A stretch of DNA of 64,000 nucleotides from Psychromonas aquimarina ATCC BAA-1526 (GTDB lineage Bacteria; Pseudomonadota; Gammaproteobacteria; Enterobacterales; Psychromonadaceae), in the NCBI RefSeq assembly GCF_000428725.1, contig NZ_AUAM01000010.1:1-64000 (forward strand), read 5' to 3'. The position numbers and the translations under genes are program-made. The notes beneath the pieces are model-generated. The model searched no databases. It was not told the origin of the DNA and was given only the letters and a program-made list of their open reading frames with translations. Positions 1-64,000 of the stretch are shown here, in pieces (the stretch's first letter is position 1; each line of letters opens with the position of its first letter).

Positions 1-245
1 TACATTTCATCTGGATTGGTTTGCAGGGCAATATCCAAAGAACCACAAACTTCTTTAATAGAACGATTACGCATCAAGCCCATCATAATAATGAGCCACA
101 TAGCTTGCTCTGCGGGTAAGCGACGTCGTCGAATGCTGGCTTTTTGAGTGCTAAATAATGCTTCTTCGATCCATTTAGCATCAATAGCGGTCAATACGTT
201 GTCATATGAATCTTTGTTTTCAAATGATTCATAAACTAATTCCAT
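1..245 (-). CDS. IS4-family transposase, N-terminal fragment (cut by window edge)
   Basis: About 81 residues are visible from ATG at 245. The protein reads toward the window edge and the frame is still open there. It contains an alanine/arginine stretch (residues about 35-46, IRRRRLPAEQAMWL) followed by a membrane-like helix and RNRSIKEVCGSLDIAL. This matches the known IS4 transposase N-terminal domain, which precedes the DDE catalytic domain. The catalytic domain is not in view, so activity cannot be judged. The frame also stays open upstream of 245, so a slightly earlier start is possible. Confidence 0.7.
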   Translation of the reverse strand, partial: MELVYESFENKDSYDNVLTAIDAKWIEEALFSTQKASIRRRRLPAEQAMWLIIMMGLMRNRSIKEVCGSLDIALQTNPDEM

Positions 246-340
246 TTCTTGATTAAACAAAAAAAATCCCCAACCTTAAATAAGATTGAGGATTATGATC
301 TATCTGCAAGATCGTTCAAGTTTTCTTAAACGATCGGCAT
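1..340 (-). mobile_element. IS4-family insertion sequence, one end only (continues past window start)
   Basis: The left edge carries the 5' part of an IS4-type transposase gene. It is followed at about 265-340 by a non-coding IS end with short inverted repeats (AATCCCCAAC facing GTTGAGGATT-like sequence, and GATCGTT facing AACGATC). The junction with host DNA is placed near 340, because there the neighbouring DUF1566 reading frame stops matching its own internal repeat. The other end and the target duplication lie outside the window. Confidence 0.7.
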
Positions 341-1288
341 TAAGTCTTCATAAGAGCCTGTATCAGCACTTTCACATGAAAACACAGCCTGATCCCAGTT
401 AACTGAATCACTGTCATTCTGCTGCCACATTAATCCGGTTGCACTGTCACTAATGGTCAGATCACCGTTATCCGTGAACTGATTAACACCATAATCTTCA
501 TTGGCGGTTACACAGCGTACATAATATTCCTTAAAATCGGCCGGGTAGCCTTTAATACGCCCGTCAATATAATTAACACCGAACATGGTGCTGTCTCCCT
601 GCATGGTAGTGCTGACATACAGGCTGGTAGTCGCATACTGGGCATCAATAATCCGGTCTCCCGCGTTTATGCCTTCAGTGCTGAAAATATCACCAAAAGC
701 CCAGTCAAATTCAGCTGCTAAAAAAGGCACCAGCGTTGAAGTATCTGAACCCTGATAATTACTTGCATCTTTACCGCTGAACAAAATCAGTGAATAAGCT
801 TCTTTTATATTCGGCAGACGCCAGTCCTCCCGCCCGGCCAGCGTTAAGTTATCACAATAACTCAGCGCTTCATGCTGATACAGCTTATCGCTGTAGTTGA
901 GCTCTCCGTCAGCATTAATATCACTGCTCTGCTGCCAGACAAGGCCGGTAACATTATCACTAACCGTTAAACCGTCTTCACTGACCGTATAATCAGGCTG
1001 ATTCCCCGCATAATCAGCATCATGTCCAGCTCCGCTGCAGCTGTTGCTCTGCCCCGATACTGAGTTGTAGCAGCTGCTCTGATTAGTATCCACAACAGCA
1101 TAGCTGTACCCGTCAACTGCTGTAGACACAGTATCGCTGCTGCTGACCGCAGCCTGCGAGTCATCACTAGTTGTAGAGCTGTCCGCACTGTCAGAACTGC
1201 CTCCGCAGGCACTTAAAAGAGCTGCCGATGCAAATATCAGTGCGCCGGCGGCTTTGTTTTTTGATCTCTTTGTGTTGAAAATATTCAT
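326..1288 (-). pseudogene. DUF1566 (Lcl C-terminal) lipoprotein, 3' end truncated by IS insertion
   Basis: The 320-residue product starts with a lipoprotein signal peptide: Lys/Arg start, hydrophobic stretch, then lipobox LLSAC with the lipidated Cys at about residue 28. A Ser/Asp-rich linker follows. Two DUF1566-type repeats come next. The first is complete (GLVWQQ, then EDWRLPNIKE). The second begins at GLMWQQ and breaks off after YED, exactly where WRLPN should follow, and ends in five unrelated residues (LMPIV) read from the IS end. The gene is therefore interrupted rather than naturally short. DUF1566 proteins are usually secreted or surface-exposed in marine gammaproteobacteria, and their function is not established. 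Confidence 0.75.
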
Positions 1289-1337
1289 AATATTTATTCC
1301 ATTAAATGTAGAATTCGTGATCTGTGGCTGAGCCGGC

Positions 1338-1787
1338 TTACGCTGTTATATCAATAATCGAATCAGAAGATGACAGTCCAAACTTTGACTGCACAGCTGC
1401 CAGTATTGAGTCTTTATCGGAATCACTTAATTGACTTGAATCGTATTCAGCAAGTATTTCCTCTAAATAGCTGAACATTTCAGCCTGCGGCATTTCACCA
1501 GCAGGAGGCTGCGGAGGCATAGGCCTGCTGTCTGCACCGGCCGTTTCACCAATACTCTGCGCATCAAAACCATTGTTTTTCATCAACTCGGCCAGCTCTT
1601 TACCCGGGCTGATACCTGCCTCTGCTAAACCTGCAGCAATAGTGACTGCATCATCTGTACTTAGCGCATCGGCATCGAAATTGGACAAAAGCTCTACGGC
1701 AGTTTCGCGCTGCTCAGCCGACATAGTGGGTTTATTTATCTGTATAGAAGGCTGCTGTAGTCCTCCTGAAATTGAGTTTATGCTCAT
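1338..1787 (-). CDS. Conserved hypothetical 149-residue protein, divergent from a two-component system
   Basis: I do not recognise the family. The start at 1787 (protein begins MSINSISGG) is preferred over an upstream ATG at 1823 because GAGGAAC lies just before it. The protein is acidic, Ala/Ser/Asp rich, has no signal peptide or membrane segment, and has a Pro-rich patch near its middle (MPPQPPAGEMPQ). Two helical Ser-Asp-Asp-Ala segments (about residues 42-58 and 118-140) loosely recall paired EF-hand-like helices, but no canonical DxDxDG loop is present. It lies about 200 bp upstream of, and divergent from, the response regulator gene, so it may be a regulatory target. That is inference from position only. 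Confidence 0.55.
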   Translation of the reverse strand: MSINSISGGLQQPSIQINKPTMSAEQRETAVELLSNFDADALSTDDAVTIAAGLAEAGISPGKELAELMKNNGFDAQSIGETAGADSRPMPPQPPAGEMPQAEMFSYLEEILAEYDSSQLSDSDKDSILAAVQSKFGLSSSDSIIDITA

Positions 1788-1987
1788 CTGTTCCTCACTT
1801 ATTTTCCATAAAATAACCGGCAAACTACATTAGAGGAGATTAGCAAAACCTTAGTGAAATCCAGGTGAACTACGCGACTTAAAATTTATTTTATTTTATT
1901 TTTTGACTGCCGCTGTATTTATAGGATTTAGCTGCCCTTGAGTTTTGTTGATAAATATATACTTAACTTAAACAGGGAAGGAAGATT

Positions 1988-2656
1988 ATGATTTTAGTTA
2001 TTGAAGATAACCGCTCGCTGGCGGCAAATATTATCGAGTATCTCGAAGCACACGGCTTTGAATGCGATTTTGCTCACCGCGGAGATCAAGGTTTTGCTCT
2101 GGCCCAGTCACACTCTTTTGATGCCGTTATACTTGATATCATGCTGCCCGGACTAGACGGTATGAGTGTCTGTAAAAAACTTCGCGAGCAGCAGAATGAC
2201 TGCCCTGTTCTAATGCTCACCGCCCGAGATACCCTGGAAGACAAGCTCGAAGGTTTTACTGCCGGTACCGACGATTATCTGGTAAAACCTTTTGCACTGT
2301 CTGAGCTGCTTGCCCGCCTGCAGGTCCTTATCCGCCGTTCCAAAGGCACCAGGACAATTCTCCAGGCTGCAGATTTAAAAATGGATCTGGCTCTTAGAGA
2401 AGTGTCCCGTGCCGGGCAGAGCCTTACTTTAAACCGCGCCGGCTGGAAAATCCTGGAGATCTTATTACGAGCAAGTCCGAAAGTAGTTACCCGCCGGGAA
2501 ATAGAGCAGCTTATCTGGCCGGATCAGGTCCCCGATTCAGACGTACTAAAATCACATATTTACCAGCTGCGCTTAGTGGTTGATAAACCCTTTGCCGTTC
2601 CGTTAATTCAAACGGTGCGCGGCGTTGGCCTGGTGCTTAAGAGTCAGACATTATGA
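1988..2656 (+). CDS. OmpR/PhoB-family response regulator
   Basis: The product has 222 residues. The receiver domain (1-115) carries the acidic pair E6/D7, phospho-acceptor D50 in the ILDIMLPG context, T78 and K100, all as expected for an active receiver. A winged-helix OmpR-type DNA-binding domain follows (about 125-220), with the recognition region in VLKSHIYQLR. The downstream kinase gene overlaps the stop by four bases (ATGA), which indicates translational coupling. A weak AGGGAAGGA Shine-Dalgarno precedes the ATG. The target regulon is unknown. The divergent gene at 1338-1787 is the nearest candidate. Confidence 0.93.
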   Translation: MILVIEDNRSLAANIIEYLEAHGFECDFAHRGDQGFALAQSHSFDAVILDIMLPGLDGMSVCKKLREQQNDCPVLMLTARDTLEDKLEGFTAGTDDYLVKPFALSELLARLQVLIRRSKGTRTILQAADLKMDLALREVSRAGQSLTLNRAGWKILEILLRASPKVVTRREIEQLIWPDQVPDSDVLKSHIYQLRLVVDKPFAVPLIQTVRGVGLVLKSQTL

Positions 2657-3960
2657 TTGAACATAAAAGCCGTCTGCGTCATCAGTTTAGAAAGCAGCTT
2701 TTTATCAGTATCGGTTTACTGGTTGTGGTTTTTTCTGCCCTGCTTTATAACCTTTATTTTATGGGTCATGCGAATGCAACACACCGCTCCATGATGATTT
2801 TAGCTGAACATTATTCCGCTCAACTCGAACTTCAGCCTGATTACCCTCTGCCGCAAAGCGGCGGTGTTGCAGCTTATATCGGCAGGCATAACCTGCCTCA
2901 AACTGTACAGGATTACTTTAAAGATCAGCCTGTAAATGATTATCAGATGAATATCTATCACGGGGATAAAAACTCTGCGGCCCGCTACTTTATGCTGGCT
3001 TTTCCGCTTAAAAACTCCAGGCACAAACTGCTTCTGGTATACAACGATAAGGCGTTAGCTGATTTAGCGATGCCGCCTAGAAAAGGCTGGATAATAAACC
3101 TGCCCGGAGCAATTGCATTAACGGCAGTACTGGCTATTTTCCTGGTTTTCTGGCTGGCACAGCGTTTAATTGCTAAGGTATTAAATCCCCTTTATCAGCT
3201 CAGCGAAATGGCTAATAATTTAGATGAAAATAACCCGGATCTTAAATTTCCAATAATGTCTGATAAAACTGAAATCGGCGATGTCGCCAACACATTGCGC
3301 AGTGCTCTGCAGCGGATTCATCAGTTTCATCTGCGCGAGAAAAAATTTCTACAGAATGCCAGCCACGAACTGCGCACACCTATTGCAGTTGTCGCCAGCT
3401 CATTAGAGATTATTGCGCTGCGCAGTTCACGAGGAAATCATCAGATAGAAGATCAGCTGCAGAATATCCGCCGTTCCAACCGCTCCATGGCAGAGCTTAG
3501 CGAGGCGATTCTTTTATCAGGGCGAGAGCAGCACAAAGCGGCACAAACTGAGCAGATCAATCTTTTTCAGACAGTTGAAACAGCGGCTGCCGATCTTAAT
3601 TATCTGCTTGAAGGGAAAACTGTCAGCGTTGAGCTGGCAGAACACAACAGCGTTGAACTTCAGTTAGCAATAACGCCCTGCCGCATCGTACTGAGTAATT
3701 TAATTAGAAATGCATTTGAACATACCGACAACGGTACAGTGCAGATCACAGTGCAGGCGGCTAAAGTCACCATTAAAGATACGGGCTGTGGTTTTGCCCA
3801 GGAAACGGCGGCTAAACTTCAGGAACGCGGCATCAGCGACGGTCAGGGATTCGGTCTCGGCCTGGATATTGTGCAGCAGATTGTTAAAAGTCAGCAGTGG
3901 AAGTTTTCTCTACAGGCAAACAGTGATGTCGGCACTACCGTGATTATTGATTTTGCTTAA
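2653..3960 (+). CDS. Sensor histidine kinase, partner of the OmpR-type regulator
   Basis: The product has 435 residues. It has TM1 at about 15-37, a periplasmic domain of roughly 105 residues, TM2 at about 146-170, then a HAMP linker. The DHp H-box is FLQNASHELRTP with phospho-acceptor H238. The ATPase domain has an N-box around N353, a G1 motif DTGCGF (376-381) and a G2 motif GFGLGL (399-404). All catalytic elements are present, so it should be an active inner-membrane kinase signalling to the regulator just upstream. No recognised ligand-binding fold is evident in the periplasmic part. A rho-independent terminator follows, closing a two-gene operon. Confidence 0.93.
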   Translation: MIEHKSRLRHQFRKQLFISIGLLVVVFSALLYNLYFMGHANATHRSMMILAEHYSAQLELQPDYPLPQSGGVAAYIGRHNLPQTVQDYFKDQPVNDYQMNIYHGDKNSAARYFMLAFPLKNSRHKLLLVYNDKALADLAMPPRKGWIINLPGAIALTAVLAIFLVFWLAQRLIAKVLNPLYQLSEMANNLDENNPDLKFPIMSDKTEIGDVANTLRSALQRIHQFHLREKKFLQNASHELRTPIAVVASSLEIIALRSSRGNHQIEDQLQNIRRSNRSMAELSEAILLSGREQHKAAQTEQINLFQTVETAAADLNYLLEGKTVSVELAEHNSVELQLAITPCRIVLSNLIRNAFEHTDNGTVQITVQAAKVTIKDTGCGFAQETAAKLQERGISDGQGFGLGLDIVQQIVKSQQWKFSLQANSDVGTTVIIDFA

Positions 3961-3965
3961 TAACT

Positions 3966-3992
3966 AGCTGCAGTTAAAACTGCGGCTTTTTT
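3966..3992 (+). terminator. Rho-independent terminator of the two-component operon
   Basis: A hairpin AGCTGCAGT / ACTGCGGCT with a 4-base loop is followed by a run of T, six bases after the kinase stop codon. Confidence 0.8.
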
Positions 3993-4167
3993 AGAAGGTT
4001 ACATTTCCAATCCCCCTTCTACCAGTGGTGATATTATTAATAGTTAAGCTGTCCACCGCCCCTTTCCGGTATAAGTATAAATACAGCCAGTCAATTCAAT
4101 ACATTGAATTACTTCTGATGCGGCATATATTTAATATAAAAATACCAGCAAAAATTTGGGCGGGCTA

Positions 4168-5515
4168 ATGGAAAACAGAAACATGCATATTACGCTTTAT
4201 GTTTTATTAGCCGTATTTGCCTGCATATCCGGTGTCTTAGCTTTTTTTCATTATGATATCAGCGAACAAGCACACTATGTAACCTCTGAGCAGTGTGAGC
4301 AGTGCCATAGAACCAGATACACTTCCTACTCTGCACCCCGTCATGTTCCGCCCGGTAACTGATTTAACTGATATTCAAGGTGACTTTAACTTAAAGACTG
4401 CAGCTGTTACCTTCAAAAAAGAGGATATTGAATTTATTATCGGTAATAAGTGGGAGCAGGTTTATGCTCGAATGATCGATAACGAGTATTATCCGCTGCC
4501 GGCTAAGTGGCTGATAACAACTCAAAAATGGGTTCCCTATAAAGCGGATAACTGGCGGGAAACACCTCTTTCCACGAACTGTAACGGCTGTCATACCACT
4601 GGATTTAATCCTGATACCTATGAGTTTTCTGAATACGGAATCGGCTGCGAAGCCTGTCACGGCCCTGCAGGTAAACATGTGATACAGCAGCGCCAGATAC
4701 AGCCGGGCAGCGTCTGCAGAGTGTGCCATACAGGTAAAGAAGCGTCTGCGGATAAAGAAATTATTGTCTCTGTTAATAATTCAGTTTGCGGACAATGCCA
4801 CAGTCGGGGTCAACAGAGTAATAAATCTGAGCACATGCAGACCAGTTTTAATTTCCCAGTAAAATATAAACCCGGCAACAGTCTTCCGACCGACTACCTG
4901 ATGTCTTCAAAACAAAATGATCATAAAGGTAAAAACTGGTGGGCAGTCGGCTTATCAAAAAACAGACATCAGGAGTTTGCCGATTTTTCTGTTTCCACAC
5001 ACAGTAAGTCTCTTAAACACCTAAAGGAAAAGTATACTGAAATTAGAGGAGAATTAACTGATCAGTGCCTTGAATGTCATTCATCTGATTATAAATTTTC
5101 AAAAGATGATGCAAAACTGACCCTGGCAACTGCAAAATATGGTATTTCCTGTGTGGTCTGCCATGAACCGCACGGATTAAGACGTCAGTTCAACTCCCAG
5201 AATATTGATGCTGAACACTGTGGTTTATGTCATGTCGACAGCTTTTCAAACAAGGCGGCTGAAACCGGAAAAGCGCATTATCCATGCCCGCCAAGCGCGG
5301 CTTCATGTGCAGACTGCCACATGCCTTATATTATAAAATCCGGAGGTGCGTACCCTATCCGCAGTCATGCCTTTAAAATAGTGCCCCCCATTGCCTCAGA
5401 GACATTCAAAATGCCTAACTCATGTCAGAACGGAGGCTGCCATGCAGATAAAAGCTTAGACTGGGCTAAAGAAGCTTTTGCGAAACACTATCCGGAATAC
5501 AGCGGCAATGAATAA
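4168..5515 (+). pseudogene. Membrane-anchored multihaem cytochrome c (about 10 haem sites), frameshifted
   Basis: Two overlapping frames give one protein. The N-terminal part (start 4168, after GGGCGGG) has a signal-anchor helix and haem motif CEQCH. It continues in the next frame with CNGCH, CEACH, CRVCH, CGQCH, CLECH, CVVCH, CGLCH and CADCH, plus an atypical CX4CH near the C-terminus. The frame must change between about 4325 and 4350, where SYSAP in frame one gives way to MFRPVTDLTDIQGDF in frame two. The layout (first haem, then GDFN, then a second haem cluster with CEACHGP) matches periplasmic multihaem electron-transfer cytochromes anchored to the inner membrane. The shift may be a real mutation or a sequencing error. 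The last bases overlap the diguanylate cyclase start, so the two are coupled. Confidence 0.8.
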
Positions 5516-7589
5516 TTTCCACAGCGTAAGTCAAAGTGATAAAAAGATACCTTTTACACAGAAGATTGGTTACAAACTGACGGCAAGTTTTCTTATCGCA
5601 ATGCTGTTTGTCCTTTCCATCGGCCTGTTTTTCAACCTGAAAATGGTACAGAAAAACTACTCGCTGCTCACATATTCGCAGTTTCAGGGGATTCTGGATG
5701 CACATGAATTTGCCATTGAACGATTTTTGGTCGGACCGGAGACTTGGTCTGAGCACTTAGCGAATGAACACGAACTTAGAAAAATATTTTCCGAAACTCA
5801 ATTGTCTTTAGAGAATATTAAAACCTTATTGAACAAACATGAGATTGTTTTTTTTGCAGATATGTTTGTTAATTTTATTGATAAAAACGGCAGAGTAATT
5901 TACTGCTCAGATAACTGTGATTACCTGGGACATTCTCTTTTAGGCGTTGATCTTATACGCCGGGTAACAGACTCCTCAGCTACTGAAAGTGCCATCGTCT
6001 CATACAATGACAGGTTTGCTTTTTATTCTGTCAGCCCCGTTTTTACAGACAACTCACGCAGCAGAAATACTGGTTATGTTATTGTCGGCAAGACAATTGA
6101 TGACAACTATATGGCAGATATTCAGATTAACAATGATGTCCAGATAGCAATTGTTCGTGACCGGGCAGTTATGGCCTCCACCATAAAAATCGATAATAAT
6201 CCGCTGATCGATATCCCCCTGCCCTACATCGAATATTTACGGCTGTTAAAGCAGCACGGTCAGATTATTGAAATTGAATTCTTAAAACAGAAATACTTTG
6301 TAACCGCTAGAAATATTAAGCGCATGAGCAGCGACATCTCAGGCTCTATTCTGCTGTTAAAGCCGCGCAGAGAGCTCGAAGAAATTGAATCTACATTGTT
6401 TACTAAATATATATACCTCTGCCTGTTTTCTTTCGTGATCATAATAATAACAGGTACAGCGATTACCAGACGCCTGCTGTCCCCGGTGCTCAGTCTAACC
6501 AATGCCTCCATTGAAACCGCCGGCGGTAAACACGGCATAAGAGCAGAGATCATGAGCAATGATGAATTCGGTCTACTGGCAGCTAACTTTAATGCAATGC
6601 TGATTACAATAGAGGAGCAGCACCACTATATTCAAAATCAAAATGAATCATTAGAAGAGCGTGTAGAAAGAAGAACCCGAGACTTAAACAGGGCAATGAA
6701 TGATTTAAAAAAATTGACCGTAGCGGTCGAAAAAAGTCCCGTTGGTATCATTATTACCAACGCGCGCAGAGTAATAGAGTATGTCAATCCGATGTTTACC
6801 CAGTTATCGGGTTATTCTAAAGAGCAGGCCGTCGGCCGGACTCCAAGACTGTTAAAATCTGAACATACATCTGAAGAGGAACTTCAGCAGCTTTGGAAGC
6901 AGGTATCATCCGGCAGCTGCTGGCGGGGAGATTTGTATAATAAAACCAAAAGCGGCCGGCTGTGCTGGCATCGAGTTTTAATTACGCCCGTTAAGAATGA
7001 AACAGGCCGGGTAACTCATTATTTAGGATCACTGGAAGATATTACCAGCATAAAAGAGCAGGAGGATAAGTTAATCCAGCAGGCTACATTTGATACCTTA
7101 ACCGGTTTACCTAACCGCTTTTTAGCACAAAACAGACTCAATCAGACACTTTCCGCTATACAGAGAAATAATAATAAAGGGGCGCTGCTTTTTATTGATC
7201 TGGATAACTTTAAAGAAGTTAACGACACACTGGGCCATCATGCCGGAGACGAACTTCTTAAGAGCGTTGCAAAGCATATGACTAAGGTGGTAAGAAATGA
7301 GGATACTGTTGCACGTCTTGGCGGTGATGAATTTCTGATTATAATAGGTGAGATCAAAAACCGCTCCGATGTAGAGTATGTGGCTGAAAAAATAATAACA
7401 TTAATTGCCCGAGAATTTGTGATTGATAATACTCCGGTATTTGTTTCTGCAAGCATCGGTATCAGCATTTTTCCCGGTGACGGTACTCGCTCTGAAAGTC
7501 TGATGAAAAAAGCCGACTCAGCCATGTATATGGCAAAAAAACAGGGTAAAAACTGCTTCTGTTTTTTCTCCCCCCCTTCTGAGCAGTAA
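5508..7589 (+). CDS. Membrane sensor diguanylate cyclase (periplasmic sensor-HAMP-PAS-GGDEF)
   Basis: The 693 residues are counted from ATG 5508, which overlaps the cytochrome stop by eight bases (ATGAATAA). An upstream in-frame start at 5478 would overlap more and lacks support. TM1 is at about 20-40, followed by a periplasmic domain of about 260 residues, TM2 at about 302-322, HAMP, a short coiled coil, PAS (about 405-520) and a GGDEF domain. The active site GGDEF is at 605-609. The product-inhibition I-site RNED sits five residues before it, so the enzyme should make c-di-GMP and be feedback inhibited. No EAL domain is present. Coupling to a multihaem cytochrome suggests it reports on respiratory electron flow or electron-acceptor availability (inference). 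Confidence 0.92.
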   Translation: MNNFHSVSQSDKKIPFTQKIGYKLTASFLIAMLFVLSIGLFFNLKMVQKNYSLLTYSQFQGILDAHEFAIERFLVGPETWSEHLANEHELRKIFSETQLSLENIKTLLNKHEIVFFADMFVNFIDKNGRVIYCSDNCDYLGHSLLGVDLIRRVTDSSATESAIVSYNDRFAFYSVSPVFTDNSRSRNTGYVIVGKTIDDNYMADIQINNDVQIAIVRDRAVMASTIKIDNNPLIDIPLPYIEYLRLLKQHGQIIEIEFLKQKYFVTARNIKRMSSDISGSILLLKPRRELEEIESTLFTKYIYLCLFSFVIIIITGTAITRRLLSPVLSLTNASIETAGGKHGIRAEIMSNDEFGLLAANFNAMLITIEEQHHYIQNQNESLEERVERRTRDLNRAMNDLKKLTVAVEKSPVGIIITNARRVIEYVNPMFTQLSGYSKEQAVGRTPRLLKSEHTSEEELQQLWKQVSSGSCWRGDLYNKTKSGRLCWHRVLITPVKNETGRVTHYLGSLEDITSIKEQEDKLIQQATFDTLTGLPNRFLAQNRLNQTLSAIQRNNNKGALLFIDLDNFKEVNDTLGHHAGDELLKSVAKHMTKVVRNEDTVARLGGDEFLIIIGEIKNRSDVEYVAEKIITLIAREFVIDNTPVFVSASIGISIFPGDGTRSESLMKKADSAMYMAKKQGKNCFCFFSPPSEQ

Positions 7590-7766
7590 TAATCCGCAAC
7601 AGAGCTTTAATGACTTGAAATCAGCGTCATGCAGCTGTCATGTGTTGCTGCTCATAAATAAGCAGGCCTGATTTTGTACTTAATCTGCGTTATGATTGTC
7701 TGAATAACAGTTATTAAAGCTCCGAATTATTCTTAAAACTCAATTATCTATACAAACGGATGTGAC

Positions 7767-8825
7767 ATGAAACTCCTAGAAACAACACTTAGCCAGATCA
7801 CTCCCAGCTCCAGCGAGTGGCGTGAAAAAGCAACACAACGTATTGAAACTCTAATTATGCCTCACTGGGCATTAGGGCGCAGTTTAGATCTTGCCGTTGA
7901 TATAGCAGCTATTACCCGTTCAATCACCCCGGATATAAGCAGGCGGGCGTGCATTGTTATGGGCGCAGACCACGGTATTGCAGTTGAAGGAGTAACCCCC
8001 TGCCCGCAGGAGGTTACACCTCTTATGATGGCGGCTTTCACTAAAGGCGGGGCAGCCATCAATGTACTGGCAGACCATATCGGCGCTGAAATGGTTATTG
8101 TTGATGTCGGTGTAAAAGGCGATCTGTCTGAGCTTTACAATGAAGGTACAATTATTGACTATTCGATAGCTCAAGGCACTGCAAACTTTGCCGAAGGGCC
8201 GGCAATGAGCCGCGAACAGGCCGTCGCTTCAATCGAAGCCGGTATTGAAGTGGTAAACAGTATCAAAGATAAATTTGATCTTTTTGTTCTAGGTGAAATG
8301 GGCATAGGTAACACCACAGCCAGCAGTGCAATTGTTTCTGTACTCTGTGATTTATCAGCTGATATAGTCACCGGCTGCGGAGCCGGTCTGGATGAGCCGG
8401 GCAGGCAGCGCAAAGCAGAAGTTATCAGCGCAGCCCTTGCACTTCACCAGCCGGATCAAAACGACGCAGTGGATATTTTAACCAAGGTCGGCGGTTTTGA
8501 AATCGGCGCAATGGCCGGTGTTATGCTGGCGGCCGCCGCCCTGCAGAAACCTGTGATGATGGACGGCTTTATCTGCACAGCAGCCGCACTTATTGCCCAG
8601 TCGCTTAATCCGGATGTAGTAGATACTCTGATTGCCGGACACAGCAGTGTAGAGCGGGGTCATATTGCGGCATTAGATAAGCTGGGCAGAAAACCGATTC
8701 TTAATCTGGAACTAAGGTTAGGTGAAGGTTCCGGTGCGGCTATGGCACTGCCAGTTGTTGATGCCGGTGTAAAAGTGATGAAAGAGATGGCCACTTTTGC
8801 CGATTTAGGTATTTCACTTAGCTGA
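7767..8825 (+). CDS. cobT: Nicotinate-nucleotide--dimethylbenzimidazole phosphoribosyltransferase
   Basis: The 352-residue length is typical of CobT. It transfers phosphoribose from nicotinate mononucleotide to dimethylbenzimidazole when the lower ligand of cobalamin is assembled, in the cytosol. Family motifs are present: GADHGIAVEGVTPCP (66-80), GEMGIGNTT (176-184), and RLGEGSGAA, whose Glu (E320) corresponds to the catalytic base. No other cobalamin genes are adjacent, and I see no cobalamin riboswitch in the 177 bp upstream, so it is probably used in salvage. A strong terminator shared with the convergent peptidase gene follows. Confidence 0.95.
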   Translation: MKLLETTLSQITPSSSEWREKATQRIETLIMPHWALGRSLDLAVDIAAITRSITPDISRRACIVMGADHGIAVEGVTPCPQEVTPLMMAAFTKGGAAINVLADHIGAEMVIVDVGVKGDLSELYNEGTIIDYSIAQGTANFAEGPAMSREQAVASIEAGIEVVNSIKDKFDLFVLGEMGIGNTTASSAIVSVLCDLSADIVTGCGAGLDEPGRQRKAEVISAALALHQPDQNDAVDILTKVGGFEIGAMAGVMLAAAALQKPVMMDGFICTAAALIAQSLNPDVVDTLIAGHSSVERGHIAALDKLGRKPILNLELRLGEGSGAAMALPVVDAGVKVMKEMATFADLGISLS

Positions 8826-8844
8826 TAATTCTCAAGTTCAACTT

Positions 8845-8873
8845 AAAAAGACAGGTTATTCACCTGTCTTTTT
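8845..8873. terminator. Bidirectional terminator between cobT and the M14 peptidase gene
   Basis: A perfect 12-bp stem AAAAAGACAGGT / ACCTGTCTTTTT with a 5-base loop has A-tract and T-tract flanks, so it can serve both converging transcripts. Confidence 0.9.
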
Positions 8874-8885
8874 AGCTCAGCACTT

Positions 8886-10010
8886 TTATAAATCAGAAGC
8901 CACTGCATATAAAGCATCAATACCGGAAGCACCTAGTTTGGTGCTTCTTTCCGGCGACCAGCCCTGTATCGGCTGCGGTGTTTCAACTGTATCTTTAAAC
9001 GGCATTTCCAGTGTCACAGCCGGACAGTTAAATGTCTGCGCAATATAATTAGTACACACAGTCATATTGGCTTCACCGGGTTTATCAATGCTGTAACCTT
9101 TCTCCATCTGGAAATCAGGATTAACCTGCATTAATGCTTCAGCAAAACGCTGCTGCAGCTGCGCTAAATTATCATTCCAGTCAGGTATGCCCTCTGCACC
9201 GGCAATAAAGTTATAAGGCAGCGCTTCATCACCATGCACATCCAGACAGAAATCAACTCCGATCTGATGCATCTGCTCCCGCACCAGATAAACTTCCGGG
9301 CTTGATTTCATACTTGGCTCCAGCCATTCACGGTTAAGGTTAGCCCCGGCTGCATTGGTTCGTAAATGACCGCGGCGGCTGCCGTCCGGATTCATATTTG
9401 GAACGATATAAAAAACCGCCTGTTCTAATAAAGCACGCGATACCGGATCATTATCATCAAGTAACCGCAGAACGAATCCTTCCATCCACCAGGATGCCAT
9501 TGTCTCCCCTGGATGCTGTCTGGCCTGAACCCAGATTTTCTTTTTACCTTCTTCAGGCGTGCCGATAATCAGCTGATCTAGATCCTGGCCGTCTAATGTC
9601 TGACCTAGGGTATTAAGCTGTACTTTGTCATCATTAATCGCCCAGCCGATAAAGTCAGCACAGCGCTCAGTTGAATAAGGTGCAAAATAAGCGTAATAAA
9701 CTGACTGATATTCCGGGATATGATCGATTTGTAAAACTCCGTCTTTATAGGTTGTCGGTACGCGGAACCAGTACTCTTTATCGTAAGAGGCAACCGCGTG
9801 ATACCCTTCCCAGCCGCTTGTATAAGATGCATTAGCCGCATTGCTGATTTTTAATGTGCAGTCCAGTCCTTCGGCCCCCGTTAAACGAAAGTAAAACCAC
9901 TGATAAAAATCACTGTTATGGTCTTTGTTTATCTCTAACTCAATGTCAGACGGGTGTTCACATTTCAGGCAGCGGATATTTCCACCGTCAAAACTACTGT
10001 TGATATGCAT
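8886..10010 (-). CDS. M14-family zinc carboxypeptidase (AGBL/CCP6-like)
   Basis: The start at 10010 (MHINSSFDGGN) is chosen because family members begin this way. The longer open frame to 10067 reads into a mobile inverted-repeat element. The product has 374 residues. An N-terminal beta-rich domain typical of cytosolic carboxypeptidases is followed by the peptidase fold. Zinc ligands are HPGE (H166, E169) and H259 in DVHGDE. Substrate-binding residues lie in NMNPDGSRRG and GANLNREW, and the general base is probably E335 in VTLEMPF. There is no signal peptide, so it should be cytoplasmic. Relatives remove C-terminal or side-chain amino acids from peptides, and the bacterial substrate is not known. 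Confidence 0.88.
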   Translation of the reverse strand: MHINSSFDGGNIRCLKCEHPSDIELEINKDHNSDFYQWFYFRLTGAEGLDCTLKISNAANASYTSGWEGYHAVASYDKEYWFRVPTTYKDGVLQIDHIPEYQSVYYAYFAPYSTERCADFIGWAINDDKVQLNTLGQTLDGQDLDQLIIGTPEEGKKKIWVQARQHPGETMASWWMEGFVLRLLDDNDPVSRALLEQAVFYIVPNMNPDGSRRGHLRTNAAGANLNREWLEPSMKSSPEVYLVREQMHQIGVDFCLDVHGDEALPYNFIAGAEGIPDWNDNLAQLQQRFAEALMQVNPDFQMEKGYSIDKPGEANMTVCTNYIAQTFNCPAVTLEMPFKDTVETPQPIQGWSPERSTKLGASGIDALYAVASDL

Positions 10011-10035
10011 GGGATTTGGATTCCTTAAAGTAAAT

Positions 10036-10230
10036 AACCTGAATTCGGGATAAGCGGCATTCCTCAATACCGTTCTTTTCGCCCCTTTCAGCGTTAAGTT
10101 TGCTTGTAATAGCCTGCTATTACTTCACAAACTTGCCTTGATAGGAACGAAAATTTCGGCATTGAATATAACATCGTGAATTACAAGTTAATTTAATGTG
10201 TATTAATGCCCATTATCCCGAGTTCAGGTT
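10036..10230. mobile_element. 195-bp miniature inverted-repeat element (MITE-like)
   Basis: The ends are 26-bp inverted repeats: AACCTGAATTCGGGATAA on the left faces TTATCCCGAGTTCAGGTT on the right. Subterminal sequences (CAATACCG / CGGCATTG) and a central AAGTTTG / CAAACTT pair continue the palindrome, so the whole unit can fold. AAAT flanks both sides (10032-10035 and 10231-10234), a possible target duplication. No coding capacity is seen. It abuts the peptidase gene and supplies the false N-terminal extension of that frame. The remaining spacer to 10526 is AT rich and I see nothing else in it. Confidence 0.8.
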
Positions 10231-10526
10231 AAATATGAAGGCAATATAGCGACTATAATTTTTAAGACTGCGTTAACATATTACAAAACCGCAGCAAAAA
10301 CTAAACATATTGCGAAAAAGTCGATATTAACGCTCTCAACAGACTCTTTTTTAACCTTTATGATACTGAATATTAGGGAGTAATTGTTAACCAGAGTAAT
10401 CATGCGAGGTTTGCCGCAGCCTAAAATAGTAAAAGTTTAAAATTCACTAATCATATCCGATATCAGTGTTATAAATTACTAAGTGCGTAGGCTGGATGCG
10501 ACTGCAGTAACAACAAAACAGCTGAG

Positions 10527-11306
10527 CTATGGAAAATAACTTTTTAATAGTTTCTGCAGCTGTCCGGAACTCTGCATATCAGCAAGCGATTTATTAACCA
10601 GCCGCATCAGTTCCTCTCCGCGTTCATTTTTGCTGAACAACATATAAAACAGAGTTGGTAAAGCATCGGGGATCGGTGCGTAACCCAAATCAGGATCATC
10701 GATATAATTTTGACCGAGCAGTGTAAAACCAACGATCACTTCCAGGTTTTCCACAAACAGATCCACTCGATGCCGATGAAGCTTGCCGATAAGATGATTG
10801 TAATCGTTTGCGTCACGATCCACCTCGGATGTTTCTAATCCCCAGTAATCATAATTATATCCAATAATACCTCCCACCCGGTAACCGCTTAGATCGGTTT
10901 TGCTGCGGATCGGCAGCCCGTTCGGATTATGTTTCCTGGAATAGAAATAATAAGGGGTTATCGCATAATAACCGGAGGACAGATAATATTTTTCAGCCCT
11001 CTCTTCACTATAAGAAGCGTTCAGGAGCATATCATACTTGCCCGACTCGACCTCGCGTAAGCAGCGTTTCCAGGGAACCAGTTCAATACTGAATTTTATA
11101 TTGTTTTCAGCAAAAACAGCTTCGATAACATCCACAGAAAAACCAACTATTTGGTCTGTTTTTTCTCTCGACTGATAATGAATAAAAGGCGGCCATTCAC
11201 CGCTGTCATCACAAATACGTACCAGCTCAATTTCCCTGTCTGCCGCCTGTAAGGCACAGGATACGAAAATAGATAAAAAAACAGCGGCACACTGATATAT
11301 CTTCAT
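10527..11306 (-). CDS. Periplasmic substrate-binding protein, family 3 (amino-acid-like), orphan
   Basis: The start at 11306 (MKIYQ) is chosen because it places a clean signal peptide (cleavage after ALQA, about residue 22) at the N-terminus. The upstream frame to 11375 adds an unlikely 23-residue leader. The mature protein has the SBP_bac_3 pattern: GEWPPF near the start, VGFSVDVIEAVF, a central LIVEVPWKR-like strand, YDMLLNAS, and LVNKSLADMQSSGQLQKLL at the end. No permease or ATPase gene is adjacent. Such orphan proteins in marine gammaproteobacteria often serve signalling or shared transporters. The ligand is not predictable from sequence. Confidence 0.85.
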   Translation of the reverse strand: MKIYQCAAVFLSIFVSCALQAADREIELVRICDDSGEWPPFIHYQSREKTDQIVGFSVDVIEAVFAENNIKFSIELVPWKRCLREVESGKYDMLLNASYSEERAEKYYLSSGYYAITPYYFYSRKHNPNGLPIRSKTDLSGYRVGGIIGYNYDYWGLETSEVDRDANDYNHLIGKLHRHRVDLFVENLEVIVGFTLLGQNYIDDPDLGYAPIPDALPTLFYMLFSKNERGEELMRLVNKSLADMQSSGQLQKLLKSYFP

Positions 11307-11562
11307 TGTTATAACACCGGGCAGAACTCGATGGAAAACATTATATTGCTCATCGCTCAGGCTCTCCACAAACATAAAGCATCTGTTCTCAGTATAGACG
11401 CTATTCTCCCGCCATTGAGCGCCCTGTGAAGATTGCTGTAAAGGTTTTCTGCAGGCTGCTTATATGAAAGCAAAACATACACGGCCGCCGGTATTTTAAC
11501 CAGATCACATTTTGACAGCGCTGCACCAAAGGGGAAAAAAACGGCACCGAGATGATAAGCAC

Positions 11563-11590
11563 GGTAAACGTTAACATTTTATAGTTTACC
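11563..11590. promoter_or_regulatory. Candidate operator upstream of the beta-glucosidase gene
   Basis: GGTAAAC (11563-11569) and GTTTACC (11584-11590) form an inverted repeat. Within it, GTAAACGTTAAC (11564-11575) is a near-palindrome with a central CG, the pattern used by LacI-family repressors. It sits 50-78 bp before the GH3 start. No LacI gene is nearby. The rest of the 11307-11640 spacer shows nothing I can name, apart from AGGAGAAAG as the Shine-Dalgarno. Confidence 0.45.
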
Positions 11591-11640
11591 CACTCAAATG
11601 GAGTAATAAAAAAAATCAGCAGATTATTTTAGGAGAAAGT

Positions 11641-14304
11641 ATGAGTACCCCGAAAAGTTTATTAAATAAAAAATATTTATCGACGGCAATTAGCGCTGCG
11701 CTTTTATCAGTTGTTGTATCAGGATGTAACAATGATGGTGATTCAACGCTAACACCGGAAAACCCGATTATCCCGGAAACACCTCAGACGCCGGATACAC
11801 CGGACACACCGCAAACGCCCGATGCGGCAGAAAGAATTGATACCCTGATAAGTAAAATGACACTGCAGCAGAAAATAGACATGATGACCGGTGCACAAGA
11901 GCCTGTATCCTCCGGTGCTGTCGGTTACATTAAAGGTGTACCGGAGCTGGGTATTCCGCCGTTACGATTAACCGATGGTCCTGCCGGGATCCGCTTAGTC
12001 GGCACCAAGGCAACCTCCATGCCGGCGCCCGTTGCAATGGCTGCAAGCTTTGATACTAAAGTCGCCCGTGCAATGGGCCGGGCAACAGGAGCCGAAGGTA
12101 AGGCATTAGGCCAGGACGTATTACTTTCTCCTATGGTTAATATTGTCCGAGTGCCGCAGGCCGGGCGTAACTTTGAAACCCTGGGTGAGGATCCGCTACT
12201 GGCAGGCACAATGGTTGCACAGCAGATCAAAGGTATACAGGAAAAAGGTCTGATCGCAACGGTAAAACATTATGTAGCTAATAATCAGGAAGACAACCGT
12301 CAGGCAGTAAACGCAACCATTGATGAGCGAACCCTGAATGAAGTCTACCTGCCTGCATTTAAAGATGCGGTTGATGCCGGTGTCGGCGCTTTTATGTGTG
12401 CCTACAACAAAGTAAATGATACCTCTTCTTGTGAAAACGCAGCGATCCAGAACGACATTGCTCGGGAGCGCTGGGGCTTCGAAGGTTTTATTATGTCTGA
12501 CTGGGGCGCGACCCACAGCAGCAGCAAAGCGGTCACCAACGGCCAGGATATGGATATGCCGGGTAACGGCTTCGGCGGCATGATGGGGCCGGCTAATTTT
12601 GACAATCTAAAAAATGAAGTAGAGGACGGCAGACTGGAAGAAGCTGTTATCGACAAATCAGTCCGGCGCATTCTGACTCAGATGGAGAAGTTTGGCCTTC
12701 TCGACGGCGGCACTGCGTCAGTCAGTATAGACAGCATTAAAGCCGATTCTGCGGCTGCCGCTAAGAGGGTCGCTGTCGAAGGCGCGGTATTATTAAGAAA
12801 TGAAAACAGTGTTCTTCCTCTGTCTATTGAACAATTAAAAGATGCAGTCATAATCGGGCCTTCAGCTTATCACGCAATTATCGGCGGCGGCGGCAGTTCT
12901 CAGGTGGATACCTTCACCAGGGTAAGCCCTTTGCAGGCATTTGAGGCAAGAACCGGTTCGGCACCAGCTTATTTTGACGGGATTGATATTGAAGGTGAAG
13001 TTATTCCAGCAGCCAGCCTGAGAGATCTGGACGGCAGTATCGGCGGCTTGTCTATTGTCGGCGGTGGCATAGATACAGACGGTGTGGATGAAACACTTAG
13101 CGCAGGCAGCAGTACAACCTGGCAGGGTAAATTAGTAATAACAGAAGCGGGTTCATATGATATCAAAATGCACACCAAAGGCGGTCAGGGCATTGTATAT
13201 ATAGGCAGCAAAGAGGGTCGAGGTACGGATCCGTTTACCGGTGCGCCGCTCTCTGATGTGGATACTGCCGGACTGTTCGGCGGTATCAGCCTGCTGCCGA
13301 CTAAAGACGGCAGAGGTAACGGTACATTCACAACGGACTTTGAAGTCGGTGAGTATGATATCGAAGTCACTGGCAACGCCGGTGTGACCAGTATCCTTAC
13401 GCCGCAGACAAATTCTGAACTTGATGTGCGCTTAACCTGGGTTACTCCTGCAATGCGTCAGCAGAAAATCGATGAAGCGTCAGCTGCGGCCGCCGCGGCT
13501 GAAGAAGCCGGCACACCAGTTATTATCTTTGCCTACAATGAAGGCACGGAAGGTGAGGACAGACAGTCACTGAATCTGCCGAACAGACAAAATGCCCTTA
13601 TAAACGCCGTCACTGCAGCAAACCCGAATACCATTATCGTGCTCAATACCGGCGACCCGGTTTCTATGCCTTGGAAAGATCAGACCGGCGCTATTCTGGA
13701 GATGTGGTATTCAGGCCAGGAAGGCGCAGAGGCGACCGCTGATCTGCTGTTAGGTGTCGCGAACCCAAGCGGTAAGCTGCCTGTTACCTTCCCGATCGAC
13801 CTTGAATCTGGTATTGCAACTGATCCGAATGATTATCCCGGCGTCAATAATGAACAGGAATACAGTGAAGGCATCTTCGTCGGCTACCGCTGGTATGATG
13901 AGCAGAACAAGAAACCGCTGTTCCCGTTCGGACACGGCTTATCATATACGGAGTTTGAATACAGCGAACAGAAAATCACAGCAAATAAAGACGGCGGTTA
14001 TAAAGTCAGCTTTAAAGTGACTAATACAGGCGGCGCCGCAGGAGCAGATGTAGCACAGGTTTATCTTGGTGCTCCAGCAAAAGCGCCTGTAGCAATGGCA
14101 GTGAAGAGCTTAGCCGGTTTCAGCAAAGTAAAACTCGGCAGCGGTAAAAGTGCGTCAGTCAGTATTGATATTAAACCTAAAGCTTTCAAATACTGGTCTG
14201 CGGCTCAAAACGGCTGGGTTACGGCCTCTGGTAAACGCGATGTCTATCTAGGGCATTCATCTGATGATTATCAGTCAATAGGCACAGTTACTTTTAGTGA
14301 TTAA
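11641..14304 (+). CDS. GH3 family beta-glucosidase, outer/periplasmic lipoprotein with PA14 insert
   Basis: The product has 887 residues. The signal peptide ends in lipobox VVSGC (Cys29) with Asn-Asn-Asp after it, so an outer-membrane lipoprotein is likely. A Pro/Thr linker (about 38-62) leads to the GH3 N-terminal barrel. The substrate Lys-His pair is at 209-210 and the nucleophile is D287 in IMSDWGA. The alpha/beta sandwich domain is interrupted by a PA14-like module (about 490-585, GSYDIKMHTKGGQG). The C-terminus is the fibronectin III-like domain (VTNTGGAAGADVAQVYLG). It should hydrolyse terminal beta-glucosides or beta-xylosides from oligosaccharides, and PA14 may bind glycan. It stands alone, with no transporter or other glycosidase nearby. 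Confidence 0.93.
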   Translation: MSTPKSLLNKKYLSTAISAALLSVVVSGCNNDGDSTLTPENPIIPETPQTPDTPDTPQTPDAAERIDTLISKMTLQQKIDMMTGAQEPVSSGAVGYIKGVPELGIPPLRLTDGPAGIRLVGTKATSMPAPVAMAASFDTKVARAMGRATGAEGKALGQDVLLSPMVNIVRVPQAGRNFETLGEDPLLAGTMVAQQIKGIQEKGLIATVKHYVANNQEDNRQAVNATIDERTLNEVYLPAFKDAVDAGVGAFMCAYNKVNDTSSCENAAIQNDIARERWGFEGFIMSDWGATHSSSKAVTNGQDMDMPGNGFGGMMGPANFDNLKNEVEDGRLEEAVIDKSVRRILTQMEKFGLLDGGTASVSIDSIKADSAAAAKRVAVEGAVLLRNENSVLPLSIEQLKDAVIIGPSAYHAIIGGGGSSQVDTFTRVSPLQAFEARTGSAPAYFDGIDIEGEVIPAASLRDLDGSIGGLSIVGGGIDTDGVDETLSAGSSTTWQGKLVITEAGSYDIKMHTKGGQGIVYIGSKEGRGTDPFTGAPLSDVDTAGLFGGISLLPTKDGRGNGTFTTDFEVGEYDIEVTGNAGVTSILTPQTNSELDVRLTWVTPAMRQQKIDEASAAAAAAEEAGTPVIIFAYNEGTEGEDRQSLNLPNRQNALINAVTAANPNTIIVLNTGDPVSMPWKDQTGAILEMWYSGQEGAEATADLLLGVANPSGKLPVTFPIDLESGIATDPNDYPGVNNEQEYSEGIFVGYRWYDEQNKKPLFPFGHGLSYTEFEYSEQKITANKDGGYKVSFKVTNTGGAAGADVAQVYLGAPAKAPVAMAVKSLAGFSKVKLGSGKSASVSIDIKPKAFKYWSAAQNGWVTASGKRDVYLGHSSDDYQSIGTVTFSD

Positions 14305-14347
14305 CAGCTAAACAGTCCGTGCCGCTACTGCGGCTGTAAAGCTTCCG

Positions 14348-14378
14348 GGCGTAATGTTCAGCATTACGCCTTTTTTTT
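14348..14378 (+). terminator. Terminator of the beta-glucosidase gene
   Basis: GGCGTAATG / CATTACGCC stem with a 5-base loop, followed by eight T. The stop codon of the convergent membrane-protein gene (14364) lies inside it. Confidence 0.9.
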
Positions 14379-14714
14379 ATCATTTTTTATTAAGGGCTCA
14401 CTGTTTGTCTGTATAACATGCTTAATTAATACAGCTAAGGCGGCTTCCCGACAGGGATTTTTCACTGCCGCGGCAAGAGTTACTGCACCTAGGAACAGAA
14501 ATACAGCACCTAAAACAGGCAGATAGAAGAAGGACACAGCTGTCTCGTAGGCGACAGAGGAGATGATCATATTAAATAAATACAGCTTAAATAATCCGGC
14601 GCCTATCAGTACAGTCGAGAGCACAAATTGAAGCACTCTGGTTCGTAATCTGGCCCCTTCACTTAAGCTTTTCTGTGCAGCTGCCAGTATTTTATATTCC
14701 TGCTCAGATATCAT
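14364..14714 (-). CDS. Small membrane protein, unknown, last gene of the channel operon
   Basis: The product has 116 residues. A helical N-terminus (MISEQEYKILAAAQKSLSEG) is followed by two hydrophobic segments (about 29-50 and 59-87) and a charged C-terminus ending KNDKKKA. No family was recognised. It lies 58 bp downstream of the 14773-15090 gene on the same strand and is probably co-transcribed with it and with the ion channel gene. Its 3' end reads through the terminator hairpin of the convergent GH3 gene. Confidence 0.6.
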   Translation of the reverse strand: MISEQEYKILAAAQKSLSEGARLRTRVLQFVLSTVLIGAGLFKLYLFNMIISSVAYETAVSFFYLPVLGAVFLFLGAVTLAAAVKNPCREAALAVLIKHVIQTNSEPLIKNDKKKA

Positions 14715-14772
14715 CGCAACTCCTCGGACGCATAACCTGCGTAATTTTTCCTGTGCTGTAAACTCGCTTGAT

Positions 14773-15090
14773 TCAGCGGATTAAATTCAACTGTTCCTTT
14801 ATTAAGAGGCCGAGAATAAGGTGGCAGGCATGACGGATCTGTTTGTTATGCTGCTCCTGCAGCGTTTTAATGTGTGCCTCCAGCAGCGCCTGATGGGCAC
14901 CTAAATCAGCCGGCAGATCCATAACTCTCTCATCTCTTACAAAAAGCTGGTTATAATATTCATGATATTCTTCAGTCACATGAGTGATCATTTCTGCAGA
15001 CAGCCCCGCTTTATACCCGACCTGAGAAATTAACTGCCTTACCTCTTGAAAATTTCCCGGATCAATAGGAAATGGAATTACATTATCCAT
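14773..15090 (-). CDS. Hypothetical soluble protein coupled to the ion-channel gene
   Basis: The start at 15090 (MDNVIPFP) is chosen because it follows the channel gene's stop by four bases with GAGTAAT as ribosome site. The longer frame to 15129 would overlap the channel gene. The product has 105 residues. It is helical and acidic/His rich, with no membrane segment (VTEEYHEYYNQLFVRDERV; then a coiled stretch HQALLEAHIKTLQEQHNKQ). Not recognised. Tight coupling suggests a partner or regulator of the channel. Confidence 0.6.
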   Translation of the reverse strand: MDNVIPFPIDPGNFQEVRQLISQVGYKAGLSAEMITHVTEEYHEYYNQLFVRDERVMDLPADLGAHQALLEAHIKTLQEQHNKQIRHACHLILGLLIKEQLNLIR

Positions 15091-15094
15091 ATCA

Positions 15095-15580
15095 TTACTC
15101 ACTTTGTTTCTGCTTGATGCGCTCGACATGAACGATCAATGTATCAACGGTATCCTTTAATAAATCCAGTTCATCAATAGACAGATCATTTAACTGTTCA
15201 AGGTTATATTCAATTGTATCAATAATCCTTTTGTGCGGCCGCTGCATGGGCCTCATGAAATAAGTTGTTACCGTTGCCACAATTGTCCCGAAAAACAGCA
15301 TAGAGCCGATCACTATCCATAATCCGCCGATAAATTTAGCAGTAAGAGAAACAGGCGCATCCGCTATCCCGGCAGTAGAAAAGGCGGCGATTCCCCAGTA
15401 CAGGGCATCTCCATAGGAATGAATCGAAGAGCCGGAGGCTGCTAGCTCCGAATAATACACACCGGCAGAAAATATCAGCCAGAGTACAATTAACAAAAGC
15501 AGCATCTCAGTAAACGGAGTGTGTGCTGAAATATCTTTCATAAATCGATTAAACCGACTTGAATGCTTTGCTCTTCTCAT
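15095..15580 (-). CDS. Two-TM ion channel family protein with altered selectivity filter
   Basis: The product has 161 residues and an Ion_trans_2-like layout: TM1 at about 24-46, pore helix YWGIAAFS (about 61-68), filter, TM2 at about 82-106, then a cytosolic helical tail (about 112-160) likely to oligomerise. The filter reads TAGIAD (69-74), where potassium channels have TVGYGD: Thr, first Gly and Asp are kept, and the Tyr-Gly pair is replaced by Ile-Ala. Potassium selectivity is therefore doubtful; a non-selective or differently selective pore is possible. It is first in a three-gene minus-strand operon. Confidence 0.75.
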   Translation of the reverse strand: MRRAKHSSRFNRFMKDISAHTPFTEMLLLLIVLWLIFSAGVYYSELAASGSSIHSYGDALYWGIAAFSTAGIADAPVSLTAKFIGGLWIVIGSMLFFGTIVATVTTYFMRPMQRPHKRIIDTIEYNLEQLNDLSIDELDLLKDTVDTLIVHVERIKQKQSE

Positions 15581-15720
15581 AGCTCACCTCAGTATTCTAT
15601 ATATCCTAACTATAGAAGCTGTGTGCTTATTTTGTAACATCAATACACAGCAGCCGTTGGAACAAAACAAGCAGCAGATAAGAACAAAATGGTTTTGGGA
15701 GAGAGAAAAATAGAGGCTTA

Positions 15721-15983
15721 GGGGCTGTTGATCTTTCAAGGTTGTTTTTGCAACAGTTTGCTGGCTATTTATACAAGGCAGAGTCTATGTAGTGTAGTTA
15801 TTCTACATAAATAGACGATAACGCAGTAGAAATTGTCAGCAAACGTTGCCCTTCGGGTTCATCTCAAAGCGTTTTGCTCTTTGTTGAACGAAATTTACTT
15901 AGGTGACTAAGCCACATCTCGTTCGTCGCGATCAAAACGCTTTGAGATAGAACAAAATTCAACCGGCAAAGATCAACAGCCCC
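15721..15983. mobile_element. 263-bp MITE-like element flanked by TA
   Basis: The terminal inverted repeats begin GGGGCTGTTGATCTTT at both ends (15721-15736 and the complement at 15968-15983). A second internal pair (ATCTCAAAGCGTTTTG near 15863-15878 and its complement near 15933-15948) makes a long hairpin. TA lies directly outside both ends (15719-15720, 15984-15985), which fits TA-targeting IS630/Tc1-like transposition. No open frame is present. It fills most of the 488-bp spacer between the channel gene and ald; nothing else was found there except the ald terminator. Confidence 0.82.
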
Positions 15984-16018
15984 TAGAGTCTTTGTCAGGC
16001 TTAACTAAATGCAGCCAC

Positions 16019-16050
16019 AAAAAAAAGGGAAAGCACAGTGCTTCCCCTTT
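16019..16050 (-). terminator. Terminator of ald
   Basis: Read on the minus strand, GGGGAAGCAC / GTGCTTTCCC forms a stem with a one-base centre, followed by eight or more T. It lies about 20 bases past the ald stop. Confidence 0.85.
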
Positions 16051-16068
16051 TATCAGTAAATTTAGAAT

Positions 16069-17223
16069 TTATGCAACCGCGGCTTCCGATTTGGCATAAT
16101 CCAGCTCCTGGGCAAGAGCAATTTCCGGTGCAACATATTCCATATTAAGAGCTTCAGCAACACTTTCACAGGTTACTTTTCCGTTAATAACGTTCAGTCC
16201 GCCTAAGAAACCTTTATCACTGTTAAGGGCGCTTTGATAACCCTCATTTGCCAGTTTAATAATATACGGCAGTGTCGCGTTGTTAAGTGCAAAAGTTGAC
16301 GTTCTAGGCACTGCTCCCGGCATATTTGCAACGCAGTAATGCACTACTTCATCAACAATGTAAGTGGGTTCCTGATGCGTTGTAGCATAAGAAGTTTCAA
16401 CACACCCGCCCTGATCAATGGCAACATCCACAATCGCTGAGCCCGGTTTCATTTTAGCAATATGCTCTTTGGTGATAAGTTTCGGCGCGGCCGCACCGGG
16501 AATAAGCACCCCGCCGATCACAAGATCTGCCGCCAGCACCTCTTTTTCTAATGTAGCCGCTGTTGAGTAAAGCGCTTTTGCACTGTTAGCAAACTGAATA
16601 TTCAGATTGCGCAGTGTATCGATATTACGGTCTAAAATAGTCACATCAGCACCAAGGCCCACCGCCATCTGCGCGGCATTATTACCAACCATACCGCCGC
16701 CGACAACCACAACCTTCGCCGGTTCAACACCCGGTACGCCGCCCAGCAGCATACCGCAGCCCTGGTTTGATTTCTCTAATGCCTGCGCACCGGCCTGAAT
16801 GGCCATACGACCAGCAACTTCTGACATAGGAGCCAGCAGAGGCAGTCCGCCGTTTGCATCAGTCACCGTTTCATAAGCAATACACACGGCTTTCGAGTCG
16901 ATCAGATCCTGTGTCTGTGCAAGATCCGGTGCTAAATGCAGATAAGTAAACAGAATTTGCCCTTCACGCAGCATAGCACGCTCTACAGCCTGCGGCTCTT
17001 TTACCTTCACAATCATATCGGCTTTAGCGAAAATACTTTGTGCATCTTTTTCAATCGCAGCACCGGCGCTAATATAATCTTCATCGGTAAAACCAATACC
17101 GATACCGGCATTCATTTCAACAATCACTTTATGGCCGTTGTGAATCAGTTCACGAACACTCGCAGGAACCATACCAACACGATACTCATGGTTTTTTATT
17201 TCTTTAGGTACTCCGATAAGCAT
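16069..17223 (-). CDS. ald: Alanine dehydrogenase
   Basis: The product has 384 residues, against the usual family length of about 370-375. It interconverts L-alanine and pyruvate plus ammonia with NAD in the cytosol. The start MLIGVPKEIKNHEYRVGMVP is the family signature. Substrate-binding K75 (VKVKEP) and catalytic H96 (TYLHLAPD) are in place, as are the dinucleotide motif VVGGGMVGNNAAQMA and the DVAIDQGG loop with its conserved Asp. The C-terminus carries a slightly long Ala-rich tail. It diverges from an Lrp gene 175 bp away, an arrangement typical of Lrp/AsnC-controlled alanine dehydrogenases. Confidence 0.97.
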   Translation of the reverse strand: MLIGVPKEIKNHEYRVGMVPASVRELIHNGHKVIVEMNAGIGIGFTDEDYISAGAAIEKDAQSIFAKADMIVKVKEPQAVERAMLREGQILFTYLHLAPDLAQTQDLIDSKAVCIAYETVTDANGGLPLLAPMSEVAGRMAIQAGAQALEKSNQGCGMLLGGVPGVEPAKVVVVGGGMVGNNAAQMAVGLGADVTILDRNIDTLRNLNIQFANSAKALYSTAATLEKEVLAADLVIGGVLIPGAAAPKLITKEHIAKMKPGSAIVDVAIDQGGCVETSYATTHQEPTYIVDEVVHYCVANMPGAVPRTSTFALNNATLPYIIKLANEGYQSALNSDKGFLGGLNVINGKVTCESVAEALNMEYVAPEIALAQELDYAKSEAAVA

Positions 17224-17330
17224 AACTCTTTCCTTTCATTGATTGATGACACGTTTTTATTAGGTGCTGAAAGTATAAAAGCTTTAGCTTAGATTTTTTG
17301 ACTGTATTTCCATCTATTTTAAAGATATAT

Positions 17331-17342
17331 TGGCATATGCCA
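17331..17342. promoter_or_regulatory. Perfect 12-bp palindrome in the ald-lrp intergenic region
   Basis: TGGCATATGCCA is exactly self-complementary. It lies between the divergent ald and lrp starts, amid AT-rich stretches. It is a plausible operator, perhaps for Lrp itself, although it does not closely match the degenerate Lrp consensus. Confidence 0.4.
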
Positions 17343-17398
17343 CTACAAAGAATATTAAATACAGTTAATTACACTGCCCACATGGAGTTTTGTGACAC

Positions 17399-17863
17399 AT
17401 GCCACTAGACAAGATTGACCGCAATATTTTGCGTGAACTACAGAAAAACGGCCGCATATCCAATGTGGCACTGGCAGAAAAAATAGGATTAAGCCCCACT
17501 CCATGTATAGAGCGGGTTAAACGGCTGGAAAAAAAGGGGGTGATTAAATCCTATACTGCGCTGATTGATCCGAAATACTTAGATGCTTCTCTGCTGGTAT
17601 ATGTTGAAATCAAGCTTAACCGCTCCAGTGCCGACGTTTTCGAGCGCTTTAATGCAGCGGCCAACCAGCTGGATACTATTTTAGAGTGCCATATGGTATC
17701 CGGAGATTTTGATTATTTACTAAAAACCCGGGTGGCAGATATGTCGGCATACCGTAAAGTCTTAAGCCAGACCCTGCTGGCACTGCCTGATATAAAAGAC
17801 TCACGTACCTATGTGGTAATGGAAGAGGTCAAATACTTAACCTCTATTAATATTCCAAGTTGA
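17399..17863 (+). CDS. lrp: Leucine-responsive regulatory protein (Lrp/AsnC family)
   Basis: The product has 154 residues. It is very close by eye to enterobacterial Lrp: DRIDRNIL-like start (LDKIDRNILRELQKNGRISN), LSPTPCIERVKRLE recognition helix, YLDASLLVYVEIKLNR, ECHMVSGDFDYLLKTRV and SRTYVVMEEVK. The winged-helix-like HTH is at about 4-60 and the RAM ligand/oligomer domain at about 70-145. GGAG at 17383 precedes the ATG. It is divergent from ald, so it probably controls alanine use as well as a wider regulon. Confidence 0.93.
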   Translation: MPLDKIDRNILRELQKNGRISNVALAEKIGLSPTPCIERVKRLEKKGVIKSYTALIDPKYLDASLLVYVEIKLNRSSADVFERFNAAANQLDTILECHMVSGDFDYLLKTRVADMSAYRKVLSQTLLALPDIKDSRTYVVMEEVKYLTSINIPS

Positions 17864-17898
17864 TTGGCAGGCATTCACGCGACGGTGCATCATTCTAG

Positions 17899-18117
17899 AA
17901 TATTAAAAGTGAACACCCGGACAAAGCCTATTGGCCTGAAGATGGTGAAAATGGATTATATCCGCAGTGGGGACAACACAAAATTAATATGGCCGCTACG
18001 GAAATTCAACATAAACCCGAAGCCGGCGAAGGTAACAGACCAGCACCCTATCATCCTGATAATGCTTTTCTAGAGGTGATCAGACCGTCAGAAATATATC
18101 CGCAAAATATTTACTAG
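17899..18117 (+). pseudogene. Start-less 72-codon fragment, likely C-terminal remnant of a lost gene
   Basis: The frame is open from just after a TAG at 17896 to TAG at 18115. It has no plausible start codon but reads like real protein: EHPDKAYWPEDG, YPQWGQHKINMAATEI, RPAPYHPDNAFLEV. Aromatic, Pro and charged residues are mixed as in folded domains, unlike the competing frame 17864-18073, which overlaps it. I cannot name the family. It directly follows lrp. The rest of the spacer to 18269 shows nothing else. Confidence 0.4.
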
Positions 18118-18269
18118 GCAGAAAACAGCAGCGGCGGCCTGCTCTAATTAACAAATTCAGCATTTTTATTTATGCGGCAGAAAAACAAAGGAAAATAATA
18201 GCGACATTCAGCTATATTTAAATTATCACGTAAATTTAAAGCAATTTCATTTAGATTAAAGGTCGGCTT

Positions 18270-18773
18270 ATGGGGCAATTTTCAAACACTGTTTTTGATT
18301 CTCATCTGTTATGGTTTGCAGCAGGTTTGTCGGTTACCTTTTTTATCAGCCTGTTTAAAAGCCTGTTTGAACATAAAAATGCCAGTAAAAAGTTGTTTTT
18401 AGAAAATGTCACCCGCGAACGCAGCCTTTGGCGCGAATCATTACGCGAAGAGGTGGCAGAATTTTGCGCTTTGGTTTACAGCATTCAGCACGAATGCCAG
18501 TTCAAAGACGAGCAGCTTATTGAGCAGTTGTTCTGCAGACATGTTTCCCGTTTAAATGAATTAAAAGTAAGGGTGAGATTACGCGTTAATCCGCATGAAT
18601 CGATTAACCAGCCCGATGCTAAATTAGTCCGTGCAATGAACCGCGTAGTTAATCAGCTCAGTCTGGGGGATTTTGACAATATCTCGCGCCAGATGCTGCG
18701 CATTGAACGAAATACGCAGTTACTGCTTAAATCTGAATGGGATAAATCCAAAGGTGAAGCGGTGCAGGGTTAA
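18270..18773 (+). CDS. Hypothetical membrane-anchored protein
   Basis: The product has 167 residues. One N-terminal TM (about 13-30, LWFAAGLSVTFFISLFKSLF) precedes a cytoplasmic, charged helical domain (RERSLWRESLREEVAEFCALVYSI) with two Cys. Not recognised. AAAGGTCGGC precedes the ATG. It is a single gene with no obvious partner. Confidence 0.65.
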   Translation: MGQFSNTVFDSHLLWFAAGLSVTFFISLFKSLFEHKNASKKLFLENVTRERSLWRESLREEVAEFCALVYSIQHECQFKDEQLIEQLFCRHVSRLNELKVRVRLRVNPHESINQPDAKLVRAMNRVVNQLSLGDFDNISRQMLRIERNTQLLLKSEWDKSKGEAVQG

Positions 18774-19123
18774 TTAACCGTGTGTAAACGGCATATGGAT
18801 TAATTTAATTTTGCAGGTGTAGAGCTCCCCCATATAAATTTTACCCAGTTTCAACCACCTGAACTGTAAAATAATAATCCAGTCTACTTGAAACAATTGG
18901 CTGCCGAATCAATCAAAAAACTTCGCTGTCCAAATTTGATAAAGGGAAAAATGCCGTTACCATTTATATTGACATGCAATTTTGTCAGGAGGCTTGTCAT
19001 AAAAGCAAAATAGTTGTTTTTTGTACCAGCATTGCCGGCACTCAGTTTAACAGTCGGATCCTGCAGCGCATCGCTTATTTACACGAACTCTTTTCTATTA
19101 GCATTTTCAATGCTGCGAGTCAT
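18774..19123. other. Spacer downstream of the V-ATPase operon
   Basis: 350 bp between two converging units. I see no convincing terminator hairpin, gene or repeat. Open frames on the plus strand near 18974-19310 are the antisense of the last V-ATPase operon gene. Confidence 0.4.
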
Positions 19124-19579
19124 TCAAGAATTTCTGTCAAGCCTCCAGGCAGCCAGCAGGCGCAGCAGCCAGGTGGAATATTCCCTGTTTGCGCCATGCC
19201 TGCAGCTCTGCAGCCAAGTAATCAATTCATCAAGCAGTTTTTCCTCCAGCATCGGATCGATTAATTCACCTTGCAATGCAGTATTACGGGTATCAAGGCT
19301 TATATTGTAGATATTTTCGATGCGCCTAAAAAATTCTGAGAAAAACGGCTGCTCTGGAGTTTTCAGCTGCAGCTGCAGAAACTGCTGCAGCGCCATTTGT
19401 TCTATTTTGATGCGTTCGCTGACAGTACTTGCCTGTCGGTAACGGGCGAGCCAACTCTGAAAATTTTTAAGTAAAGGGCTGAGGGGCGGAGGGAGCCATC
19501 GCTTGAAGTGTTCCAGCTCTTCATCGAAGCTTTGAACAGCTCCTGCGACTTTAAGTTTAGTCCACAAAGCAGCTTTCAT
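19124..19579 (-). CDS. Last gene of the V-ATPase operon, unknown subunit or assembly factor
   Basis: The product has 151 residues. It overlaps the preceding gene by four bases, so it belongs to the operon. It is helical and rich in Leu, Arg and Trp (HFKRWLPPPLSPLLKNFQSW; LLDELITWLQSCRHG). There is no membrane segment. No family was recognised. The operon has no clear subunit C (normally about 350 residues), so this short protein might replace it or be a lineage-specific factor. That is inference from position. Confidence 0.6.
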   Translation of the reverse strand: MKAALWTKLKVAGAVQSFDEELEHFKRWLPPPLSPLLKNFQSWLARYRQASTVSERIKIEQMALQQFLQLQLKTPEQPFFSEFFRRIENIYNISLDTRNTALQGELIDPMLEEKLLDELITWLQSCRHGANREYSTWLLRLLAAWRLDRNS

Positions 19580-19905
19580 TGGCCATTAACAACGCGGTCA
19601 AGCAGCCAGTCCACCAGCTGTTCTTGAATTGATGCATGGCTTTTTTTTATCATTTCAACCTGCTCTTCTGTCTCCTCAGCAAGGGTTTTCTTTTCGATTT
19701 CGATCTCTTCGAACAGGGCTTTTTTTTCTTTTTCAAACTCTTTAAGCAGCTGTTCTGTCCATCTGTTTTTCTCGGCTTCCAGTTGAAGGCGTTTTTCCGT
19801 TATTCGGACGCTTGCCTTTGCTTCCGCCTCGCAGATGCTTTGTGCAGCTTTTCGTTCCGCTTCCGCCAGCAGCTCAACAAAAGCTTCGAGTTCATCTTGT
19901 TTCAT
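19576..19905 (-). CDS. V-type ATPase peripheral-stalk-like coiled-coil protein (G/H-like)
   Basis: The 109 residues are almost entirely charged helix (ELLAEAERKAAQSICEAEAK and a long Glu/Lys heptad region to about 85). This is typical of the stator subunit that pairs with E. It overlaps D upstream and the 19124-19579 gene downstream by four bases each. A role in the stator is inferred from coiled-coil character and operon position. Confidence 0.65.
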   Translation of the reverse strand: MKQDELEAFVELLAEAERKAAQSICEAEAKASVRITEKRLQLEAEKNRWTEQLLKEFEKEKKALFEEIEIEKKTLAEETEEQVEMIKKSHASIQEQLVDWLLDRVVNGQ

Positions 19906-20522
19906 AATAGCCGGGCCTTTAGTAATTTAACCTGAAAGATAGTTTCGCGTTCTTTTTCTTCCAGCCGCTGTTCAATACGACTTTTTGCTTTAAGCAGTTC
20001 CGGAATAACAACTTGTGTTAAGGCATTAACCTGACGGTGACATTGTTTCAATGCAGCGGCTATACGGCGAATATTACTTTCAATATTCATCAGCTCGATA
20101 AGTTGGGGAATTCGCTGCGCCAATTGACCGCGTACTGACTCTACTCTGAGGTCTAATTCACAGATGGAGCCCAGCAGATCCAATTTCGGCGCATCGCTTT
20201 TATACTGGGCAAATTTTACCGACATCCAGCGATGCTCACAATCCTGCAACTCAGCCAGCGGTTTTAGAGCGTCAGCTAAGCACTGCAGTTTGTCAGTCGA
20301 CTGCTGATTTAGTACTGCCTGCCATTGCTTTTCTATTTCTCCCCAAGACTGGGTTAAAGCGGCACGCAGGGCTTTAGCCGACTTTAGTAACTGCAGCCCT
20401 TCTGCCATTAATATATCTCTTTTATGCTCCAGCAGTTCCAGCCCTTCCTGAGAAACTTTAATTTCCTTTCTTAAGTGAACCAGTTCAGCTTTGGTGACTG
20501 GGCGGATCTGCTGCGCGCGCAT
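19902..20522 (-). CDS. V-type ATPase subunit D (central rotor stalk)
   Basis: The product has 206 residues. The start RPVTKAELVHLRKEI resembles the family's N-terminal helix, and the protein is a long antiparallel coiled coil (about 1-75 and 125-200), the rotor shaft inside the A3B3 hexamer. Its ATG overlaps the B stop by one base (TGATG) and its stop overlaps the next gene by four bases. Family assignment rests on length, helix pattern and position after B. Confidence 0.85.
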   Translation of the reverse strand: MRAQQIRPVTKAELVHLRKEIKVSQEGLELLEHKRDILMAEGLQLLKSAKALRAALTQSWGEIEKQWQAVLNQQSTDKLQCLADALKPLAELQDCEHRWMSVKFAQYKSDAPKLDLLGSICELDLRVESVRGQLAQRIPQLIELMNIESNIRRIAAALKQCHRQVNALTQVVIPELLKAKSRIEQRLEEKERETIFQVKLLKARLL

Positions 20523-21946
20523 CAGTCGGTTACTCCAATGCTACTGGTTTGCCAAATATCCTGGTGCTTTGCCAGCTCCTCTTTGCTGAGTCGAGTCATC
20601 TCCCGGACGGGCAGACGGCTCAGACACTGCCATCCAATAGCCAGACTCTGTTCAATGCTGCGGTTTTCTCCTGCACCTTGTGCGATAAAGTGCTGCTCGA
20701 ACTGCTTGCCGAATTTAAGATAACATTTATCAATCTCAGACAGATCATCTTCCCCCATAATGCGGCTCATCATGCGTACTTCATCCCGCCGAGCATAGGC
20801 TGCATAGAGCTGCTCCATTAACGGCAGGTGATCATTACGGGTATAGCCTTCTCCGACACTGTCCCCCATCAGTCGGGAAAGTGAAGGTAAAAGCTCGATA
20901 GGTGGATAAATTCCCTGCCTGTGCAGATCTCGTGAAAGCACTATTTGTCCTTCCGTAATATACCCTGTGAGATCGGGAATAGGATGGGTGATATCATCGT
21001 TGGGCATGGTCAGTATGGGAAGCTGCGTAATCGAGCCTTTTTTACCTTTAATCTGCCCCGCACGCTCAAATAATGCTGCTAGATCACTGTATAGGTAACC
21101 TGGATACCCTTTGCGGGAGGGAACATCTCCCCTAGCGGAAGCGACTTCGCGAAGAGCTTCACCGTATACTGTCATGTCAGTGAGAATAACCAGTACATGC
21201 AGTCCCAACTCAAAGGCCAGATATTCGGCAGCCGTTAGTGCCGCTCTGGGCGTTAATAAGCGCTCCATCACAGGATCATCAGCTAGATTCAGGAACGACA
21301 CGGTACGACCGGATATCTCTTCCGCGAAGCGTACGGCTACGTCATGTTTTACCCCAATGGCCGCAAATACCACGACCAGCTCCTTGCTGCTGTCATTTAG
21401 ATCCTGCGTATGCCCGCTGAGGTCGGGCCGAATACGTGCCTGCTGGGCTATCTGGATGGCGAGCTGATCATGGGGCAGGCCCGATGAGGAGAAAATAGGC
21501 AGCTTTTGCCCCCGCACCAGCGTATTCATCAAATCAATGCTGCTGATGCCGGTCTGCACAAACTCCTGAGGGTAAGCACGAGCGGTCGGATTGATAACGC
21601 TGCCGTTAATATCACGTCCGCTGCCGGCCAATGGCGGCCCGCCGTCGATTGGCTCTCCCATGCCGCTGAGTCGGCGGCCGATAATAGAAGGATCAAGATT
21701 AAGTGTAATAGGTCTACCTAAGAACCGAGTTCTCATATTCTCTTTAGCCAACCCAGCCGTTCCTTGAAAGACTTCAATGGTGACTTTTTCACCATCCATC
21801 AGTACAACTCGCCCATTCCGGGTTCGCCCCTGTTTGTCCACCAATTGAACCGCTTCGCCATAGCCAATGTCAGAGAGCTCTAACAGCATGGCTATCAACG
21901 GGCCCTCGATTCTGTCTAACTGGGTATAAATAACCGGGTCTTTCAT
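20522..21946 (-). CDS. V-type ATPase subunit B
   Basis: The product has 474 residues. It is the non-catalytic nucleotide-binding subunit. Features are an N-terminal beta-barrel (DRIEGPLIAMLLELSDIGYGE), PIFSSSGLPHDQLAIQIAQQ in place of a true P-loop, RGDVPSRKGYPGYLYSDLA, the hinge ITQLPILTMPNDDITHPIPD and a C-terminal helical domain (MSRIMGEDDLSEIDKCYLKFG). Translation starts at 21946 after a G-rich stretch (GGCGGGGGGCGC). That stretch is itself a copy of the end of the A gene, created by a tandem duplication. B therefore has its own re-initiation site behind the 62-codon stub instead of being coupled directly to A. Confidence 0.96.
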   Translation of the reverse strand: MKDPVIYTQLDRIEGPLIAMLLELSDIGYGEAVQLVDKQGRTRNGRVVLMDGEKVTIEVFQGTAGLAKENMRTRFLGRPITLNLDPSIIGRRLSGMGEPIDGGPPLAGSGRDINGSVINPTARAYPQEFVQTGISSIDLMNTLVRGQKLPIFSSSGLPHDQLAIQIAQQARIRPDLSGHTQDLNDSSKELVVVFAAIGVKHDVAVRFAEEISGRTVSFLNLADDPVMERLLTPRAALTAAEYLAFELGLHVLVILTDMTVYGEALREVASARGDVPSRKGYPGYLYSDLAALFERAGQIKGKKGSITQLPILTMPNDDITHPIPDLTGYITEGQIVLSRDLHRQGIYPPIELLPSLSRLMGDSVGEGYTRNDHLPLMEQLYAAYARRDEVRMMSRIMGEDDLSEIDKCYLKFGKQFEQHFIAQGAGENRSIEQSLAIGWQCLSRLPVREMTRLSKEELAKHQDIWQTSSIGVTD

Positions 21947-21961
21947 GCGCCCCCCGCCAGC

Positions 21962-22150
21962 TTAAAAAATAGTGACTTTGTCACCATCCATCAGCACTAT
22001 TAACACTACGCGTCGCCCATTCCGGGTTCGCCCCTGTTTGTCCACCAATTGAACCGCTTCGCCATAGCCAATGTCAGAGAGCTCTAACAGCATGGCTATC
22101 AACGGGCCCTCGATTCTGTCTAACTGGGTATAAATAACCGGGTCTTTCAT
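21962..22150 (-). pseudogene. Partial tandem copy of the subunit B 5' end (62-codon stub)
   Basis: Codons 1-46 are identical to those of the real B gene (MKDPVIYTQLDRIEGPLIAM onward). The copy then has a 12-nt in-frame insertion (four extra residues after NGR) and a few changes, and ends at TIF-stop, where it joins a copy of the last bases of A. About 138 bp (22014-22150 against 21810-21946) look identical by eye. It starts by ATGA overlap with the A stop, so it may still be translated. It would give only the B beta-barrel domain. Confidence 0.9.
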
Positions 22151-23859
22151 GATCCCCCCTGCCAGCTTAAAATTTTGTCGCTTTCGTCTGAGCCCAGATC
22201 ATCTTTAAGGCGAATAAGTTCGATTAGCGCAAACTTTTTCACGGCTTCTGCAGCGGGGGACGGATCATCCAGCATCTGATTCAGGCGCCGCATAATAAGC
22301 TGCAGCATCAGCGCTTGTTTTTCGGGCGAAGCGTATCGATCTTTAGGGCTGAAAGCGGACTGCTGCAGAAAGCCCTCTTTAATAATTCTTTCAGCCATAA
22401 CTATTTTGCGCTGATGATCGGATAAACCTTCTTCACCCATGATGCGAATGATTCCCTGCAGCTTGTCTGCTTCCATCAATAGTCTTAACAGTTGATCTCG
22501 ATCCTGCTGCCATTGTGGTGATAACTTGCTCCACCATTGTCCCAGTTCAGCTGCGTATTCGGAGTAAGAGTCCAGCGGGTGAATGGCCGGAAAGAAACGG
22601 GCATTAGCGAGCATTTTATCCAGTACCCAAAAGGCTTTGACAAAACGCTGCGTATGCAGGGTTACCGGTTCAGAAAAATCACCGCCAGGAGGTGATACTG
22701 CACCAATCGAGGTGACAGATCCGACTTCACCACTCAGTGTCTGTACTTTACCCGAGCGCTCGTAAAATTCCGCCGTTCGTGTGGGCAGATAAGCAGGAAA
22801 ACCGTCTTCTGCCGGCATCTCTTCGAGCCGCCCCGAGATTTCTCTCAGCGCTTCAGCCCAGCGCGATGTGGAGTCGGCCATTAACGCCACGTCCAATCCC
22901 TGATCGCGGAAATATTCTGCCACTGTGATCCCGGTATAGATGGAGGCCTCTCGGGCGGCAACCGGCATATTGGAAGTATTGGCGATCATCACAGTGCGCT
23001 CAATCAGGCGGCAGCCGGTTGCAGGATCGATCAGATTGGGAAAATCTGTCAGTACGCCGGTCATTTCATTGCCTCGCTCACCGCAGCCGATATACACAAT
23101 CACGTCAGCATCACACCATTTGGCTAGATTATGCTGTGTCACCGTTTTTCCTGTCCCGAAGCCGCCAGGCATTGCCGCCGTGCCTCCCTTGGCAATGGGA
23201 AAAAGCGTGTCTATGATACGCTGCCCGGTCACTAACGGCAGGTCGGGTGTTAAGCGCTTTCCTACGGGGCGTTTGGTGCGCACCGGCCAGCGTTGATAGA
23301 GATAAAGGTTATGCTCTTCACCTTTATCAGTTTTCAGTTTAGCTATCACATCAGAGAGCTGATAGCCCCCTTCTTCAACCAAATATATAAGGCGCCCAGA
23401 TAGTAAGGGAGGAACGAGTATCTTGTGATTAATGGCAGCAGTTTCTTGTACCGTGCCGAGAATAGAGCCTGCTGACAGTGATGCGCCCACGCATTGACTG
23501 GGTATAAACTGCCAGATTCGCTCACGGTTTAGCGCATCTGCTGCTGCGCCGCGTGCAATAAAATCCCCTGACTGCTGCTGCAGAGTTATTAAAGGACGCT
23601 GTATGCCGTCGTAAATAGTGGTCAGCAGCCCGGGGCCAAGCTCTACCATAATTGAAGAGCCAGTAGCCGCCACAGGTTCACCGATCTTTAACTCCATGGT
23701 ATCTTCATAGACTTGAATAAAAGCAAATTCAGTGGTGATGCGGATGACTTCCCCCACCAGGGATATCTTGCCGACCGCAACCCGCTCACCCATTGCAAAT
23801 AATTCGGAACGATCACAAGCCACTACAGGACCGCTAATTCTGGTTATTTTCGCTGACAA
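22147..23859 (-). CDS. V-type ATPase catalytic subunit A
   Basis: The product has 570 residues. The N-terminal barrel starts ITRISGPVVAC. The bulge (non-homologous) region is at about 115-195. The P-loop GGFGTGKT is at 232-239, with GCGERGNEMTGVL carrying the catalytic Glu, then STSRWAEALREISGRLEEMP. It binds and hydrolyses (or makes) ATP. The length is typical of bacterial and archaeal A subunits. It overlaps E by 26 bp upstream, and its stop overlaps the duplicated B start (ATGA). Confidence 0.97.
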   Translation of the reverse strand: MSAKITRISGPVVACDRSELFAMGERVAVGKISLVGEVIRITTEFAFIQVYEDTMELKIGEPVAATGSSIMVELGPGLLTTIYDGIQRPLITLQQQSGDFIARGAAADALNRERIWQFIPSQCVGASLSAGSILGTVQETAAINHKILVPPLLSGRLIYLVEEGGYQLSDVIAKLKTDKGEEHNLYLYQRWPVRTKRPVGKRLTPDLPLVTGQRIIDTLFPIAKGGTAAMPGGFGTGKTVTQHNLAKWCDADVIVYIGCGERGNEMTGVLTDFPNLIDPATGCRLIERTVMIANTSNMPVAAREASIYTGITVAEYFRDQGLDVALMADSTSRWAEALREISGRLEEMPAEDGFPAYLPTRTAEFYERSGKVQTLSGEVGSVTSIGAVSPPGGDFSEPVTLHTQRFVKAFWVLDKMLANARFFPAIHPLDSYSEYAAELGQWWSKLSPQWQQDRDQLLRLLMEADKLQGIIRIMGEEGLSDHQRKIVMAERIIKEGFLQQSAFSPKDRYASPEKQALMLQLIMRRLNQMLDDPSPAAEAVKKFALIELIRLKDDLGSDESDKILSWQGGS

Positions 23860-24415
23860 CCTGCTTCCACCTTTGCCAAAGTTCAGGAATCAATAATTCC
23901 ATTCTCTGCTCCCATGAGCCGTCAATTTCAATATGCCTAGCTGTGTCTTTTAGTATAGCTCCCCCCAGCAGAGGCGAGACTTCAACGGCTATATCCTTTT
24001 GCGCAAACGAATTGAGCCACGATGCGTTAAGCTGCAGTTTTAAAAATTTTTTTTCGGGCTGCTGCAGTCTTACTTGTGCCTCTTTAATCCAGTTCGCCAG
24101 ATACTGTTTATCCAATGTTTTTTGTGCCAGCAGTTGTTGACATCGAACCTGTGTCTGATTGATGCAGTCACGCTCACAATTCCAAATTGATTCCTGCCGC
24201 AGCATTCTGGCGTCCCGCAAAGCGCTGGATTTTAGCTGCGCCAGATGACGGGTGTTGTTCTCTTTCATTTTGTCGGCTGCAGCTTTAAATTCCTTTTTGC
24301 TCTCTTCTTCAAGGGAACTCATTTGCGACTGACACTCCTGCTCGATCGCCTCCAGGCGGGCGATAAGCTTCTGGTTGAGCTGATTCAGCAGCGGCTGCAG
24401 TTTTTCGTCGCTCAT
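23834..24415 (-). CDS. V-type ATPase subunit E (peripheral stalk)
   Basis: The product has 193 residues. The N-terminal half is a long charged helix (about 10-95, EAIEQECQSQMSSLEEESKK) and the C-terminal half a small alpha/beta domain with VEVSPLLGGAILKD. This is the normal E architecture (GGvvl-type strand). It overlaps the upstream F-like gene by four bases and the A gene downstream by 26 bp. Confidence 0.85.
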   Translation of the reverse strand: MSDEKLQPLLNQLNQKLIARLEAIEQECQSQMSSLEEESKKEFKAAADKMKENNTRHLAQLKSSALRDARMLRQESIWNCERDCINQTQVRCQQLLAQKTLDKQYLANWIKEAQVRLQQPEKKFLKLQLNASWLNSFAQKDIAVEVSPLLGGAILKDTARHIEIDGSWEQRMELLIPELWQRWKQVVSENNQN

Positions 24416-24681
24416 AGGTGAACGTCTGCCTGTCCAATCGCTTTTGCCAGGAGTCTTGATAGTTTTTGCGTTTCCTTAAGCGGATTATCAGTATCCGGCA
24501 GCCGTACATAGAGCAAAGAGCCTTCAACCAGAGTTGATAAAGAATCTTCAATCTCCTCTTCTTTGCCCAGTATTAGGCCTACCACCTGGTGACTGTCGTG
24601 ATATTTGCAGCCCATCTGCTTAATCCCCAGTAAGTGGAACAGCAGCTGCTCCTGAGCGCTGCCCTTAATTTTAAGCTCCAT
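24412..24681 (-). CDS. Putative V-type ATPase subunit F
   Basis: The product has 89 residues, slightly shorter than typical F (about 100). The C-terminus (LSRLLAKAIGQADVHL) resembles the helix that ends F subunits, which inserts along the rotor. The N-terminal strands are divergent. It sits one base after K and overlaps E by four bases. The assignment is based on size, C-terminal pattern and position; confidence is moderate. Confidence 0.6.
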   Translation of the reverse strand: MELKIKGSAQEQLLFHLLGIKQMGCKYHDSHQVVGLILGKEEEIEDSLSTLVEGSLLYVRLPDTDNPLKETQKLSRLLAKAIGQADVHL

Positions 24682-24682
24682 A

Positions 24683-25036
24683 TTAAATCTCAGCTATGAT
24701 CACAAAAGAGACAATTAAACCGTAGATGGCAATACCTTCAGAAAGTCCCAAAATAATCAGAACTTTCCCCAGCAGTTCCGGTTTTTCAGAAACGGCGGCA
24801 ACCGCTGCCGCGCCTACATGGCTCACTGCGATACCCGCGGCTATGCTTGACATACCGGTTGCTAAGGCAGCCGCCATGTAATACTCCCAACCAGGAAGAT
24901 CACTCACGCCGCCGGCTTGCGGCTCAGCAGCGGCCGCTTCCGGCAAAAAGAGATAGAGCAGCGTTGACATAGCGATAAAAGAAACCGCTGTGATACAGAG
25001 CCCCCAGATCCATTGGTTTATTTTAGATACATTCAT
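24683..25036 (-). CDS. V-type ATPase membrane rotor subunit K
   Basis: The product has 117 residues. A hydrophobic N-terminal segment (about 9-30) precedes an Ala/Glu/Pro linker and one c-type hairpin (about 52-80 and 88-115). The ion-binding carboxylate is probably E100 in LGLSEGIAIYGL. It is a single-hairpin protein, half the size of the four-helix K subunits of Enterococcus. I could not decide between proton and sodium specificity from the visible ligands. It overlaps the I gene by four bases. Confidence 0.9.
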   Translation of the reverse strand: MNVSKINQWIWGLCITAVSFIAMSTLLYLFLPEAAAAEPQAGGVSDLPGWEYYMAAALATGMSSIAAGIAVSHVGAAAVAAVSEKPELLGKVLIILGLSEGIAIYGLIVSFVIIAEI

Positions 25037-26601
25037 TGAACTACTCCTCTGAGCTTAGATTCCTCTGCCGCTGAGTTGGGGATTGTTGATATATTCGTAA
25101 ACGGACTAAAGACAATGCCTCCCCCTGTAACGAATTTAGTAAACAGTTCAAAGAAGTGCAAACGGATGGCTTGAATGCTCACTAAAAGCCCCTCAAGCAG
25201 TGTGATAAAAAGATTTCCGACAACCAGGGTGAATCCCGCCAGCCAAGGGGTGCCCGATGCCATATCAACAAAAATCATGACAGTTGCCGACAGGGCAATA
25301 TGGGCAAACGTAAAGGCGGCAATACGGATAAAAGAAAATGTCTGCATAATAAATTTCATCACAAAATCATAGCTTTCCAATAGCGATGCAAACAAGCGTA
25401 ACCCCGCACTTTCTCCTTCCATTGCTTTATAATAATGAAAAGACATTGTCAGCAAGCCGCTGCATGCTAGAACCAGTCCGACATTGCTAAGACTATTTGA
25501 TTCCCCCTGCAGCCCAAGTACAAAAAGGATCAGTGAAAGATAAAACAGCAGTCCAATTGGTCCATAATTGTCCCACAGAATGGCCGTCAATCGTTGTGTT
25601 CGCCAGGCATTGAATAACCCAAGGGTCATACTTAGACAGATAAGCAGCACGCCAAGAAGCATGCTAGACAAGAGATACAGCAGTACATTTTCCATCGGAT
25701 GAAATCCTAGTGCCGGGATCAATTCTTCAGAGGAAAATACACTGCCGAATAACAGGCCGAAAAAAGCAGCAGACAAACCGACTGGCATGAGTAGACAGCC
25801 AGCTTTCGCGGCTGTTGTTTGATTAATGAAAGAAAGATCCGTGCGAATTAGAAAAATTCCTAATAAAAAAAGCAGCAGCCCCTGCCCCAGATCAGCGAAC
25901 ATCATGCCGAACATTAAGGTAAAGCTAAAAGCGAGAAATGGGGTTGGATCCAATTCACGATATCCAGTTGTATCATAGAGCCCCATCAGAGCAGCAAATC
26001 CCTGCAGCGCCTGGTTTCGCCTAAACAAACTAGGTATCCGACATGGAGGAAGGCCGCTTTGTTCGGCCGCAATCAATAGATACACTTCATCTTTCAGTAA
26101 GTTTGAAAATTGTTGTGCTTCGGCTGCAGGAACCCAGCCATCGATAACACTGTGCGAACCAACACAGCCGACAGATTGAGCTGTTTTGAACAGAAGTGCA
26201 CATTGATCTTCTGTCAGGTTTAATTTGGGAGCTTCTGTGATCACTATCTTTTGTGTGTCGACATCGCTCAATGGTGAATCACCCACCCAAAGTGAAAACT
26301 GATTTCCATGCTGCACACACCCCGCTGGTAATGACGACTGGCTGGCGGGATAGAGAATTTGGTAGCTCAGTAAGGTCTTGTCAGGTAGTTTCTGGAGTAT
26401 TTGCTGGGCTGACTGCTGCCGCTGAAAGCATTTGCTTGCCGATAACTGGCTCTTTAAAGGCTCAAAATCTTGATCTTTTCCCAGGTTAAAACGATCTGTC
26501 AGATGGAATGCTTTGGTTTCTGACAGCCGCTGTAGCCCGCCTGTCAAACGCACACTAGGTAGAAACCAAACCAGCCTTAACATTGCTTGAGGAAATAACA
26601 T
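25033..26601 (-). CDS. V-type ATPase membrane subunit I (a-subunit)
   Basis: The product has 522 residues, on the short side for the family (about 600-650). The cytosolic N-terminal domain (about 1-220) is reduced. The membrane domain (about 225-500) has the family pattern FGMMFADLGQG at about 243, and the essential Arg (R480, in SIQAIRLHFFELFTKF) that faces the rotor carboxylate. GAGGAGGAAGAG precedes the ATG; this is the first gene of the operon. Confidence 0.93.
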   Translation of the reverse strand: MLFPQAMLRLVWFLPSVRLTGGLQRLSETKAFHLTDRFNLGKDQDFEPLKSQLSASKCFQRQQSAQQILQKLPDKTLLSYQILYPASQSSLPAGCVQHGNQFSLWVGDSPLSDVDTQKIVITEAPKLNLTEDQCALLFKTAQSVGCVGSHSVIDGWVPAAEAQQFSNLLKDEVYLLIAAEQSGLPPCRIPSLFRRNQALQGFAALMGLYDTTGYRELDPTPFLAFSFTLMFGMMFADLGQGLLLFLLGIFLIRTDLSFINQTTAAKAGCLLMPVGLSAAFFGLLFGSVFSSEELIPALGFHPMENVLLYLLSSMLLGVLLICLSMTLGLFNAWRTQRLTAILWDNYGPIGLLFYLSLILFVLGLQGESNSLSNVGLVLACSGLLTMSFHYYKAMEGESAGLRLFASLLESYDFVMKFIMQTFSFIRIAAFTFAHIALSATVMIFVDMASGTPWLAGFTLVVGNLFITLLEGLLVSIQAIRLHFFELFTKFVTGGGIVFSPFTNISTIPNSAAEESKLRGVVQ

Positions 26602-26870
26602 TTCTCTTCCTCCTCAATATTTGTGGTTGCTGGGCATAGGATGTTGAAGATATCTCCATTACTCTAAGTATATTTTACTTTCTACAAAAAGTTGGCCTTA
26701 TCTAATGCTAACTCAAGTTTCGGAGTTCATTTTCTGCACTTCTACGTTGAGACGTTACTTATATATAAACTATTGCCTGCGGTAATATGTAGGTCAAAAC
26801 TACAGCGACCAAGTATATTCGGCGGCTGTTTTTACTTCTGATAACCTGCATAAACGATCGCTGGTTATGA

Positions 26871-27161
26871 TCAGTCCAGGTCACATGTCGAGAACTTAAA
26901 CTCGAGAGGATCAGCCGGTCCAACCCAGCCGGACGGCCTGTAGATTTCTTTTCTAGCAAATACGGCTTTGCAGTCTTCTGCAAAATAGACAGTGAATTTT
27001 TCAAAATCTATTGATTTTAAAGTCGTTATTACTTTTTCATGCTTTTTAATAAATCCAACTATTACATCTAAATCATTGGCGTTTTGATATTTTGGCGGTA
27101 ACGCCGCCGGTGAATTTGTCGACCATAAAAACACAAACAACAGCACTGAAATTCTTTTCAT
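26871..27161 (-). CDS. Small secreted hypothetical protein
   Basis: The product has 96 residues. A signal peptide (MKRISVLLFVFLWSTNSPAA, cleavage after about residue 20) precedes a mature domain of about 76 residues with two Cys, which could form a disulfide. No family was recognised. Another frame on the same strand (26759-27004) overlaps it but has no signal or start support. The 269 bp between this gene and the V-ATPase operon hold nothing obvious. Confidence 0.6.
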   Translation of the reverse strand: MKRISVLLFVFLWSTNSPAALPPKYQNANDLDVIVGFIKKHEKVITTLKSIDFEKFTVYFAEDCKAVFARKEIYRPSGWVGPADPLEFKFSTCDLD

Positions 27162-27213
27162 ATTTACCTCACCGTAAAACCCTATTTTCTGCTGACTTGT
27201 TACCTAGACTTTG

Positions 27214-27438
27214 CTAAAAATTACAACGAGCCCAGTCACTAAGCTCCTCAATTGGTTTAGGAAAACCAAGGGTATAAACAAAGCGGCTTTCACTGTCTTC
27301 AAAAATACTATTACCTACACCAAGTAAAACAAAACCATCAGCTAGTAATTTACTTGCATCTTGAACACATTCAGTTTCGACAATTTTACTAACCTGCATA
27401 AGTGTTTCCTGATATTTTGTAATTTCCACTTTATCCAT
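27214..27438 (-). CDS. Small hypothetical cytosolic protein
   Basis: The product has 74 residues. A strong AGGAGGAATT immediately precedes the ATG, which argues for a real gene. The sequence is ordinary and folded-looking (GFVLLGVGNSIFEDSESRFV; LGFPKPIEELSDW), with no signal peptide. Not recognised. Confidence 0.6.
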   Translation of the reverse strand: MDKVEITKYQETLMQVSKIVETECVQDASKLLADGFVLLGVGNSIFEDSESRFVYTLGFPKPIEELSDWARCNF

Positions 27439-27571
27439 AATTCCTCCTGTGTATATAACACACTGCCGGCAGCTTGTGCGGGTAGAGCTTTACATTCAAA
27501 ATATAACCAATACGAATAGAATTAAATAACAGTTTATTAAATCCACAACTTAGATCGCTATTGTGGGGAAC

Positions 27572-28573
27572 TCATTGTTTAAATTGCCTTATCCAGTCAG
27601 GTAAAGCCAGAGCAGACAATATTTCTGAACAGAACGGCGGCCCTAGTTGAAGCCTTATTGTCTTGTCCAGCGAGGCAGCCAGCCATTTCTTCACCTCCGT
27701 TGACTCGCCCAGCATGACCAGCAGATCCGCATCTACCTCTTGATCTAAGTCCTGTCCGAAGCAGAAAAGCTGTAACGTATCAGAAACAAGCTTCATTCGA
27801 CGGCGGTTCGGCAGCATGCTTATATTTCTAGCGCATGCGGCAAACGGCCTCTGCGCAATGAGCCTGCCGTTGATCGCCTCGAGCACAATCTCCAGGTTCG
27901 ACACGAATCCCCAGTGACACGGCCAAAGCATGTCGATGACAAAGCCCAGCGAGAGAGCCGCCTTATCGCCGTTTTCTGTGTCATAAATGATAGTCCGAAC
28001 CGTTTTCAGCCAGAAATCCTGGTGTTCCTTATAGTGCTCCGGGCACTGTCTGCAGGTAGTGATTTCATTTTCGCCTTCGTTTAACAGGAGCCACACGTAC
28101 TGTTCTGCAGAATCATCAGGTGACTGCCGCATAGAGGCTGTGCAGCGGATTTTATCAATCACCCGCTGCACCTGCCATTCCTTCAGCGGCGAACGCTCGC
28201 CAAGACAGGCAAGGAGGTGAGATGCAGGAACAGTGCCGATAGACAAATCGACCTCTGTACTAGGGCATCCTGCTATCCATGCAGAAAGGGCTGCGCAGGC
28301 ATTCCGCCAGACTATTTCCGCAGGATGTCTCTGACCGGGCAAACGGGTGCCCAGTCCTTTTATTGTCTCCCCTGCAGCGATCGCTGCAATTATATTGCTG
28401 ACCCGCTGCTCGGCCTTGTGATGACACAATTCAATAGTGGAAATCAGTTCACGAATCTTCAATACGTCTGCAGAAAAGGGTACAAGACGGTCCTCCATTC
28501 TGTCGATGGCTCTTATCTCTGAATCAGATTCCTGAGCGCAGTTCCGCCAGCATGATCTGCAGGATGTTGTCAT
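27572..28573 (-). CDS. Hypothetical protein with Cys-rich N-terminus
   Basis: The product has 333 residues. The start MTTSCRSCWRNC carries a CxxCxxxC cluster that might bind metal, and a second CRQCPEHYKEH site lies near 170. The rest is helical and of normal composition. Not recognised. An in-frame alternative start at M26 would remove the first cluster. It has no neighbours on the same strand within 130 bp. Confidence 0.6.
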   Translation of the reverse strand: MTTSCRSCWRNCAQESDSEIRAIDRMEDRLVPFSADVLKIRELISTIELCHHKAEQRVSNIIAAIAAGETIKGLGTRLPGQRHPAEIVWRNACAALSAWIAGCPSTEVDLSIGTVPASHLLACLGERSPLKEWQVQRVIDKIRCTASMRQSPDDSAEQYVWLLLNEGENEITTCRQCPEHYKEHQDFWLKTVRTIIYDTENGDKAALSLGFVIDMLWPCHWGFVSNLEIVLEAINGRLIAQRPFAACARNISMLPNRRRMKLVSDTLQLFCFGQDLDQEVDADLLVMLGESTEVKKWLAASLDKTIRLQLGPPFCSEILSALALPDWIRQFKQ

Positions 28574-28799
28574 TGCTTCTGCTCTCCAAACTTATGCCCG
28601 AACGCAGTTAGGTTTAAGATATGCCTGCAGTAATTATAATGACAAAATAACAATAAGCCTTATGTATTTGATTTTTTTGTTTATTCAGACGTGTGGTCAA
28701 TAAACAAAGCTTCTAAGCCTGGAACCGTTGTTTTAAGACCTCATTAAAGGGCAGATAACAGCGCTTATAATGTGCAGTAAAGTTAAACTCTGCCGATGA

Positions 28800-29732
28800 T
28801 TATGAGTTTGATTTTAGTGATTTATAAGCTGCATGTTTCAATTTTAGCTTGTTGAAGCTTTTACTGCCGAAAACATTTATTAAAGCGCCGGCAATAATCA
28901 AGCTGCCGCCTGCCCAGGTCCAGACAGAAGGGATTTCACTAAAGAATAACCAGCCGAGTATGATTGAAAAAACCACCTGTACATAAGAATATGCAGTCGC
29001 TTTGCTGGCTACTTCAGTCTGCATTGCTTTGGTCAGACCGACCTGCCCTACTTGAGTAAAAATGCCGACAAACAGCAGTAACAGCAGCGCTTCCTTATCC
29101 GGCACTACAAAATCACTGCCAAGTAAGAAAACAGACAGAGGTAAAGCAATAAGTGGAAAGTAAAATATAATAACGGAACTGTCTTCACTGCTGCTAAGGC
29201 GTTTTACAATTACATAAGCAACAGCGCTCCCGAAAGCCCCCAGCAGCGCGGCCGTAACACTAAGCAGAGGTAATTCTGCCGTATTTTCAAATGTAAAACC
29301 TGGGCTTACTATTACAAACAGCCCGACAATACAAAAAACGATACAAATCACCGTTGAGATCTGAATTCTTTCCCGGAGAAAAAGCAGCGCCAGGACAGCA
29401 GTAAATACAGGATGTAGATATTGAAGAATAGTTGCTTCAGCTAAAGGTAAAGTAGCGACTGCGAAATAAACACATATTAAAGCCAGTGAGCCGGCAGCCC
29501 CTCTTGCTATCAGTAGTTTTTTATTATTTCCCCAGACAGAAATCTTTTTCCTTTTCACATCTATAAAACTGATGACTAATGAAACCAATGCTCTAGCAGC
29601 AACGATTTCAAAAACGGGTATACCATAGGTACTGACTAATTTAACGCAGCTGGTCATAAGCGCAAAAGCAAAAGCTGACAGCAGCATATACCTGACACCG
29701 GCGGGGACATTATTTATAAAGTGAGCGGGCAT
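28800..29732 (-). CDS. EamA/DMT-family transporter (drug/metabolite exporter)
   Basis: The product has 310 residues. Ten hydrophobic segments in two repeated halves, starting with GVRYMLLSAFAFALMTSCVK. Conserved DMT patterns are ARALVSL, EATILQYLHPVFTAVLALLF (end of repeat one) and TAYSYVQVVFSIILGWLFFSEI (end of repeat two). It acts in the inner membrane, usually to export small metabolites. The substrate cannot be named. It stands alone. Confidence 0.9.
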   Translation of the reverse strand: MPAHFINNVPAGVRYMLLSAFAFALMTSCVKLVSTYGIPVFEIVAARALVSLVISFIDVKRKKISVWGNNKKLLIARGAAGSLALICVYFAVATLPLAEATILQYLHPVFTAVLALLFLRERIQISTVICIVFCIVGLFVIVSPGFTFENTAELPLLSVTAALLGAFGSAVAYVIVKRLSSSEDSSVIIFYFPLIALPLSVFLLGSDFVVPDKEALLLLLFVGIFTQVGQVGLTKAMQTEVASKATAYSYVQVVFSIILGWLFFSEIPSVWTWAGGSLIIAGALINVFGSKSFNKLKLKHAAYKSLKSNS

Positions 29733-29890
29733 AAATACTTATTTATTTGAGGTGAGTAGAAACACGGATTCTATAAAACAAATCACCTAAATGAAAGTAA
29801 TGATTCTACTGCTGGGGTTATCTATTGAGGGCCCCAAAGCCATAATCAAAGAGTCAATTGGCAGCAAAACAGCAGAGTGTCATCAACCAC

Positions 29891-30283
29891 TTATTCAGCA
29901 GTCACTACTTTCCTAGGTTCAATAAAATCCCACTGCACTATCGGCTGTTTTATCATCATCACGGAGTCCTGGTGAAATTTTTCAGCATAGGATTGTGCAA
30001 CTGTAACCACTTTCGCCAGTTCACTTTCATCAATAACAATGGTAACTATTTTTGAATGCTCTGCTTTACCTTTATAAAAACCTGTTGAATCTACAACATT
30101 AAATCCTGCAAATGATGCTGTAATTGTATTTTCCATAAAGTGACGCCACTGCATCTCTGATACAGAGCCGCCGCCTGGAATAGACTGGCCAAAATAGAGC
30201 TGTACACTAAAAGCGCTGTCTGCGAGTGCCGGTTTAGGCAGCAGTACAAAGATCATGATTATCAATAACTTGCTGTTTTTCAT
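29891..30283 (-). CDS. DUF3574 domain secreted protein
   Basis: The product has 130 residues. A signal peptide ends near KPALADS (about residue 22). The mature part has the DUF3574 pattern: QLYFGQSIPGGGSVSEMQW, then a TASFAGFNVVDSTGFYKG strand, a SKIVTIVI strand, and YAEKFHQDSVMMI. DUF3574 proteins are small periplasmic proteins of unknown function, often found singly. It ends just before a MITE on the upstream side. Confidence 0.75.
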   Translation of the reverse strand: MKNSKLLIIMIFVLLPKPALADSAFSVQLYFGQSIPGGGSVSEMQWRHFMENTITASFAGFNVVDSTGFYKGKAEHSKIVTIVIDESELAKVVTVAQSYAEKFHQDSVMMIKQPIVQWDFIEPRKVVTAE

Positions 30284-30300
30284 TGTATTTCCGATAGTAA

Positions 30301-30459
30301 TACCAATTCCATTAATTAGATGATCTATTTAGGCGTAGGAAAAATGGATGAAAGCAAGGCGTTGATTGCAGTAACTAGTTATTCTAATTACAAAATCAAG
30401 AACGAAGCTAGCATCCATTTTAACAAACATAAATGAATAGAAAATTAGTGGATTTGGTA
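30301..30459. mobile_element. 159-bp MITE-like element
   Basis: The ends TACCAATTCCATTAATT and (complement) TACCAAATCCACTAATT are inverted. The interior carries GATTGCAGTAACTAGTTATT, then CTAATTACAAAATCAAGAAC, which resembles from memory a short repeat common in marine gammaproteobacterial genomes. TA at both ends would fit a TA target duplication. It makes up most of the spacer between the DUF3574 gene and the fusion gene. Confidence 0.7.
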
Positions 30460-30472
30460 TAATAGGTGGAAC

Positions 30473-30499
30473 AAAAGCCGCCGCCGTCAAACGGCGGCT
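30473..30499 (-). terminator. Terminator of the DJ-1/nucleoside hydrolase/glyoxalase fusion gene
   Basis: On the minus strand GCCGCCGT / ACGGCGGC pairs around a 3-base loop and is followed by a T-rich stretch, 20 bases after the stop. Confidence 0.75.
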
Positions 30500-30519
30500 G
30501 TATTTATCTGCAAGCATAA

Positions 30520-32694
30520 TTAAATGCCGCGTAGATAGCCTCTTTTTCTGCCGCCTTCCATCTCCCACTGTACGCCATAGGGATCACGCCAGTAAAAAAA
30601 TGCGACGGGGAACGGGTTAAGCATCATAGGCGGCGCAGCCTCTTCATCCTCTCTTTTACTCTTAGGATAATGAAGCAGTTCAACACCCGGCTGCTCTTTC
30701 AGATACTCAAACGCCTCAAAAACATCATTAACTTCAAGGGCAGCATGACGAATTCCGCCCATATCATTGGTATTTTTTATACTGACATTCTGCTCACCTT
30801 GAGGCGTGTGATAACACATTAACTCAAGATAGAGACCCGCCGTAGGATGATGCAGAAAGCGAATATCAACATCCACTTTTCCATCAAGAAAGCCCGCATC
30901 TTTGGCAAATGAAGGCAGCGTCAAATTAGGGTAATCCATCTTGCCCTCTTCATCGTAAGCCTGCTCAAAACCCAGCGTGCGCTGATAAAAAGCAGCCGCT
31001 TTATCGACATCATCAACAATCACATTAAGGTGTGATACGGCACAAATAAACTTTGAAGGGTCATTCGGCGAGCTGATCCGCTGAATCATCTGCGCGCTGA
31101 AATCAGCTTCCACATCATGGCAGAAAAGCACTTTATTGGGGCTGACACTCTGCTCCGATGCGATTAAACAGGGTTTATAACTTGTCGGATCGGCATAACC
31201 AGTATTTCTGCTGTCATCGGCTAAAATTTTGATTTCAGCCGCCACGGTGCTGCAGGTAAATATATTAGGGTTAACCGCAAACCCGGCAGCTAATGCGCCG
31301 ACCGGGCTAAAACCAGGAGCACCAAATTCTGTCACCCACTTATTTAAATAAGCTTGTGAATGCGCCTGCAGATACTGGCCGACACCGCTTTTTCCAGCCA
31401 GCAGATCTAACTCTTTCTGGGTTATAAGACATTTATCTGCCAGTTCGTAAGGCACTAATACGACAGGTATCTCACTTTCTAACAGGATACGAAATGCGTC
31501 GCTGTCTAAATCAAAATTGCGGTCAGAAAAAGGCAGTGTTTGTTTTGGCCCGGCGATAAAATGACTTTGCTGACTGCTGCGTCCTGCAGCCAGGATGACC
31601 CGTTCAATTTGCGAAACGAGGTTTGGATAGAGCAGTGCAAACGCGGCAATATTAGTCGCAGGACCTGCTGCTACAATCGTCAGCTTTTGTTTTTTCAGCT
31701 TTTCAGCAAGTGCACGGGTTGCATCCGTTTCCCTAAGCAGCCCTATTTGTAATGCACTGTCAGCACCTTGAGCAACAGTTAAGCCGATAGGTCCGAAACG
31801 ATTACTGAGCTCACAGGCAAGCTTAAAAGCAGTCTCCGCATCTGTATCACCGAAAACAGTACTGATCCCTTCTATTTTCACCGATACGGCATTAAACAGG
31901 TTTAAAACAGCATAGGTATTATCAATCCTGTCAGCAGAAAGATCGCTGTCAATCCACACAGACGTTTTAGTTAACGCATCTAAAATAGTTTTAGTAACTA
32001 ATGAGGTCGACTGCGGGTTTTGTCCTGTGATCAGTCCTTTTTCGCAGACAACAAAGCGACTGTTAGGTTTATCAAGGTTATAATTAGCTCCTTGTTTGCG
32101 CAATGCATCTTCTAAATGATAAGGCAGCGCTTTAATATAAGCCGGTGGTACTAACTCCTCTTCTGCATCTGTAAAAGAGGTCATTTTCAGCCCTTTTACC
32201 AGCGGCTCTCCATTGCTTTTTTTGGCAGAAAGTAAGCCCGTGGTGCCGTGACAGACAGAGCCGATTAACTTCTCTGCCTGATAAAACTCACCGGCAACAC
32301 GTGCCAGGCCTTTGCTCTCTTTAAAATCCCAAAGCGTGCCGTGTCCGCCGCAGAGAAAGATGGTGGTATATTCACGACTGTCAACGTCATCGATACAGAT
32401 AGTATCATCCAGTAAGCGCATTGCTTCTGGTGCTGCTAAAAACCGCTCCACAGAAACACAGCTGAATTCTTTTTGCTGACTTAACGGATCAGCATCAGCT
32501 TTACCGCCTTTTATAGAAGCAATACGGACATTAAAACCCGCATCATAAAATCCCCAGAAAGGCGTGGCTAACTCTTCAAACCAAAAACCTGTTTTTTGAT
32601 CACAGCCGTCTAACTGAGTATGACTAGTAACAACCAGTAAAGCTGACTTTAAACAGTCACCCGCTAAGCCGTTTTTTTTAACGAATCCATTCAT
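30520..32694 (-). CDS. Three-domain fusion: DJ-1/PfpI + nucleoside hydrolase-like + VOC glyoxalase
   Basis: The product has 724 residues. Domain 1 (about 15-240) is DJ-1/PfpI of the Hsp31 type: CGGHGTLWDF and nucleophile elbow SVCHGTT with C148-H149. Domain 2 (about 245-560) resembles inosine-uridine nucleoside hydrolases: it keeps a DSDLSADRID start (D249, D251, D255), but the second Asp of the usual DD pair is Arg (R256), and it keeps a late CHDVEA motif. Domain 3 (about 565-720) is a VOC/glyoxalase fold (VSHLNVIVDDVDKAAAFYQR, YLELMCYH, GIRHAALEV, DPYGVQWEME). DJ-1 and VOC proteins both occur in methylglyoxal detoxification, so a combined aldehyde or damaged-nucleoside function is possible (inference). 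It is cytosolic. It lies 17 bp downstream of the giant kinase gene, probably co-transcribed. Confidence 0.85.
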   Translation of the reverse strand: MNGFVKKNGLAGDCLKSALLVVTSHTQLDGCDQKTGFWFEELATPFWGFYDAGFNVRIASIKGGKADADPLSQQKEFSCVSVERFLAAPEAMRLLDDTICIDDVDSREYTTIFLCGGHGTLWDFKESKGLARVAGEFYQAEKLIGSVCHGTTGLLSAKKSNGEPLVKGLKMTSFTDAEEELVPPAYIKALPYHLEDALRKQGANYNLDKPNSRFVVCEKGLITGQNPQSTSLVTKTILDALTKTSVWIDSDLSADRIDNTYAVLNLFNAVSVKIEGISTVFGDTDAETAFKLACELSNRFGPIGLTVAQGADSALQIGLLRETDATRALAEKLKKQKLTIVAAGPATNIAAFALLYPNLVSQIERVILAAGRSSQQSHFIAGPKQTLPFSDRNFDLDSDAFRILLESEIPVVLVPYELADKCLITQKELDLLAGKSGVGQYLQAHSQAYLNKWVTEFGAPGFSPVGALAAGFAVNPNIFTCSTVAAEIKILADDSRNTGYADPTSYKPCLIASEQSVSPNKVLFCHDVEADFSAQMIQRISSPNDPSKFICAVSHLNVIVDDVDKAAAFYQRTLGFEQAYDEEGKMDYPNLTLPSFAKDAGFLDGKVDVDIRFLHHPTAGLYLELMCYHTPQGEQNVSIKNTNDMGGIRHAALEVNDVFEAFEYLKEQPGVELLHYPKSKREDEEAAPPMMLNPFPVAFFYWRDPYGVQWEMEGGRKRGYLRGI

Positions 32695-32711
32695 TCATCT
32701 ATCCCTCTTTT

Positions 32712-35700
32712 TTATTGTAAACAGTTAACCACCTCTTCTATGCGGTTTCTGCCGTTTGTTTTAGCTTTATACAAGGCGATATCAGCACGTTTAAACATGC
32801 TGGTTATGCTGTCGCCGCGGATATATTGTGTGACGCCGAAACTGGCAGTAACAGTCCCCACACTGCCGACCTTCTCGGAGTGTATTTTACTGCGCAGCTT
32901 TTCTGCATTAGCTGACGCGCCGCGGCTGTCTGTCTGTAAAAGGATAATAAATTCTTCGCCGCCCCAGCGTCCGACTGCATCAACATTGCGGGTATTTTGT
33001 TTGAGGATATCTGCAATATGAACAAGTACAGCATCCCCGACATCATGACCAAAGTTATCATTGACTGATTTGAAGTGATCAATATCTAACATGATCAATG
33101 ACATCTCTTGTCCGTAACGTTCACAACCACTTAGTGCTGTCGAGACCAGTTCTTCTACATGACGTCGATTATATAATCCGGTTAGTTGATCTGTTATTGA
33201 AAGGATTTCAAGCTCTCTATTTTTCTGTTGAAGCTCCTGCGTTCTCTCTTTAACAAGGTATTCTAGATTTTTATTTATCAGCTCTAACTCATAATAAATA
33301 CGAGCATTTTCAAGTGAAATAGCAGACTGAGATGCAATTACTTTCAGCAGCTGTATGCGGTCAGATTTAAAGGCATAAGTTAACTGTGAATGTTCAAGAT
33401 AAAGCAGGCCAACTAACATTTTCTGCTTAACAATCGGCACACAGCAGATTGATTTTATTTTATGAGTATTTAGATAATGACAGCGGCTGAACTGCTGATC
33501 TTTATTATCATCATTAAATACAACACTATTTCCAGAATTTATCACATAGTTAACTACCGCTGGAGATAGATATTTTGATTTATTAAATGCTAAATCCTGC
33601 TCTTCATCTTTAGCGTTTATATCCATTTTATCGACCAGGCGTTTAACAATAAACTGCTGCTTCTCTTTTAACAGCAGCACTCCTCTTGTCGCACCGACAT
33701 TTTCAATTGCCAGATTTAAGAGTTCAACAGTTAATTTATCAACATCGATATGCTTTGAAACAGCCTGTGAAGCTTTTATCACAGAAGCAAGATCAAGTAT
33801 TTTGGAAAAGTCTTCGGTGGCGATAGAACTGCTCACTGCAGCCTGGCTGTCTGCTATCGCAGGAGCACTCTGGAAATAATCCGGGTACTGCTCTTTTAAC
33901 CACTTCATTTTTCCAGACGCCCCCCAGCGCTGATATACCGCCATAGCGCGTTCCATACGGAACTTCATCAGATGTGGTTTATCCAGTTTACTCCAGAACA
34001 GTGCTGTTAATTCATCGATCAGCCCCGCATCCAGCAGGAAACCTGAGCCTAACGCTAACTCCCGCGCTTGTTCATAGAGTTCAATCGCGCTTAAACTCTC
34101 TTTTTCAATGCCGGCAACTTCGGCTTTGATTAACAGGTATTTATGGTAGAAATTCTCGGGGCATAGCTCAGCCCATTGCGCAAATCGATGAAGATGAAAA
34201 TCAATAGCTGCTTTATATTCTATTTTTGTCTGCTCATCTAACGTTGAATACGCAGCGGTAAGGTGTAAGACTGCATACAGGCTGGCATCGATTTGAATGA
34301 TTTGTGCCTGAACAGTCGCTTCAATAACAGGCAGCCATTTATTGATAACAGGCAGCGGCTGAATATCTCTTGCTAATAATGATGAACGCAGTATTGAATA
34401 GGCGCAATGGCCATAAAAGAATGGATTTTCCTGATAATTATCAAGAAGCGTCCGGCTACAGAAATCAGCATCATCTAAGCTGTTAAAATTAATCGTTTCA
34501 CCTTTTAAATGCTTTAACGGCTGCAGTACAATCAGTTTAAGTAAGTGCGCAATATCATCAAGTTTTGCATTCGTAAGGTATAACAAGCTTTCCTTTGCCT
34601 GTTTTTCAACTTTGCATAGAGGTGATCCCGATGCGAGCAGCACATGAGCTAACTGCAGAAATACCCAGCCGGCATAGGGAGAGCCTGACTCCATTGAAAG
34701 TTTGGACGCTTCGTGCCAGTATCCGTGACTGCTTTTTATTGGTTTTAACCAGTGATTAATACCCAGAGAAAAAACATGATAGGTATAATTTTTCATGCAT
34801 GGATTCTGGTATTTATCAGCTAAACGCATAGCAAGGCGGCCGACAGCATGACCTTCGCGGTAAAAACCGCTGGAGCACAAAACAGTCGCGTAATTAACAT
34901 AACCCACTGATGTCACAGGGCAGTTACCTTTTTCCATTGATAATCTTGTGCTGATAGCAGCGGCGGCAGAAAGCAAAGGCCCGTTTCCCAGCAGATAAGC
35001 ATCTACGAAGGTATCAAATAACAGTTCATGGGTAAGAATAAAATCAGCATCGGTGACTTCCTGCTGCTGATATAAAACATCAAAATCCTTCTCCAGAAGC
35101 AGCTTCTCTATTTTCAGCTGCTCCTGAGAAAAGATCTGCAGCAGCGCTTGTTGATCAGCTGGTAAATCAAAACCTAATAACTGCAGTGCCTGGTACTCAA
35201 GATTAACGGATTTTTGATAGAGGCCTTGATGATGGTACTGTTTAGCCTGCATATTACACAGCTTGAGCTTATCCTGATCTTTTTTGAGGTTATCCCTGAT
35301 TATCAGATAAAGCTTCTCGGCATCTTCAAACTGTGAAGTTAGATAGCAGGCTTCAGCTAACTCTAAGTGCAGCTGCATTGCTAATTCATGATTTATCTGC
35401 CAGCAGTTTTCACCGAGTAGTTTTGCGCCGTGAGTTAAACAGGCTTTAGCAACATTAAACGCGGCTGACTTTTTTGCTTTTACTGCAGCTTTGAGGTTCA
35501 ATTTTATCAGCTTATCTGTTTCATTCGCCGGACAAAAACAATCCCCCTGATTTAAATGTGCAGCAGCGCTAAATAATTTATCCTCAGATCCGCTTTCTTC
35601 GATGTGGCTCAGCTGCAGGTTACCAATAATCCAGTGCAGGTTTGCCTGCTTCTCTTTTGACAGCATATCGTATGCGGCCTGCTGAATACGGTCATGTGCA

Positions 35701-37739
35701 AAACGAAATAACATGCTCGGCATCTGCACAGCCTGATCTACCGTCAGCAGTTCAAAATCATCATGCAGTGGTTGAATTAATCCCGCAGAAACAGCAGGTA
35801 GAAGCGAGCCGGCGACCTTAGCCCGTGGTAATTGAGCCACGTTACTTAGAATAGCTAAATCAAATAGACTGCCGATACAACCCGCCAGCTGTAACAGTTT
35901 CACACTTTGCCGCGGCAGGTTATTAATATTGCTCTGGAGCATATCAATAACATTATCAGCACAGGGCAGTACTTCAATCGCTTTACGGTTCCAGCTCCAT
36001 GATCTCAGCTCGTAGTCAAAGAAAATATGCCGATCGTTATACAGAGTATTAAACATGGTTTTGAAAAACAGCGGATTACCACGGGTTTTCTCAAACAGTA
36101 AGTGGTTTAACCGGCCTGCATCATCTCGAGATAACGGCAGCGTATCTTGTACTAGCAGGGCAAGAACAGAAGCATCCAGCTCAGCTAACTCAAGCGAGAC
36201 AATGTTTTGAGTTGCGGCCTGCAGTACAGGCATTGAAAGTAATAAAGGATGGCTGCTCGGCACTTCATTGCTGCGGTAAGCTGAAATAATAAATAGTGAT
36301 TTCTGTTCAATATACGGCGCTAAAGCTTCAAGCAGAGAAAGACTTGCGGCGTCAACCCACTGCAGATCATCCATAAATATTAATAGAGGATAACGGCTGT
36401 CTCCCAAACTCGATAACAGATTAAGAAAAGCAGTATTAAAACGTATGGACTGCTCTTCCGTGCTAAGTTTAGCAACAGCCGGCTGCTCTCCGATAAGCAG
36501 CTGCAGTTCAGGAATAACCTCAATTAAGATCTGCCCGTTAACGCCAATACCATTCAGTACAGTCTTTTTCCAGCCTGCTATTTTCTCGTCACTTTCCTCC
36601 ATTATCTGTTTAAACAAGGCAGACAAAGCTTGAATGAAAGCAGAATAAGGCTGATGACGCAGAAACTGATCAAATTTACCGGCTGCAATATAACCGCCTT
36701 CGGCTATCACAGCAGTGTAAAGCTCCTTAATTAAAGATGTTTTACCCGTACCTGAGCGGCCCGCAATAAAAGCAAAATGACCATTACCGTTGCTTACCTT
36801 AGTAAAAGTATCCAGCAGCTTGTTAGTTTCTGCGCTGCGGCCATAGAGTTTTTCAGGAATAATAAAGCGATCATGCAGATCATCAGCAGCCAGCGGGAAG
36901 GCTTCTATCTGCCTGCTTAATTTATATTGTTTCAGACATTTACTAAGATCAGAGTGTAATCCCTGCGCACTTTGATAACGTTCAGCTGCATCTTTGCTCA
37001 TTAACTTTGCAACAATATCCGATAAAACTTGCGGAACAGCAGGATCAAACTCGCAGAGGGGCTGGGGATGCAGCGCAATATGGCTGTGAATTAATTCATT
37101 TGAATCATTCACAGTAAAAGGCAGTTTTTTGCCCAGCAGCTCATAAAGCACCACACCAAGCGAATAAAAGTCAGTACGGTAGTCAAGCCCGCGGTTCATT
37201 CTGCCTGTTTGTTCAGGCGACATATAAGCGAGACTGCCTTCAATAAAATTTGGTTTGATCATCGCCCTTGCGCTGTGGGGAAACTCTAAAGCACAGCCAA
37301 AATCAATAATTGTCACTTCTTCGCTTTCAGGATTAATAATGATGTTATTAGGAGAGAGATCCCGATGACAAAATGACTGGCGATGAATATCAGCAACTAT
37401 CTCTGTAACACTTATGCTGATTTTAAGAGCGGTTAACAGGTCGATGCGGGACAGTTTTTCATATTCTTTCAGCGAAATACCATCTGCCCTTTTCGTTATC
37501 AGAGCTGCAGAATTATTTGTATCAATAAATGCTAAAGCGCTTTGAATTCCTTTTCCTTCAATAGCACTTAATATCTCATACTCACGACTTAAGCATGCGG
37601 CCTGACGCGAACTTGGGAACTCTTGTGCTGAAGTTTTTATGCTGACTAGAAGATTGTCTTGATTACGTACTGCATTAAAAACAATATGCTGCTGGCTTTT
37701 ATATTTCTGCTGAATGTGTGAATAATCTTCAAGCTGCAC
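32712..37739 (-). CDS. Giant Ser/Thr kinase-ATPase-GAF-diguanylate cyclase
   Basis: The product has 1675 residues, from a GTG start supported by GGAGGA eight bases upstream. The kinase domain (about 5-270) has HRDLSPNN (H125-N131), DFG 146-148 and MSPEQTGR. The AAA/NACHT-like ATPase has its P-loop GRSGTGKT at 327-334 and FMDDLQWVDAASL as Walker B. A long helical, TPR-like region (about 700-1300) follows, then GAF (about 1340-1490), a coiled coil and GGDEF. The active site GGEEF is at 1593-1597, with I-site RNVD five residues before it, so c-di-GMP synthesis with feedback is expected. The glycine-rich nucleotide loop of the kinase N-lobe is weak. It is a cytosolic signal integrator; the input is unknown. 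Confidence 0.92.
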   Translation of the reverse strand: MQLEDYSHIQQKYKSQQHIVFNAVRNQDNLLVSIKTSAQEFPSSRQAACLSREYEILSAIEGKGIQSALAFIDTNNSAALITKRADGISLKEYEKLSRIDLLTALKISISVTEIVADIHRQSFCHRDLSPNNIIINPESEEVTIIDFGCALEFPHSARAMIKPNFIEGSLAYMSPEQTGRMNRGLDYRTDFYSLGVVLYELLGKKLPFTVNDSNELIHSHIALHPQPLCEFDPAVPQVLSDIVAKLMSKDAAERYQSAQGLHSDLSKCLKQYKLSRQIEAFPLAADDLHDRFIIPEKLYGRSAETNKLLDTFTKVSNGNGHFAFIAGRSGTGKTSLIKELYTAVIAEGGYIAAGKFDQFLRHQPYSAFIQALSALFKQIMEESDEKIAGWKKTVLNGIGVNGQILIEVIPELQLLIGEQPAVAKLSTEEQSIRFNTAFLNLLSSLGDSRYPLLIFMDDLQWVDAASLSLLEALAPYIEQKSLFIISAYRSNEVPSSHPLLLSMPVLQAATQNIVSLELAELDASVLALLVQDTLPLSRDDAGRLNHLLFEKTRGNPLFFKTMFNTLYNDRHIFFDYELRSWSWNRKAIEVLPCADNVIDMLQSNINNLPRQSVKLLQLAGCIGSLFDLAILSNVAQLPRAKVAGSLLPAVSAGLIQPLHDDFELLTVDQAVQMPSMLFRFAHDRIQQAAYDMLSKEKQANLHWIIGNLQLSHIEESGSEDKLFSAAAHLNQGDCFCPANETDKLIKLNLKAAVKAKKSAAFNVAKACLTHGAKLLGENCWQINHELAMQLHLELAEACYLTSQFEDAEKLYLIIRDNLKKDQDKLKLCNMQAKQYHHQGLYQKSVNLEYQALQLLGFDLPADQQALLQIFSQEQLKIEKLLLEKDFDVLYQQQEVTDADFILTHELLFDTFVDAYLLGNGPLLSAAAAISTRLSMEKGNCPVTSVGYVNYATVLCSSGFYREGHAVGRLAMRLADKYQNPCMKNYTYHVFSLGINHWLKPIKSSHGYWHEASKLSMESGSPYAGWVFLQLAHVLLASGSPLCKVEKQAKESLLYLTNAKLDDIAHLLKLIVLQPLKHLKGETINFNSLDDADFCSRTLLDNYQENPFFYGHCAYSILRSSLLARDIQPLPVINKWLPVIEATVQAQIIQIDASLYAVLHLTAAYSTLDEQTKIEYKAAIDFHLHRFAQWAELCPENFYHKYLLIKAEVAGIEKESLSAIELYEQARELALGSGFLLDAGLIDELTALFWSKLDKPHLMKFRMERAMAVYQRWGASGKMKWLKEQYPDYFQSAPAIADSQAAVSSSIATEDFSKILDLASVIKASQAVSKHIDVDKLTVELLNLAIENVGATRGVLLLKEKQQFIVKRLVDKMDINAKDEEQDLAFNKSKYLSPAVVNYVINSGNSVVFNDDNKDQQFSRCHYLNTHKIKSICCVPIVKQKMLVGLLYLEHSQLTYAFKSDRIQLLKVIASQSAISLENARIYYELELINKNLEYLVKERTQELQQKNRELEILSITDQLTGLYNRRHVEELVSTALSGCERYGQEMSLIMLDIDHFKSVNDNFGHDVGDAVLVHIADILKQNTRNVDAVGRWGGEEFIILLQTDSRGASANAEKLRSKIHSEKVGSVGTVTASFGVTQYIRGDSITSMFKRADIALYKAKTNGRNRIEEVVNCLQ

Positions 37740-38250
37740 GTCTGATTTCCTCCATGAAATCCTAATCTCATTCTACATTACTAACTCATCAAAATATTAT
37801 GAGCAGATTGCTTTATTGTGACAAAACATGAAATATAACACTAGCTTAATCACTCTGTTTTGTAACAGGCATCGTAAAGTTATAAAAACATTGTCACCAA
37901 TCTTAGTTTTTTAAGCCTGCTCAGAGACTTAACAGATAAAAGAGGAAGCGCTGCCCCATAGATGCTTAATACATTTAGATGCCTGGTCATCACATTTAGT
38001 GATGGCAAAAAACCGCCCATATCAATAAGCTGTTTTGTCTGAGTTAAATAATAGAAACTTCAGGCCGACTTCTTATTTCAAAAAGTTAGATATATTGATG
38101 CACTTTGATGTTGAATTCGGGATTATCTTATTCATATTTGAGATATCGTTAAACAACCTAAACAGCAGCACTATTAGCATTACACCGTATTGGAAAACCC
38201 AGTGCATAACATTAAGTAGTTTGCCTATACTAAACAAAGTGCAGTAATAA
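37740..38250. other. 511-bp AT-rich intergenic region
   Basis: This lies between the divergent kinase and binding-protein genes. It contains a short hairpin (TCATCAC/GTGATG near 37988-38003) but no T-run on either strand. Open frames near 38035-38357 on both strands have no start support or recognisable composition and were not called. Otherwise I see nothing in it. Confidence 0.4.
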
Positions 38251-39210
38251 ATGAAAATATGGATCTTTATGAATAATCGAGTTTTACCTGCTTTTATATT
38301 ATTACACCTGTGCCTTAACGCTGATGCTACTAATAATGAGCCGATCAAAATAATCACTAATAATTGGACCAGTCAAATTGTACTTTCCAATATTACCGGA
38401 AATATTTTTAAGTCAATGGGTTATAACATTAGCTACTTACCTCTCGCTGTATCGGATCAGTGGGGAGCGCTTGCTCATGGTTTTGCCGATGTTCAGATAG
38501 AGGTCTGGGAAGGTACAATGTCAGATGAGTTTAAACGTATGATTGCAAAAGGCCGCATCAGTGATCTTGGGGCTCATCAGGCAAAAACGCGCGAAGACTG
38601 GTGGTATCCCGCCTATGTTGAAGATCTTTGTCCTGGTTTGCCTGACTGGCAGGCACTAAATAAATGTGCCGCTTTATTTGCAAGACCAGGCTCCGCCGGT
38701 AAAGGCGTATATTTTGCCGGGCCGTGGGAAAAGTCAGACAAGGCCAGGATCCGAGCGCTGCAGATGGATTTTAAAGTGCAGCTCCTTAGCACAGGCAATA
38801 AGCTGTGGAAGGAATTAGATAAAGCATTTAAAAAGAAACAGCCGATTGTCTTATATAACTGGACACCTAACTGGATTAGCTCTCATTACCAAGGCCGATT
38901 TATTGAGTTTCCTGAATATTCCCCTGAATGCGAAACAGATCCAGCCTGGGGAATTAATAAGAAGTATCTGTATGACTGCAGTAATCCCCCTGGCGGCTGG
39001 CTAAGAAAAGCGGCATGGTCAGGAATGCAGGCTAAATGGAGCTGTGCATACCAGACACTGCAGAATATTAGTTTTGATAATAATCAAATCGCCGCCCTGG
39101 CCGCATTAGTCGATATTGATAAGCTTACTTATAAACAGGCCGCAGAGTATTGGCTAACGAATAATAAAGCTGTTTGGCAGCAGTGGATTGCTAAAGGCTG
39201 CACTCGATAA
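38251..39210 (+). CDS. Glycine betaine/choline-type substrate-binding protein (OpuAC/ProX-like), orphan
   Basis: The product has 319 residues; an alternative start at 38269 would still leave the signal peptide (cleavage near NADA, about residue 27). The mature protein has the OpuAC pattern: IKIITNNWTSQIVLSNITGN, ADVQIEVWEGTM, an extended REDWWYPAYVEDLCPGLPDW segment, PIVLYNWTPNWISSHY, and an aromatic-rich ligand site. Several Cys pairs are present. No ABC permease or ATPase is adjacent, so it may work with a distant transporter or as a sensor protein. Confidence 0.85.
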   Translation: MKIWIFMNNRVLPAFILLHLCLNADATNNEPIKIITNNWTSQIVLSNITGNIFKSMGYNISYLPLAVSDQWGALAHGFADVQIEVWEGTMSDEFKRMIAKGRISDLGAHQAKTREDWWYPAYVEDLCPGLPDWQALNKCAALFARPGSAGKGVYFAGPWEKSDKARIRALQMDFKVQLLSTGNKLWKELDKAFKKKQPIVLYNWTPNWISSHYQGRFIEFPEYSPECETDPAWGINKKYLYDCSNPPGGWLRKAAWSGMQAKWSCAYQTLQNISFDNNQIAALAALVDIDKLTYKQAAEYWLTNNKAVWQQWIAKGCTR

Positions 39211-39239
39211 GTTAAGATCTAAAATGCAGCTGAAATCAA

Positions 39240-39285
39240 AATACGTACAACAACGGCGCGCGGCACCTATCCTTATTTGTTAGAG
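39240..39285 (-). repeat. Partial integron attC-like site at the end of the DUF1993 gene
   Basis: The plus strand reads CTATCCTTATTTGTTAGAG ending at 39285. The same 16-base arm (CTATCCTTATT-GTTA) forms the right half of the complete site at 47609-47670. The TAA stop of the DUF1993 frame lies inside the GTTAGAG box, as at the other sites. The left arm is short and imperfect (GTACAACAACG), so the site looks eroded. Confidence 0.5.
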
Positions 39286-39624
39286 CTGTTTCACCAAGCT
39301 GAAACCCGAAGGATATGAATGAATTCCATCGTAGTCTCCTTTACTTAGCGCCACACCATTCGTTTTTGCTATCGCATAAACCATGCTTATGTGAAACAAG
39401 AAATTGGGCAATATATATTGGTAAATGTACTGTGACTGGCACAACTCGACATCTGAAGTGCCTGCTTTATCCTTGATGAGTTTTTCATCACCAAACTCTT
39501 TAACGTCCGGCATTTCATTAAGATATTTCACTGTTTCGGTAAGTTGTTTTTTTACCGCTTCTTTGCCCGTATGGTCTTCGAAAAATGAAACAACCTCTCG
39601 CACCAATTCGCCCCCTAACAGCAT
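39280..39624 (-). pseudogene. DUF1993 family protein, 5' truncated
   Basis: The 114 residues match the C-terminal two thirds of DUF1993 proteins (normally about 165-170): CQSQYIYQYILPNFLFHISM, then YAIAKTNGVALSKGDYDG. The N-terminal helices are missing and a TAG lies four codons before the first ATG, so the gene is cut at its 5' end. Its stop codon falls within an attC-like box, suggesting it was a gene cassette. Function of the family is unknown. Confidence 0.65.
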
Positions 39625-39791
39625 TTTAAACTGCTAAATTTGTGAAGAACAAACTCTCCACTTGAGAATTATTGTTAAGAGGCTTACTCAACAACAATAA
39701 CTCCTTATACAAAATGCCTCACGAACTTCGTATTTGTCTGCTGCATAAATTTATTACCTTTCTCTGGTAATAGCAGCACAAAGCATGCAAA

Positions 39792-39806
39792 CTATTATCA
39801 TTATCA
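39792..39806. promoter_or_regulatory. Candidate Fur box upstream of the SDR-like gene
   Basis: CTATTATCATTATCA matches 12 of 15 positions of the Fur core TGATAATCATTATCA (by eye), and lies about 20 bp before the ATG at 39825, where binding would block transcription. Confidence 0.45.
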
Positions 39807-39824
39807 ATTAAAAAAGAGGTGTAT

Positions 39825-40457
39825 ATGAAAACTATCGCAATATGGGGAGCAGCAGGCAGTTTAGGGGCGGCAATGGTTGAATACTTTCATAAGCAAAACT
39901 TCACTGTAATTGGAATAGCCAGAAACCCGGCAAAAAATCCACGCCTGGTTGAGCTGGGAATTAAAACAATTACTTGTGACGCCACAAATCAAACACAGGT
40001 TAAAACAGCTGTTGACGCCATACCTGCAGATGCATGGGTTGTTTCTACTATGGGAAATTTCCAAGCTGATGTTTACGTCGATTACATTGGCCACAGGTAT
40101 TTAATCAACTCACTAGAAAAAAGAAATATTAGCCGGTTTCTAATGATAACCTCATTAGGCTGCGGGGATTCATGGCAATATTTATCAGAGCGTTCAAAAA
40201 GCGGCTTTGGTGCAGCGGTTAGAGAAAAATCGTTAGCTGAATCCTGGCTTCAAAGCAGTCGTCTCGATTTTACTATCTTACGGCCCGGCGGTTTAAAAGA
40301 CGGCAGTGCTACTGGAAAGGGAAAGCTTTCACAAAATGTAGAAGAGCACGGATTAATTAATAGAAGTGAAGTGGCAAGGCTGACCCACCAGCTCCTAAAC
40401 AGCAGCGAAAGCATCGGACAAGTCTACCAATGTGTAGATCCGACTTTACGCTATTGA
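39825..40457 (+). CDS. NAD(P)-binding atypical short-chain dehydrogenase/epimerase-like protein
   Basis: The start at 39825 (MKTIAIWGAAGSLG) is chosen after AAAAGAGG; the frame also opens at a GTG six bases earlier. The product has 210 residues. The Rossmann motif GAAGSLG is at about 8-14, RNPAKN after strand 2, CDATNQTQV, and ILRPGGLKDG. It belongs to the NAD(P)H-binding (NmrA/SDR_a5-like) group, which often lacks a Tyr-x3-Lys active site. It is the only plus-strand intact gene between 39.2 and 52.7 kb. Possible iron control via the upstream Fur-like box. Confidence 0.8.
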   Translation: MKTIAIWGAAGSLGAAMVEYFHKQNFTVIGIARNPAKNPRLVELGIKTITCDATNQTQVKTAVDAIPADAWVVSTMGNFQADVYVDYIGHRYLINSLEKRNISRFLMITSLGCGDSWQYLSERSKSGFGAAVREKSLAESWLQSSRLDFTILRPGGLKDGSATGKGKLSQNVEEHGLINRSEVARLTHQLLNSSESIGQVYQCVDPTLRY

Positions 40458-40686
40458 TTTGATAAATGTCTAAATAATTTAGGAATTTCAGTATAGCTTA
40501 ATCACTTTCAATATTTTTCAATAATTTTAAGATGCTTCAGCAAATTCCTTACGTTACGGCACAACACCATACTCTCTTTGGATCTTATGATATGTGCCGT
40601 TAAGAAACAGTTGTTTAATTCCCGGTTAAAATCTTTTATTTTTTCCTTATAGTCAGCAGCAGGAACTTAACCCAACTTTTTTTGTT

Positions 40687-40716
40687 GTAACAAAAAAACC
40701 ACGGTTGTGGGCTTTT
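40687..40716 (-). terminator. Probable terminator of the 40735-41226 gene
   Basis: On the minus strand, AAAAAGCCCAC / GTGGTTTTTTT pairs around a short loop and ends in a T-run. The spacer 40458-40686 is AT rich with nothing else seen. Confidence 0.6.
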
Positions 40717-40734
40717 TACTTAACACTCAGCTCA

Positions 40735-41226
40735 TTAGTGAGTAAGTTGCTCCTGTTTTTGTTGTTTCTTCTTTTCCCATGTTTTTATCCCCATTTTTTC
40801 TCCAGAGCGAAACGCAAGATAGGCTATTCCAAAAGATAAAATAACAGCACCGAACATTACTGTATAGAGCCCCCAAGAATGAGGGATTTCATTGAGAAGG
40901 GAGGGATAGAAAAGAAACATCAACACGCCAAATACAAAGAAACTCACAGCTCCCCATAGCAGTATCGCAAGCCACCTATCCTTGGAGGCAATCATTTCTC
41001 CACTTTTCCCACCATAAAGAGCCCCTACCACCATTGCCGGCAAGATTGTTGAAATAAAGCCAGAGCTAGGCAGCTCTTTATCAAGCAAGTATTCTGCAAG
41101 GTAGATTAGTAATCCGGCACAAACCGATGCAGCACAAAGCCAAAACACAATAGCAAAAACTGAAGGAGCCTCTTTTAGCGTACTTACTTCTTGGTTAGAA
41201 TCTGGTGACTCGTGAATAATATCCAT
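40735..41226 (-). CDS. Four-TM membrane protein, resembles ABZJ_00895 family
   Basis: The product has 163 residues. Four hydrophobic segments (about 22-44, 55-72, 83-107, 118-140), a GALYGGKSGEM loop between 2 and 3, and a Lys/Gln-rich C-terminal tail. The layout recalls small ABZJ_00895-type membrane proteins, often found in integron cassettes and genomic islands; this is from memory and not verified. Function unknown. Confidence 0.6.
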   Translation of the reverse strand: MDIIHESPDSNQEVSTLKEAPSVFAIVFWLCAASVCAGLLIYLAEYLLDKELPSSGFISTILPAMVVGALYGGKSGEMIASKDRWLAILLWGAVSFFVFGVLMFLFYPSLLNEIPHSWGLYTVMFGAVILSFGIAYLAFRSGEKMGIKTWEKKKQQKQEQLTH

Positions 41227-41309
41227 AATAACTTCCTTATAAAATTTAAATAGAACTGTAGAATTACGTCATTTTCAGAAAAAACACCCTTTTGCTAAAA
41301 TAACGCTAG

Positions 41310-41404
41310 TTAAGTAAAGGCAGGGCCCCATGCGTTGAATTGTTTAAAATCATTCACTTATGATTTAATAATGATTAGATGTTCTCAATTTTGTTTTAAC
41401 TTTA
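41310..41404. repeat. Imperfect inverted repeat, copy A (downstream of the 41402-41986 gene)
   Basis: TTGAATTGTTTAAAATCAT and ATGATTTAATAATGATTAGA form the core of a fold, with AGTTAA ends. It aligns over about 75 bp with the sequence after the next gene (42068-42158). The stop codon of the neighbouring gene touches its right end. Confidence 0.55.
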
Positions 41405-41986
41405 TTGAATTTCCTCAGGCGAATAGAATGATAATTCATTATTTTTTACAAAAATAAATTCATCAATTCCAGCTTCTGAAGGAACCACAATTACATGGCC
41501 ATCTGCCACCAACTCTGCAACAGAGTTATCACTAGGGGGTATGGATAGAAGCGAAAAGGATGGCGTACTAAATCGAGAAAAATCAGAACGCAGCGCATAA
41601 ACCGTACTATCTTCATTAGCAATATCTAAAACAACGATTAACGCTTCCTCTATTTCATTGTTATTCTGGCTTTTTGCCCAATACTGTTTTTCATTTACAC
41701 TATTTGGCACATGAAATTCACCTCTATATTGAACAATAGTTGCTTCATCTAATAACCCATCTCCATTAAAATCTCCTTTAATAAAATGTGTTGGGATAAA
41801 CTTTAAAGGTGAAAGTTTATCTTGTAACCTGTCTCTCTCATATTCGCCTGAATTTATACTACAGCCCACAATGGCCAATAATAAAAATATATATAGATGT
41901 TTGATTGGCCCACACTTAACGAGAGTTGATTTAAGATAAGGTGCAGGACAATTAAATCTACTTAAAAAGACCGATTTACAGCCCAT
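41402..41986 (-). CDS. Putative lipoprotein with an Asp-rich calcium-type loop
   Basis: The product has 194 residues. A hydrophobic stretch ends in AIVGC at about residue 42, so the true start is probably internal and the annotated N-terminus too long, but no better start codon is visible in frame. GDFNGDGLLDEA (about 71-82) is a dockerin/EF-hand-like Asp loop, as seen in FG-GAP-type surface proteins. Not otherwise recognised. Possibly a cassette gene. Confidence 0.55.
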   Translation of the reverse strand: MGCKSVFLSRFNCPAPYLKSTLVKCGPIKHLYIFLLLAIVGCSINSGEYERDRLQDKLSPLKFIPTHFIKGDFNGDGLLDEATIVQYRGEFHVPNSVNEKQYWAKSQNNNEIEEALIVVLDIANEDSTVYALRSDFSRFSTPSFSLLSIPPSDNSVAELVADGHVIVVPSEAGIDEFIFVKNNELSFYSPEEIQ

Positions 41987-42067
41987 TTGCTTTACTTATG
42001 AAATCCATTTTCATTCCCCATGAAACTGTTGCCACGCATGTTTTATAATGTTGTTTTCGTTCTTTTA

Positions 42068-42158
42068 GTAAAAAAGATGGGACATCCATATATTGAATTA
42101 CTTAAAATAATCTGCTTATGATTTATCAACTATTGGATGCCTTGATTTTGTTTCTAAC
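42068..42158. repeat. Imperfect inverted repeat, copy B (downstream of the 42154-42987 gene)
   Basis: It shares TTGAATTA-TTAAAATAAT, CTTATGATTTA and GATTTTGTTTCTAAC with copy A. GGCATCC and GGACATCC-like arms pair with one unpaired base, a feature shared with attC sites. The TAG stop of the gene lies inside its right arm. Confidence 0.55.
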
Positions 42159-42987
42159 TGAGGGCCTCAATTTGGGCATACTGGCTGCTCGTTATTTTCA
42201 AATTGCGAACAAATGTATCGGTGTCTTTACTTTCCTTACCCTTATCGTCCACCGAAACGTTAACGGTTGTTAACGATAAATAATTGCTGTTGTCACAGCA
42301 ATTGCAGCGATTAATTTCAATTACAGTACTTGCCAGGCTAGAGTCGCCGGCTATTTCCAAACCTGGCACCATATCAACCAGGCCTTCTTCCAGCTTACGC
42401 TTGAAAGCCTCACCATCGTCTATTGCTTGAAAACCAGCTATAGTTTGAGCATTCTCAACCCACTTCGAGCACTGCTCGCAAAAAGGCGTAGACTCTACAT
42501 GGACATAAGCAACCAGCGCACTCCCGCCTATTACTATTAATGCCTCTATAGCCCATATGATGTAAAGAGCAAACCCTGTCGGCGTCCACCCGAAAATACT
42601 CCAGGCGCCTGTTACAGCGATTAATTCCATAGTTGGTAATAATTCATCAGGATGCACAAAGAAAAGCGTCTGGTCTGAACTAGCATAAATCCAGGCAACC
42701 CAACCGGCATATTCAGCTAACAAACCGGCAGCCAGTCCAATCAAAAAATAAAGCCCAGGTCTTCGCGCTTTGCCAATTTTGCCCCCCATACCAACCGCCA
42801 TTCCGGTAAGTCCCCCAAAACCTAGGGTGATGAAAAAATTAATATAAATGAACGGAATATAAGCAATTGCATAACCGTAAACTGTACTTAGCAGCAAAGC
42901 AGCAAATGCTCCAAAGATAATCATTAAAAGAATTGAAGTTGCAGTCGCTTTTCCTGAATGAACAAAATAGGGGGTCTCGTGTGTCAT
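42154..42987 (-). CDS. Four-TM membrane protein with C-terminal Cys-pair domain
   Basis: The product has 277 residues. TMs lie at about 16-40, 46-68, 78-98 and 133-160, with Gly-rich loops (GFGGLTGMAVGMGGKIG). The cytosolic C-terminal domain has FCEQCSKW and, 60 residues later, RCNCCDNS, a possible zinc ribbon. Not recognised. Same strand as the neighbouring cassette-like genes. Confidence 0.6.
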   Translation of the reverse strand: MTHETPYFVHSGKATATSILLMIIFGAFAALLLSTVYGYAIAYIPFIYINFFITLGFGGLTGMAVGMGGKIGKARRPGLYFLIGLAAGLLAEYAGWVAWIYASSDQTLFFVHPDELLPTMELIAVTGAWSIFGWTPTGFALYIIWAIEALIVIGGSALVAYVHVESTPFCEQCSKWVENAQTIAGFQAIDDGEAFKRKLEEGLVDMVPGLEIAGDSSLASTVIEINRCNCCDNSNYLSLTTVNVSVDDKGKESKDTDTFVRNLKITSSQYAQIEALS

Positions 42988-43274
42988 CGTTGTTCCTTAA
43001 CTATAAAAATATCGAATTGTATTCGACAGAAAACTTCCATATTCCCGCAGGAAAAAACCTATCAACAATATGTAAAAAAAATGCACCTTACATTTTTTTG
43101 TGACCTTTATCAAATGTTTATATTTTATGTATCGGATTTATCTATAGCAGAAAGGCGGGTTAGCACTGTATATATGGCGGAAACACGGCATGCAGCAAAA
43201 GCAGGAAAGATTGAGGATTAGGTTTTGTGTGTTTTATGGAATGGTTAAACGCTCGCCATCAAGACCGGGAGAAC

Positions 43275-43403
43275 AGTAATGGGGATTTTCCCTGGTTGAC
43301 GTAAACCTTCATCAAAGCAAACGTAACGACACTTTTTTTAAAACTGAATACGAGAATGTGCCGATGCGCTTAAAGCGTGGATGCCGTTACCAGAGCTCGC
43401 TTA
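43275..43403 (+). pseudogene. Remnant of the phage protein at 52724-52981 (C-terminal part)
   Basis: The sequence matches the last 40 or so codons of the intact paralogue (FSLVDV, GKRNDTFFKTEYE). A 2-base insertion (GAATACGAGAATGTG against GAATACGAATGTG) shifts the frame, and the 5' part is missing. Confidence 0.75.
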
Positions 43404-43414
43404 AGCAGAATAAA

Positions 43415-43656
43415 ATGACAGTAACTATAGATACAACGGATGAATTCGGCCTAGAACGCCTTTTAATGTAAATGAGATCAGTAAATTACAGGGCGTTGGA
43501 GGTACCTACTTCAGCCGAAAAATAATAGCAAACACCAACTTTTTAGGGATAGCCCCGCCGGTTCGCCTTTACGGTAACGGCTCACCCAAATACCAGTTAA
43601 AAGATGTGTTGAAGTTTATTGAAAGCAGGAAAGAGCCAGCCGCACCAGCAGGTTAG
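43415..43656 (+). pseudogene. Frameshifted copy of the AlpA/Xis-like gene
   Basis: It starts MTVTIDTTDEFGLERL like the intact gene at 52992. One base is missing in the following codons (GCCTTTTAATG against GCCTTATTAACG), which destroys the frame. The 3' part still encodes the conserved PPVRLYGNG region when read in the restored frame. Confidence 0.8.
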
Positions 43657-43828
43657 GACTATCAGGGATCAAAACCTTCTCTTTTACTCTAAAAGGCAAA
43701 ACATAAGACTTGATCCTAACAGCTTCTGGCTGTTCAGATCTTATTTTCGCTTACCAGCAATCCATTACGTTCAACAAAACTGACGACCCAGTGGCTAATA
43801 TATGCGCCAATGTGTTGAGTTCGGATTG

Positions 43829-44368
43829 TTAAAATTTATAAGAAGCTGAAAACATCAAAACTTCAGGAGTTAAATCAGTATTAATACCAAAATTACTGCC
43901 TAGAGGGTATACAGTTAACCCTACTCCAGCTATAGGTATTACTCCACTAGAAGAACTAACTGAAGGAGTGAGAGTAGTATATGTATTTTCACCAGACTGG
44001 ACTCTAATTGAAGTAGTATCATAATAACCAGTTGCAAAACCTACAAACGCTCTTAATGATAAATAGTTATTCACATCATAATCAGGAACATATGTTACAA
44101 AGAAGGAAGTATCATCCCAACTGTTCTTACTAACATACACAACACTAATATCCCAAAGTTCAATACCTATTGAGGGATTATTCTCATTAAGGTATTTATG
44201 ACTAGTCTTTTGGAAATGGTAAGACTTGATGCCTAAAAATAGAGTAGGATCAGCACGACTCCAATCACCAATTTGAAAAACATCAGCATCAAAAACAGAA
44301 GCTTGAGTATTCGAATTACTCCCTAAGAAAAGTACACCAGCTAGACTAACTAATTTCAAATTATTCAT
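43829..44368 (-). CDS. Small outer-membrane beta-barrel-like protein
   Basis: The start at 44368 (MNNLKLVSLAGVLF) is chosen because it gives a proper signal peptide, with cleavage near NTQA (about residue 23). The longer frame to 44497 adds an unrelated hydrophobic leader. The 179-residue product has alternating aromatic/polar strands, an YLNENNPSIGIELW segment and a C-terminal Phe (SASYKF), all typical of outer-membrane barrels. The closest remembered patterns are PagP-like or deacylase-like barrels, but I do not see their catalytic residues clearly. Confidence 0.65.
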   Translation of the reverse strand: MNNLKLVSLAGVLFLGSNSNTQASVFDADVFQIGDWSRADPTLFLGIKSYHFQKTSHKYLNENNPSIGIELWDISVVYVSKNSWDDTSFFVTYVPDYDVNNYLSLRAFVGFATGYYDTTSIRVQSGENTYTTLTPSVSSSSGVIPIAGVGLTVYPLGSNFGINTDLTPEVLMFSASYKF

Positions 44369-44967
44369 GGTACAACTCCTCGACTTAATGGTTATTAAAA
44401 AGAAGCAGTGGATCACAGAATATAGGAATAGAATAGAGTATAGAAGCAATGTGAGAAACTTACCAAAAAAACATAAATAAAACATCGACTTGAACATAAT
44501 GTTTTACCTCATAATGATCCAGTTGCGACAGCGAAAATTATGGAGGCAGTAAATGACTGGCCATGGACGCCCCTATTTCAGTCAAAAAACAGTACCAGAG
44601 AGCCGCTTTTTAGAGATAGCAATAGGCCTGCACAAAACGATTCTGCGCATGAGTGGTTAATGGTTTTTAGGTGACTGGCCGGGGATCAAGAACTCTCGTT
44701 CACGGCTGTAGAGCAAGCTCAATGATTTAATTAACTCAATCACTTTAGGATAAGGCACACCTGGTTGCCTTTGGGGGTTTAAATAACGACAGGATCTCAT
44801 TTTAGCTTTTGCCTATATAACCTAAATAGTTCGGCTAGCGTCTTACATTCCCGTTTGTATTTTTCTTGTGATGCTCAAAACCTTTAGCAAATGAAATCAT
44901 GGAGCGAATTAAACGACAGCTCAGGTTATTCTGCAATAACCGGTGAAAAGAAAAGATAAGAAACTCT
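44369..44967. other. Spacer with a third phage excisionase remnant and a hairpin
   Basis: 44552-44625 (CGCCCCTATTTCAGTCAAAA, then AGCCGCTTTTTAGAGATAGC) matches the middle of the AlpA/Xis-like gene at 52992-53234. GGTTATT / AATAACC (44924-44941) is a 7-bp hairpin 27 bases after the cdsA-like stop, with no T-run. Nothing else was seen. Confidence 0.6.
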
Positions 44968-45888
44968 TTATAAGCTCAGATAATAATAGAAGAAAAGCGG
45001 GCTTGATACACACAAACTATCAAGCCTGTCAAGTATCCCGCCATGTCCGGGAAGAATAGAGCTGGTATCTTTAACATTAAAATAACGTTTCAAAGACGAC
45101 ATGAAAAGATCACCACCACAACCACCAACAGCTATGATAAGCGAAGCGACAAAGGACTGGTAAAGAGAAAGAGGTACCAGCATAGGATAAATAGCCACCC
45201 CGACAGCAACAGTAGAGATAACTCCACCGACATAACCTTCTAATGTTTTATTCGGGCTCAACACTCGAACCACCTTATGTTTTCCCAGAGCCTTACCCCA
45301 AACATACTGAAATGCGTCATTAAGCTCTGTAAGGAGTACAAGGTAAAGAGCAGCCCCGGCTGAAGAGTAATTATCTGCTGGCAGGAGATTAATAACAACA
45401 GCGGCATGACCAAGCATAAACCCGCAGATTAGTACGCCAACAGTTAACTTAAAAGAGAACCGCAGGACCTTAGAATACCCAAGAGTGTATTTAACGACCA
45501 AAACAATAACACATGGAGTTGCGGCAGCGATTCCCCAAAAGTAATAATAGCTATACTGACTAATTACAAAGTAGTGGGCACAGATAAGTATGAAACAGCA
45601 TATAATAGGATAATTATTAAGACGAGCTCGGGAAAAATGACAAAACTCACTGAATGCCAACAGCGCAAGAGCACAGAACAAAGCTATATAAATAAACTTT
45701 GAGAACGATATTGCGAGAAAGAAAAGAAAAACGAGTATCCACCACGATCTCATACTCGCCAGATGCTTCACTCCTGTTTCGACGGAAAATTTCGGCCGAA
45801 GCGATACAATGGCAACAGATCCCGCCAGGAGCGTAACAACAATCCCGGCCATAACATACCCTATTTCAATTGTAAGCATCTGAAACAT
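44968..45888 (-). CDS. Phosphatidate cytidylyltransferase (CdsA-like paralogue)
   Basis: The product has 306 residues and about eight TMs. The C-terminal family signature is intact: SSLKRYFNVKDTSSILPGHG, then GGILDRLDS. LTELNDAFQYVWGKALGKHK and LSPNKTLEGYVGG are also typical. It makes CDP-diacylglycerol from phosphatidate and CTP in the inner membrane. Its place in an accessory region, away from the usual ispU-cdsA-dxr order, suggests a paralogue like E. coli YnbB rather than the housekeeping enzyme. Confidence 0.85.
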   Translation of the reverse strand: MFQMLTIEIGYVMAGIVVTLLAGSVAIVSLRPKFSVETGVKHLASMRSWWILVFLFFLAISFSKFIYIALFCALALLAFSEFCHFSRARLNNYPIICCFILICAHYFVISQYSYYYFWGIAAATPCVIVLVVKYTLGYSKVLRFSFKLTVGVLICGFMLGHAAVVINLLPADNYSSAGAALYLVLLTELNDAFQYVWGKALGKHKVVRVLSPNKTLEGYVGGVISTVAVGVAIYPMLVPLSLYQSFVASLIIAVGGCGGDLFMSSLKRYFNVKDTSSILPGHGGILDRLDSLCVSSPLFFYYYLSL

Positions 45889-46064
45889 ACAATTAATCCT
45901 GATAATACAACAACAAAGAATGATGATATTTCAACATTGTAGCAGTTCCTGATGAATATTTAGAAACCGCATACAATGAGTATATGTGCCTAATAGTATG
46001 GATTACCAAGCAGGCACTAGTGATTGTTATATCAGGGAGTTATCGAGCGTGTATTCTGCGTCCC

Positions 46065-46350
46065 TCACTTTACAGGTTGTGTCGCGACTACCGCACAACG
46101 GTAACCGCCTTTGTAGTCACTTTTAGCTGTAACCTTATCTATTGACCAGCTACCCGTCATTTATTTCGGAAAATTATTAGCTAAGGTTAAAAAACCCTCG
46201 GCAACCAGAAACGGATCACCGGGCAAATCCATTCTCACACTTGAACCTTGGCGCTTAACTTTAATCAGTTCATCTCTACAGACCTGATTTGCGCTCTCCG
46301 CAGACTCATACGGCTGGCGTAACTTCTTAACCGACGCAATGCCGCAGGTA
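46065..46350 (-). pseudogene. P2-like phage late control protein D (tail) remnant
   Basis: The minus frame reads RQPYESAESANQVCRDELIK, then DLPGDPFLVAEGFLTL, then MTGSWSIDKVTAKSDYKGGY and CAVVATQ before TGA at 46065. This matches the C-terminal end of gpD-type proteins (AE-rich, GDP-LVAEG, G-W-I-KV, GGY order). A TAA (46161-46163) interrupts it and the 5' part is missing. The rest of the 45889-46648 spacer contains one copy of the 60-bp repeat (46381-46440) and no gene. Confidence 0.6.
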
Positions 46351-46380
46351 ACTTAGTGCTCTTCTCCTGTTGCTTTTGCC

Positions 46381-46440
46381 GTTATTGTGCGCATCAAAGA
46401 TCGGCTAAAAAAGCTGTCTCGGCAATGTCACGGTTTTAAA
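46381..46440. repeat. 60-bp dispersed repeat, copy 1
   Basis: GTTATTGTGCGCATCAAAGA ... AAGCTGTCTCGG ... TCACGGTTTT. About 50 of 60 positions agree by eye with 47341-47400, and more weakly with 49133-49194. Confidence 0.7.
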
Positions 46441-46648
46441 GCAAATATTAGAGACATATAGAATTCCACTAATACCCTGTATTTTTAATGTGATTATTGG
46501 GGATTAAGACAAGGGAGAAAAAGGTAATTTGAAGTGCACCAGGAGCAATAACTTACACAGTTAACTTTGGATGGGGGATCTTACCGTCAGCTTAACGGTG
46601 AAAAATTGCTGGCTATACTTAGCGATAGAGGAGCAAAGCCAGCGTATT

Positions 46649-46909
46649 TTAATAATGATATCGACAAGATATTATTGTCAAATGAGCATCAGTAACAGCA
46701 TAAACTAACCTATTTGTTTCATCGATACGACGAGACCAAAAACCAGATAAGTTCTCTTTTAATGCTTCTGGTTTGCCGATTCCTTCAAATGGAGAGCGTT
46801 TCGTATCGCTTATTAGTTTGTTAATTCTCTTTAACGTTTTTTTATCCTGCCCTTGCCAATAAACATAATCTTTCCATGCTTCATCAGTCCACGCAAGCAG
46901 CCTAGTCAT
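46649..46909 (-). CDS. yoeB: YoeB-family mRNA interferase toxin
   Basis: The 86 residues closely match YoeB. Catalytic residues correspond to E48 (GKPEALKENLSG), R67 (DETNRLVY) and H85 (SCRYHY C-terminus). It cleaves ribosome-bound mRNA when free of antitoxin. The gene overlaps the antitoxin by eight bases. A GCTGGCT / AGCCAGC hairpin followed by AATTTTT (46606-46642) may terminate the operon. Confidence 0.93.
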   Translation of the reverse strand: MTRLLAWTDEAWKDYVYWQGQDKKTLKRINKLISDTKRSPFEGIGKPEALKENLSGFWSRRIDETNRLVYAVTDAHLTIISCRYHY

Positions 46910-47156
46910 TTGGAATTTCTCTCTCAGTAATTTTACCTAATTGAAATTGTTCGATTGACTTTGATAAGTGCACAGCATTAGCTGGCGATTTTAATAAATG
47001 AACAGTTTCCATCAAGCTATTGTAATGTTCCATAGACATTACAACTGCGTCTTCGGCATCTCGACGAGTAATTACAGTACAGTCAACATCATCAACAACA
47101 TGATCTAAAACTGATTTAAGCCCATTTCGTGCTTCCGTGAATGATACAATACGCAT
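46902..47156 (-). CDS. yefM: YefM-family antitoxin
   Basis: The start at 47156 (MRIVSFTEARNGLKSVLDHV) has AGGTGG six bases upstream; a GTG nine bases earlier is less likely. The product has 84 residues. The Phd/YefM N-terminal DNA-binding fold includes TVITRRDAEDAVVMSMEHYN; the C-terminal tail wraps the toxin. It should repress its own promoter through the TGTACA sites upstream. Confidence 0.92.
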   Translation of the reverse strand: MRIVSFTEARNGLKSVLDHVVDDVDCTVITRRDAEDAVVMSMEHYNSLMETVHLLKSPANAVHLSKSIEQFQLGKITEREIPND

Positions 47157-47174
47157 ATAAGCCACCTATCTAGT

Positions 47175-47232
47175 TGTACAATTAATAAGACAAGTCTAAC
47201 TAATAAGCATAACATGTGCAATATTATGTACA
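47175..47232. promoter_or_regulatory. Paired TGTACA operator motifs of the yefM-yoeB operon
   Basis: TGTACA occurs at 47175-47180 (within TTGTACAA) and 47227-47232 (within ATGTACAAC). The E. coli YefM-YoeB complex is known to bind palindromes with this core, so these are likely autoregulatory operators. The second lies far upstream and may be less important. Confidence 0.65.
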
Positions 47233-47340
47233 ACTTAACAAGTGGGAGAAAACTAACTCGCCCCCTATATAATATTCATCCCTTTTACCGCCAAAGATGT
47301 TCCCCTATGATAAATATCTTAAATCGCTGTAGCGCTTGCA

Positions 47341-47400
47341 GTTATTGGGTGCATCAAACATCAGCTTAAAAAGCTGTCTCGGAAATATCACGGTTTGAAC
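47341..47400. repeat. 60-bp dispersed repeat, copy 2
   Basis: GTTATTGGGTGCATCAAACA ... AAGCTGTCTCGG ... TCACGGTTT. The preceding 50 bp (CCTATGATAAATAT) also recur before copy 3. The spacer 47157-47608 contains this repeat and the toxin-antitoxin promoter but no convincing gene; the 81-codon frame at 47305-47550 is a by-product of the repeat. Confidence 0.7.
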
Positions 47401-47608
47401 AAAGGCGCTAAACAAAACATTAACATACCGTTGAAGGTGAGGAATCAATACTAATATGAAACAGAAAATCAGTGAAAATTTTAACTGACAATAGGTTAAG
47501 GGATAAACTCGTCCGCAGGAAATAGGTCCTAAATAAATGAGCTGTTTCACCGTAAAAGAAAATCAATATATTTGTTTATAAAGCCCCTCATTAACGCACT
47601 CAGGGCTT

Positions 47609-47670
47609 GTTCAACAATAGGATAGATCGTGATCCGCGCAGAGCGCACGATCTATCCTTATTCGTTATAT
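47609..47670 (-). repeat. Integron attC-like site 1
   Basis: GTTCAAC (47609-47615) is exactly the complement of the GTTRRRY consensus box. The paired box is GTTATAT (47664-47670). Between them a 12-bp perfect stem (GGATAGATCGTG / CACGATCTATCC) encloses a 14-base loop. The flanking arms (AATA / TTATT) leave an unpaired base, as attC extrahelical bases do. The stop of the lipoprotein gene (TAA, 47665-47667) lies inside the box, a common cassette trait. Confidence 0.75.
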
Positions 47671-48432
47671 TTCCTTTACCCCAAATGTTGGGCCATGGAG
47701 GTCTTTTGACAATACATTTGTCACCCCAGCTCTTATGCCTTTTTTCAATATAGCTAAATTATTTTTTTCTAGTTCCTTCAAATCTCCGCCTAACTGATAT
47801 TGCTCAACAGCAATACCAGAGTAATTCCATATTACCTTTTTGTTTTTAAGGTCAATTATCCTCAATTGAGAAGGCATTATGATTTGAACAATGCCGTAGC
47901 CTATTGCATTTCCGTATATCTCCGGAGATAAATATTCAAAAAGAAAATCTACTCCATTGTTTAAAAGACTTATTCGTAAATTTTCAAATTCATTATATGT
48001 TGGGTACTTTGAAAAATAACTGCTAGATGGCTGTAGCTTTGTTTCAGGTGTTTCCGGAATTTCAATAGAGTTAGAGTCATAATCTTTGTTTAGCCCTGCT
48101 ACATAATCTCTTAACAACTCATCATCCGTGCCTGTATTCGAAATTTTCAGTGAATTAATACCTAGTGATGATACTGACTCATCGACCAAATTCAATATAT
48201 CTGTTTTTGAATCCCAAATACCACTTAGATCCATAGAAGATGTTTTTGTCTCTAGCCATAAAACTCTATACAAAGTTTCTGTATAGTGGATTCTTTCATT
48301 AGCAATAAAAAAATTAGTGGCGACTTTACTTGTTTGCATGTTTGCTAAGTCGGTTTCCTCAATCTGACTTGTACTCACACAGCCTGTTATGAATAATACA
48401 AACAGGATTATTAAGGTATTTGCTACTTTCAT
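47665..48432 (-). CDS. Putative lipoprotein, cassette gene
   Basis: The product has 255 residues. The lipobox is FITGC at about residue 18. The mature part is soluble, with a C-terminal segment (GYGIVQIIMPSQLRIIDLKN) that recalls secretion-channel or curli-type assembly proteins, but no firm match. Its ATG overlaps the upstream lipoprotein stop (TAATG). Its stop lies in attC-like site 1. Confidence 0.65.
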   Translation of the reverse strand: MKVANTLIILFVLFITGCVSTSQIEETDLANMQTSKVATNFFIANERIHYTETLYRVLWLETKTSSMDLSGIWDSKTDILNLVDESVSSLGINSLKISNTGTDDELLRDYVAGLNKDYDSNSIEIPETPETKLQPSSSYFSKYPTYNEFENLRISLLNNGVDFLFEYLSPEIYGNAIGYGIVQIIMPSQLRIIDLKNKKVIWNYSGIAVEQYQLGGDLKELEKNNLAILKKGIRAGVTNVLSKDLHGPTFGVKEI

Positions 48433-48809
48433 TATTTACTTTCCATAGGTTTAATAGTATTGATTAATATGTTTTCATTATTAAAGACACAGACGAGGAT
48501 AGGTTTAAAATCAATGTTAGTAGACGGACCTATGTCAGTATAAAAAACTTGGTATATATTTGCAGACATTTGATTTGCTCCTACTGGAAGAGGAATAAAC
48601 AGATCACTTCTTAATGGTCTACCTGAATACAACCAATATTCATTCCCGTCTCTTCGTTCTACTTTATTAGGTAAACCAATTTGGTCAACCACGTCCATTT
48701 TTACAGCTTCACCAACAACTAATTTGACGTTATTAATTTCTGATACACGTTCTATAGACGAACATCCTGTTAGTGTTATGAATAAGATAATGCTGAGAAA
48801 AGATCTCAA
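48432..48809 (-). CDS. Small lipoprotein, BamE/SmpA-like fold
   Basis: The product has 125 residues. Lipobox TLTGC (Cys16). The middle (VDQIGLPNKVERRDGNEYWL) has the G-x-P-x-x-x-E-R-x-D-G pattern of BamE/SmpA-like domains. It is coupled to the next lipoprotein, so the two probably form a complex in the envelope. Confidence 0.65.
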   Translation of the reverse strand: MRSFLSIILFITLTGCSSIERVSEINNVKLVVGEAVKMDVVDQIGLPNKVERRDGNEYWLYSGRPLRSDLFIPLPVGANQMSANIYQVFYTDIGPSTNIDFKPILVCVFNNENILINTIKPMESK

Positions 48810-49132
48810 TTTGCCCTCCTTAAAAATATAACCGCTTTATACGACAAAATGCCGTATTTCCAGTGGAAAAACGGCATTCGATTATTAATTGAAATATGAG
48901 GTCATATTACTTGATTTAAGGCACACACCAACACGCCAGAATAAAAAGTCAAATACAAATCACAAGAAAGAACAACAAAAAACACTGGCAGTATGTAAAA
49001 ATACCGACTTATTATAAAAAGCCAGATAAAACAACCTACGCTCTATACGAATTAGCATTTATAATGCCCGTCCATTTTTATCGTTAAATATCTTCCTCTA
49101 TGATAAATATTTAAAAACTCTCTAAGCCTTGG

Positions 49133-49194
49133 TGTGATTGGGTTTGTTCTACATTCGCAAAAAAAGCTATCTCGATAATGTCACGGTTTTGAAG
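49133..49194. repeat. 60-bp dispersed repeat, copy 3 (most diverged)
   Basis: GTGATTGGGTTTGTTCTACA ... AAGCTATCTCGATAATGTCA ... CGGTTTTG. It lies in the 48810-49325 spacer, which otherwise holds only the attC-like arm at its right end. Confidence 0.6.
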
Positions 49195-49249
49195 TTAATC
49201 AGCTTTGAAGAGCAACTATTGTTGCTTTGCCTAAAAAACAAAAGGCAAG

Positions 49250-49322
49250 ACACGTCCCAATTCATACTCATGTAGGGTAATCGGCGAGCTTCAGCGAGTC
49301 CGTGTTGACCCGTTTGTTATGC
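49250..49322 (-). repeat. Integron attC-like arm after the tail-collar gene (second arm degenerate)
   Basis: On the minus strand GCATAACAAACGGGTC starts four bases after the TGA stop, followed by GGACTCGCTGAAGCTCGC, a sequence typical of Vibrio-type attC left halves. The expected partner (GTTATGC) is not intact; a GCCTAAAAAACAAAAGGC stretch near 49230 may be its decayed form. Confidence 0.5.
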
Positions 49323-49325
49323 AAA

Positions 49326-50153
49326 TCATTCTTTTTTGCAATATAGTAGTGCTACATTTTTAGGTCTATTTTCGATTTCACCAACAGAGTTAGTCTTGGC
49401 AGCTTTAGTCCAACCAGCAGGTCCTTGGCTGTCACTAAAATCATATCGAGTACCACTGGGTGAAGGAAGTCCATCTTCTATTCCATATCTTGATATTATA
49501 TGAGCCGGATAACCTCCATGATGATGGTGCACTTTAATAGCATCACTTTGTAAACTACCTACTAATCTTGCTCCAGCAGGATCAATAGAGCTTCCAGATT
49601 TATCAATACCACGTATAAACCGACCATATGCCTGAACATATTCGCTCCACCCTTCTGGGCATGTTTGTCTTTCAAATGCGAGCACACTCCCCTTTGGTAT
49701 CGAAACTCTTGATAAGATGGTTTCTTGATTAAGCAGATCTAATTTCTCTATTTCTACTTTCAATGTCTTTCTTAGTGCATCATCAGCGAAATCTGAACCA
49801 ATTTCCTCGCTAACTTTTGTTACAAGTTCTTTTATTGTTTTAACAATTTCAGGTGAAGTAGCTTGTTGTTGAACAGAATCTTGAATTTTACTTATAAGTT
49901 CATTTCTTACCTTTTTGTCAATGCTGTATTCCAGCATTTTGGCATCAACTAGACTATCCATTCTTTTTTCAAGCTTATCCATAGAATTTCCGAACAAGAA
50001 ACTGAAAACAATACCAGCAGCTGTAAAAATAATTCCAACTGCCCAAGTTAATTGTTTGAAATGTGACTGGAGAAAGTCTCGATACTTAGTTTCTTCAGAA
50101 GCTAAAACTCTTCTTACTTCTAACTCTACTTGATCTTTGTCCATTGGTTCCAT
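49326..50153 (-). CDS. Membrane-anchored protein with phage tail-collar-like C-terminus, cassette gene
   Basis: The product has 275 residues. The N-terminal region (1-30) is charged, followed by a TM at about 36-55 and a long helical/coiled region (about 56-145). The C-terminal domain begins IPKGSVLAFERQTCPEGWSE and continues GRFIRGIDKSG, DPAGARLVGSLQSDAI, VHHHHGG and ENRPKNVALLYC. This is the sequence order of tail-fibre/collar receptor-binding domains, including the H-x-H metal site. AAGGAA precedes the ATG. The combination with a membrane anchor is unusual. Confidence 0.75.
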   Translation of the reverse strand: MEPMDKDQVELEVRRVLASEETKYRDFLQSHFKQLTWAVGIIFTAAGIVFSFLFGNSMDKLEKRMDSLVDAKMLEYSIDKKVRNELISKIQDSVQQQATSPEIVKTIKELVTKVSEEIGSDFADDALRKTLKVEIEKLDLLNQETILSRVSIPKGSVLAFERQTCPEGWSEYVQAYGRFIRGIDKSGSSIDPAGARLVGSLQSDAIKVHHHHGGYPAHIISRYGIEDGLPSPSGTRYDFSDSQGPAGWTKAAKTNSVGEIENRPKNVALLYCKKE

Positions 50154-50200
50154 TTACAGATTCCTTATTTGAAATAGATTGTTTTTCTGCTTGTTCATTA

Positions 50201-50276
50201 CATAACGCAGCCAGCAGGGATCGAAAAACCAGAACGAAAGAGCATTTTTGGGCCCTCTCAAAGATGGCTTGTTATG
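50201..50276 (-). repeat. Integron attC-like site 2 (best example)
   Basis: CATAAC (50201-50206) pairs with GTTATG (50271-50276), and AGCCA (50209-50213) with TGGCT (50265-50269). The intervening spacers differ by one base (GC against T), giving the bulged two-box stem expected of attC. Length is 76 bp. The stop of the AlbA-like gene (TAA, 50272-50274) lies inside the right box. The next cassette gene starts about 48 bp beyond. Confidence 0.85.
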
Positions 50277-51300
50277 CCCTACCATCTTTGAGGATTGCAG
50301 TAGCAATTTCATGCTCTTCATTTTCAGAAAACGAATTATTAAGGGCCTTTTCAGCAAATAGCTCATATTTTTTCTGGATCATTTCAAACGATGTATCGAT
50401 CTTGAATTGATATTGCCTAGTATTCGATGCTCCAACAGAGCCAGATATAACCAACTCTCTATCAAAAGGAGGTGCTAAAGAAATATGGACAATAAAAGGC
50501 TGCAAATTTGCCCCGGGAGGTAATCTAACTTCTGGTTTGGTGATAGCGCTTAATTGGCGGTCAAATTCCCACATGCCTGTCCAGTTTTCTCTATCAGGTG
50601 TTTCAAACTCTACCTGACAGTTATCACCTGGCAATTGCTCCAATAGGCAAATCGCAAACAAATCTTGTGCAATGCCAGGCCCTTCATTATGCAACATGGT
50701 TCCAAATGAAACTTTTAACTCACCTAAGTTCATAGTCGGTTTCGGCAAAATAAAATGATGAAACACGTGTGGTTGTGGTCTTCGCCCAAACATTCCAGCT
50801 AAAACATCATGGGGAGCAGGAACAAAATCAGAGCCCGCCCTAATATAATACTGCTTCTTCTGTACCATTTGATGAGGCGTAGAATTACTCTTAGGTATTA
50901 ATGTAACGACATACCCAGCACCAGCTTCAGTTTCAATCGCGTATTGCTCTACCCCTGAATGTGGAGGAATAGTGCAACCAGACACGACTCCCTCCAATAG
51001 GCTTAAAAATTTCTTAGGATCTTCCAGAGGGACAAGCGTGTGCGCTACATCTGCACCGGTATTATTATTTGAGCAATCTACTCCCCAAACAACAACCCCA
51101 CCTTCCGAGTTACCAAAACCAGAAACACACTTTGAAAAATTATTTCGATCATTATTATGAAGCTTACGCCCTGCGCCGTTATCTGCAGATCTCTTGAAAT
51201 CTAAAAAAAGCTCTTCCGACGCCCTGTCTTCGACAAAGGACTCTATGGCCTCCAATCCTTGATCTTTTATTCTGTTAAATATATCTCTACAGCGTTCCAT
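50272..51300 (-). CDS. AlbA_2/Schlafen-type putative ATP- or DNA-binding protein, cassette gene
   Basis: The start at 51300 (MERCRDIFNRIKDQG) is chosen because the longer frame runs through the attC-like end at 51325. The product has 342 residues. The AlbA_2 domain (about 20-170) shows EELFLDFKRS, NNFSKCVSGFGNSEGGVVVW and QKKQYYIRAGSDFVPAPH. The C-terminal half is unassigned. AlbA_2/Schlafen proteins occur as regulators and in phage defence; a defence role for this cassette is only a possibility. Confidence 0.75.
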   Translation of the reverse strand: MERCRDIFNRIKDQGLEAIESFVEDRASEELFLDFKRSADNGAGRKLHNNDRNNFSKCVSGFGNSEGGVVVWGVDCSNNNTGADVAHTLVPLEDPKKFLSLLEGVVSGCTIPPHSGVEQYAIETEAGAGYVVTLIPKSNSTPHQMVQKKQYYIRAGSDFVPAPHDVLAGMFGRRPQPHVFHHFILPKPTMNLGELKVSFGTMLHNEGPGIAQDLFAICLLEQLPGDNCQVEFETPDRENWTGMWEFDRQLSAITKPEVRLPPGANLQPFIVHISLAPPFDRELVISGSVGASNTRQYQFKIDTSFEMIQKKYELFAEKALNNSFSENEEHEIATAILKDGRA

Positions 51301-51324
51301 TGTGCTTCCTCTCACCCTCGTGAG

Positions 51325-51345
51325 GCATAACAGCTTTATAGACGG
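51325..51345 (-). repeat. attC-like arm upstream of the AlbA-like gene
   Basis: GCATAACAGCTTTATAGACG. The same arm (GCTCTAACAGCTTTATATACG) occurs at 56293-56313, also just upstream of a cassette gene. The opposite arm is missing here, probably lost with the prophage insertion on this side. Confidence 0.5.
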
Positions 51346-51520
51346 CACTATGCACGAAAACACTTGTCACCTATCTACATTTAATCAATAACTATCAACA
51401 ACAATAGACCATAATAAGTTTACGGCTATTACACTCTATTACACGCTCTCGATAAGGGACAAAGATGGGAGACTCAGAACACTACGCTCTATTAAATCAA
51501 AATGTAGTGATCGCTCACCA

Positions 51521-51892
51521 CTAAGCCACCTCTCTCATAAACAAACATGCATCTACCCAGGCGGTGGCGGCTTTTACTAATACATCGACGCGTTTACGGT
51601 TTACCTTCTGCTCGGTGCCGGCGGAGAGTACCCGGGCAACATGAGATGCGTTACCGTTGCTGAAATAAAAAAGCACCAGGGCTTTGGCCATTTCCCGATC
51701 GCGTATTTTCAGCTTGGCGATTATCGAATCAATCAGCATCGCTTCTTCTTCGCTGAACAGTAAATCGGGCTTCTTCACTTCTGAAAGAACGTCCTGAAAC
51801 ATCGGGCTGGTAAAGCCGACTGGAGCACCACTGCCCTGCTTGGCCCATCTCGCCCACTGAGATAATAACCATCCCGTATTATTTGAAATCAA
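51521..51892 (-). CDS. Phage antitermination Q-like protein, possibly 5' truncated
   Basis: The product has 123 residues from a TTG; an in-frame TGA lies five codons upstream. GWLLSQWARWAKQG at the start is the Trp-rich pattern of phage Q/DUF1133-type late regulators; the rest is helical. It overlaps the decayed integrase end by four bases. A prophage remnant. The family call is moderate. Confidence 0.45.
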   Translation of the reverse strand: MISNNTGWLLSQWARWAKQGSGAPVGFTSPMFQDVLSEVKKPDLLFSEEEAMLIDSIIAKLKIRDREMAKALVLFYFSNGNASHVARVLSAGTEQKVNRKRVDVLVKAATAWVDACLFMREVA

Positions 51893-52719
51893 CTGGCCCC
51901 TACTTCAGAAAGTCTTGGCTTTGGGTGAGTTTTAAAAATAAAGCCCGAGTTCATCACCCCGCGATGTGTCATTAAAATCATCAATGCCGTATCAGAAAGC
52001 GGCAGGTGATGCGCCGTTTTGGTTTTGGTGTTTTCCGCAGGGATAATTCTGTAGCTGTTTGGACAACATCGGCACCGCATTGGACTGCAGCGCACAGCCT
52101 TTGGGTAAAATCTTCGCATCGGTAAAATTAGAAAACTTAATCTCAGCAATCGGATTAAACGCAATCAGTTTCAGGGTTCGCGCCTGTTTGCACGCCTTTT
52201 TCAACACAGACAAAATCAAACGCACCGTCGACAGTTCATATTGTTCCTGCAACGGCCAGATGAGCAGTTCATCAAGCAGCGCATGATCTAACTCTTCAAT
52301 CAGCACATGTCCAAGGCGCGGCTGCAGATGCACTTTCAACACAGACTTAATCGAACGTTTACGCTTAAGCGATAAAAAACGATTCACAAGCACTCGGTTT
52401 TCATACCAGGTTAATAGATCCGCCACACAGTCCCATTCCGGTAAAACCACACTCGCATGAGGCATCAGCGCATATTGCGCCAACACATCAGGGAAGAATT
52501 TCAGCACACTGGCGGTTTTAACGGCCGGATAATTGCCCAGTTTTTCCACGAAGACTTACCGTTCTGGTGAAGTACCAAAAACCATGAACCACGCGCCTCG
52601 GATTTAAAACGAAATCTAAGCTCAGGATGGCGGGCATCACGCAGCGTTCCCACATCTGTATCACCGGCATAACGTTTAATCAACGCATCCGAAATTTTAA
52701 CTGTGAGTGTTTTACTCAT
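51889..52719 (-). pseudogene. P2-type phage tyrosine integrase, frameshifted and internally deleted
   Basis: The first piece starts MSKTLTVKISDALIKRYAGD (52719). After a frameshift near 52550 it continues with LGNYPAVKTASVLKFFPDVL and a core-binding domain (LLTWYENRVLVNRF; DHALLDELLIWPLQEQYELS). A second shift near 52050-52100 leads to ENTKTKTAHHLPLSDTALMI, the beta-hairpin Lys region of the catalytic domain. The first catalytic Arg region is missing between them, and the final R-H-Y box is absent. Nonfunctional. Confidence 0.8.
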
Positions 52720-52723
52720 AGAA

Positions 52724-52981
52724 ATGGAAGAATTTGAATCAACTCTAATCACTGGCTGGCAGCCGGCTAAAAACGCACCGAAAGACAGCATTATCACTGC
52801 TTGCTTTGATGACTGTCCGATACCTGTTTCTGCAACATGGAATGAGCCCAAACAGCAATGGGTATTTTCCCTGGTTGACGTAGACCTGTATCAGGGCAAA
52901 CGTAACGACACTTTTTTTAAAACTGAATACGAATGTGCCAATGCGCTTAAAGCGTGGATGCCGTTACCAGAAATAGCTTAA
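52724..52981 (+). CDS. Small phage-type protein upstream of the AlpA-like gene
   Basis: The product has 85 residues from ATG 52724. It includes GWQPAKNAPKDS, a WQP..APKD pattern found in small phage proteins (DUF551-like), and ends KAWMPLPEIA. It diverges from the integrase with only four bases between the two start codons, and lies 10 bp upstream of the AlpA-like gene. A partial copy exists at 43275-43403. Confidence 0.55.
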   Translation: MEEFESTLITGWQPAKNAPKDSIITACFDDCPIPVSATWNEPKQQWVFSLVDVDLYQGKRNDTFFKTEYECANALKAWMPLPEIA

Positions 52982-52991
52982 GGAGAATAAA

Positions 52992-53234
52992 ATGACTGCA
53001 GCAATAGATACAACAGATGAATTCGGACTAGAGCGCCTTATTAACGTAAATGAAATCAGCAAATTGCTGGGCGTTGGGCGCACCTATTTCAGCCAGAAGA
53101 TAGTACCAAACACCAACTTTTTAGAGATAGCCCCGCCAGTTCGCCTTTACGGCAACGGCGCACCAAAATACCAGTTAAAAGATGTTTTGAAGTTTATTGA
53201 AAGCAGGAAGAACCAAGCAACGTCAGCAGATTAG
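52992..53234 (+). CDS. AlpA/Cox-type excisionase-like DNA-binding protein
   Basis: The product has 80 residues. A winged-helix/HTH: LINVNEISKLLGVGRTYFSQ, then APPVRLYGNGAPKYQLKDVL. AAGGAG precedes the ATG. Such proteins act as excision factors or repressors in P2-like phages and islands. Two decayed copies lie at 43415-43656 and 44552-44625, so this gene has been duplicated repeatedly within the island. Confidence 0.7.
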   Translation: MTAAIDTTDEFGLERLINVNEISKLLGVGRTYFSQKIVPNTNFLEIAPPVRLYGNGAPKYQLKDVLKFIESRKNQATSAD

Positions 53235-53252
53235 CACGTTCAAGAATCAAGC

Positions 53253-53279
53253 TTTTGCCTTTTTATCTAAAAGGCAAAA
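53253..53279. other. Hairpin after the AlpA-like gene
   Basis: TTTTGCCTTTT / AAAAGGCAAAA, an 11-bp perfect stem with a 5-base loop. It lacks a T-run after the stem in either direction, so termination is uncertain. It is conserved in the duplicate near 43680-43705. Confidence 0.5.
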
Positions 53280-53407
53280 CGCAAGATTTGACCCAGCCCC
53301 CCTTAGCAATCAATCAAAAAGGTATGGGTGTCCAGCTCTTTTGGTGCCCCTATTTATTCCAGTAGCTTAGAGTCTGGTTTCATTTAAAGCGCCCTAAAAG
53401 ACGTGAT

Positions 53408-54379
53408 TCATTCGACATGTATATATAGTCCAATGCCATTATCACTCTGAGTCCGCTCCAAGGTTAGACCGAAAACTTTAAACATACTATCAATCACTTT
53501 TACTATCTCATCGAATGCGTCGTAGCTTTCAATAAACCCTTGCTCATATGACTCTGTAACAACTTTAAAACTAATTCCCAATTGCTGGAGCGTATCTGAT
53601 AACTGACTTTCCTTAAGACTCTTAGTTATTTCGGGAAAGCTGCTTTCTAAGTCGATTCCGAAAGCATCAACATATCCGAAGGCGTATGCATATGAGTTGG
53701 AAATAAGCTTAATTCTATCTTTTACAGCTATGTACATTTCATCAAGAAGAATTAAGCGATACTGATACTTACGAACCAAAGACTCGATTTCATTTGGGAC
53801 TTCCTTGATTATCGTATCTAGTTGTTCGAGAAATAGGTCGACTGTTTCTTCAGGAGCTGACGACGCCGATTTCAGATTAGCTAGATACTCTGACCAAGAT
53901 CTTGTAGCTGACATTAATAGAGCATCATCATAAGCATCAATTAAAAGAGAAGCGTCTAATTGCGCTAAAACGTTCTTCTCGTGAATATGGATCAACTCAT
54001 GATGAATTCGGTGTAAAACAACAGATATGTTGTCTTCTCTAATTTCACACCTACCGTCATTATTGAACCACTCGAAGAAAAAATCAATACCGAGTACAAG
54101 CGTAAACTCTTCACGAGCCCCTTTCGTTACTAACTGCGCTATAGCTATCGCTTGTTTTGAGTCAGTAAATGAAGAAGGTGATATATGACCGTATCCCTCA
54201 GTCACTTTCTTTAGCGCACTTGCAAAATCGAAAGAGATCAAGATTATCTTTAAACCAGTTAAATCAAGTTGATGCTGCTTATGTAAAGCTCGAATAGCAC
54301 TCATCACGGCATTACCCAAAGAATTTGCATCCGTTTCACTAGCAAAGTCTTCAAGCGAAATAGTAAGATCTTGTTCCAT
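53408..54379 (-). CDS. HExxH-motif protein, putative metallopeptidase, cassette gene
   Basis: The start at 54379 (MEQDLTISLEDF) follows GAGGAAAATGCG. The longer frame to 54478 runs through an attC-like site. The product has 323 residues. HRIHHELIHIHEKN (about 127-140) contains HELIH, an HExxH zinc motif, with a further His/Glu after it. No transmembrane segment or signal, so cytosolic. Family not recognised. It starts 24 bases after attC-like site 3, as cassette genes do. Confidence 0.65.
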   Translation of the reverse strand: MEQDLTISLEDFASETDANSLGNAVMSAIRALHKQHQLDLTGLKIILISFDFASALKKVTEGYGHISPSSFTDSKQAIAIAQLVTKGAREEFTLVLGIDFFFEWFNNDGRCEIREDNISVVLHRIHHELIHIHEKNVLAQLDASLLIDAYDDALLMSATRSWSEYLANLKSASSAPEETVDLFLEQLDTIIKEVPNEIESLVRKYQYRLILLDEMYIAVKDRIKLISNSYAYAFGYVDAFGIDLESSFPEITKSLKESQLSDTLQQLGISFKVVTESYEQGFIESYDAFDEIVKVIDSMFKVFGLTLERTQSDNGIGLYIHVE

Positions 54380-54402
54380 CGCATTTTCCTCAAAAAACCT
54401 AT

Positions 54403-54505
54403 CGCTTACAACAATGGCGTGCAGGCTTGGCTGTATTTTTGCGGATTTTCTTTTACAAAAATAGCGCCACGACTGCAACGTCCGTTTGCTTGTACTTGTT
54501 ACAGC
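54403..54505 (-). repeat. Integron attC-like site 3
   Basis: GCTTACAAC (54403-54411) and GTTACAGC (54498-54505) are the outer boxes. Inside them, GGCGTGCAG and CTGCAACGTCC pair with two unpaired bases (A and T), and a long loop contains AAAATCC/GGATTTT. The plus-strand right arm CGTCCGTTTGCTTGTACTTG is of the Vibrio-type attC kind. The site sits between two genes with 11 and 23 bases of spacing. Confidence 0.65.
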
Positions 54506-54516
54506 TTTTTTAAATA

Positions 54517-55458
54517 TTAAAATAATGTTTGCTGAATAATAGGTTTTAAAAGAAGGTTCTTGTCGACGCCATCTGCATTTCCAACCAAGAAAGGACTTTC
54601 AGGATCATGGTTCAATTGATTTTTTTTAACCATATTTTCACTAAATGTCGCATAACAGTATGAACAACCATGTAAACAAGTATTGTATTGCCCTATATCA
54701 ATACTCTTAATACAACCACATGCTTCCCTTTGACCAGGATCTTTTACAGAAGAAAAATCTAAATTAAATAATTCTTTAAGTAGCTTTTCATCAATACATT
54801 TACCTTTTTTTATACCTATGCTTTCTAAATTAAGATCCTCTGCACAAGTAGAAATTTCCATACCATTTTTAGCTGCAACCTCTTCCATATAACGACTTAA
54901 ATCTTTCAACTCATCTGTTTTAGTTAAAATATCATAGTATTCTAAATCAGTTACAGCATTCAAATTTCGCTCTGTTTTTTGATATAAGTCAGCAAAGCTA
55001 ATCACAACTTTTTCTGTTTTTCCTGATAGCATTTGTGCAATTTTATTAAAAAGCCTTTTATGCTCATTGAGGGAAGTGACGTTAGATAATAAAATAGGGT
55101 CATATCGCCAAATTACTTTATCTTTTCCAATCAAGTCACTTAGTTCCGTAAACGTCTTAATTGCTTTATAAGGACTAGGCAAATGTTTTTCAATTGGTTT
55201 TGAGTACCCTGTAATTGTGTATTGGAAATAATATTTATAATTTAAACGGTCTAACTCTGGCAGATGTTTTATCAATTTTTCAGGGTTTCTAGTCCAAAAA
55301 ACAATAGCATCAACATCAGAAGGTAAAAGTGAGACCCTTTTAATCTGGTTAGCGTTATATGGATTTCTTGTTAATAAAAAACCATCTCTAATGCGATTCA
55401 TAAACCAGCGATGATAAAACGCGGGAATATCTGTTCTTCGGCTAGCGCTTATTATCAC
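54517..55458 (-). CDS. DUF1848 protein with C-terminal radical-SAM-type cysteine motif, cassette gene
   Basis: The product has 313 residues. The N-terminus MIISASRRTDIPAFYHRWF is the DUF1848 signature, followed by DAIVFWTRNPEKL and VIWRYDPILLS. Near the C-terminus CLHGCSYC (C261, C265, C268) is a CX3CX2C cluster, with two more Cys (C247, C249) just before. This is a radical SAM-like iron-sulphur motif placed at the end rather than the beginning of the barrel. Reaction and substrate unknown. It starts three bases after the methyltransferase-like gene. Confidence 0.8.
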   Translation of the reverse strand: MIISASRRTDIPAFYHRWFMNRIRDGFLLTRNPYNANQIKRVSLLPSDVDAIVFWTRNPEKLIKHLPELDRLNYKYYFQYTITGYSKPIEKHLPSPYKAIKTFTELSDLIGKDKVIWRYDPILLSNVTSLNEHKRLFNKIAQMLSGKTEKVVISFADLYQKTERNLNAVTDLEYYDILTKTDELKDLSRYMEEVAAKNGMEISTCAEDLNLESIGIKKGKCIDEKLLKELFNLDFSSVKDPGQREACGCIKSIDIGQYNTCLHGCSYCYATFSENMVKKNQLNHDPESPFLVGNADGVDKNLLLKPIIQQTLF

Positions 55459-55461
55459 AAA

Positions 55462-56247
55462 TCACTTCCTATACTCAAAAACAACAGTTTGCCCTGTTGA
55501 AGTCAACGGTTCAATAGCAAGCATGGGAGGAATTGGAAAAACCATTTCATTTTCATTTATTTGCAACCAGTTATACCCTGGGTAACCTTCGAAGTAATAC
55601 TGGTTAAAATTTGGCAAATATTTACTTACTGAGCTATGGAATTGGTCTCTTCCCATTTTATTAGTATTAATATCTATAAAAACAATTAAAGCACCAGCTT
55701 TTAGTGTTTGTTTAACAGCGTTTTCTAAATTAAGCAGAAAAACAGGGCCGTTACCGTTTTTATAGAGTGTAGAGAATACTTTAGATATAAATACAACATC
55801 AGTATTTGAAAGATCAAATGGGATAGTTAAATCCGATAAAGGATAAGTACAATTATCGTCATTAGGACGAGCTAGATTCCAGCACTCACCACTATCCAGA
55901 CCGACATAATTTATTTGAGTTTGAATATTCTGATTTTGGAAATATTGCTTTAAAGCATAATAATCAGGGGAAAAACCACACCCGAGAGACTTAACATTGA
56001 GAGATTTAGATAAATCAAATTTATTTTTAAATTTTGAAAATGATAAATAATGATAAATTTCGCTCGCATATGCAAGGCCAAACCTAAGTACATATGTATT
56101 CATTTTTTTGTTACAGTTATATGTATCTGCTCTGTTGTAATAATCATCTTTCAAAGAGGAAAGACAGTTACATGCCGTTCCATCAGTTTTGCAACATTGA
56201 TAATTTGGTAATGCTTCATTACATTGATTTAATGCTCTAGTTAACAT
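55462..56247 (-). CDS. SAM-dependent methyltransferase-like protein, partner of the DUF1848 gene
   Basis: The product has 261 residues. The N-terminus is Cys rich (YQCCKTDGTACNCLSS, then NCNKKMNTY). A Rossmann methyltransferase core follows: VKSLGCGFSPDYYALKQYF (motif I), YVGLDSGECW, and DVVFISKVFSTL (motif IV-like). The family is not recognised. It is first in a two-gene cassette; the DUF1848 gene starts three bases after its stop. Confidence 0.65.
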   Translation of the reverse strand: MLTRALNQCNEALPNYQCCKTDGTACNCLSSLKDDYYNRADTYNCNKKMNTYVLRFGLAYASEIYHYLSFSKFKNKFDLSKSLNVKSLGCGFSPDYYALKQYFQNQNIQTQINYVGLDSGECWNLARPNDDNCTYPLSDLTIPFDLSNTDVVFISKVFSTLYKNGNGPVFLLNLENAVKQTLKAGALIVFIDINTNKMGRDQFHSSVSKYLPNFNQYYFEGYPGYNWLQINENEMVFPIPPMLAIEPLTSTGQTVVFEYRK

Positions 56248-56621
56248 TTAAACTCCATATTTATCTTGATGAAATAGTATAAATTTGCGATAGCTCTAAC
56301 AGCTTTATATACGTCAGAGTGACGCGATTGTTCCGTTGTATATATTAATGCCCCACAACATCACAACAACCACAAAGTCAAAGACTTAGTAATGTTTAAA
56401 GCAGAGTAGTGCGTCGACCAGTGCGTCACTATGGAAGAAGCAATACATCCAAACCCATATCCTTTTAAAAGGTATGGTTAATTGCGAGATACTATACGAA
56501 ATAGAAAATAAAAAATATTACACCCCATTACATCATCACTGAAAAATCATTAGGTTATAAAAAAGGCAGGTGCGAGGTAAGAAGCTTACCTCTGAAAATG
56601 ATGACTATATATAGAAGGGAT
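56248..56621. other. Spacer with an attC-like arm upstream of the methyltransferase cassette
   Basis: 56293-56313 (GCTCTAACAGCTTTATATACG) is the same arm as at 51325-51345. The matching second arm is not visible before the integrase remnant. Nothing else is recognised in this spacer. Confidence 0.5.
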
Positions 56622-56816
56622 TTAAAGCAGTTCTTTTTCCAGCAACTGCCAGTACAACTCATATCCAACCAGCTGCTCATCAAGCCAGTCGTGCTTATTG
56701 TAGATTGCCATTATTCCACCGAGTTCATGACCAAGCATTTTTTCAGTTACATGGGGCATGATGTCGTTTTTACTTAAGCGGGTGACAATAGTGTGTCTAA
56801 AATCGTCAGGATCCAA
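56622..56816 (-). pseudogene. Phage-type tyrosine integrase, C-terminal fragment
   Basis: The 64 residues contain FRHTIVTRL (H-x-x-R region of the second catalytic Arg), TEKMLGHELGG (the GH box) and IYNKHDW with the nucleophile Tyr. The end is LYWQLLEKEL. The rest of the gene is absent upstream. It marks the island edge next to sbcB. It is a second integrase, not the lost end of the one at 51889-52719, because the order is wrong. Confidence 0.8.
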
Positions 56817-56860
56817 ACTGTCGACTTGAAACCAAACTTATCAACCCAAAGCTTCTCTAA

Positions 56861-56895
56861 GCTCAGTATTACGCGAATGTAGCAAAATACTGAGC
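56861..56895. other. 10-bp perfect hairpin at the island/sbcB junction
   Basis: GCTCAGTATT / AATACTGAGC with a 15-base loop, between the integrase remnant and sbcB. No T-run follows. It might be an att-site or operator remnant. Confidence 0.45.
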
Positions 56896-57007
56896 ATCAA
56901 TACCCTCAAGCCACGCACGTCTCAGCTTAATCACTTGCTCTCAAGCATTACTTAGCTTAACCTCTTGATATTAATTCAATACAAACACAGTAACTACAAG
57001 GCATGAA

Positions 57008-58468
57008 ATGGGTAACTCTTCACAAGAAACAACAATAAAAAAAGTAAGCAATGAGCCCACCTTATACTGGCACGATTATGAAACATTCGGACTTAATCCG
57101 GGTGCGGACCGCCCTTCGCAGTTTGCCGGTATCCGTACAGATCTGGATTTAAACGTCGTATCTAAAGCCGATGAATGGTTCTGCCGTGCACCGAGTGATT
57201 ACCTGCCCAGCCCGGAAGCCTGTTTAATAACCGGTATAACACCGCAGCAGACTCTGCAGCATGGTGTGCCGGAAAACCAGTTTATCGACCTTATTAACCA
57301 GGAGTTCAGTAAAAAAAATACCTGTGTGGTGGGTTATAACAACATCCGCTTCGATGATGAAGTGACACGCTTTACCTTATATAGAAACTTTCAGGACCCC
57401 TATCAGCGCGAATGGAAAAACGGCTGTTCACGCTGGGATATTATCGATCTGGTACGCACCTGTTACGCATTACGTCCGGAAGGCATCAACTGGCCGGTAG
57501 ATGATAATGATGTACCGTCATTCCGTTTAGAGTTATTAACCAAAGAAAACGGCCTGGCTCATACACAGGCCCATGATGCTATGTCTGATGTTTATGCGAC
57601 GATTGCTATCGCCAAACTGATCAAAGACACTCATCCGAAACTTTATGACTACTGTTTTAATCTGCGCAAAAAACATAATGTATTAAATGAGTTAAAACTT
57701 GGCAGTATGGCGCCCGTTGTTCATATTTCCGGTATGTTTCCGGCACTGCAGGGCTGTGCTTCCTATGTACTGCCTGTCTGTGAGCATCCTTTTAATAAAA
57801 ATGCCGTGATCGTGGTTGATCTCAATAAAGACTTAACGAATTTAGCTTCGCTGAGCGTTGAAGAGATCCGCCATTATATGTATACGCCAACGGCTGATTT
57901 ACCAGAAGGAATAAACCGGCCTGCACTGAAGTTAATCCACATAAATAAGTGCCCTATTGTCGCACCTGCAAAAACATTAACAGAAACTCGAGCTGATGAG
58001 TTAGGTATAGACCGTCAGCAGTGCCGCTTATCTTTAGACTTTATCAAGCAAAATACTGAGATTGCAGAGAAGCTGCAGAAGGTCTTTGCCGATGAACCGC
58101 CGAGTGCTGCAGACAAGACGCCGGAAGAGATGTTATACGCCGGTGGCTTCTTTTCTGGACATGACAAAGCACTTATAAATCAGGTGCATAAAAGTAGTTT
58201 TGAAGAATTAAGCAAAAGCACTTTTGAATTCGAAGATGTACGTTTGGCGGCGCTGCTATGGCATTATCGAGCTCGAAATGCACCGCAGTCTTTAACCATA
58301 GAAGAGCAGGAGCAATGGCAGAGACAGTGTCAGGCGTATTTACTGGAGCATAGTCAGTCTTACAGTGAAAAGCTCGATGCGCTTGCTCTAGAGCATCAGA
58401 GTAATCCGGCAAAATTAGAGCTGCTTAAACAGCTTTATAATTATCTTTATTATTTAAGCTGTAATTAA
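57008..58468 (+). CDS. sbcB: Exonuclease I (3'-5' ssDNA exonuclease)
   Basis: The product has 486 residues. DEDDh active site: D23 and E25 in YWHDYETFG, D116 in YNNIRFDDE, H189 in AQAHDAMSD, D194. Family motifs ADRPSQFAGIRTD and GCSRWDIIDLVRTCYALRPEG are intact. It trims single-stranded DNA during recombination and mismatch repair. The island boundary lies about 190 bp upstream. The N-terminus is about ten residues longer than E. coli's; the start used is the first in-frame ATG. Confidence 0.97.
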   Translation: MGNSSQETTIKKVSNEPTLYWHDYETFGLNPGADRPSQFAGIRTDLDLNVVSKADEWFCRAPSDYLPSPEACLITGITPQQTLQHGVPENQFIDLINQEFSKKNTCVVGYNNIRFDDEVTRFTLYRNFQDPYQREWKNGCSRWDIIDLVRTCYALRPEGINWPVDDNDVPSFRLELLTKENGLAHTQAHDAMSDVYATIAIAKLIKDTHPKLYDYCFNLRKKHNVLNELKLGSMAPVVHISGMFPALQGCASYVLPVCEHPFNKNAVIVVDLNKDLTNLASLSVEEIRHYMYTPTADLPEGINRPALKLIHINKCPIVAPAKTLTETRADELGIDRQQCRLSLDFIKQNTEIAEKLQKVFADEPPSAADKTPEEMLYAGGFFSGHDKALINQVHKSSFEELSKSTFEFEDVRLAALLWHYRARNAPQSLTIEEQEQWQRQCQAYLLEHSQSYSEKLDALALEHQSNPAKLELLKQLYNYLYYLSCN

Positions 58469-58528
58469 GTCATTAACGGGGCTATATTATTACAGTGTTT
58501 TTCAACAGTTTTACATGGAGGTAAAATC

Positions 58529-59092
58529 ATGTTGAGGTCAATAATAATTTTAGCCGCGTTTGCTTCCTGCAGTTGTTTCGCAGTTAATGTGCCGTCGAAC
58601 CTGCTCCAAGTTCAATATCAGAAATCGGTAAAACAGCAGGCAGAGCCGGATGAATTTAATTTCAGCTCTGTCTCGCAGATACCAGAAGCCACTTATAACT
58701 ACTTGAACGGAATATTTACCTCATTTTCACAAGTATTTTCGTTAAATACTCCCATTACCAACAGTACCTTTGAAGATAACTCCTATTATGAGCTGATATC
58801 CGTGCCGTTAATTGCACCTAATAATGACAATATCCAGCTGGAATTTTTCAGTAATTTTTCAAACCCTTCCACCGCTTACCTCAGTAACCTGTCATCAGAT
58901 CATGCTATGTCCGACTATATGTCTAATACGCAGCACAACAGCTTCTATGGCAGTGAGGTAGATGTAGGGTTTGGTGCAGGATTAAGTTTTAATACCAGCC
59001 CGAGCAGTAAAATAAAAATTATTATCTCCAATGAAGAGATCCCGGGCTATGGAGACAGTAAGGCGTTAATCGGTTTTGAATCAAAATTCTAG
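58529..59092 (+). CDS. Secreted/outer-membrane-like hypothetical protein
   Basis: The product has 187 residues. Signal peptide with two Cys (FASCSCFA, cleavage near residue 18). Ser/Asn-rich mature protein with amphipathic strands and a C-terminal aromatic Phe (GFESKF), as in outer-membrane barrels. TGGAGG lies eight bases before the ATG. Not recognised. Single gene. Confidence 0.65.
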   Translation: MLRSIIILAAFASCSCFAVNVPSNLLQVQYQKSVKQQAEPDEFNFSSVSQIPEATYNYLNGIFTSFSQVFSLNTPITNSTFEDNSYYELISVPLIAPNNDNIQLEFFSNFSNPSTAYLSNLSSDHAMSDYMSNTQHNSFYGSEVDVGFGAGLSFNTSPSSKIKIIISNEEIPGYGDSKALIGFESKF

Positions 59093-59247
59093 TTATCTGC
59101 TGCAGTCTGTTTAAGGCTGCAGCCCTTCCACTGCAAAGTTATCGCTAAAACCCATATAGTATAACAAAATTTTATTTCCCCTATTTTCTACTTCAGCTAT
59201 TCTTAGTCCTACAACTTTCAATAACATACAAAAGGTTAGGAAATACG

Positions 59248-60213
59248 ATGACTAAAATTTTTAGTGATAATTCACAAACTATTGGTAACACTCCTCTTGT
59301 TCGTTTAAATAACGTAACAACCGGTAATGTATTCGCTAAAGTGGAAAGCCGTAACCCAAGCTTTAGTGTTAAATGTCGTATCGGCGCGAATATGATCTGG
59401 GACGCTGAAAAGAAAGGTACTCTTACAAAAGAAAAAGAACTGGTTGAACCGACAAGCGGGAATACCGGTATTGCTCTGGCATTTGTTGCCGCCGCCCGCG
59501 GTTACAAAATTACCCTGACTATGCCGAATACCATGAGTGTTGAGCGTCGTAAGCTGCTTAAAGCCCTAGGTGCAAACTTAGTGTTAACCGACGGCGCATT
59601 AAGTATGAAAGGTGCCATCAATAAAGCGCAGGAGCTGGCAGATACAGAGCCGAATAAATTTGTGCTTCTGCAGCAGTTTGACAACCCTGCCAACCCGGAG
59701 ATTCATGAGAAAACAACCGGTCCTGAAATCTGGAATGATACTGACGGCCAGATTGATGCATTTGTTGCCGGTGTGGGTACCGGCGGTACAATCACAGGTG
59801 TCAGCCGCTACATTAAACAAACTCAGGGTAAAGCTATTCTAAGTGTTGCCGTAGAGCCGGAAGATTCACCGGTTATCACACAGACATTAGCCGGCGAAGA
59901 GATAAAACCAGGACCACATAAGATCCAGGGGATCGGTGCCGGTTTCATTCCGAAAAACTTAGACATCTCATTAGTGGACCGTGCGGCTTTAGTCAGCAAT
60001 GATGATGCCATTGAAATGGCACGCCGTTTAATGGAAGAAGAAGGTATTCTGGCAGGTATTTCATCGGGGGCGGCCGTTGTTGCAGCCGCACGTTTAGCTG
60101 AAGAGCCTGAATACAAAGATAAAAACATTGTTGTTATTCTGCCGAGTTCGGGAGAACGTTACCTTTCAACCGCACTGTTTGCAGGGGTTTTTGAAGGTGA
60201 AAATTTCGCCTGA
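59248..60213 (+). CDS. cysK: Cysteine synthase A (O-acetylserine sulfhydrylase)
   Basis: The product has 321 residues. PLP Lys is K42 in [19 protein letters not shown] binds the carboxylate and [11 protein letters not shown] the cofactor phosphate. It makes cysteine from O-acetylserine and sulphide in the cytosol. A terminator follows directly. Its position before ptsH is that of many gammaproteobacteria. Confidence 0.97.
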
Positions 60214-60228
60214 TTAAAGTGCTGATTT

Positions 60229-60260
60229 GAAAAGAAGGTGCCTGGTGCACCTTCTTTTTT
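60229..60260 (+). terminator. Terminator of cysK
   Basis: GAAGGTGC / GCACCTTC stem with a short loop, followed by TTTTTT. Confidence 0.9.
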
Positions 60261-60312
60261 AGCAGTTAAAAATCATTCAACTGCACTAAAAAGATAACAT
60301 CAGTATTTATTA

Positions 60313-60352
60313 GTTACCTTTTGTTACCTTTCTTACCTTTCGTTACCTTTTT
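60313..60352. repeat. Four direct repeats of TTACCTTT upstream of ptsH
   Basis: GTTACCTTTT, GTTACCTTTC, TTACCTTTC and GTTACCTTTTT follow one another in about 40 bp. They lie about 300 bp before the ptsH start. The rest of the 60261-60649 spacer is AT rich. TGTGACTTGTCGCAAA near 60484-60499 is a weak CRP-like half-site; I see no clear promoter boxes. Confidence 0.6.
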
Positions 60353-60649
60353 TTAAGCTTTTAAAGCAAAAATACATTGACCTAGTCTCACTAATTAAGG
60401 ATTATTCAGTCACATTTATTTAAATGTAGCGATAAAAGCCCTGTTAAAAATCTTTTTTTACAGGGAGAAAAAAGTATGGCAAAATGTGACTTGTCGCAAA
60501 AAACATGACCTGCGTCAAACTCATACAGGCATTTTTTCGTTACTTTGTAATCGCAAAACAAAAATTATTCGTTATTACGTTGCTATGGTTTATTTCTTAA
60601 TCACTGCAATAAAAATACCCATAAACTTCTCATAAATGAAGGTGTTTCC

Positions 60650-60907
60650 ATGTATCAAAAAACAGTAACTATCACTGCGCCTAACGGCCTACATACTCGT
60701 CCAGCAGCACAATTTGTAAAAGAAGCTAAATCTTTTGCATCTGACATTTCTGTTGAAGTCGGTGGTAAATCTGCAAGTGCAAAAAGCCTGTTCAAGCTGC
60801 AAACTTTAGGTTTAACTCAAGGTACATCTGTAAATATCAAAGGTGAAGGCGCTGATGAACAAAAAGCAGTTGATACGCTAGTAGAACTTATGGCTACACT
60901 TGTATAG
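60650..60907 (+). CDS. ptsH: Phosphocarrier protein HPr
   Basis: The 85 residues are the standard HPr length. Phospho-site H15 in [12 protein letters not shown] and the regulatory Ser position S46 in [12 protein letters not shown] are conserved. It passes phosphate from EI to sugar-specific EIIA domains. ptsI follows at 49 bp. Confidence 0.98.
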
Positions 60908-60956
60908 TTCAAAATACGTATTATTTAGTTTTTAATCAGCACTTAAAGGATCGAAT

Positions 60957-62678
60957 ATGATATCTGGCATTCTAGCGTCTCCTGGAATAACGTTCGCAAA
61001 AGCATTATTACTACAGGAAGATGAAATCTCTCTTAACACGGGTAAAGTTGATGACGTCAACAAAGAAATTGCTCGCTTCCTAGAAGGGCGTGACAAAGCG
61101 TCCGCTCAACTTGAGGTTGTAAAACAAAAAGCATTAGAAACATTCGGTGAAGAGAAAGAAGCTATCTTCGAAGGACATATCATGCTCCTTGAAGATGAAG
61201 AGCTAGAAGAAGATATCGTAGCTTACATCAAAGAAAACAAATGTTCTGCAGACTTTGCTATCAACTACATTGTTGAAGAAAATGCAAATATGCTTCAGGA
61301 GTTGGACGATCCTTATTTGCGTGAACGTGCTTCTGATTTTCGCGATATCGGAAGCCGTTTACTTAAAAATGTTTTAGGCATTGAAATTGTTAACTTAAGC
61401 AACATCTCTGAAGAAGTTGTATTAATTGCTAACGATTTAACACCTTCAGAAACAGCACAAATTAACCTTGATAAAGTACTTGGTTTTATCACCGATATCG
61501 GTGGTCGTACATCTCATACTTCTATCATGGCCCGCTCACTTGAAATCCCTGCAATCGTAGGTACTAATGATATAACTCAACGTGTTAAAAATGGTGACAA
61601 CATCATTCTTGATGCGCTTAATAATAAAATCATCATTAACCCAAGTGCGGCTGAATTAGCAGAAGCTAAACAAATTAAAGCCACTTTCTTAGCTGAGAAA
61701 GAAGAGCTTGCTAAATTAAAAGACCTTCCAGCAATGACCCTTGACGGTCACCACGTTGAAGTCTGCTCAAACATCGGTACTGTAAAAGATACTGACGGAG
61801 CTAAACGCAACGGTGCTGAAGGCGTTGGTCTATACCGTACTGAATTCTTATTCATGGACCGTGATCAGCTGCCGACTGAAGAAGAACAGTTCATTGCTTA
61901 TAAAGATGTTGTTCAAGCAATGGAAGGTAAAGCCTGTATTATCCGTACTATGGATATTGGTGGTGATAAAGACCTGCCTTACCTTGACCTTCCGACTGAA
62001 ATGAACCCTTTCTTAGGCTGGCGTGCAATCCGTATCTGTTTCGACCGTCCGGAAATCATGAACCCGCAGCTGCGTGCTTTATTACGTGCTTCTGCATTCG
62101 GTAAAATCCGTATCATGTTCCCGATGATCATATCTGTTGAAGAAATTCGTCGACTTAAATCAATTCTTGCGGTACTAAAAGCAGAACTTACCGGTGAAGG
62201 TCACGCTTTTGATGAAGCAATTGAAATCGGTGTAATGATCGAAACACCAGCAGCAGCTGCTATCGCTCATCACCTGATTAAAGAAGTTGAATTCTTCAGT
62301 ATCGGTACCAACGATTTAACCCAATATACACTGGCTGTAGACCGTGGTAACGAGCTTATCTCTGACCTTTACAACCCGATGACGCCGTCTGTATTAAGCA
62401 TCATCAAAACAGTCATCGATGCTTCTCATGCTGCTGGTAAATGGACTGGTATGTGTGGTGAGTTAGCCGGTGATGAACGTGCTACATTACTGCTTCTAGG
62501 TATGGGTCTTGACGAGTTCTCTATGAGTGCTATCTCTATCCCTACTGTTAAGAAAATTATCCGTAATACGAATTTCTCTGATGTTAAAGCCCTTGCTGAT
62601 GAAGCATTATCAATGGCAACGGCAGCTGAAATCGAAGCCCTGGTTAACGAATTTAATAAGACCAAAGGCATTAACTAA
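60957..62678 (+). CDS. ptsI: Phosphoenolpyruvate-protein phosphotransferase, Enzyme I
   Basis: The product has 573 residues. Active His is H187 in [17 protein letters not shown]. The PEP-binding C-terminal barrel has [28 protein letters not shown] and the catalytic Cys in [10 protein letters not shown]. It autophosphorylates from PEP and donates to HPr. The spacer to crr is 81 bp with no terminator. Confidence 0.98.
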
Positions 62679-62759
62679 TTATTTAAACGGGTTATAATGC
62701 AGTAAAGCAGACGCCCGTTTGATATTATATATCTATCAATAACAATTTGGAGTTAACCT

Positions 62760-63269
62760 ATGGGTTTTTTCGATTCATTAAAAAAAGCAATTTCAGGCAC
62801 TACAGAAACAGACGACACAATTGACATTATCGCACCACTTTCTGGTGAAATCGTAGCAATTGAAGATGTGCCGGATGTTGTATTCGCTGAAAAAATTGTT
62901 GGTGACGGTATCGCAATTCGTCCAACCGGCAGCAAAATGGTTGCACCTTGTGACGGTGAGATTGGTAAAATCTTCGAAACTAACCATGCATTCTCTTTAG
63001 AGTCTGACACTGGTATTGAGCTTTTTGTTCACTTCGGTATTGATACTGTAGAACTTAAAGGTGAAGGTTTCACTCGTATCGCACAAGAAGGCCAGAAAGT
63101 GAAAATGGGTGATACAATCATCGAATTTGATCTTGAGTTCCTAAAAGAAAAAGCAAAATCAATCTTAACACCTGTTGTTATTTCAAACATGGATGAGATT
63201 AAAGAACTGCAGAAGATGTCTGGTACTGTTGCCGTAGCTTCTGATGCGGTACTTAAAATCGTTAAATAA
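62760..63269 (+). CDS. crr: Glucose-specific EIIA component (EIIA-Glc)
   Basis: The product has 169 residues. The two catalytic His are H76 (TNHAFSLES) and H91 ([14 protein letters not shown]). It receives phosphate from HPr and regulates adenylate cyclase and inducer exclusion in relatives. Ends in a strong terminator. Confidence 0.97.
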
Positions 63270-63288
63270 GTAAGCTTATTTATACTTT

Positions 63289-63317
63289 AAAAAAGAGCCG
63301 CTTATGCGGCTCTTTTT
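63289..63317 (+). terminator. Terminator of the pts operon
   Basis: AAAAAGAGCCGC / GCGGCTCTTTTT stem with a TTAT loop, 20 bases after crr. Confidence 0.93.
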
Positions 63318-63387
63318 GTTTCTGCTAAGCACTGCTGTTTTTCTTTTTATTACTTGCTACAATCATTTCATTTTCAGCGGGTAAATC

Positions 63388-63738
63388 ATGACAACAACTC
63401 TGTACGGCATCCCTAACTGTGATACGGTAAAAAAAGCGCAGAAATGGCTTTTACAAAATAACATCTCATATACCTTTCATGACTTTCGTAAAGACGGCTT
63501 AGATAAAACACTTATCGACTCATTCTTAGAAAACCTCTCCTGGTCAGATTTAGTCAATAAACGCAGTACCAGCTATCGACAACTCACTGATGCGCAGAAA
63601 AAATCACTAAGCGAAAGCACAGTAACGGATCTGTTTATTGAACTTCCGACTTTAATCAAGCGCCCTCTGCTTGTTCATAACAACCAGTATCAACTTGGTT
63701 TTAAGATTGAAACCTACCAGACTCTATTTTCATTATAA
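63388..63738 (+). CDS. yffB: ArsC/Spx-family reductase-like protein YffB
   Basis: The product has 116 residues. Thioredoxin-like ArsC fold with a single Cys (C11) in GIPNCDTVKKAQKWL and the RPLLVH segment near the C-terminus. The family lies next to dapE in many gammaproteobacteria; the biochemical role is not firmly known. dapE begins nine bases after the stop. Confidence 0.9.
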   Translation: MTTTLYGIPNCDTVKKAQKWLLQNNISYTFHDFRKDGLDKTLIDSFLENLSWSDLVNKRSTSYRQLTDAQKKSLSESTVTDLFIELPTLIKRPLLVHNNQYQLGFKIETYQTLFSL

Positions 63739-63747
63739 GGAAGTTCC

Positions 63748-64000
63748 ATGTCAGACAGCCCTGTTTTGGCTTTACTCAAAGACTTAGTAAGCCGTCGTTC
63801 AATTACGCCTGAAGATGCCGGCTGTCAGCCGTTATTAATTTCAAAACTTGAAAAGCTGGGCTTTGAATGTGAAGTAATGATATTTGAAGATACCACCAAC
63901 TTATGGGCGCGCCGCGGTACGGAAAAACCGTTATTCTGCTTTGCCGGTCATACTGACGTTGTTCCAACCGGCCCTGAAGACAAGTGGATATGTCCTCCTT
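63748..64000 (+). CDS. dapE: Succinyl-diaminopimelate desuccinylase, 5' part (cut by window edge)
   Basis: 84 residues are visible from ATG 63748, preceded by [27 protein letters not shown] and [16 protein letters not shown], with the zinc-ligand His, are the DapE/M20 signature. It acts in lysine and diaminopimelate synthesis. The frame stays open to the window end. Confidence 0.95.

Follow-up and report, generated by a model that had tools for sequence, protein, structure and literature searches.

The region between 39.2 and 56.3 kb of the window (the whole stretch of DNA analysed, 64,000 nucleotides of Psychromonas aquimarina ATCC BAA-1526) is best read as what is left of four or more small integrons, which possess attI and cassettes and are devoid of an integrase gene. 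These integrons belong to a genome-wide set of integron heads, a head being defined as attI plus its upstream region. We consider it probable that they are non-autonomous integrons, that is, attI-bearing clusters lacking an integrase and loaded in trans by a single IntI, the trans action and the spread of the heads being what we infer.

Results

Integron heads of the window

At least four cassette rows are found on the minus strand, each with its own head (at about 43.0, 48.83, 51.33, and 56.30 kb). Judged by sequence, attI lies at the start of the rows as follows.

56296..56383, plus strand: head of type B, with the attI core TAACAGCTTTATATACG at 56297-56313 and an outer part; no intI alongside (nhmmer, E 1.3e-14)
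51328..51344, plus strand: attI core of type B heading the next row, one mismatch to TAACAKCTTWTWAKACG; outer part diverged
48829..48968, plus strand: head of type C, core partly worn (nhmmer, E 1.7e-22)
43017..43201, plus strand: head of type A, core worn, without intI (nhmmer, E 2.9e-29)

Types A, B, and C were defined by a profile search over the fetched loci, with the window in no training set. The type B head was also recovered by a whole-genome DNA search (E 1.4e-9). The core at 51328 is undetected by the type B profile; the TAACAKCTTWTWAKACG pattern, which was written post hoc, has two window matches at up to two mismatches versus 0.20 expected, a count equalled by 1 of 100 shuffles. 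The type C head came from the profile and a local blastn (78% over 146 bp to the head on C6), and neither it nor the head on C41 was listed when the whole genome was searched as DNA with the head of C2 (E ≤ 0.01). As for the type A head, it is 74% identical over 170 bp to the region immediately upstream of the intact intI gene. No intI was found beside these heads, the whole-genome family search having no row on contig C7, which agrees with the first-pass annotation, where no integrase gene was in view. The same annotation had described one single array, and this has to be revised given that four attI-like heads split the region into separately headed rows.

Cassette genes

The genes between 39.2 and 56.3 kb are mostly encoded on the minus strand, short, and unrelated, as initially described, with plus-strand exceptions at 39819-40457 and 52992-53234.

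55462..56247, minus strand: first cassette gene behind the 56.30-kb head, 261 residues, ATG 49 bp from the crossover
54517..55458, minus strand: second gene of this row, DUF1848 protein (Pfam PF08902, E 1.4e-104)
53408..54379, minus strand: cassette gene following the DUF1848 cassette, start assumed to be the ATG at 54379; no match in Pfam
50272..51300, minus strand: cassette gene with an AlbA_2/Schlafen domain (Pfam PF04326, E 1.2e-7), start assumed to be the ATG at 51300
49326..50153, minus strand: cassette gene, 275 residues; no match in Pfam
48432-48809 and 47665-48432, minus strand: two genes of the row behind the type C head; no match in Pfam
46649..47165, minus strand: YefM/YoeB-type toxin-antitoxin pair (Pfam YoeB_toxin, E 4.6e-42; PhdYeFM_antitox, E 4e-21)
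42154..42987, minus strand: first gene behind the type A head, 277 residues, its ATG lying 23 bp away from the border of the head
41402..41986, minus strand: next gene of the same row
39280..39624, minus strand: DUF1993 gene (Pfam PF09351, profile positions 71-160 of 161), holding the C-terminal part of the domain only

Two of ten window proteins were matched by PADLOC at E ≤ 0.01, namely the DUF1848 protein (RTasDUF1848, E 1.2e-56) and the 261-residue protein, whose match is weak and methyltransferase-like (PADLOC-DB, E 1.2e-7). Both products of the row behind the type C head have lipoprotein-like starts, as judged by eye, and the stop codon of the AlbA_2/Schlafen gene falls within an attC box. 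The gene at 41402..41986 has a relative in genome G001 (L169:3221-3798, 75.6%), which lies about 0.5 kb from another head, on the side where its cassettes are. Searches of the window gave no Rfam match at gathering thresholds and no tRNA. Predicted promoters are close to expectation in the region (52 versus 53.6) and around the C71 head (2 versus 1.4), and we therefore make no promoter claim.

attC sites

Two covariance models were built, both with the window excluded: R1 from 19 attC of the P. aquimarina genome and its relatives, with a short calibration that leaves its E-values rough, and R2 from 73 sites.

54397..54504, minus strand: attC closing the DUF1848 cassette (R1 22.0 bits, E 0.0079; R2 21.5 bits, E 0.025)
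50200..50277, minus strand: attC in which the outer boxes CATAAC/GTTATG pair and some bases remain unpaired (R1 14.6 bits, E 0.5; R2 14.2 bits, E 1.3)
49260..49322, minus strand: half attC read from the sequence, R'' arm kept and R' lost (R2 10.4 bits, E 9.8)
47609..47670, minus strand: short-type attC closing the row of the type C head, recognized by its likeness to copies elsewhere and its hairpin score
46594..46653, minus strand: worn core of an attC, overlapping the stop codon of the YoeB gene (R2 16.7 bits, E 0.33, model positions 24-79; R1 12.4 bits, E 1.8)
39240..39290, minus strand: half short-type attC behind the DUF1993 gene, aligning to the R'' side of the short attC family

The site at 54397-54504 is the single window attC that is significant with the covariance models, the others missing E 0.1. 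It is 81-84% identical to the attC of C24 and C65 over 38-53 bp, and the plus strand of 54393-54504 folds as DNA into a long stem (z -2.68). Chance-looking matches inside other genes (33734-33828, plus strand, 17.3 bits with R1; 28730-28830, minus strand, 18.2 bits with R2) score like weak true sites, and 14-18 bits alone were thus not counted as evidence. Assignment of 50200-50277 as attC rests on structure and position: the plus (bottom) strand of 50194-50281 folds at -11.3 kcal/mol (z -1.63) with CATAAC and GTTATG paired, versus z -0.12 for the other strand. The short site at 47609-47670 is 77-83% alike to C14:28-98, C100:2922-2990, C23:57444-57500, and C6:26766-26815, and it is the top two-box hairpin of the window scan, its score of 51 being reached by none of 40 simulated 64-kb sequences (first-order Markov, maximum 47.6). 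It is absent from the R1 output up to E 10 and unseen by R2; the plus strand of 47605-47674 folds with z -5.95, the outer boxes being unpaired in the minimum-energy fold. Finally, the worn core at 46594-46653 is 78% identical over 51 bp to a real attC at C100:742-841, and the half site at 39240-39290 folds no better than shuffles (z +1.33 and +2.08).

The first-pass annotation had named three complete attC and had looked to three or more significant covariance hits within about 10 kb for support. One of the three passes R1 (54397-54504), while 47609-47670 is backed by its copies and 50200-50277 by structure and position. Among the partial arms it proposed, those near 39240 (short-type R'' side) and 49316 (half site) hold, and those near 51325 and 56293 turn out to be attI cores; the worn attC core at about 46594-46653 and the heads at 43017-43201 and 48829-48968 had gone unmentioned. 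That the region derives from integron cassettes is nonetheless supported, and so is the decay then proposed: the head set of the window is ageing, with two of the four cores and three of the six attC sites worn, and the two heads with damaged cores may be dead.

Junctions in related genomes

The switch between head and cassette can be located by comparison with Psychromonas ossibalaenae, in which two full-length intI are found. The head at L084:2702-2816 of this species is orthologous to the 56.30-kb head, and both the head and its sbcB flank are present there with other cassettes. Window positions 56295-56804 correspond to L084:2701-3223 at 84%, and this homology ends two bases short of the TAAC core (56297). 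On the cassette side, 39201-56294 has no blastn match to L084:1-2701 (E ≤ 1e-3), and the first two genes behind the head gave one tblastn match to this stretch at E 0.20, counted as none. There, an ORF ending at 1827 adjoins an attC (L084:1756-1826, R2 E 0.0035) which is 94% identical to an attC on P. aquimarina C30. Elsewhere in the genome, the orf86 cassette is found behind an orphan head on C103 and, in G001, behind an attC (L164:2952-3049, E 1.8e-14), the switch lying at G^TTATAC. G^TT junctions are seen both in the window (56295-56297 versus L084) and outside it (C103 versus L164). Comparison of C30 with P. ossibalaenae L195 places the head at differing distances from the common flank, with no clean cassette swap. 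The C22 site was considered as a ybaB-recR insertion and dropped: ybaB was confirmed, but no other C22 protein tested is RecR, and hence no empty site was obtained.

These data bear on whether the window hairpins are ordinary terminators or REP-like palindromes among unrelated genes. Terminator-like sites are indeed commoner than expected in the region (25 versus 14.5), two of the three complete sites first named fail the covariance test, and other palindromic repeats are present, such as the GGGACATCC element (41328-41401 and 42070-42160), which we dropped as a second attC type since AAC/GTT boxes are absent by eye. This reading is nevertheless highly improbable considering the relatives of the short attC at four other places, the E-values of 1e-29 to 1e-14 with which three window heads were detected, and the change between species at 56295.

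A genome-wide set of heads

The first-pass annotation had no intI in view; the search of the genome revealed an intact full-length intI on C71 (TIGR02249, 454 bits) and a broken copy on C24. The best solved relative of the C71 protein is IntI4 of Vibrio cholerae (2a3v, residues 1-319). A CTGT-N8-ACAG box seen by eye before the gene is SOS-like, judged against the LexA consensus. The C24 copy, in three pieces, provides the sole other recognizable intI matches in the genome; the remaining eight rows of the TIGR02249 search reach at most 72.2 bits (cut-off 265), and the 14 control genomes, which also match this family at E ≤ 0.001, do not attain the cut-off.

The region immediately upstream of intI matched 17 places of the genome at E ≤ 0.001, its own among them, and gave 23 rows in a search to E ≤ 1. 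In total, 26 heads were found (16 of type A, 5 of type B, and 5 of type C), 24 of them without intI. On the feature map the heads face gene-attC rows: an ATG ORF on the opposite strand starts within 160 bp of 20 of the 26 heads, versus 32% of random places in the same loci, and a listed attC in the right orientation lies within 2.6 kb of 20 of 26, versus 18% at random, the crossover positions used in both counts having been set by hand. Each of these features is missing at six heads. Such an attC accompanies 11 of the 16 type A heads, all of which were found by DNA search regardless of attC; types B and C came to light in loci that had been picked for their attC or heads, and their association with attC is thus partly due to selection. 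Since the assembly comprises 141 contigs and C71 contains a run of N (L009:556-1475), something may have been missed at gaps and contig ends.

The heads have their inner border in common. Eleven of the 16 type A heads start at profile position 2-4, which is the crossover, and the other five start beyond position 4, their inner borders being consequently worn or unclear. The outer length of the type A heads varies from about 45 to 217 bp. Furthermore, contig C103 displays the order head-gene-head-gene-head, and a shortened attI follows a gene in place of attC both there (orf86 and a 45-bp head) and on C23 (orf157 and a head); this order was not seen in the window.

Discussion

Several origins can be envisaged for heads lacking intI. 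One is that many complete integrons, duplicated or acquired, once existed and that each lost intI by decay, leaving the heads as plain relics with no trans action. This account is a genuine possibility, albeit a rather doubtful one. It fits with C24, where a broken intI is kept behind a 98% identical head, with three head types that suggest several lineages, and with the wear of two window heads (43.0 and 48.8 kb). Against it, the heads of C17 and C14, 91-93% identical to that of C71, show no trace of intI, these loci being unlisted by tblastn of IntI (E ≤ 10) and without a row in the whole-genome family search. The outer ends vary, yet most type A heads begin at the crossover, and one and the same orphan head carries different cassettes in different species, although an intI may still have stood beside it at uptake.

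The head might otherwise be a transposable element of the MITE kind, bearing inverted repeats (GGAAAACTTCCGTGTTTCCAC / GTGGAAACACGGAAC) and lying near cassettes by chance. An internal inverted repeat does appear as reverse-strand self-matches, numerous copies from relatives terminate close to the second repeat (profile position 183-186), and some matches in relatives span this repeat only. We regard this origin as quite unlikely because the inner border coincides with the attI crossover rather than with a repeat end in 11 of 16 type A heads, the heads face the cassettes, and one cassette adjoins a head in one case and an attC in another, with the junction falling at an identical base.

Lastly, IntI could have inserted the cassettes at ordinary genomic attG sites, with no need for heads. 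An attG site requires a short consensus only, as opposed to the 45-217 bp or so of attI and upstream sequence repeated here, which makes this mode unlikely as a general explanation; it is possible for rows at which the profile search detected no head in the fetched loci, e.g., on C65 and C21. In Xanthomonas, CALINs are known to lie at a distance from the main integron, and attG insertion has been reported, according to PMC12444791. Such insertion would likewise place cassettes away from the main integron but leaves the repeated head sequence unexplained.

In the reading that we favor, of non-autonomous integrons, IntI from the single intact gene on C71 would act in trans on the scattered attI heads. 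Folded attC sites of circular cassettes would recombine with the heads at the G^TT point, and each head would start its own short row. The heads themselves would originate and travel as attI-type units, in which a copy of attI is kept from the crossover outward over a variable length; some of them sit behind a gene in the attC position. IntI may also spread the heads, and the heads may supply a promoter.

The window rows resemble CALINs in having attC cassettes with no intI alongside and differ from them in retaining an attI head. CALINs are stated in PMC12444791 to be mobilizable in trans by a functional IntI. According to PMC9024848, the attI sites of integrons other than class 1 have been poorly described and are not detected by IntegronFinder 2.0, and the Psychromonas heads would therefore escape this program. 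With the sedentary chromosomal integrons of the Vibrio type, P. aquimarina shares an IntI4-related integrase, long attC, and an SOS-like box before intI; in contrast, one intact intI coexists here with cassette rows scattered along the chromosome, and many of these rows carry their own head. Also related are the delta-attI-type cassettes of class 1 and 2 integrons, for which PMC12901181 describes excision by IntI1 of attI-gene-attI and shortened-attI cassettes: they share with our heads the variable-length attI copies anchored at the crossover and the attI-gene-attI order, also seen on C103. According to PMC12901181, these cassettes are uncommon and located inside mobile integrons, whereas the Psychromonas attI copies start dispersed chromosomal rows and recur in the genus. 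A literature search covering few subscription journals found no prior description of attI-headed clusters without integrase.

The usual description of an integron is that of one attI next to one intI, and clusters without integrase are taken as degraded integrons. As a tentative picture, which could well hold without our counting it as probable, Psychromonas may harbor a network of satellite integrons, in which one IntI would load and unload cassettes at two dozen attI heads that multiply without integrase like non-autonomous elements, the pool being spread over the chromosome with many first positions, and possibly many promoters, at once. Should heads be both multiplied and used in trans, each cell would have many docking, and possibly expression, positions. 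If true, the CALINs in databases would deserve a renewed search for attI, and heads whose outer flanks are equal but whose first cassettes differ would offer a direct test of CALIN origin.

Rows of cassettes with their own docking sites

The region that the first-pass annotation described as a single decaying cassette array is integron-derived and ageing as proposed, but it is divided into rows of minus-strand cassettes, each with its own docking site, a head that comprises attI and the region upstream of intI. The following sites were mapped in the window:

43017-43201, head of type A (profile E 2.9e-29)
46594-46653, worn attC overlapping the end of the YoeB gene
48829-48968, head of type C (profile E 1.7e-22)
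51328-51344, fourth attI core (pattern match)
56296-56383, head of type B (profile E 1.3e-14)

The model for these heads is contig C71, where roughly 180-220 bp of attI and intI upstream region separate the first cassette from intI and recur in the same genome at places with no intI. This DNA has matches in 9 of 21 genomes, own counted and all of one genus (9 matches in G001 and 10 in G007), many of the weaker matches spanning a single inverted repeat only. Profiles for the three head types, trained on eight, four and three copies with the window excluded, were searched against the fetched loci and the window. The pattern TAACAKCTTWTWAKACG, composed after both sites were known, matches the window with at most two mismatches at 51328 and 56297 only (0.20 expected). 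Altogether the genome holds 26 heads (16 A, 5 C and 5 B), a count that takes in a fifth B from the far end of C24 and omits the core at 51328; intI adjoins two of them. Eleven of the 16 type-A heads start at profile position 2-4, i.e. at TAAC, which is the attI crossover as read on the other strand, and their outer ends are variable. Two of the four window cores (51.3 and 56.3 kb) are intact; the other two (43.0 and 48.8 kb) are worn. By eye, the type-A head of C14 (L072:534-700) abuts an apparent RNase P RNA gene end and terminator.

On the feature map, genes and attC sites follow the heads on the correct side. At 20 of 26 heads an opposite-strand ATG ORF lies within 160 bp of the crossover, compared with 32% for positions drawn at random from these loci. 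A correctly oriented attC from the list lies within 2.6 kb, again at 20 of 26, against 18% at random (the list included the window site at 47609 and omitted those at 54397 and 50200). The type-A heads all came from a DNA search blind to attC, and 11 of the 16 have such an attC; the five exceptions are C23b, the window's own and the three heads of C103, a 3.2-kb contig with the order head-gene-head-gene-head. On C23, a head occupies the place of attC behind a gene.

Integrase genes and attC sites

The analysed sequence, C7:1-64000, belongs to a 5.53-Mb draft of 141 contigs, whose closest named relative among the matches listed, judged from the adjoining sbcB, is Psychromonas ossibalaenae (91% amino-acid identity); on this basis the organism is taken as a member of Psychromonas. 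C7 and C71 break at identical 341-bp ends (window 1-341 and L009:8761-9101), transposase-like by eye, probably owing to an insertion sequence that interrupts the assembly.

The genome-wide intI search that the first-pass annotation had called for, made with TIGR02249, yielded a single intact copy, on C71 (454 bits; aligned to IntI4, PDB 2a3v, over residues 1-319), and a broken one in three pieces on C24, the remaining eight rows reaching at most 72.2 bits against a cut-off of 265. Matches at E<=1e-60 occur in 16 of the 21 genomes searched, own counted.

Two covariance models were trained with the window excluded: R1 on 19 attC (4 from the C71 and C24 arrays, 15 from relatives) and the later R2 on 73 sites. 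Sites of attC type abound in the genome. R1 gave at least 63 rows at E<=10, at least 46 of them with E below 0.002 (4 being training sites) and on many contigs; with R2, at least 46 sites of this genome match at E<=1e-4, and at least 20 of the 21 Psychromonas genomes examined, own counted, contain matches. These counts are lower bounds because the first pass scores 150 candidates per genome, and the window site at 54397 is absent from the genome-wide rows.

The three attC sites first annotated as complete (47609-47670, 50201-50276 and 54403-54505) are all present at those positions, and the covariance models bore out one, 54397-54504 (R1 22.0 bits, E 0.0079; R2 21.5 bits). Since unrelated genes of the window contain matches of 17-18 bits, 50200-50277 (R1 14.6 bits, E 0.5; R2 14.2 bits) is not significant by score; its reading as attC is supported by the plus-strand fold, with paired outer boxes and unpaired bases, and by its position over the stop codon of 50272-51363, the fold being little better than shuffles (z -1.63). 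The 47609-47670 site was matched by neither R1 nor R2 in the window. A box-plus-arm scan ranks it as the window's top hairpin, with a score reached by none of 40 simulated 64-kb sequences, and it has four relatives at 77-83% (C14, C100, C23 and C6), that of C14 standing directly behind a gene that begins at a head.

Junctions in related genomes

P. ossibalaenae carries the same type-B head as at 56.30 kb, before the same sbcB flank. Window 56295-56804 aligns with L084:2701-3223 at 84%, and homology ends two bases short of the TAAC core; beyond it, L084 has a different minus-strand ORF (1827-2723) directly followed by an attC (1756-1826, E 0.0035) that is 94% identical to one on C30 of the window's genome. 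No blastn match at E<=1e-3 was found between window 39201-56294 and L084:1-2701. Furthermore, the orf86 cassette, 88.9% identical between C103 and G001 (L164), stands behind a head in the former and behind an attC (L164:2952-3049) in the latter, the switch point being G^TTATAC. P. ossibalaenae, too, has the C103a head together with orf86 (L197, 85%), with different DNA behind orf86.

Site-specific capture at heads that have no integrase of their own would leave traces like those in these three cases. As the junctions alone give no date for capture, an intI may have stood beside a head in the past.

Neighbouring repeats and other genes

One prophage or satellite remnant is present in three copies (43272-43716, 44559-44903 and 52851-53294; 73-91% pieces). 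The counterpart of 44628-44903 in P. ossibalaenae (L084:3266-3544) is flanked by the integrase remnant and sbcB, and thus the order is broken up in the window. Phage-type tyrosine recombinases or apparent fragments occur near type-B heads (window 51889-52549 and 56622-56816; L048:3258-4241; L195:5028-6313 in P. ossibalaenae), and by eye a ATTACACYCYATTACA-like motif stands next to 51.4 kb and 56.5 kb and on C30; these elements may have an attachment region in common. A repeated GGGACATCC...GGATGTCC element (41328-41401 and 42070-42160) also occurs on C103, C64, C30 and in G001 (L168), several copies being near heads. Three copies of a 114-bp repeat (46323-46436, 47283-47396 and 49076-49189; 63-73% to the reference copy) lie between cassette rows. 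At 54517-56247, in the first cassette positions, a DUF1848 gene adjoins a methyltransferase-like gene; the name of the PADLOC model ties DUF1848 to a reverse-transcriptase defence system.

Discussion

CALINs, integrase-less attC clusters, are proposed to be degraded integrons (PMC9024848); in Xanthomonas they are known outside the main locus, and IntI is said to be able to mobilise them in trans (PMC12444791). Furthermore, PMC12901181 reports that some cassettes of class 1 and 2 integrons bear attI or a shortened attI in place of attC and that IntI1 excises them. The Psychromonas attI heads differ from both in their number, in their position as the heads of rows that are dispersed, and in being repeated within the genus. 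The literature searched, with most subscription journals outside its scope, gave no prior description of multiple dispersed attI heads. We infer both the trans step and the mode of head multiplication: the rows are most likely non-autonomous integrons, whose docking sites would be served in trans.
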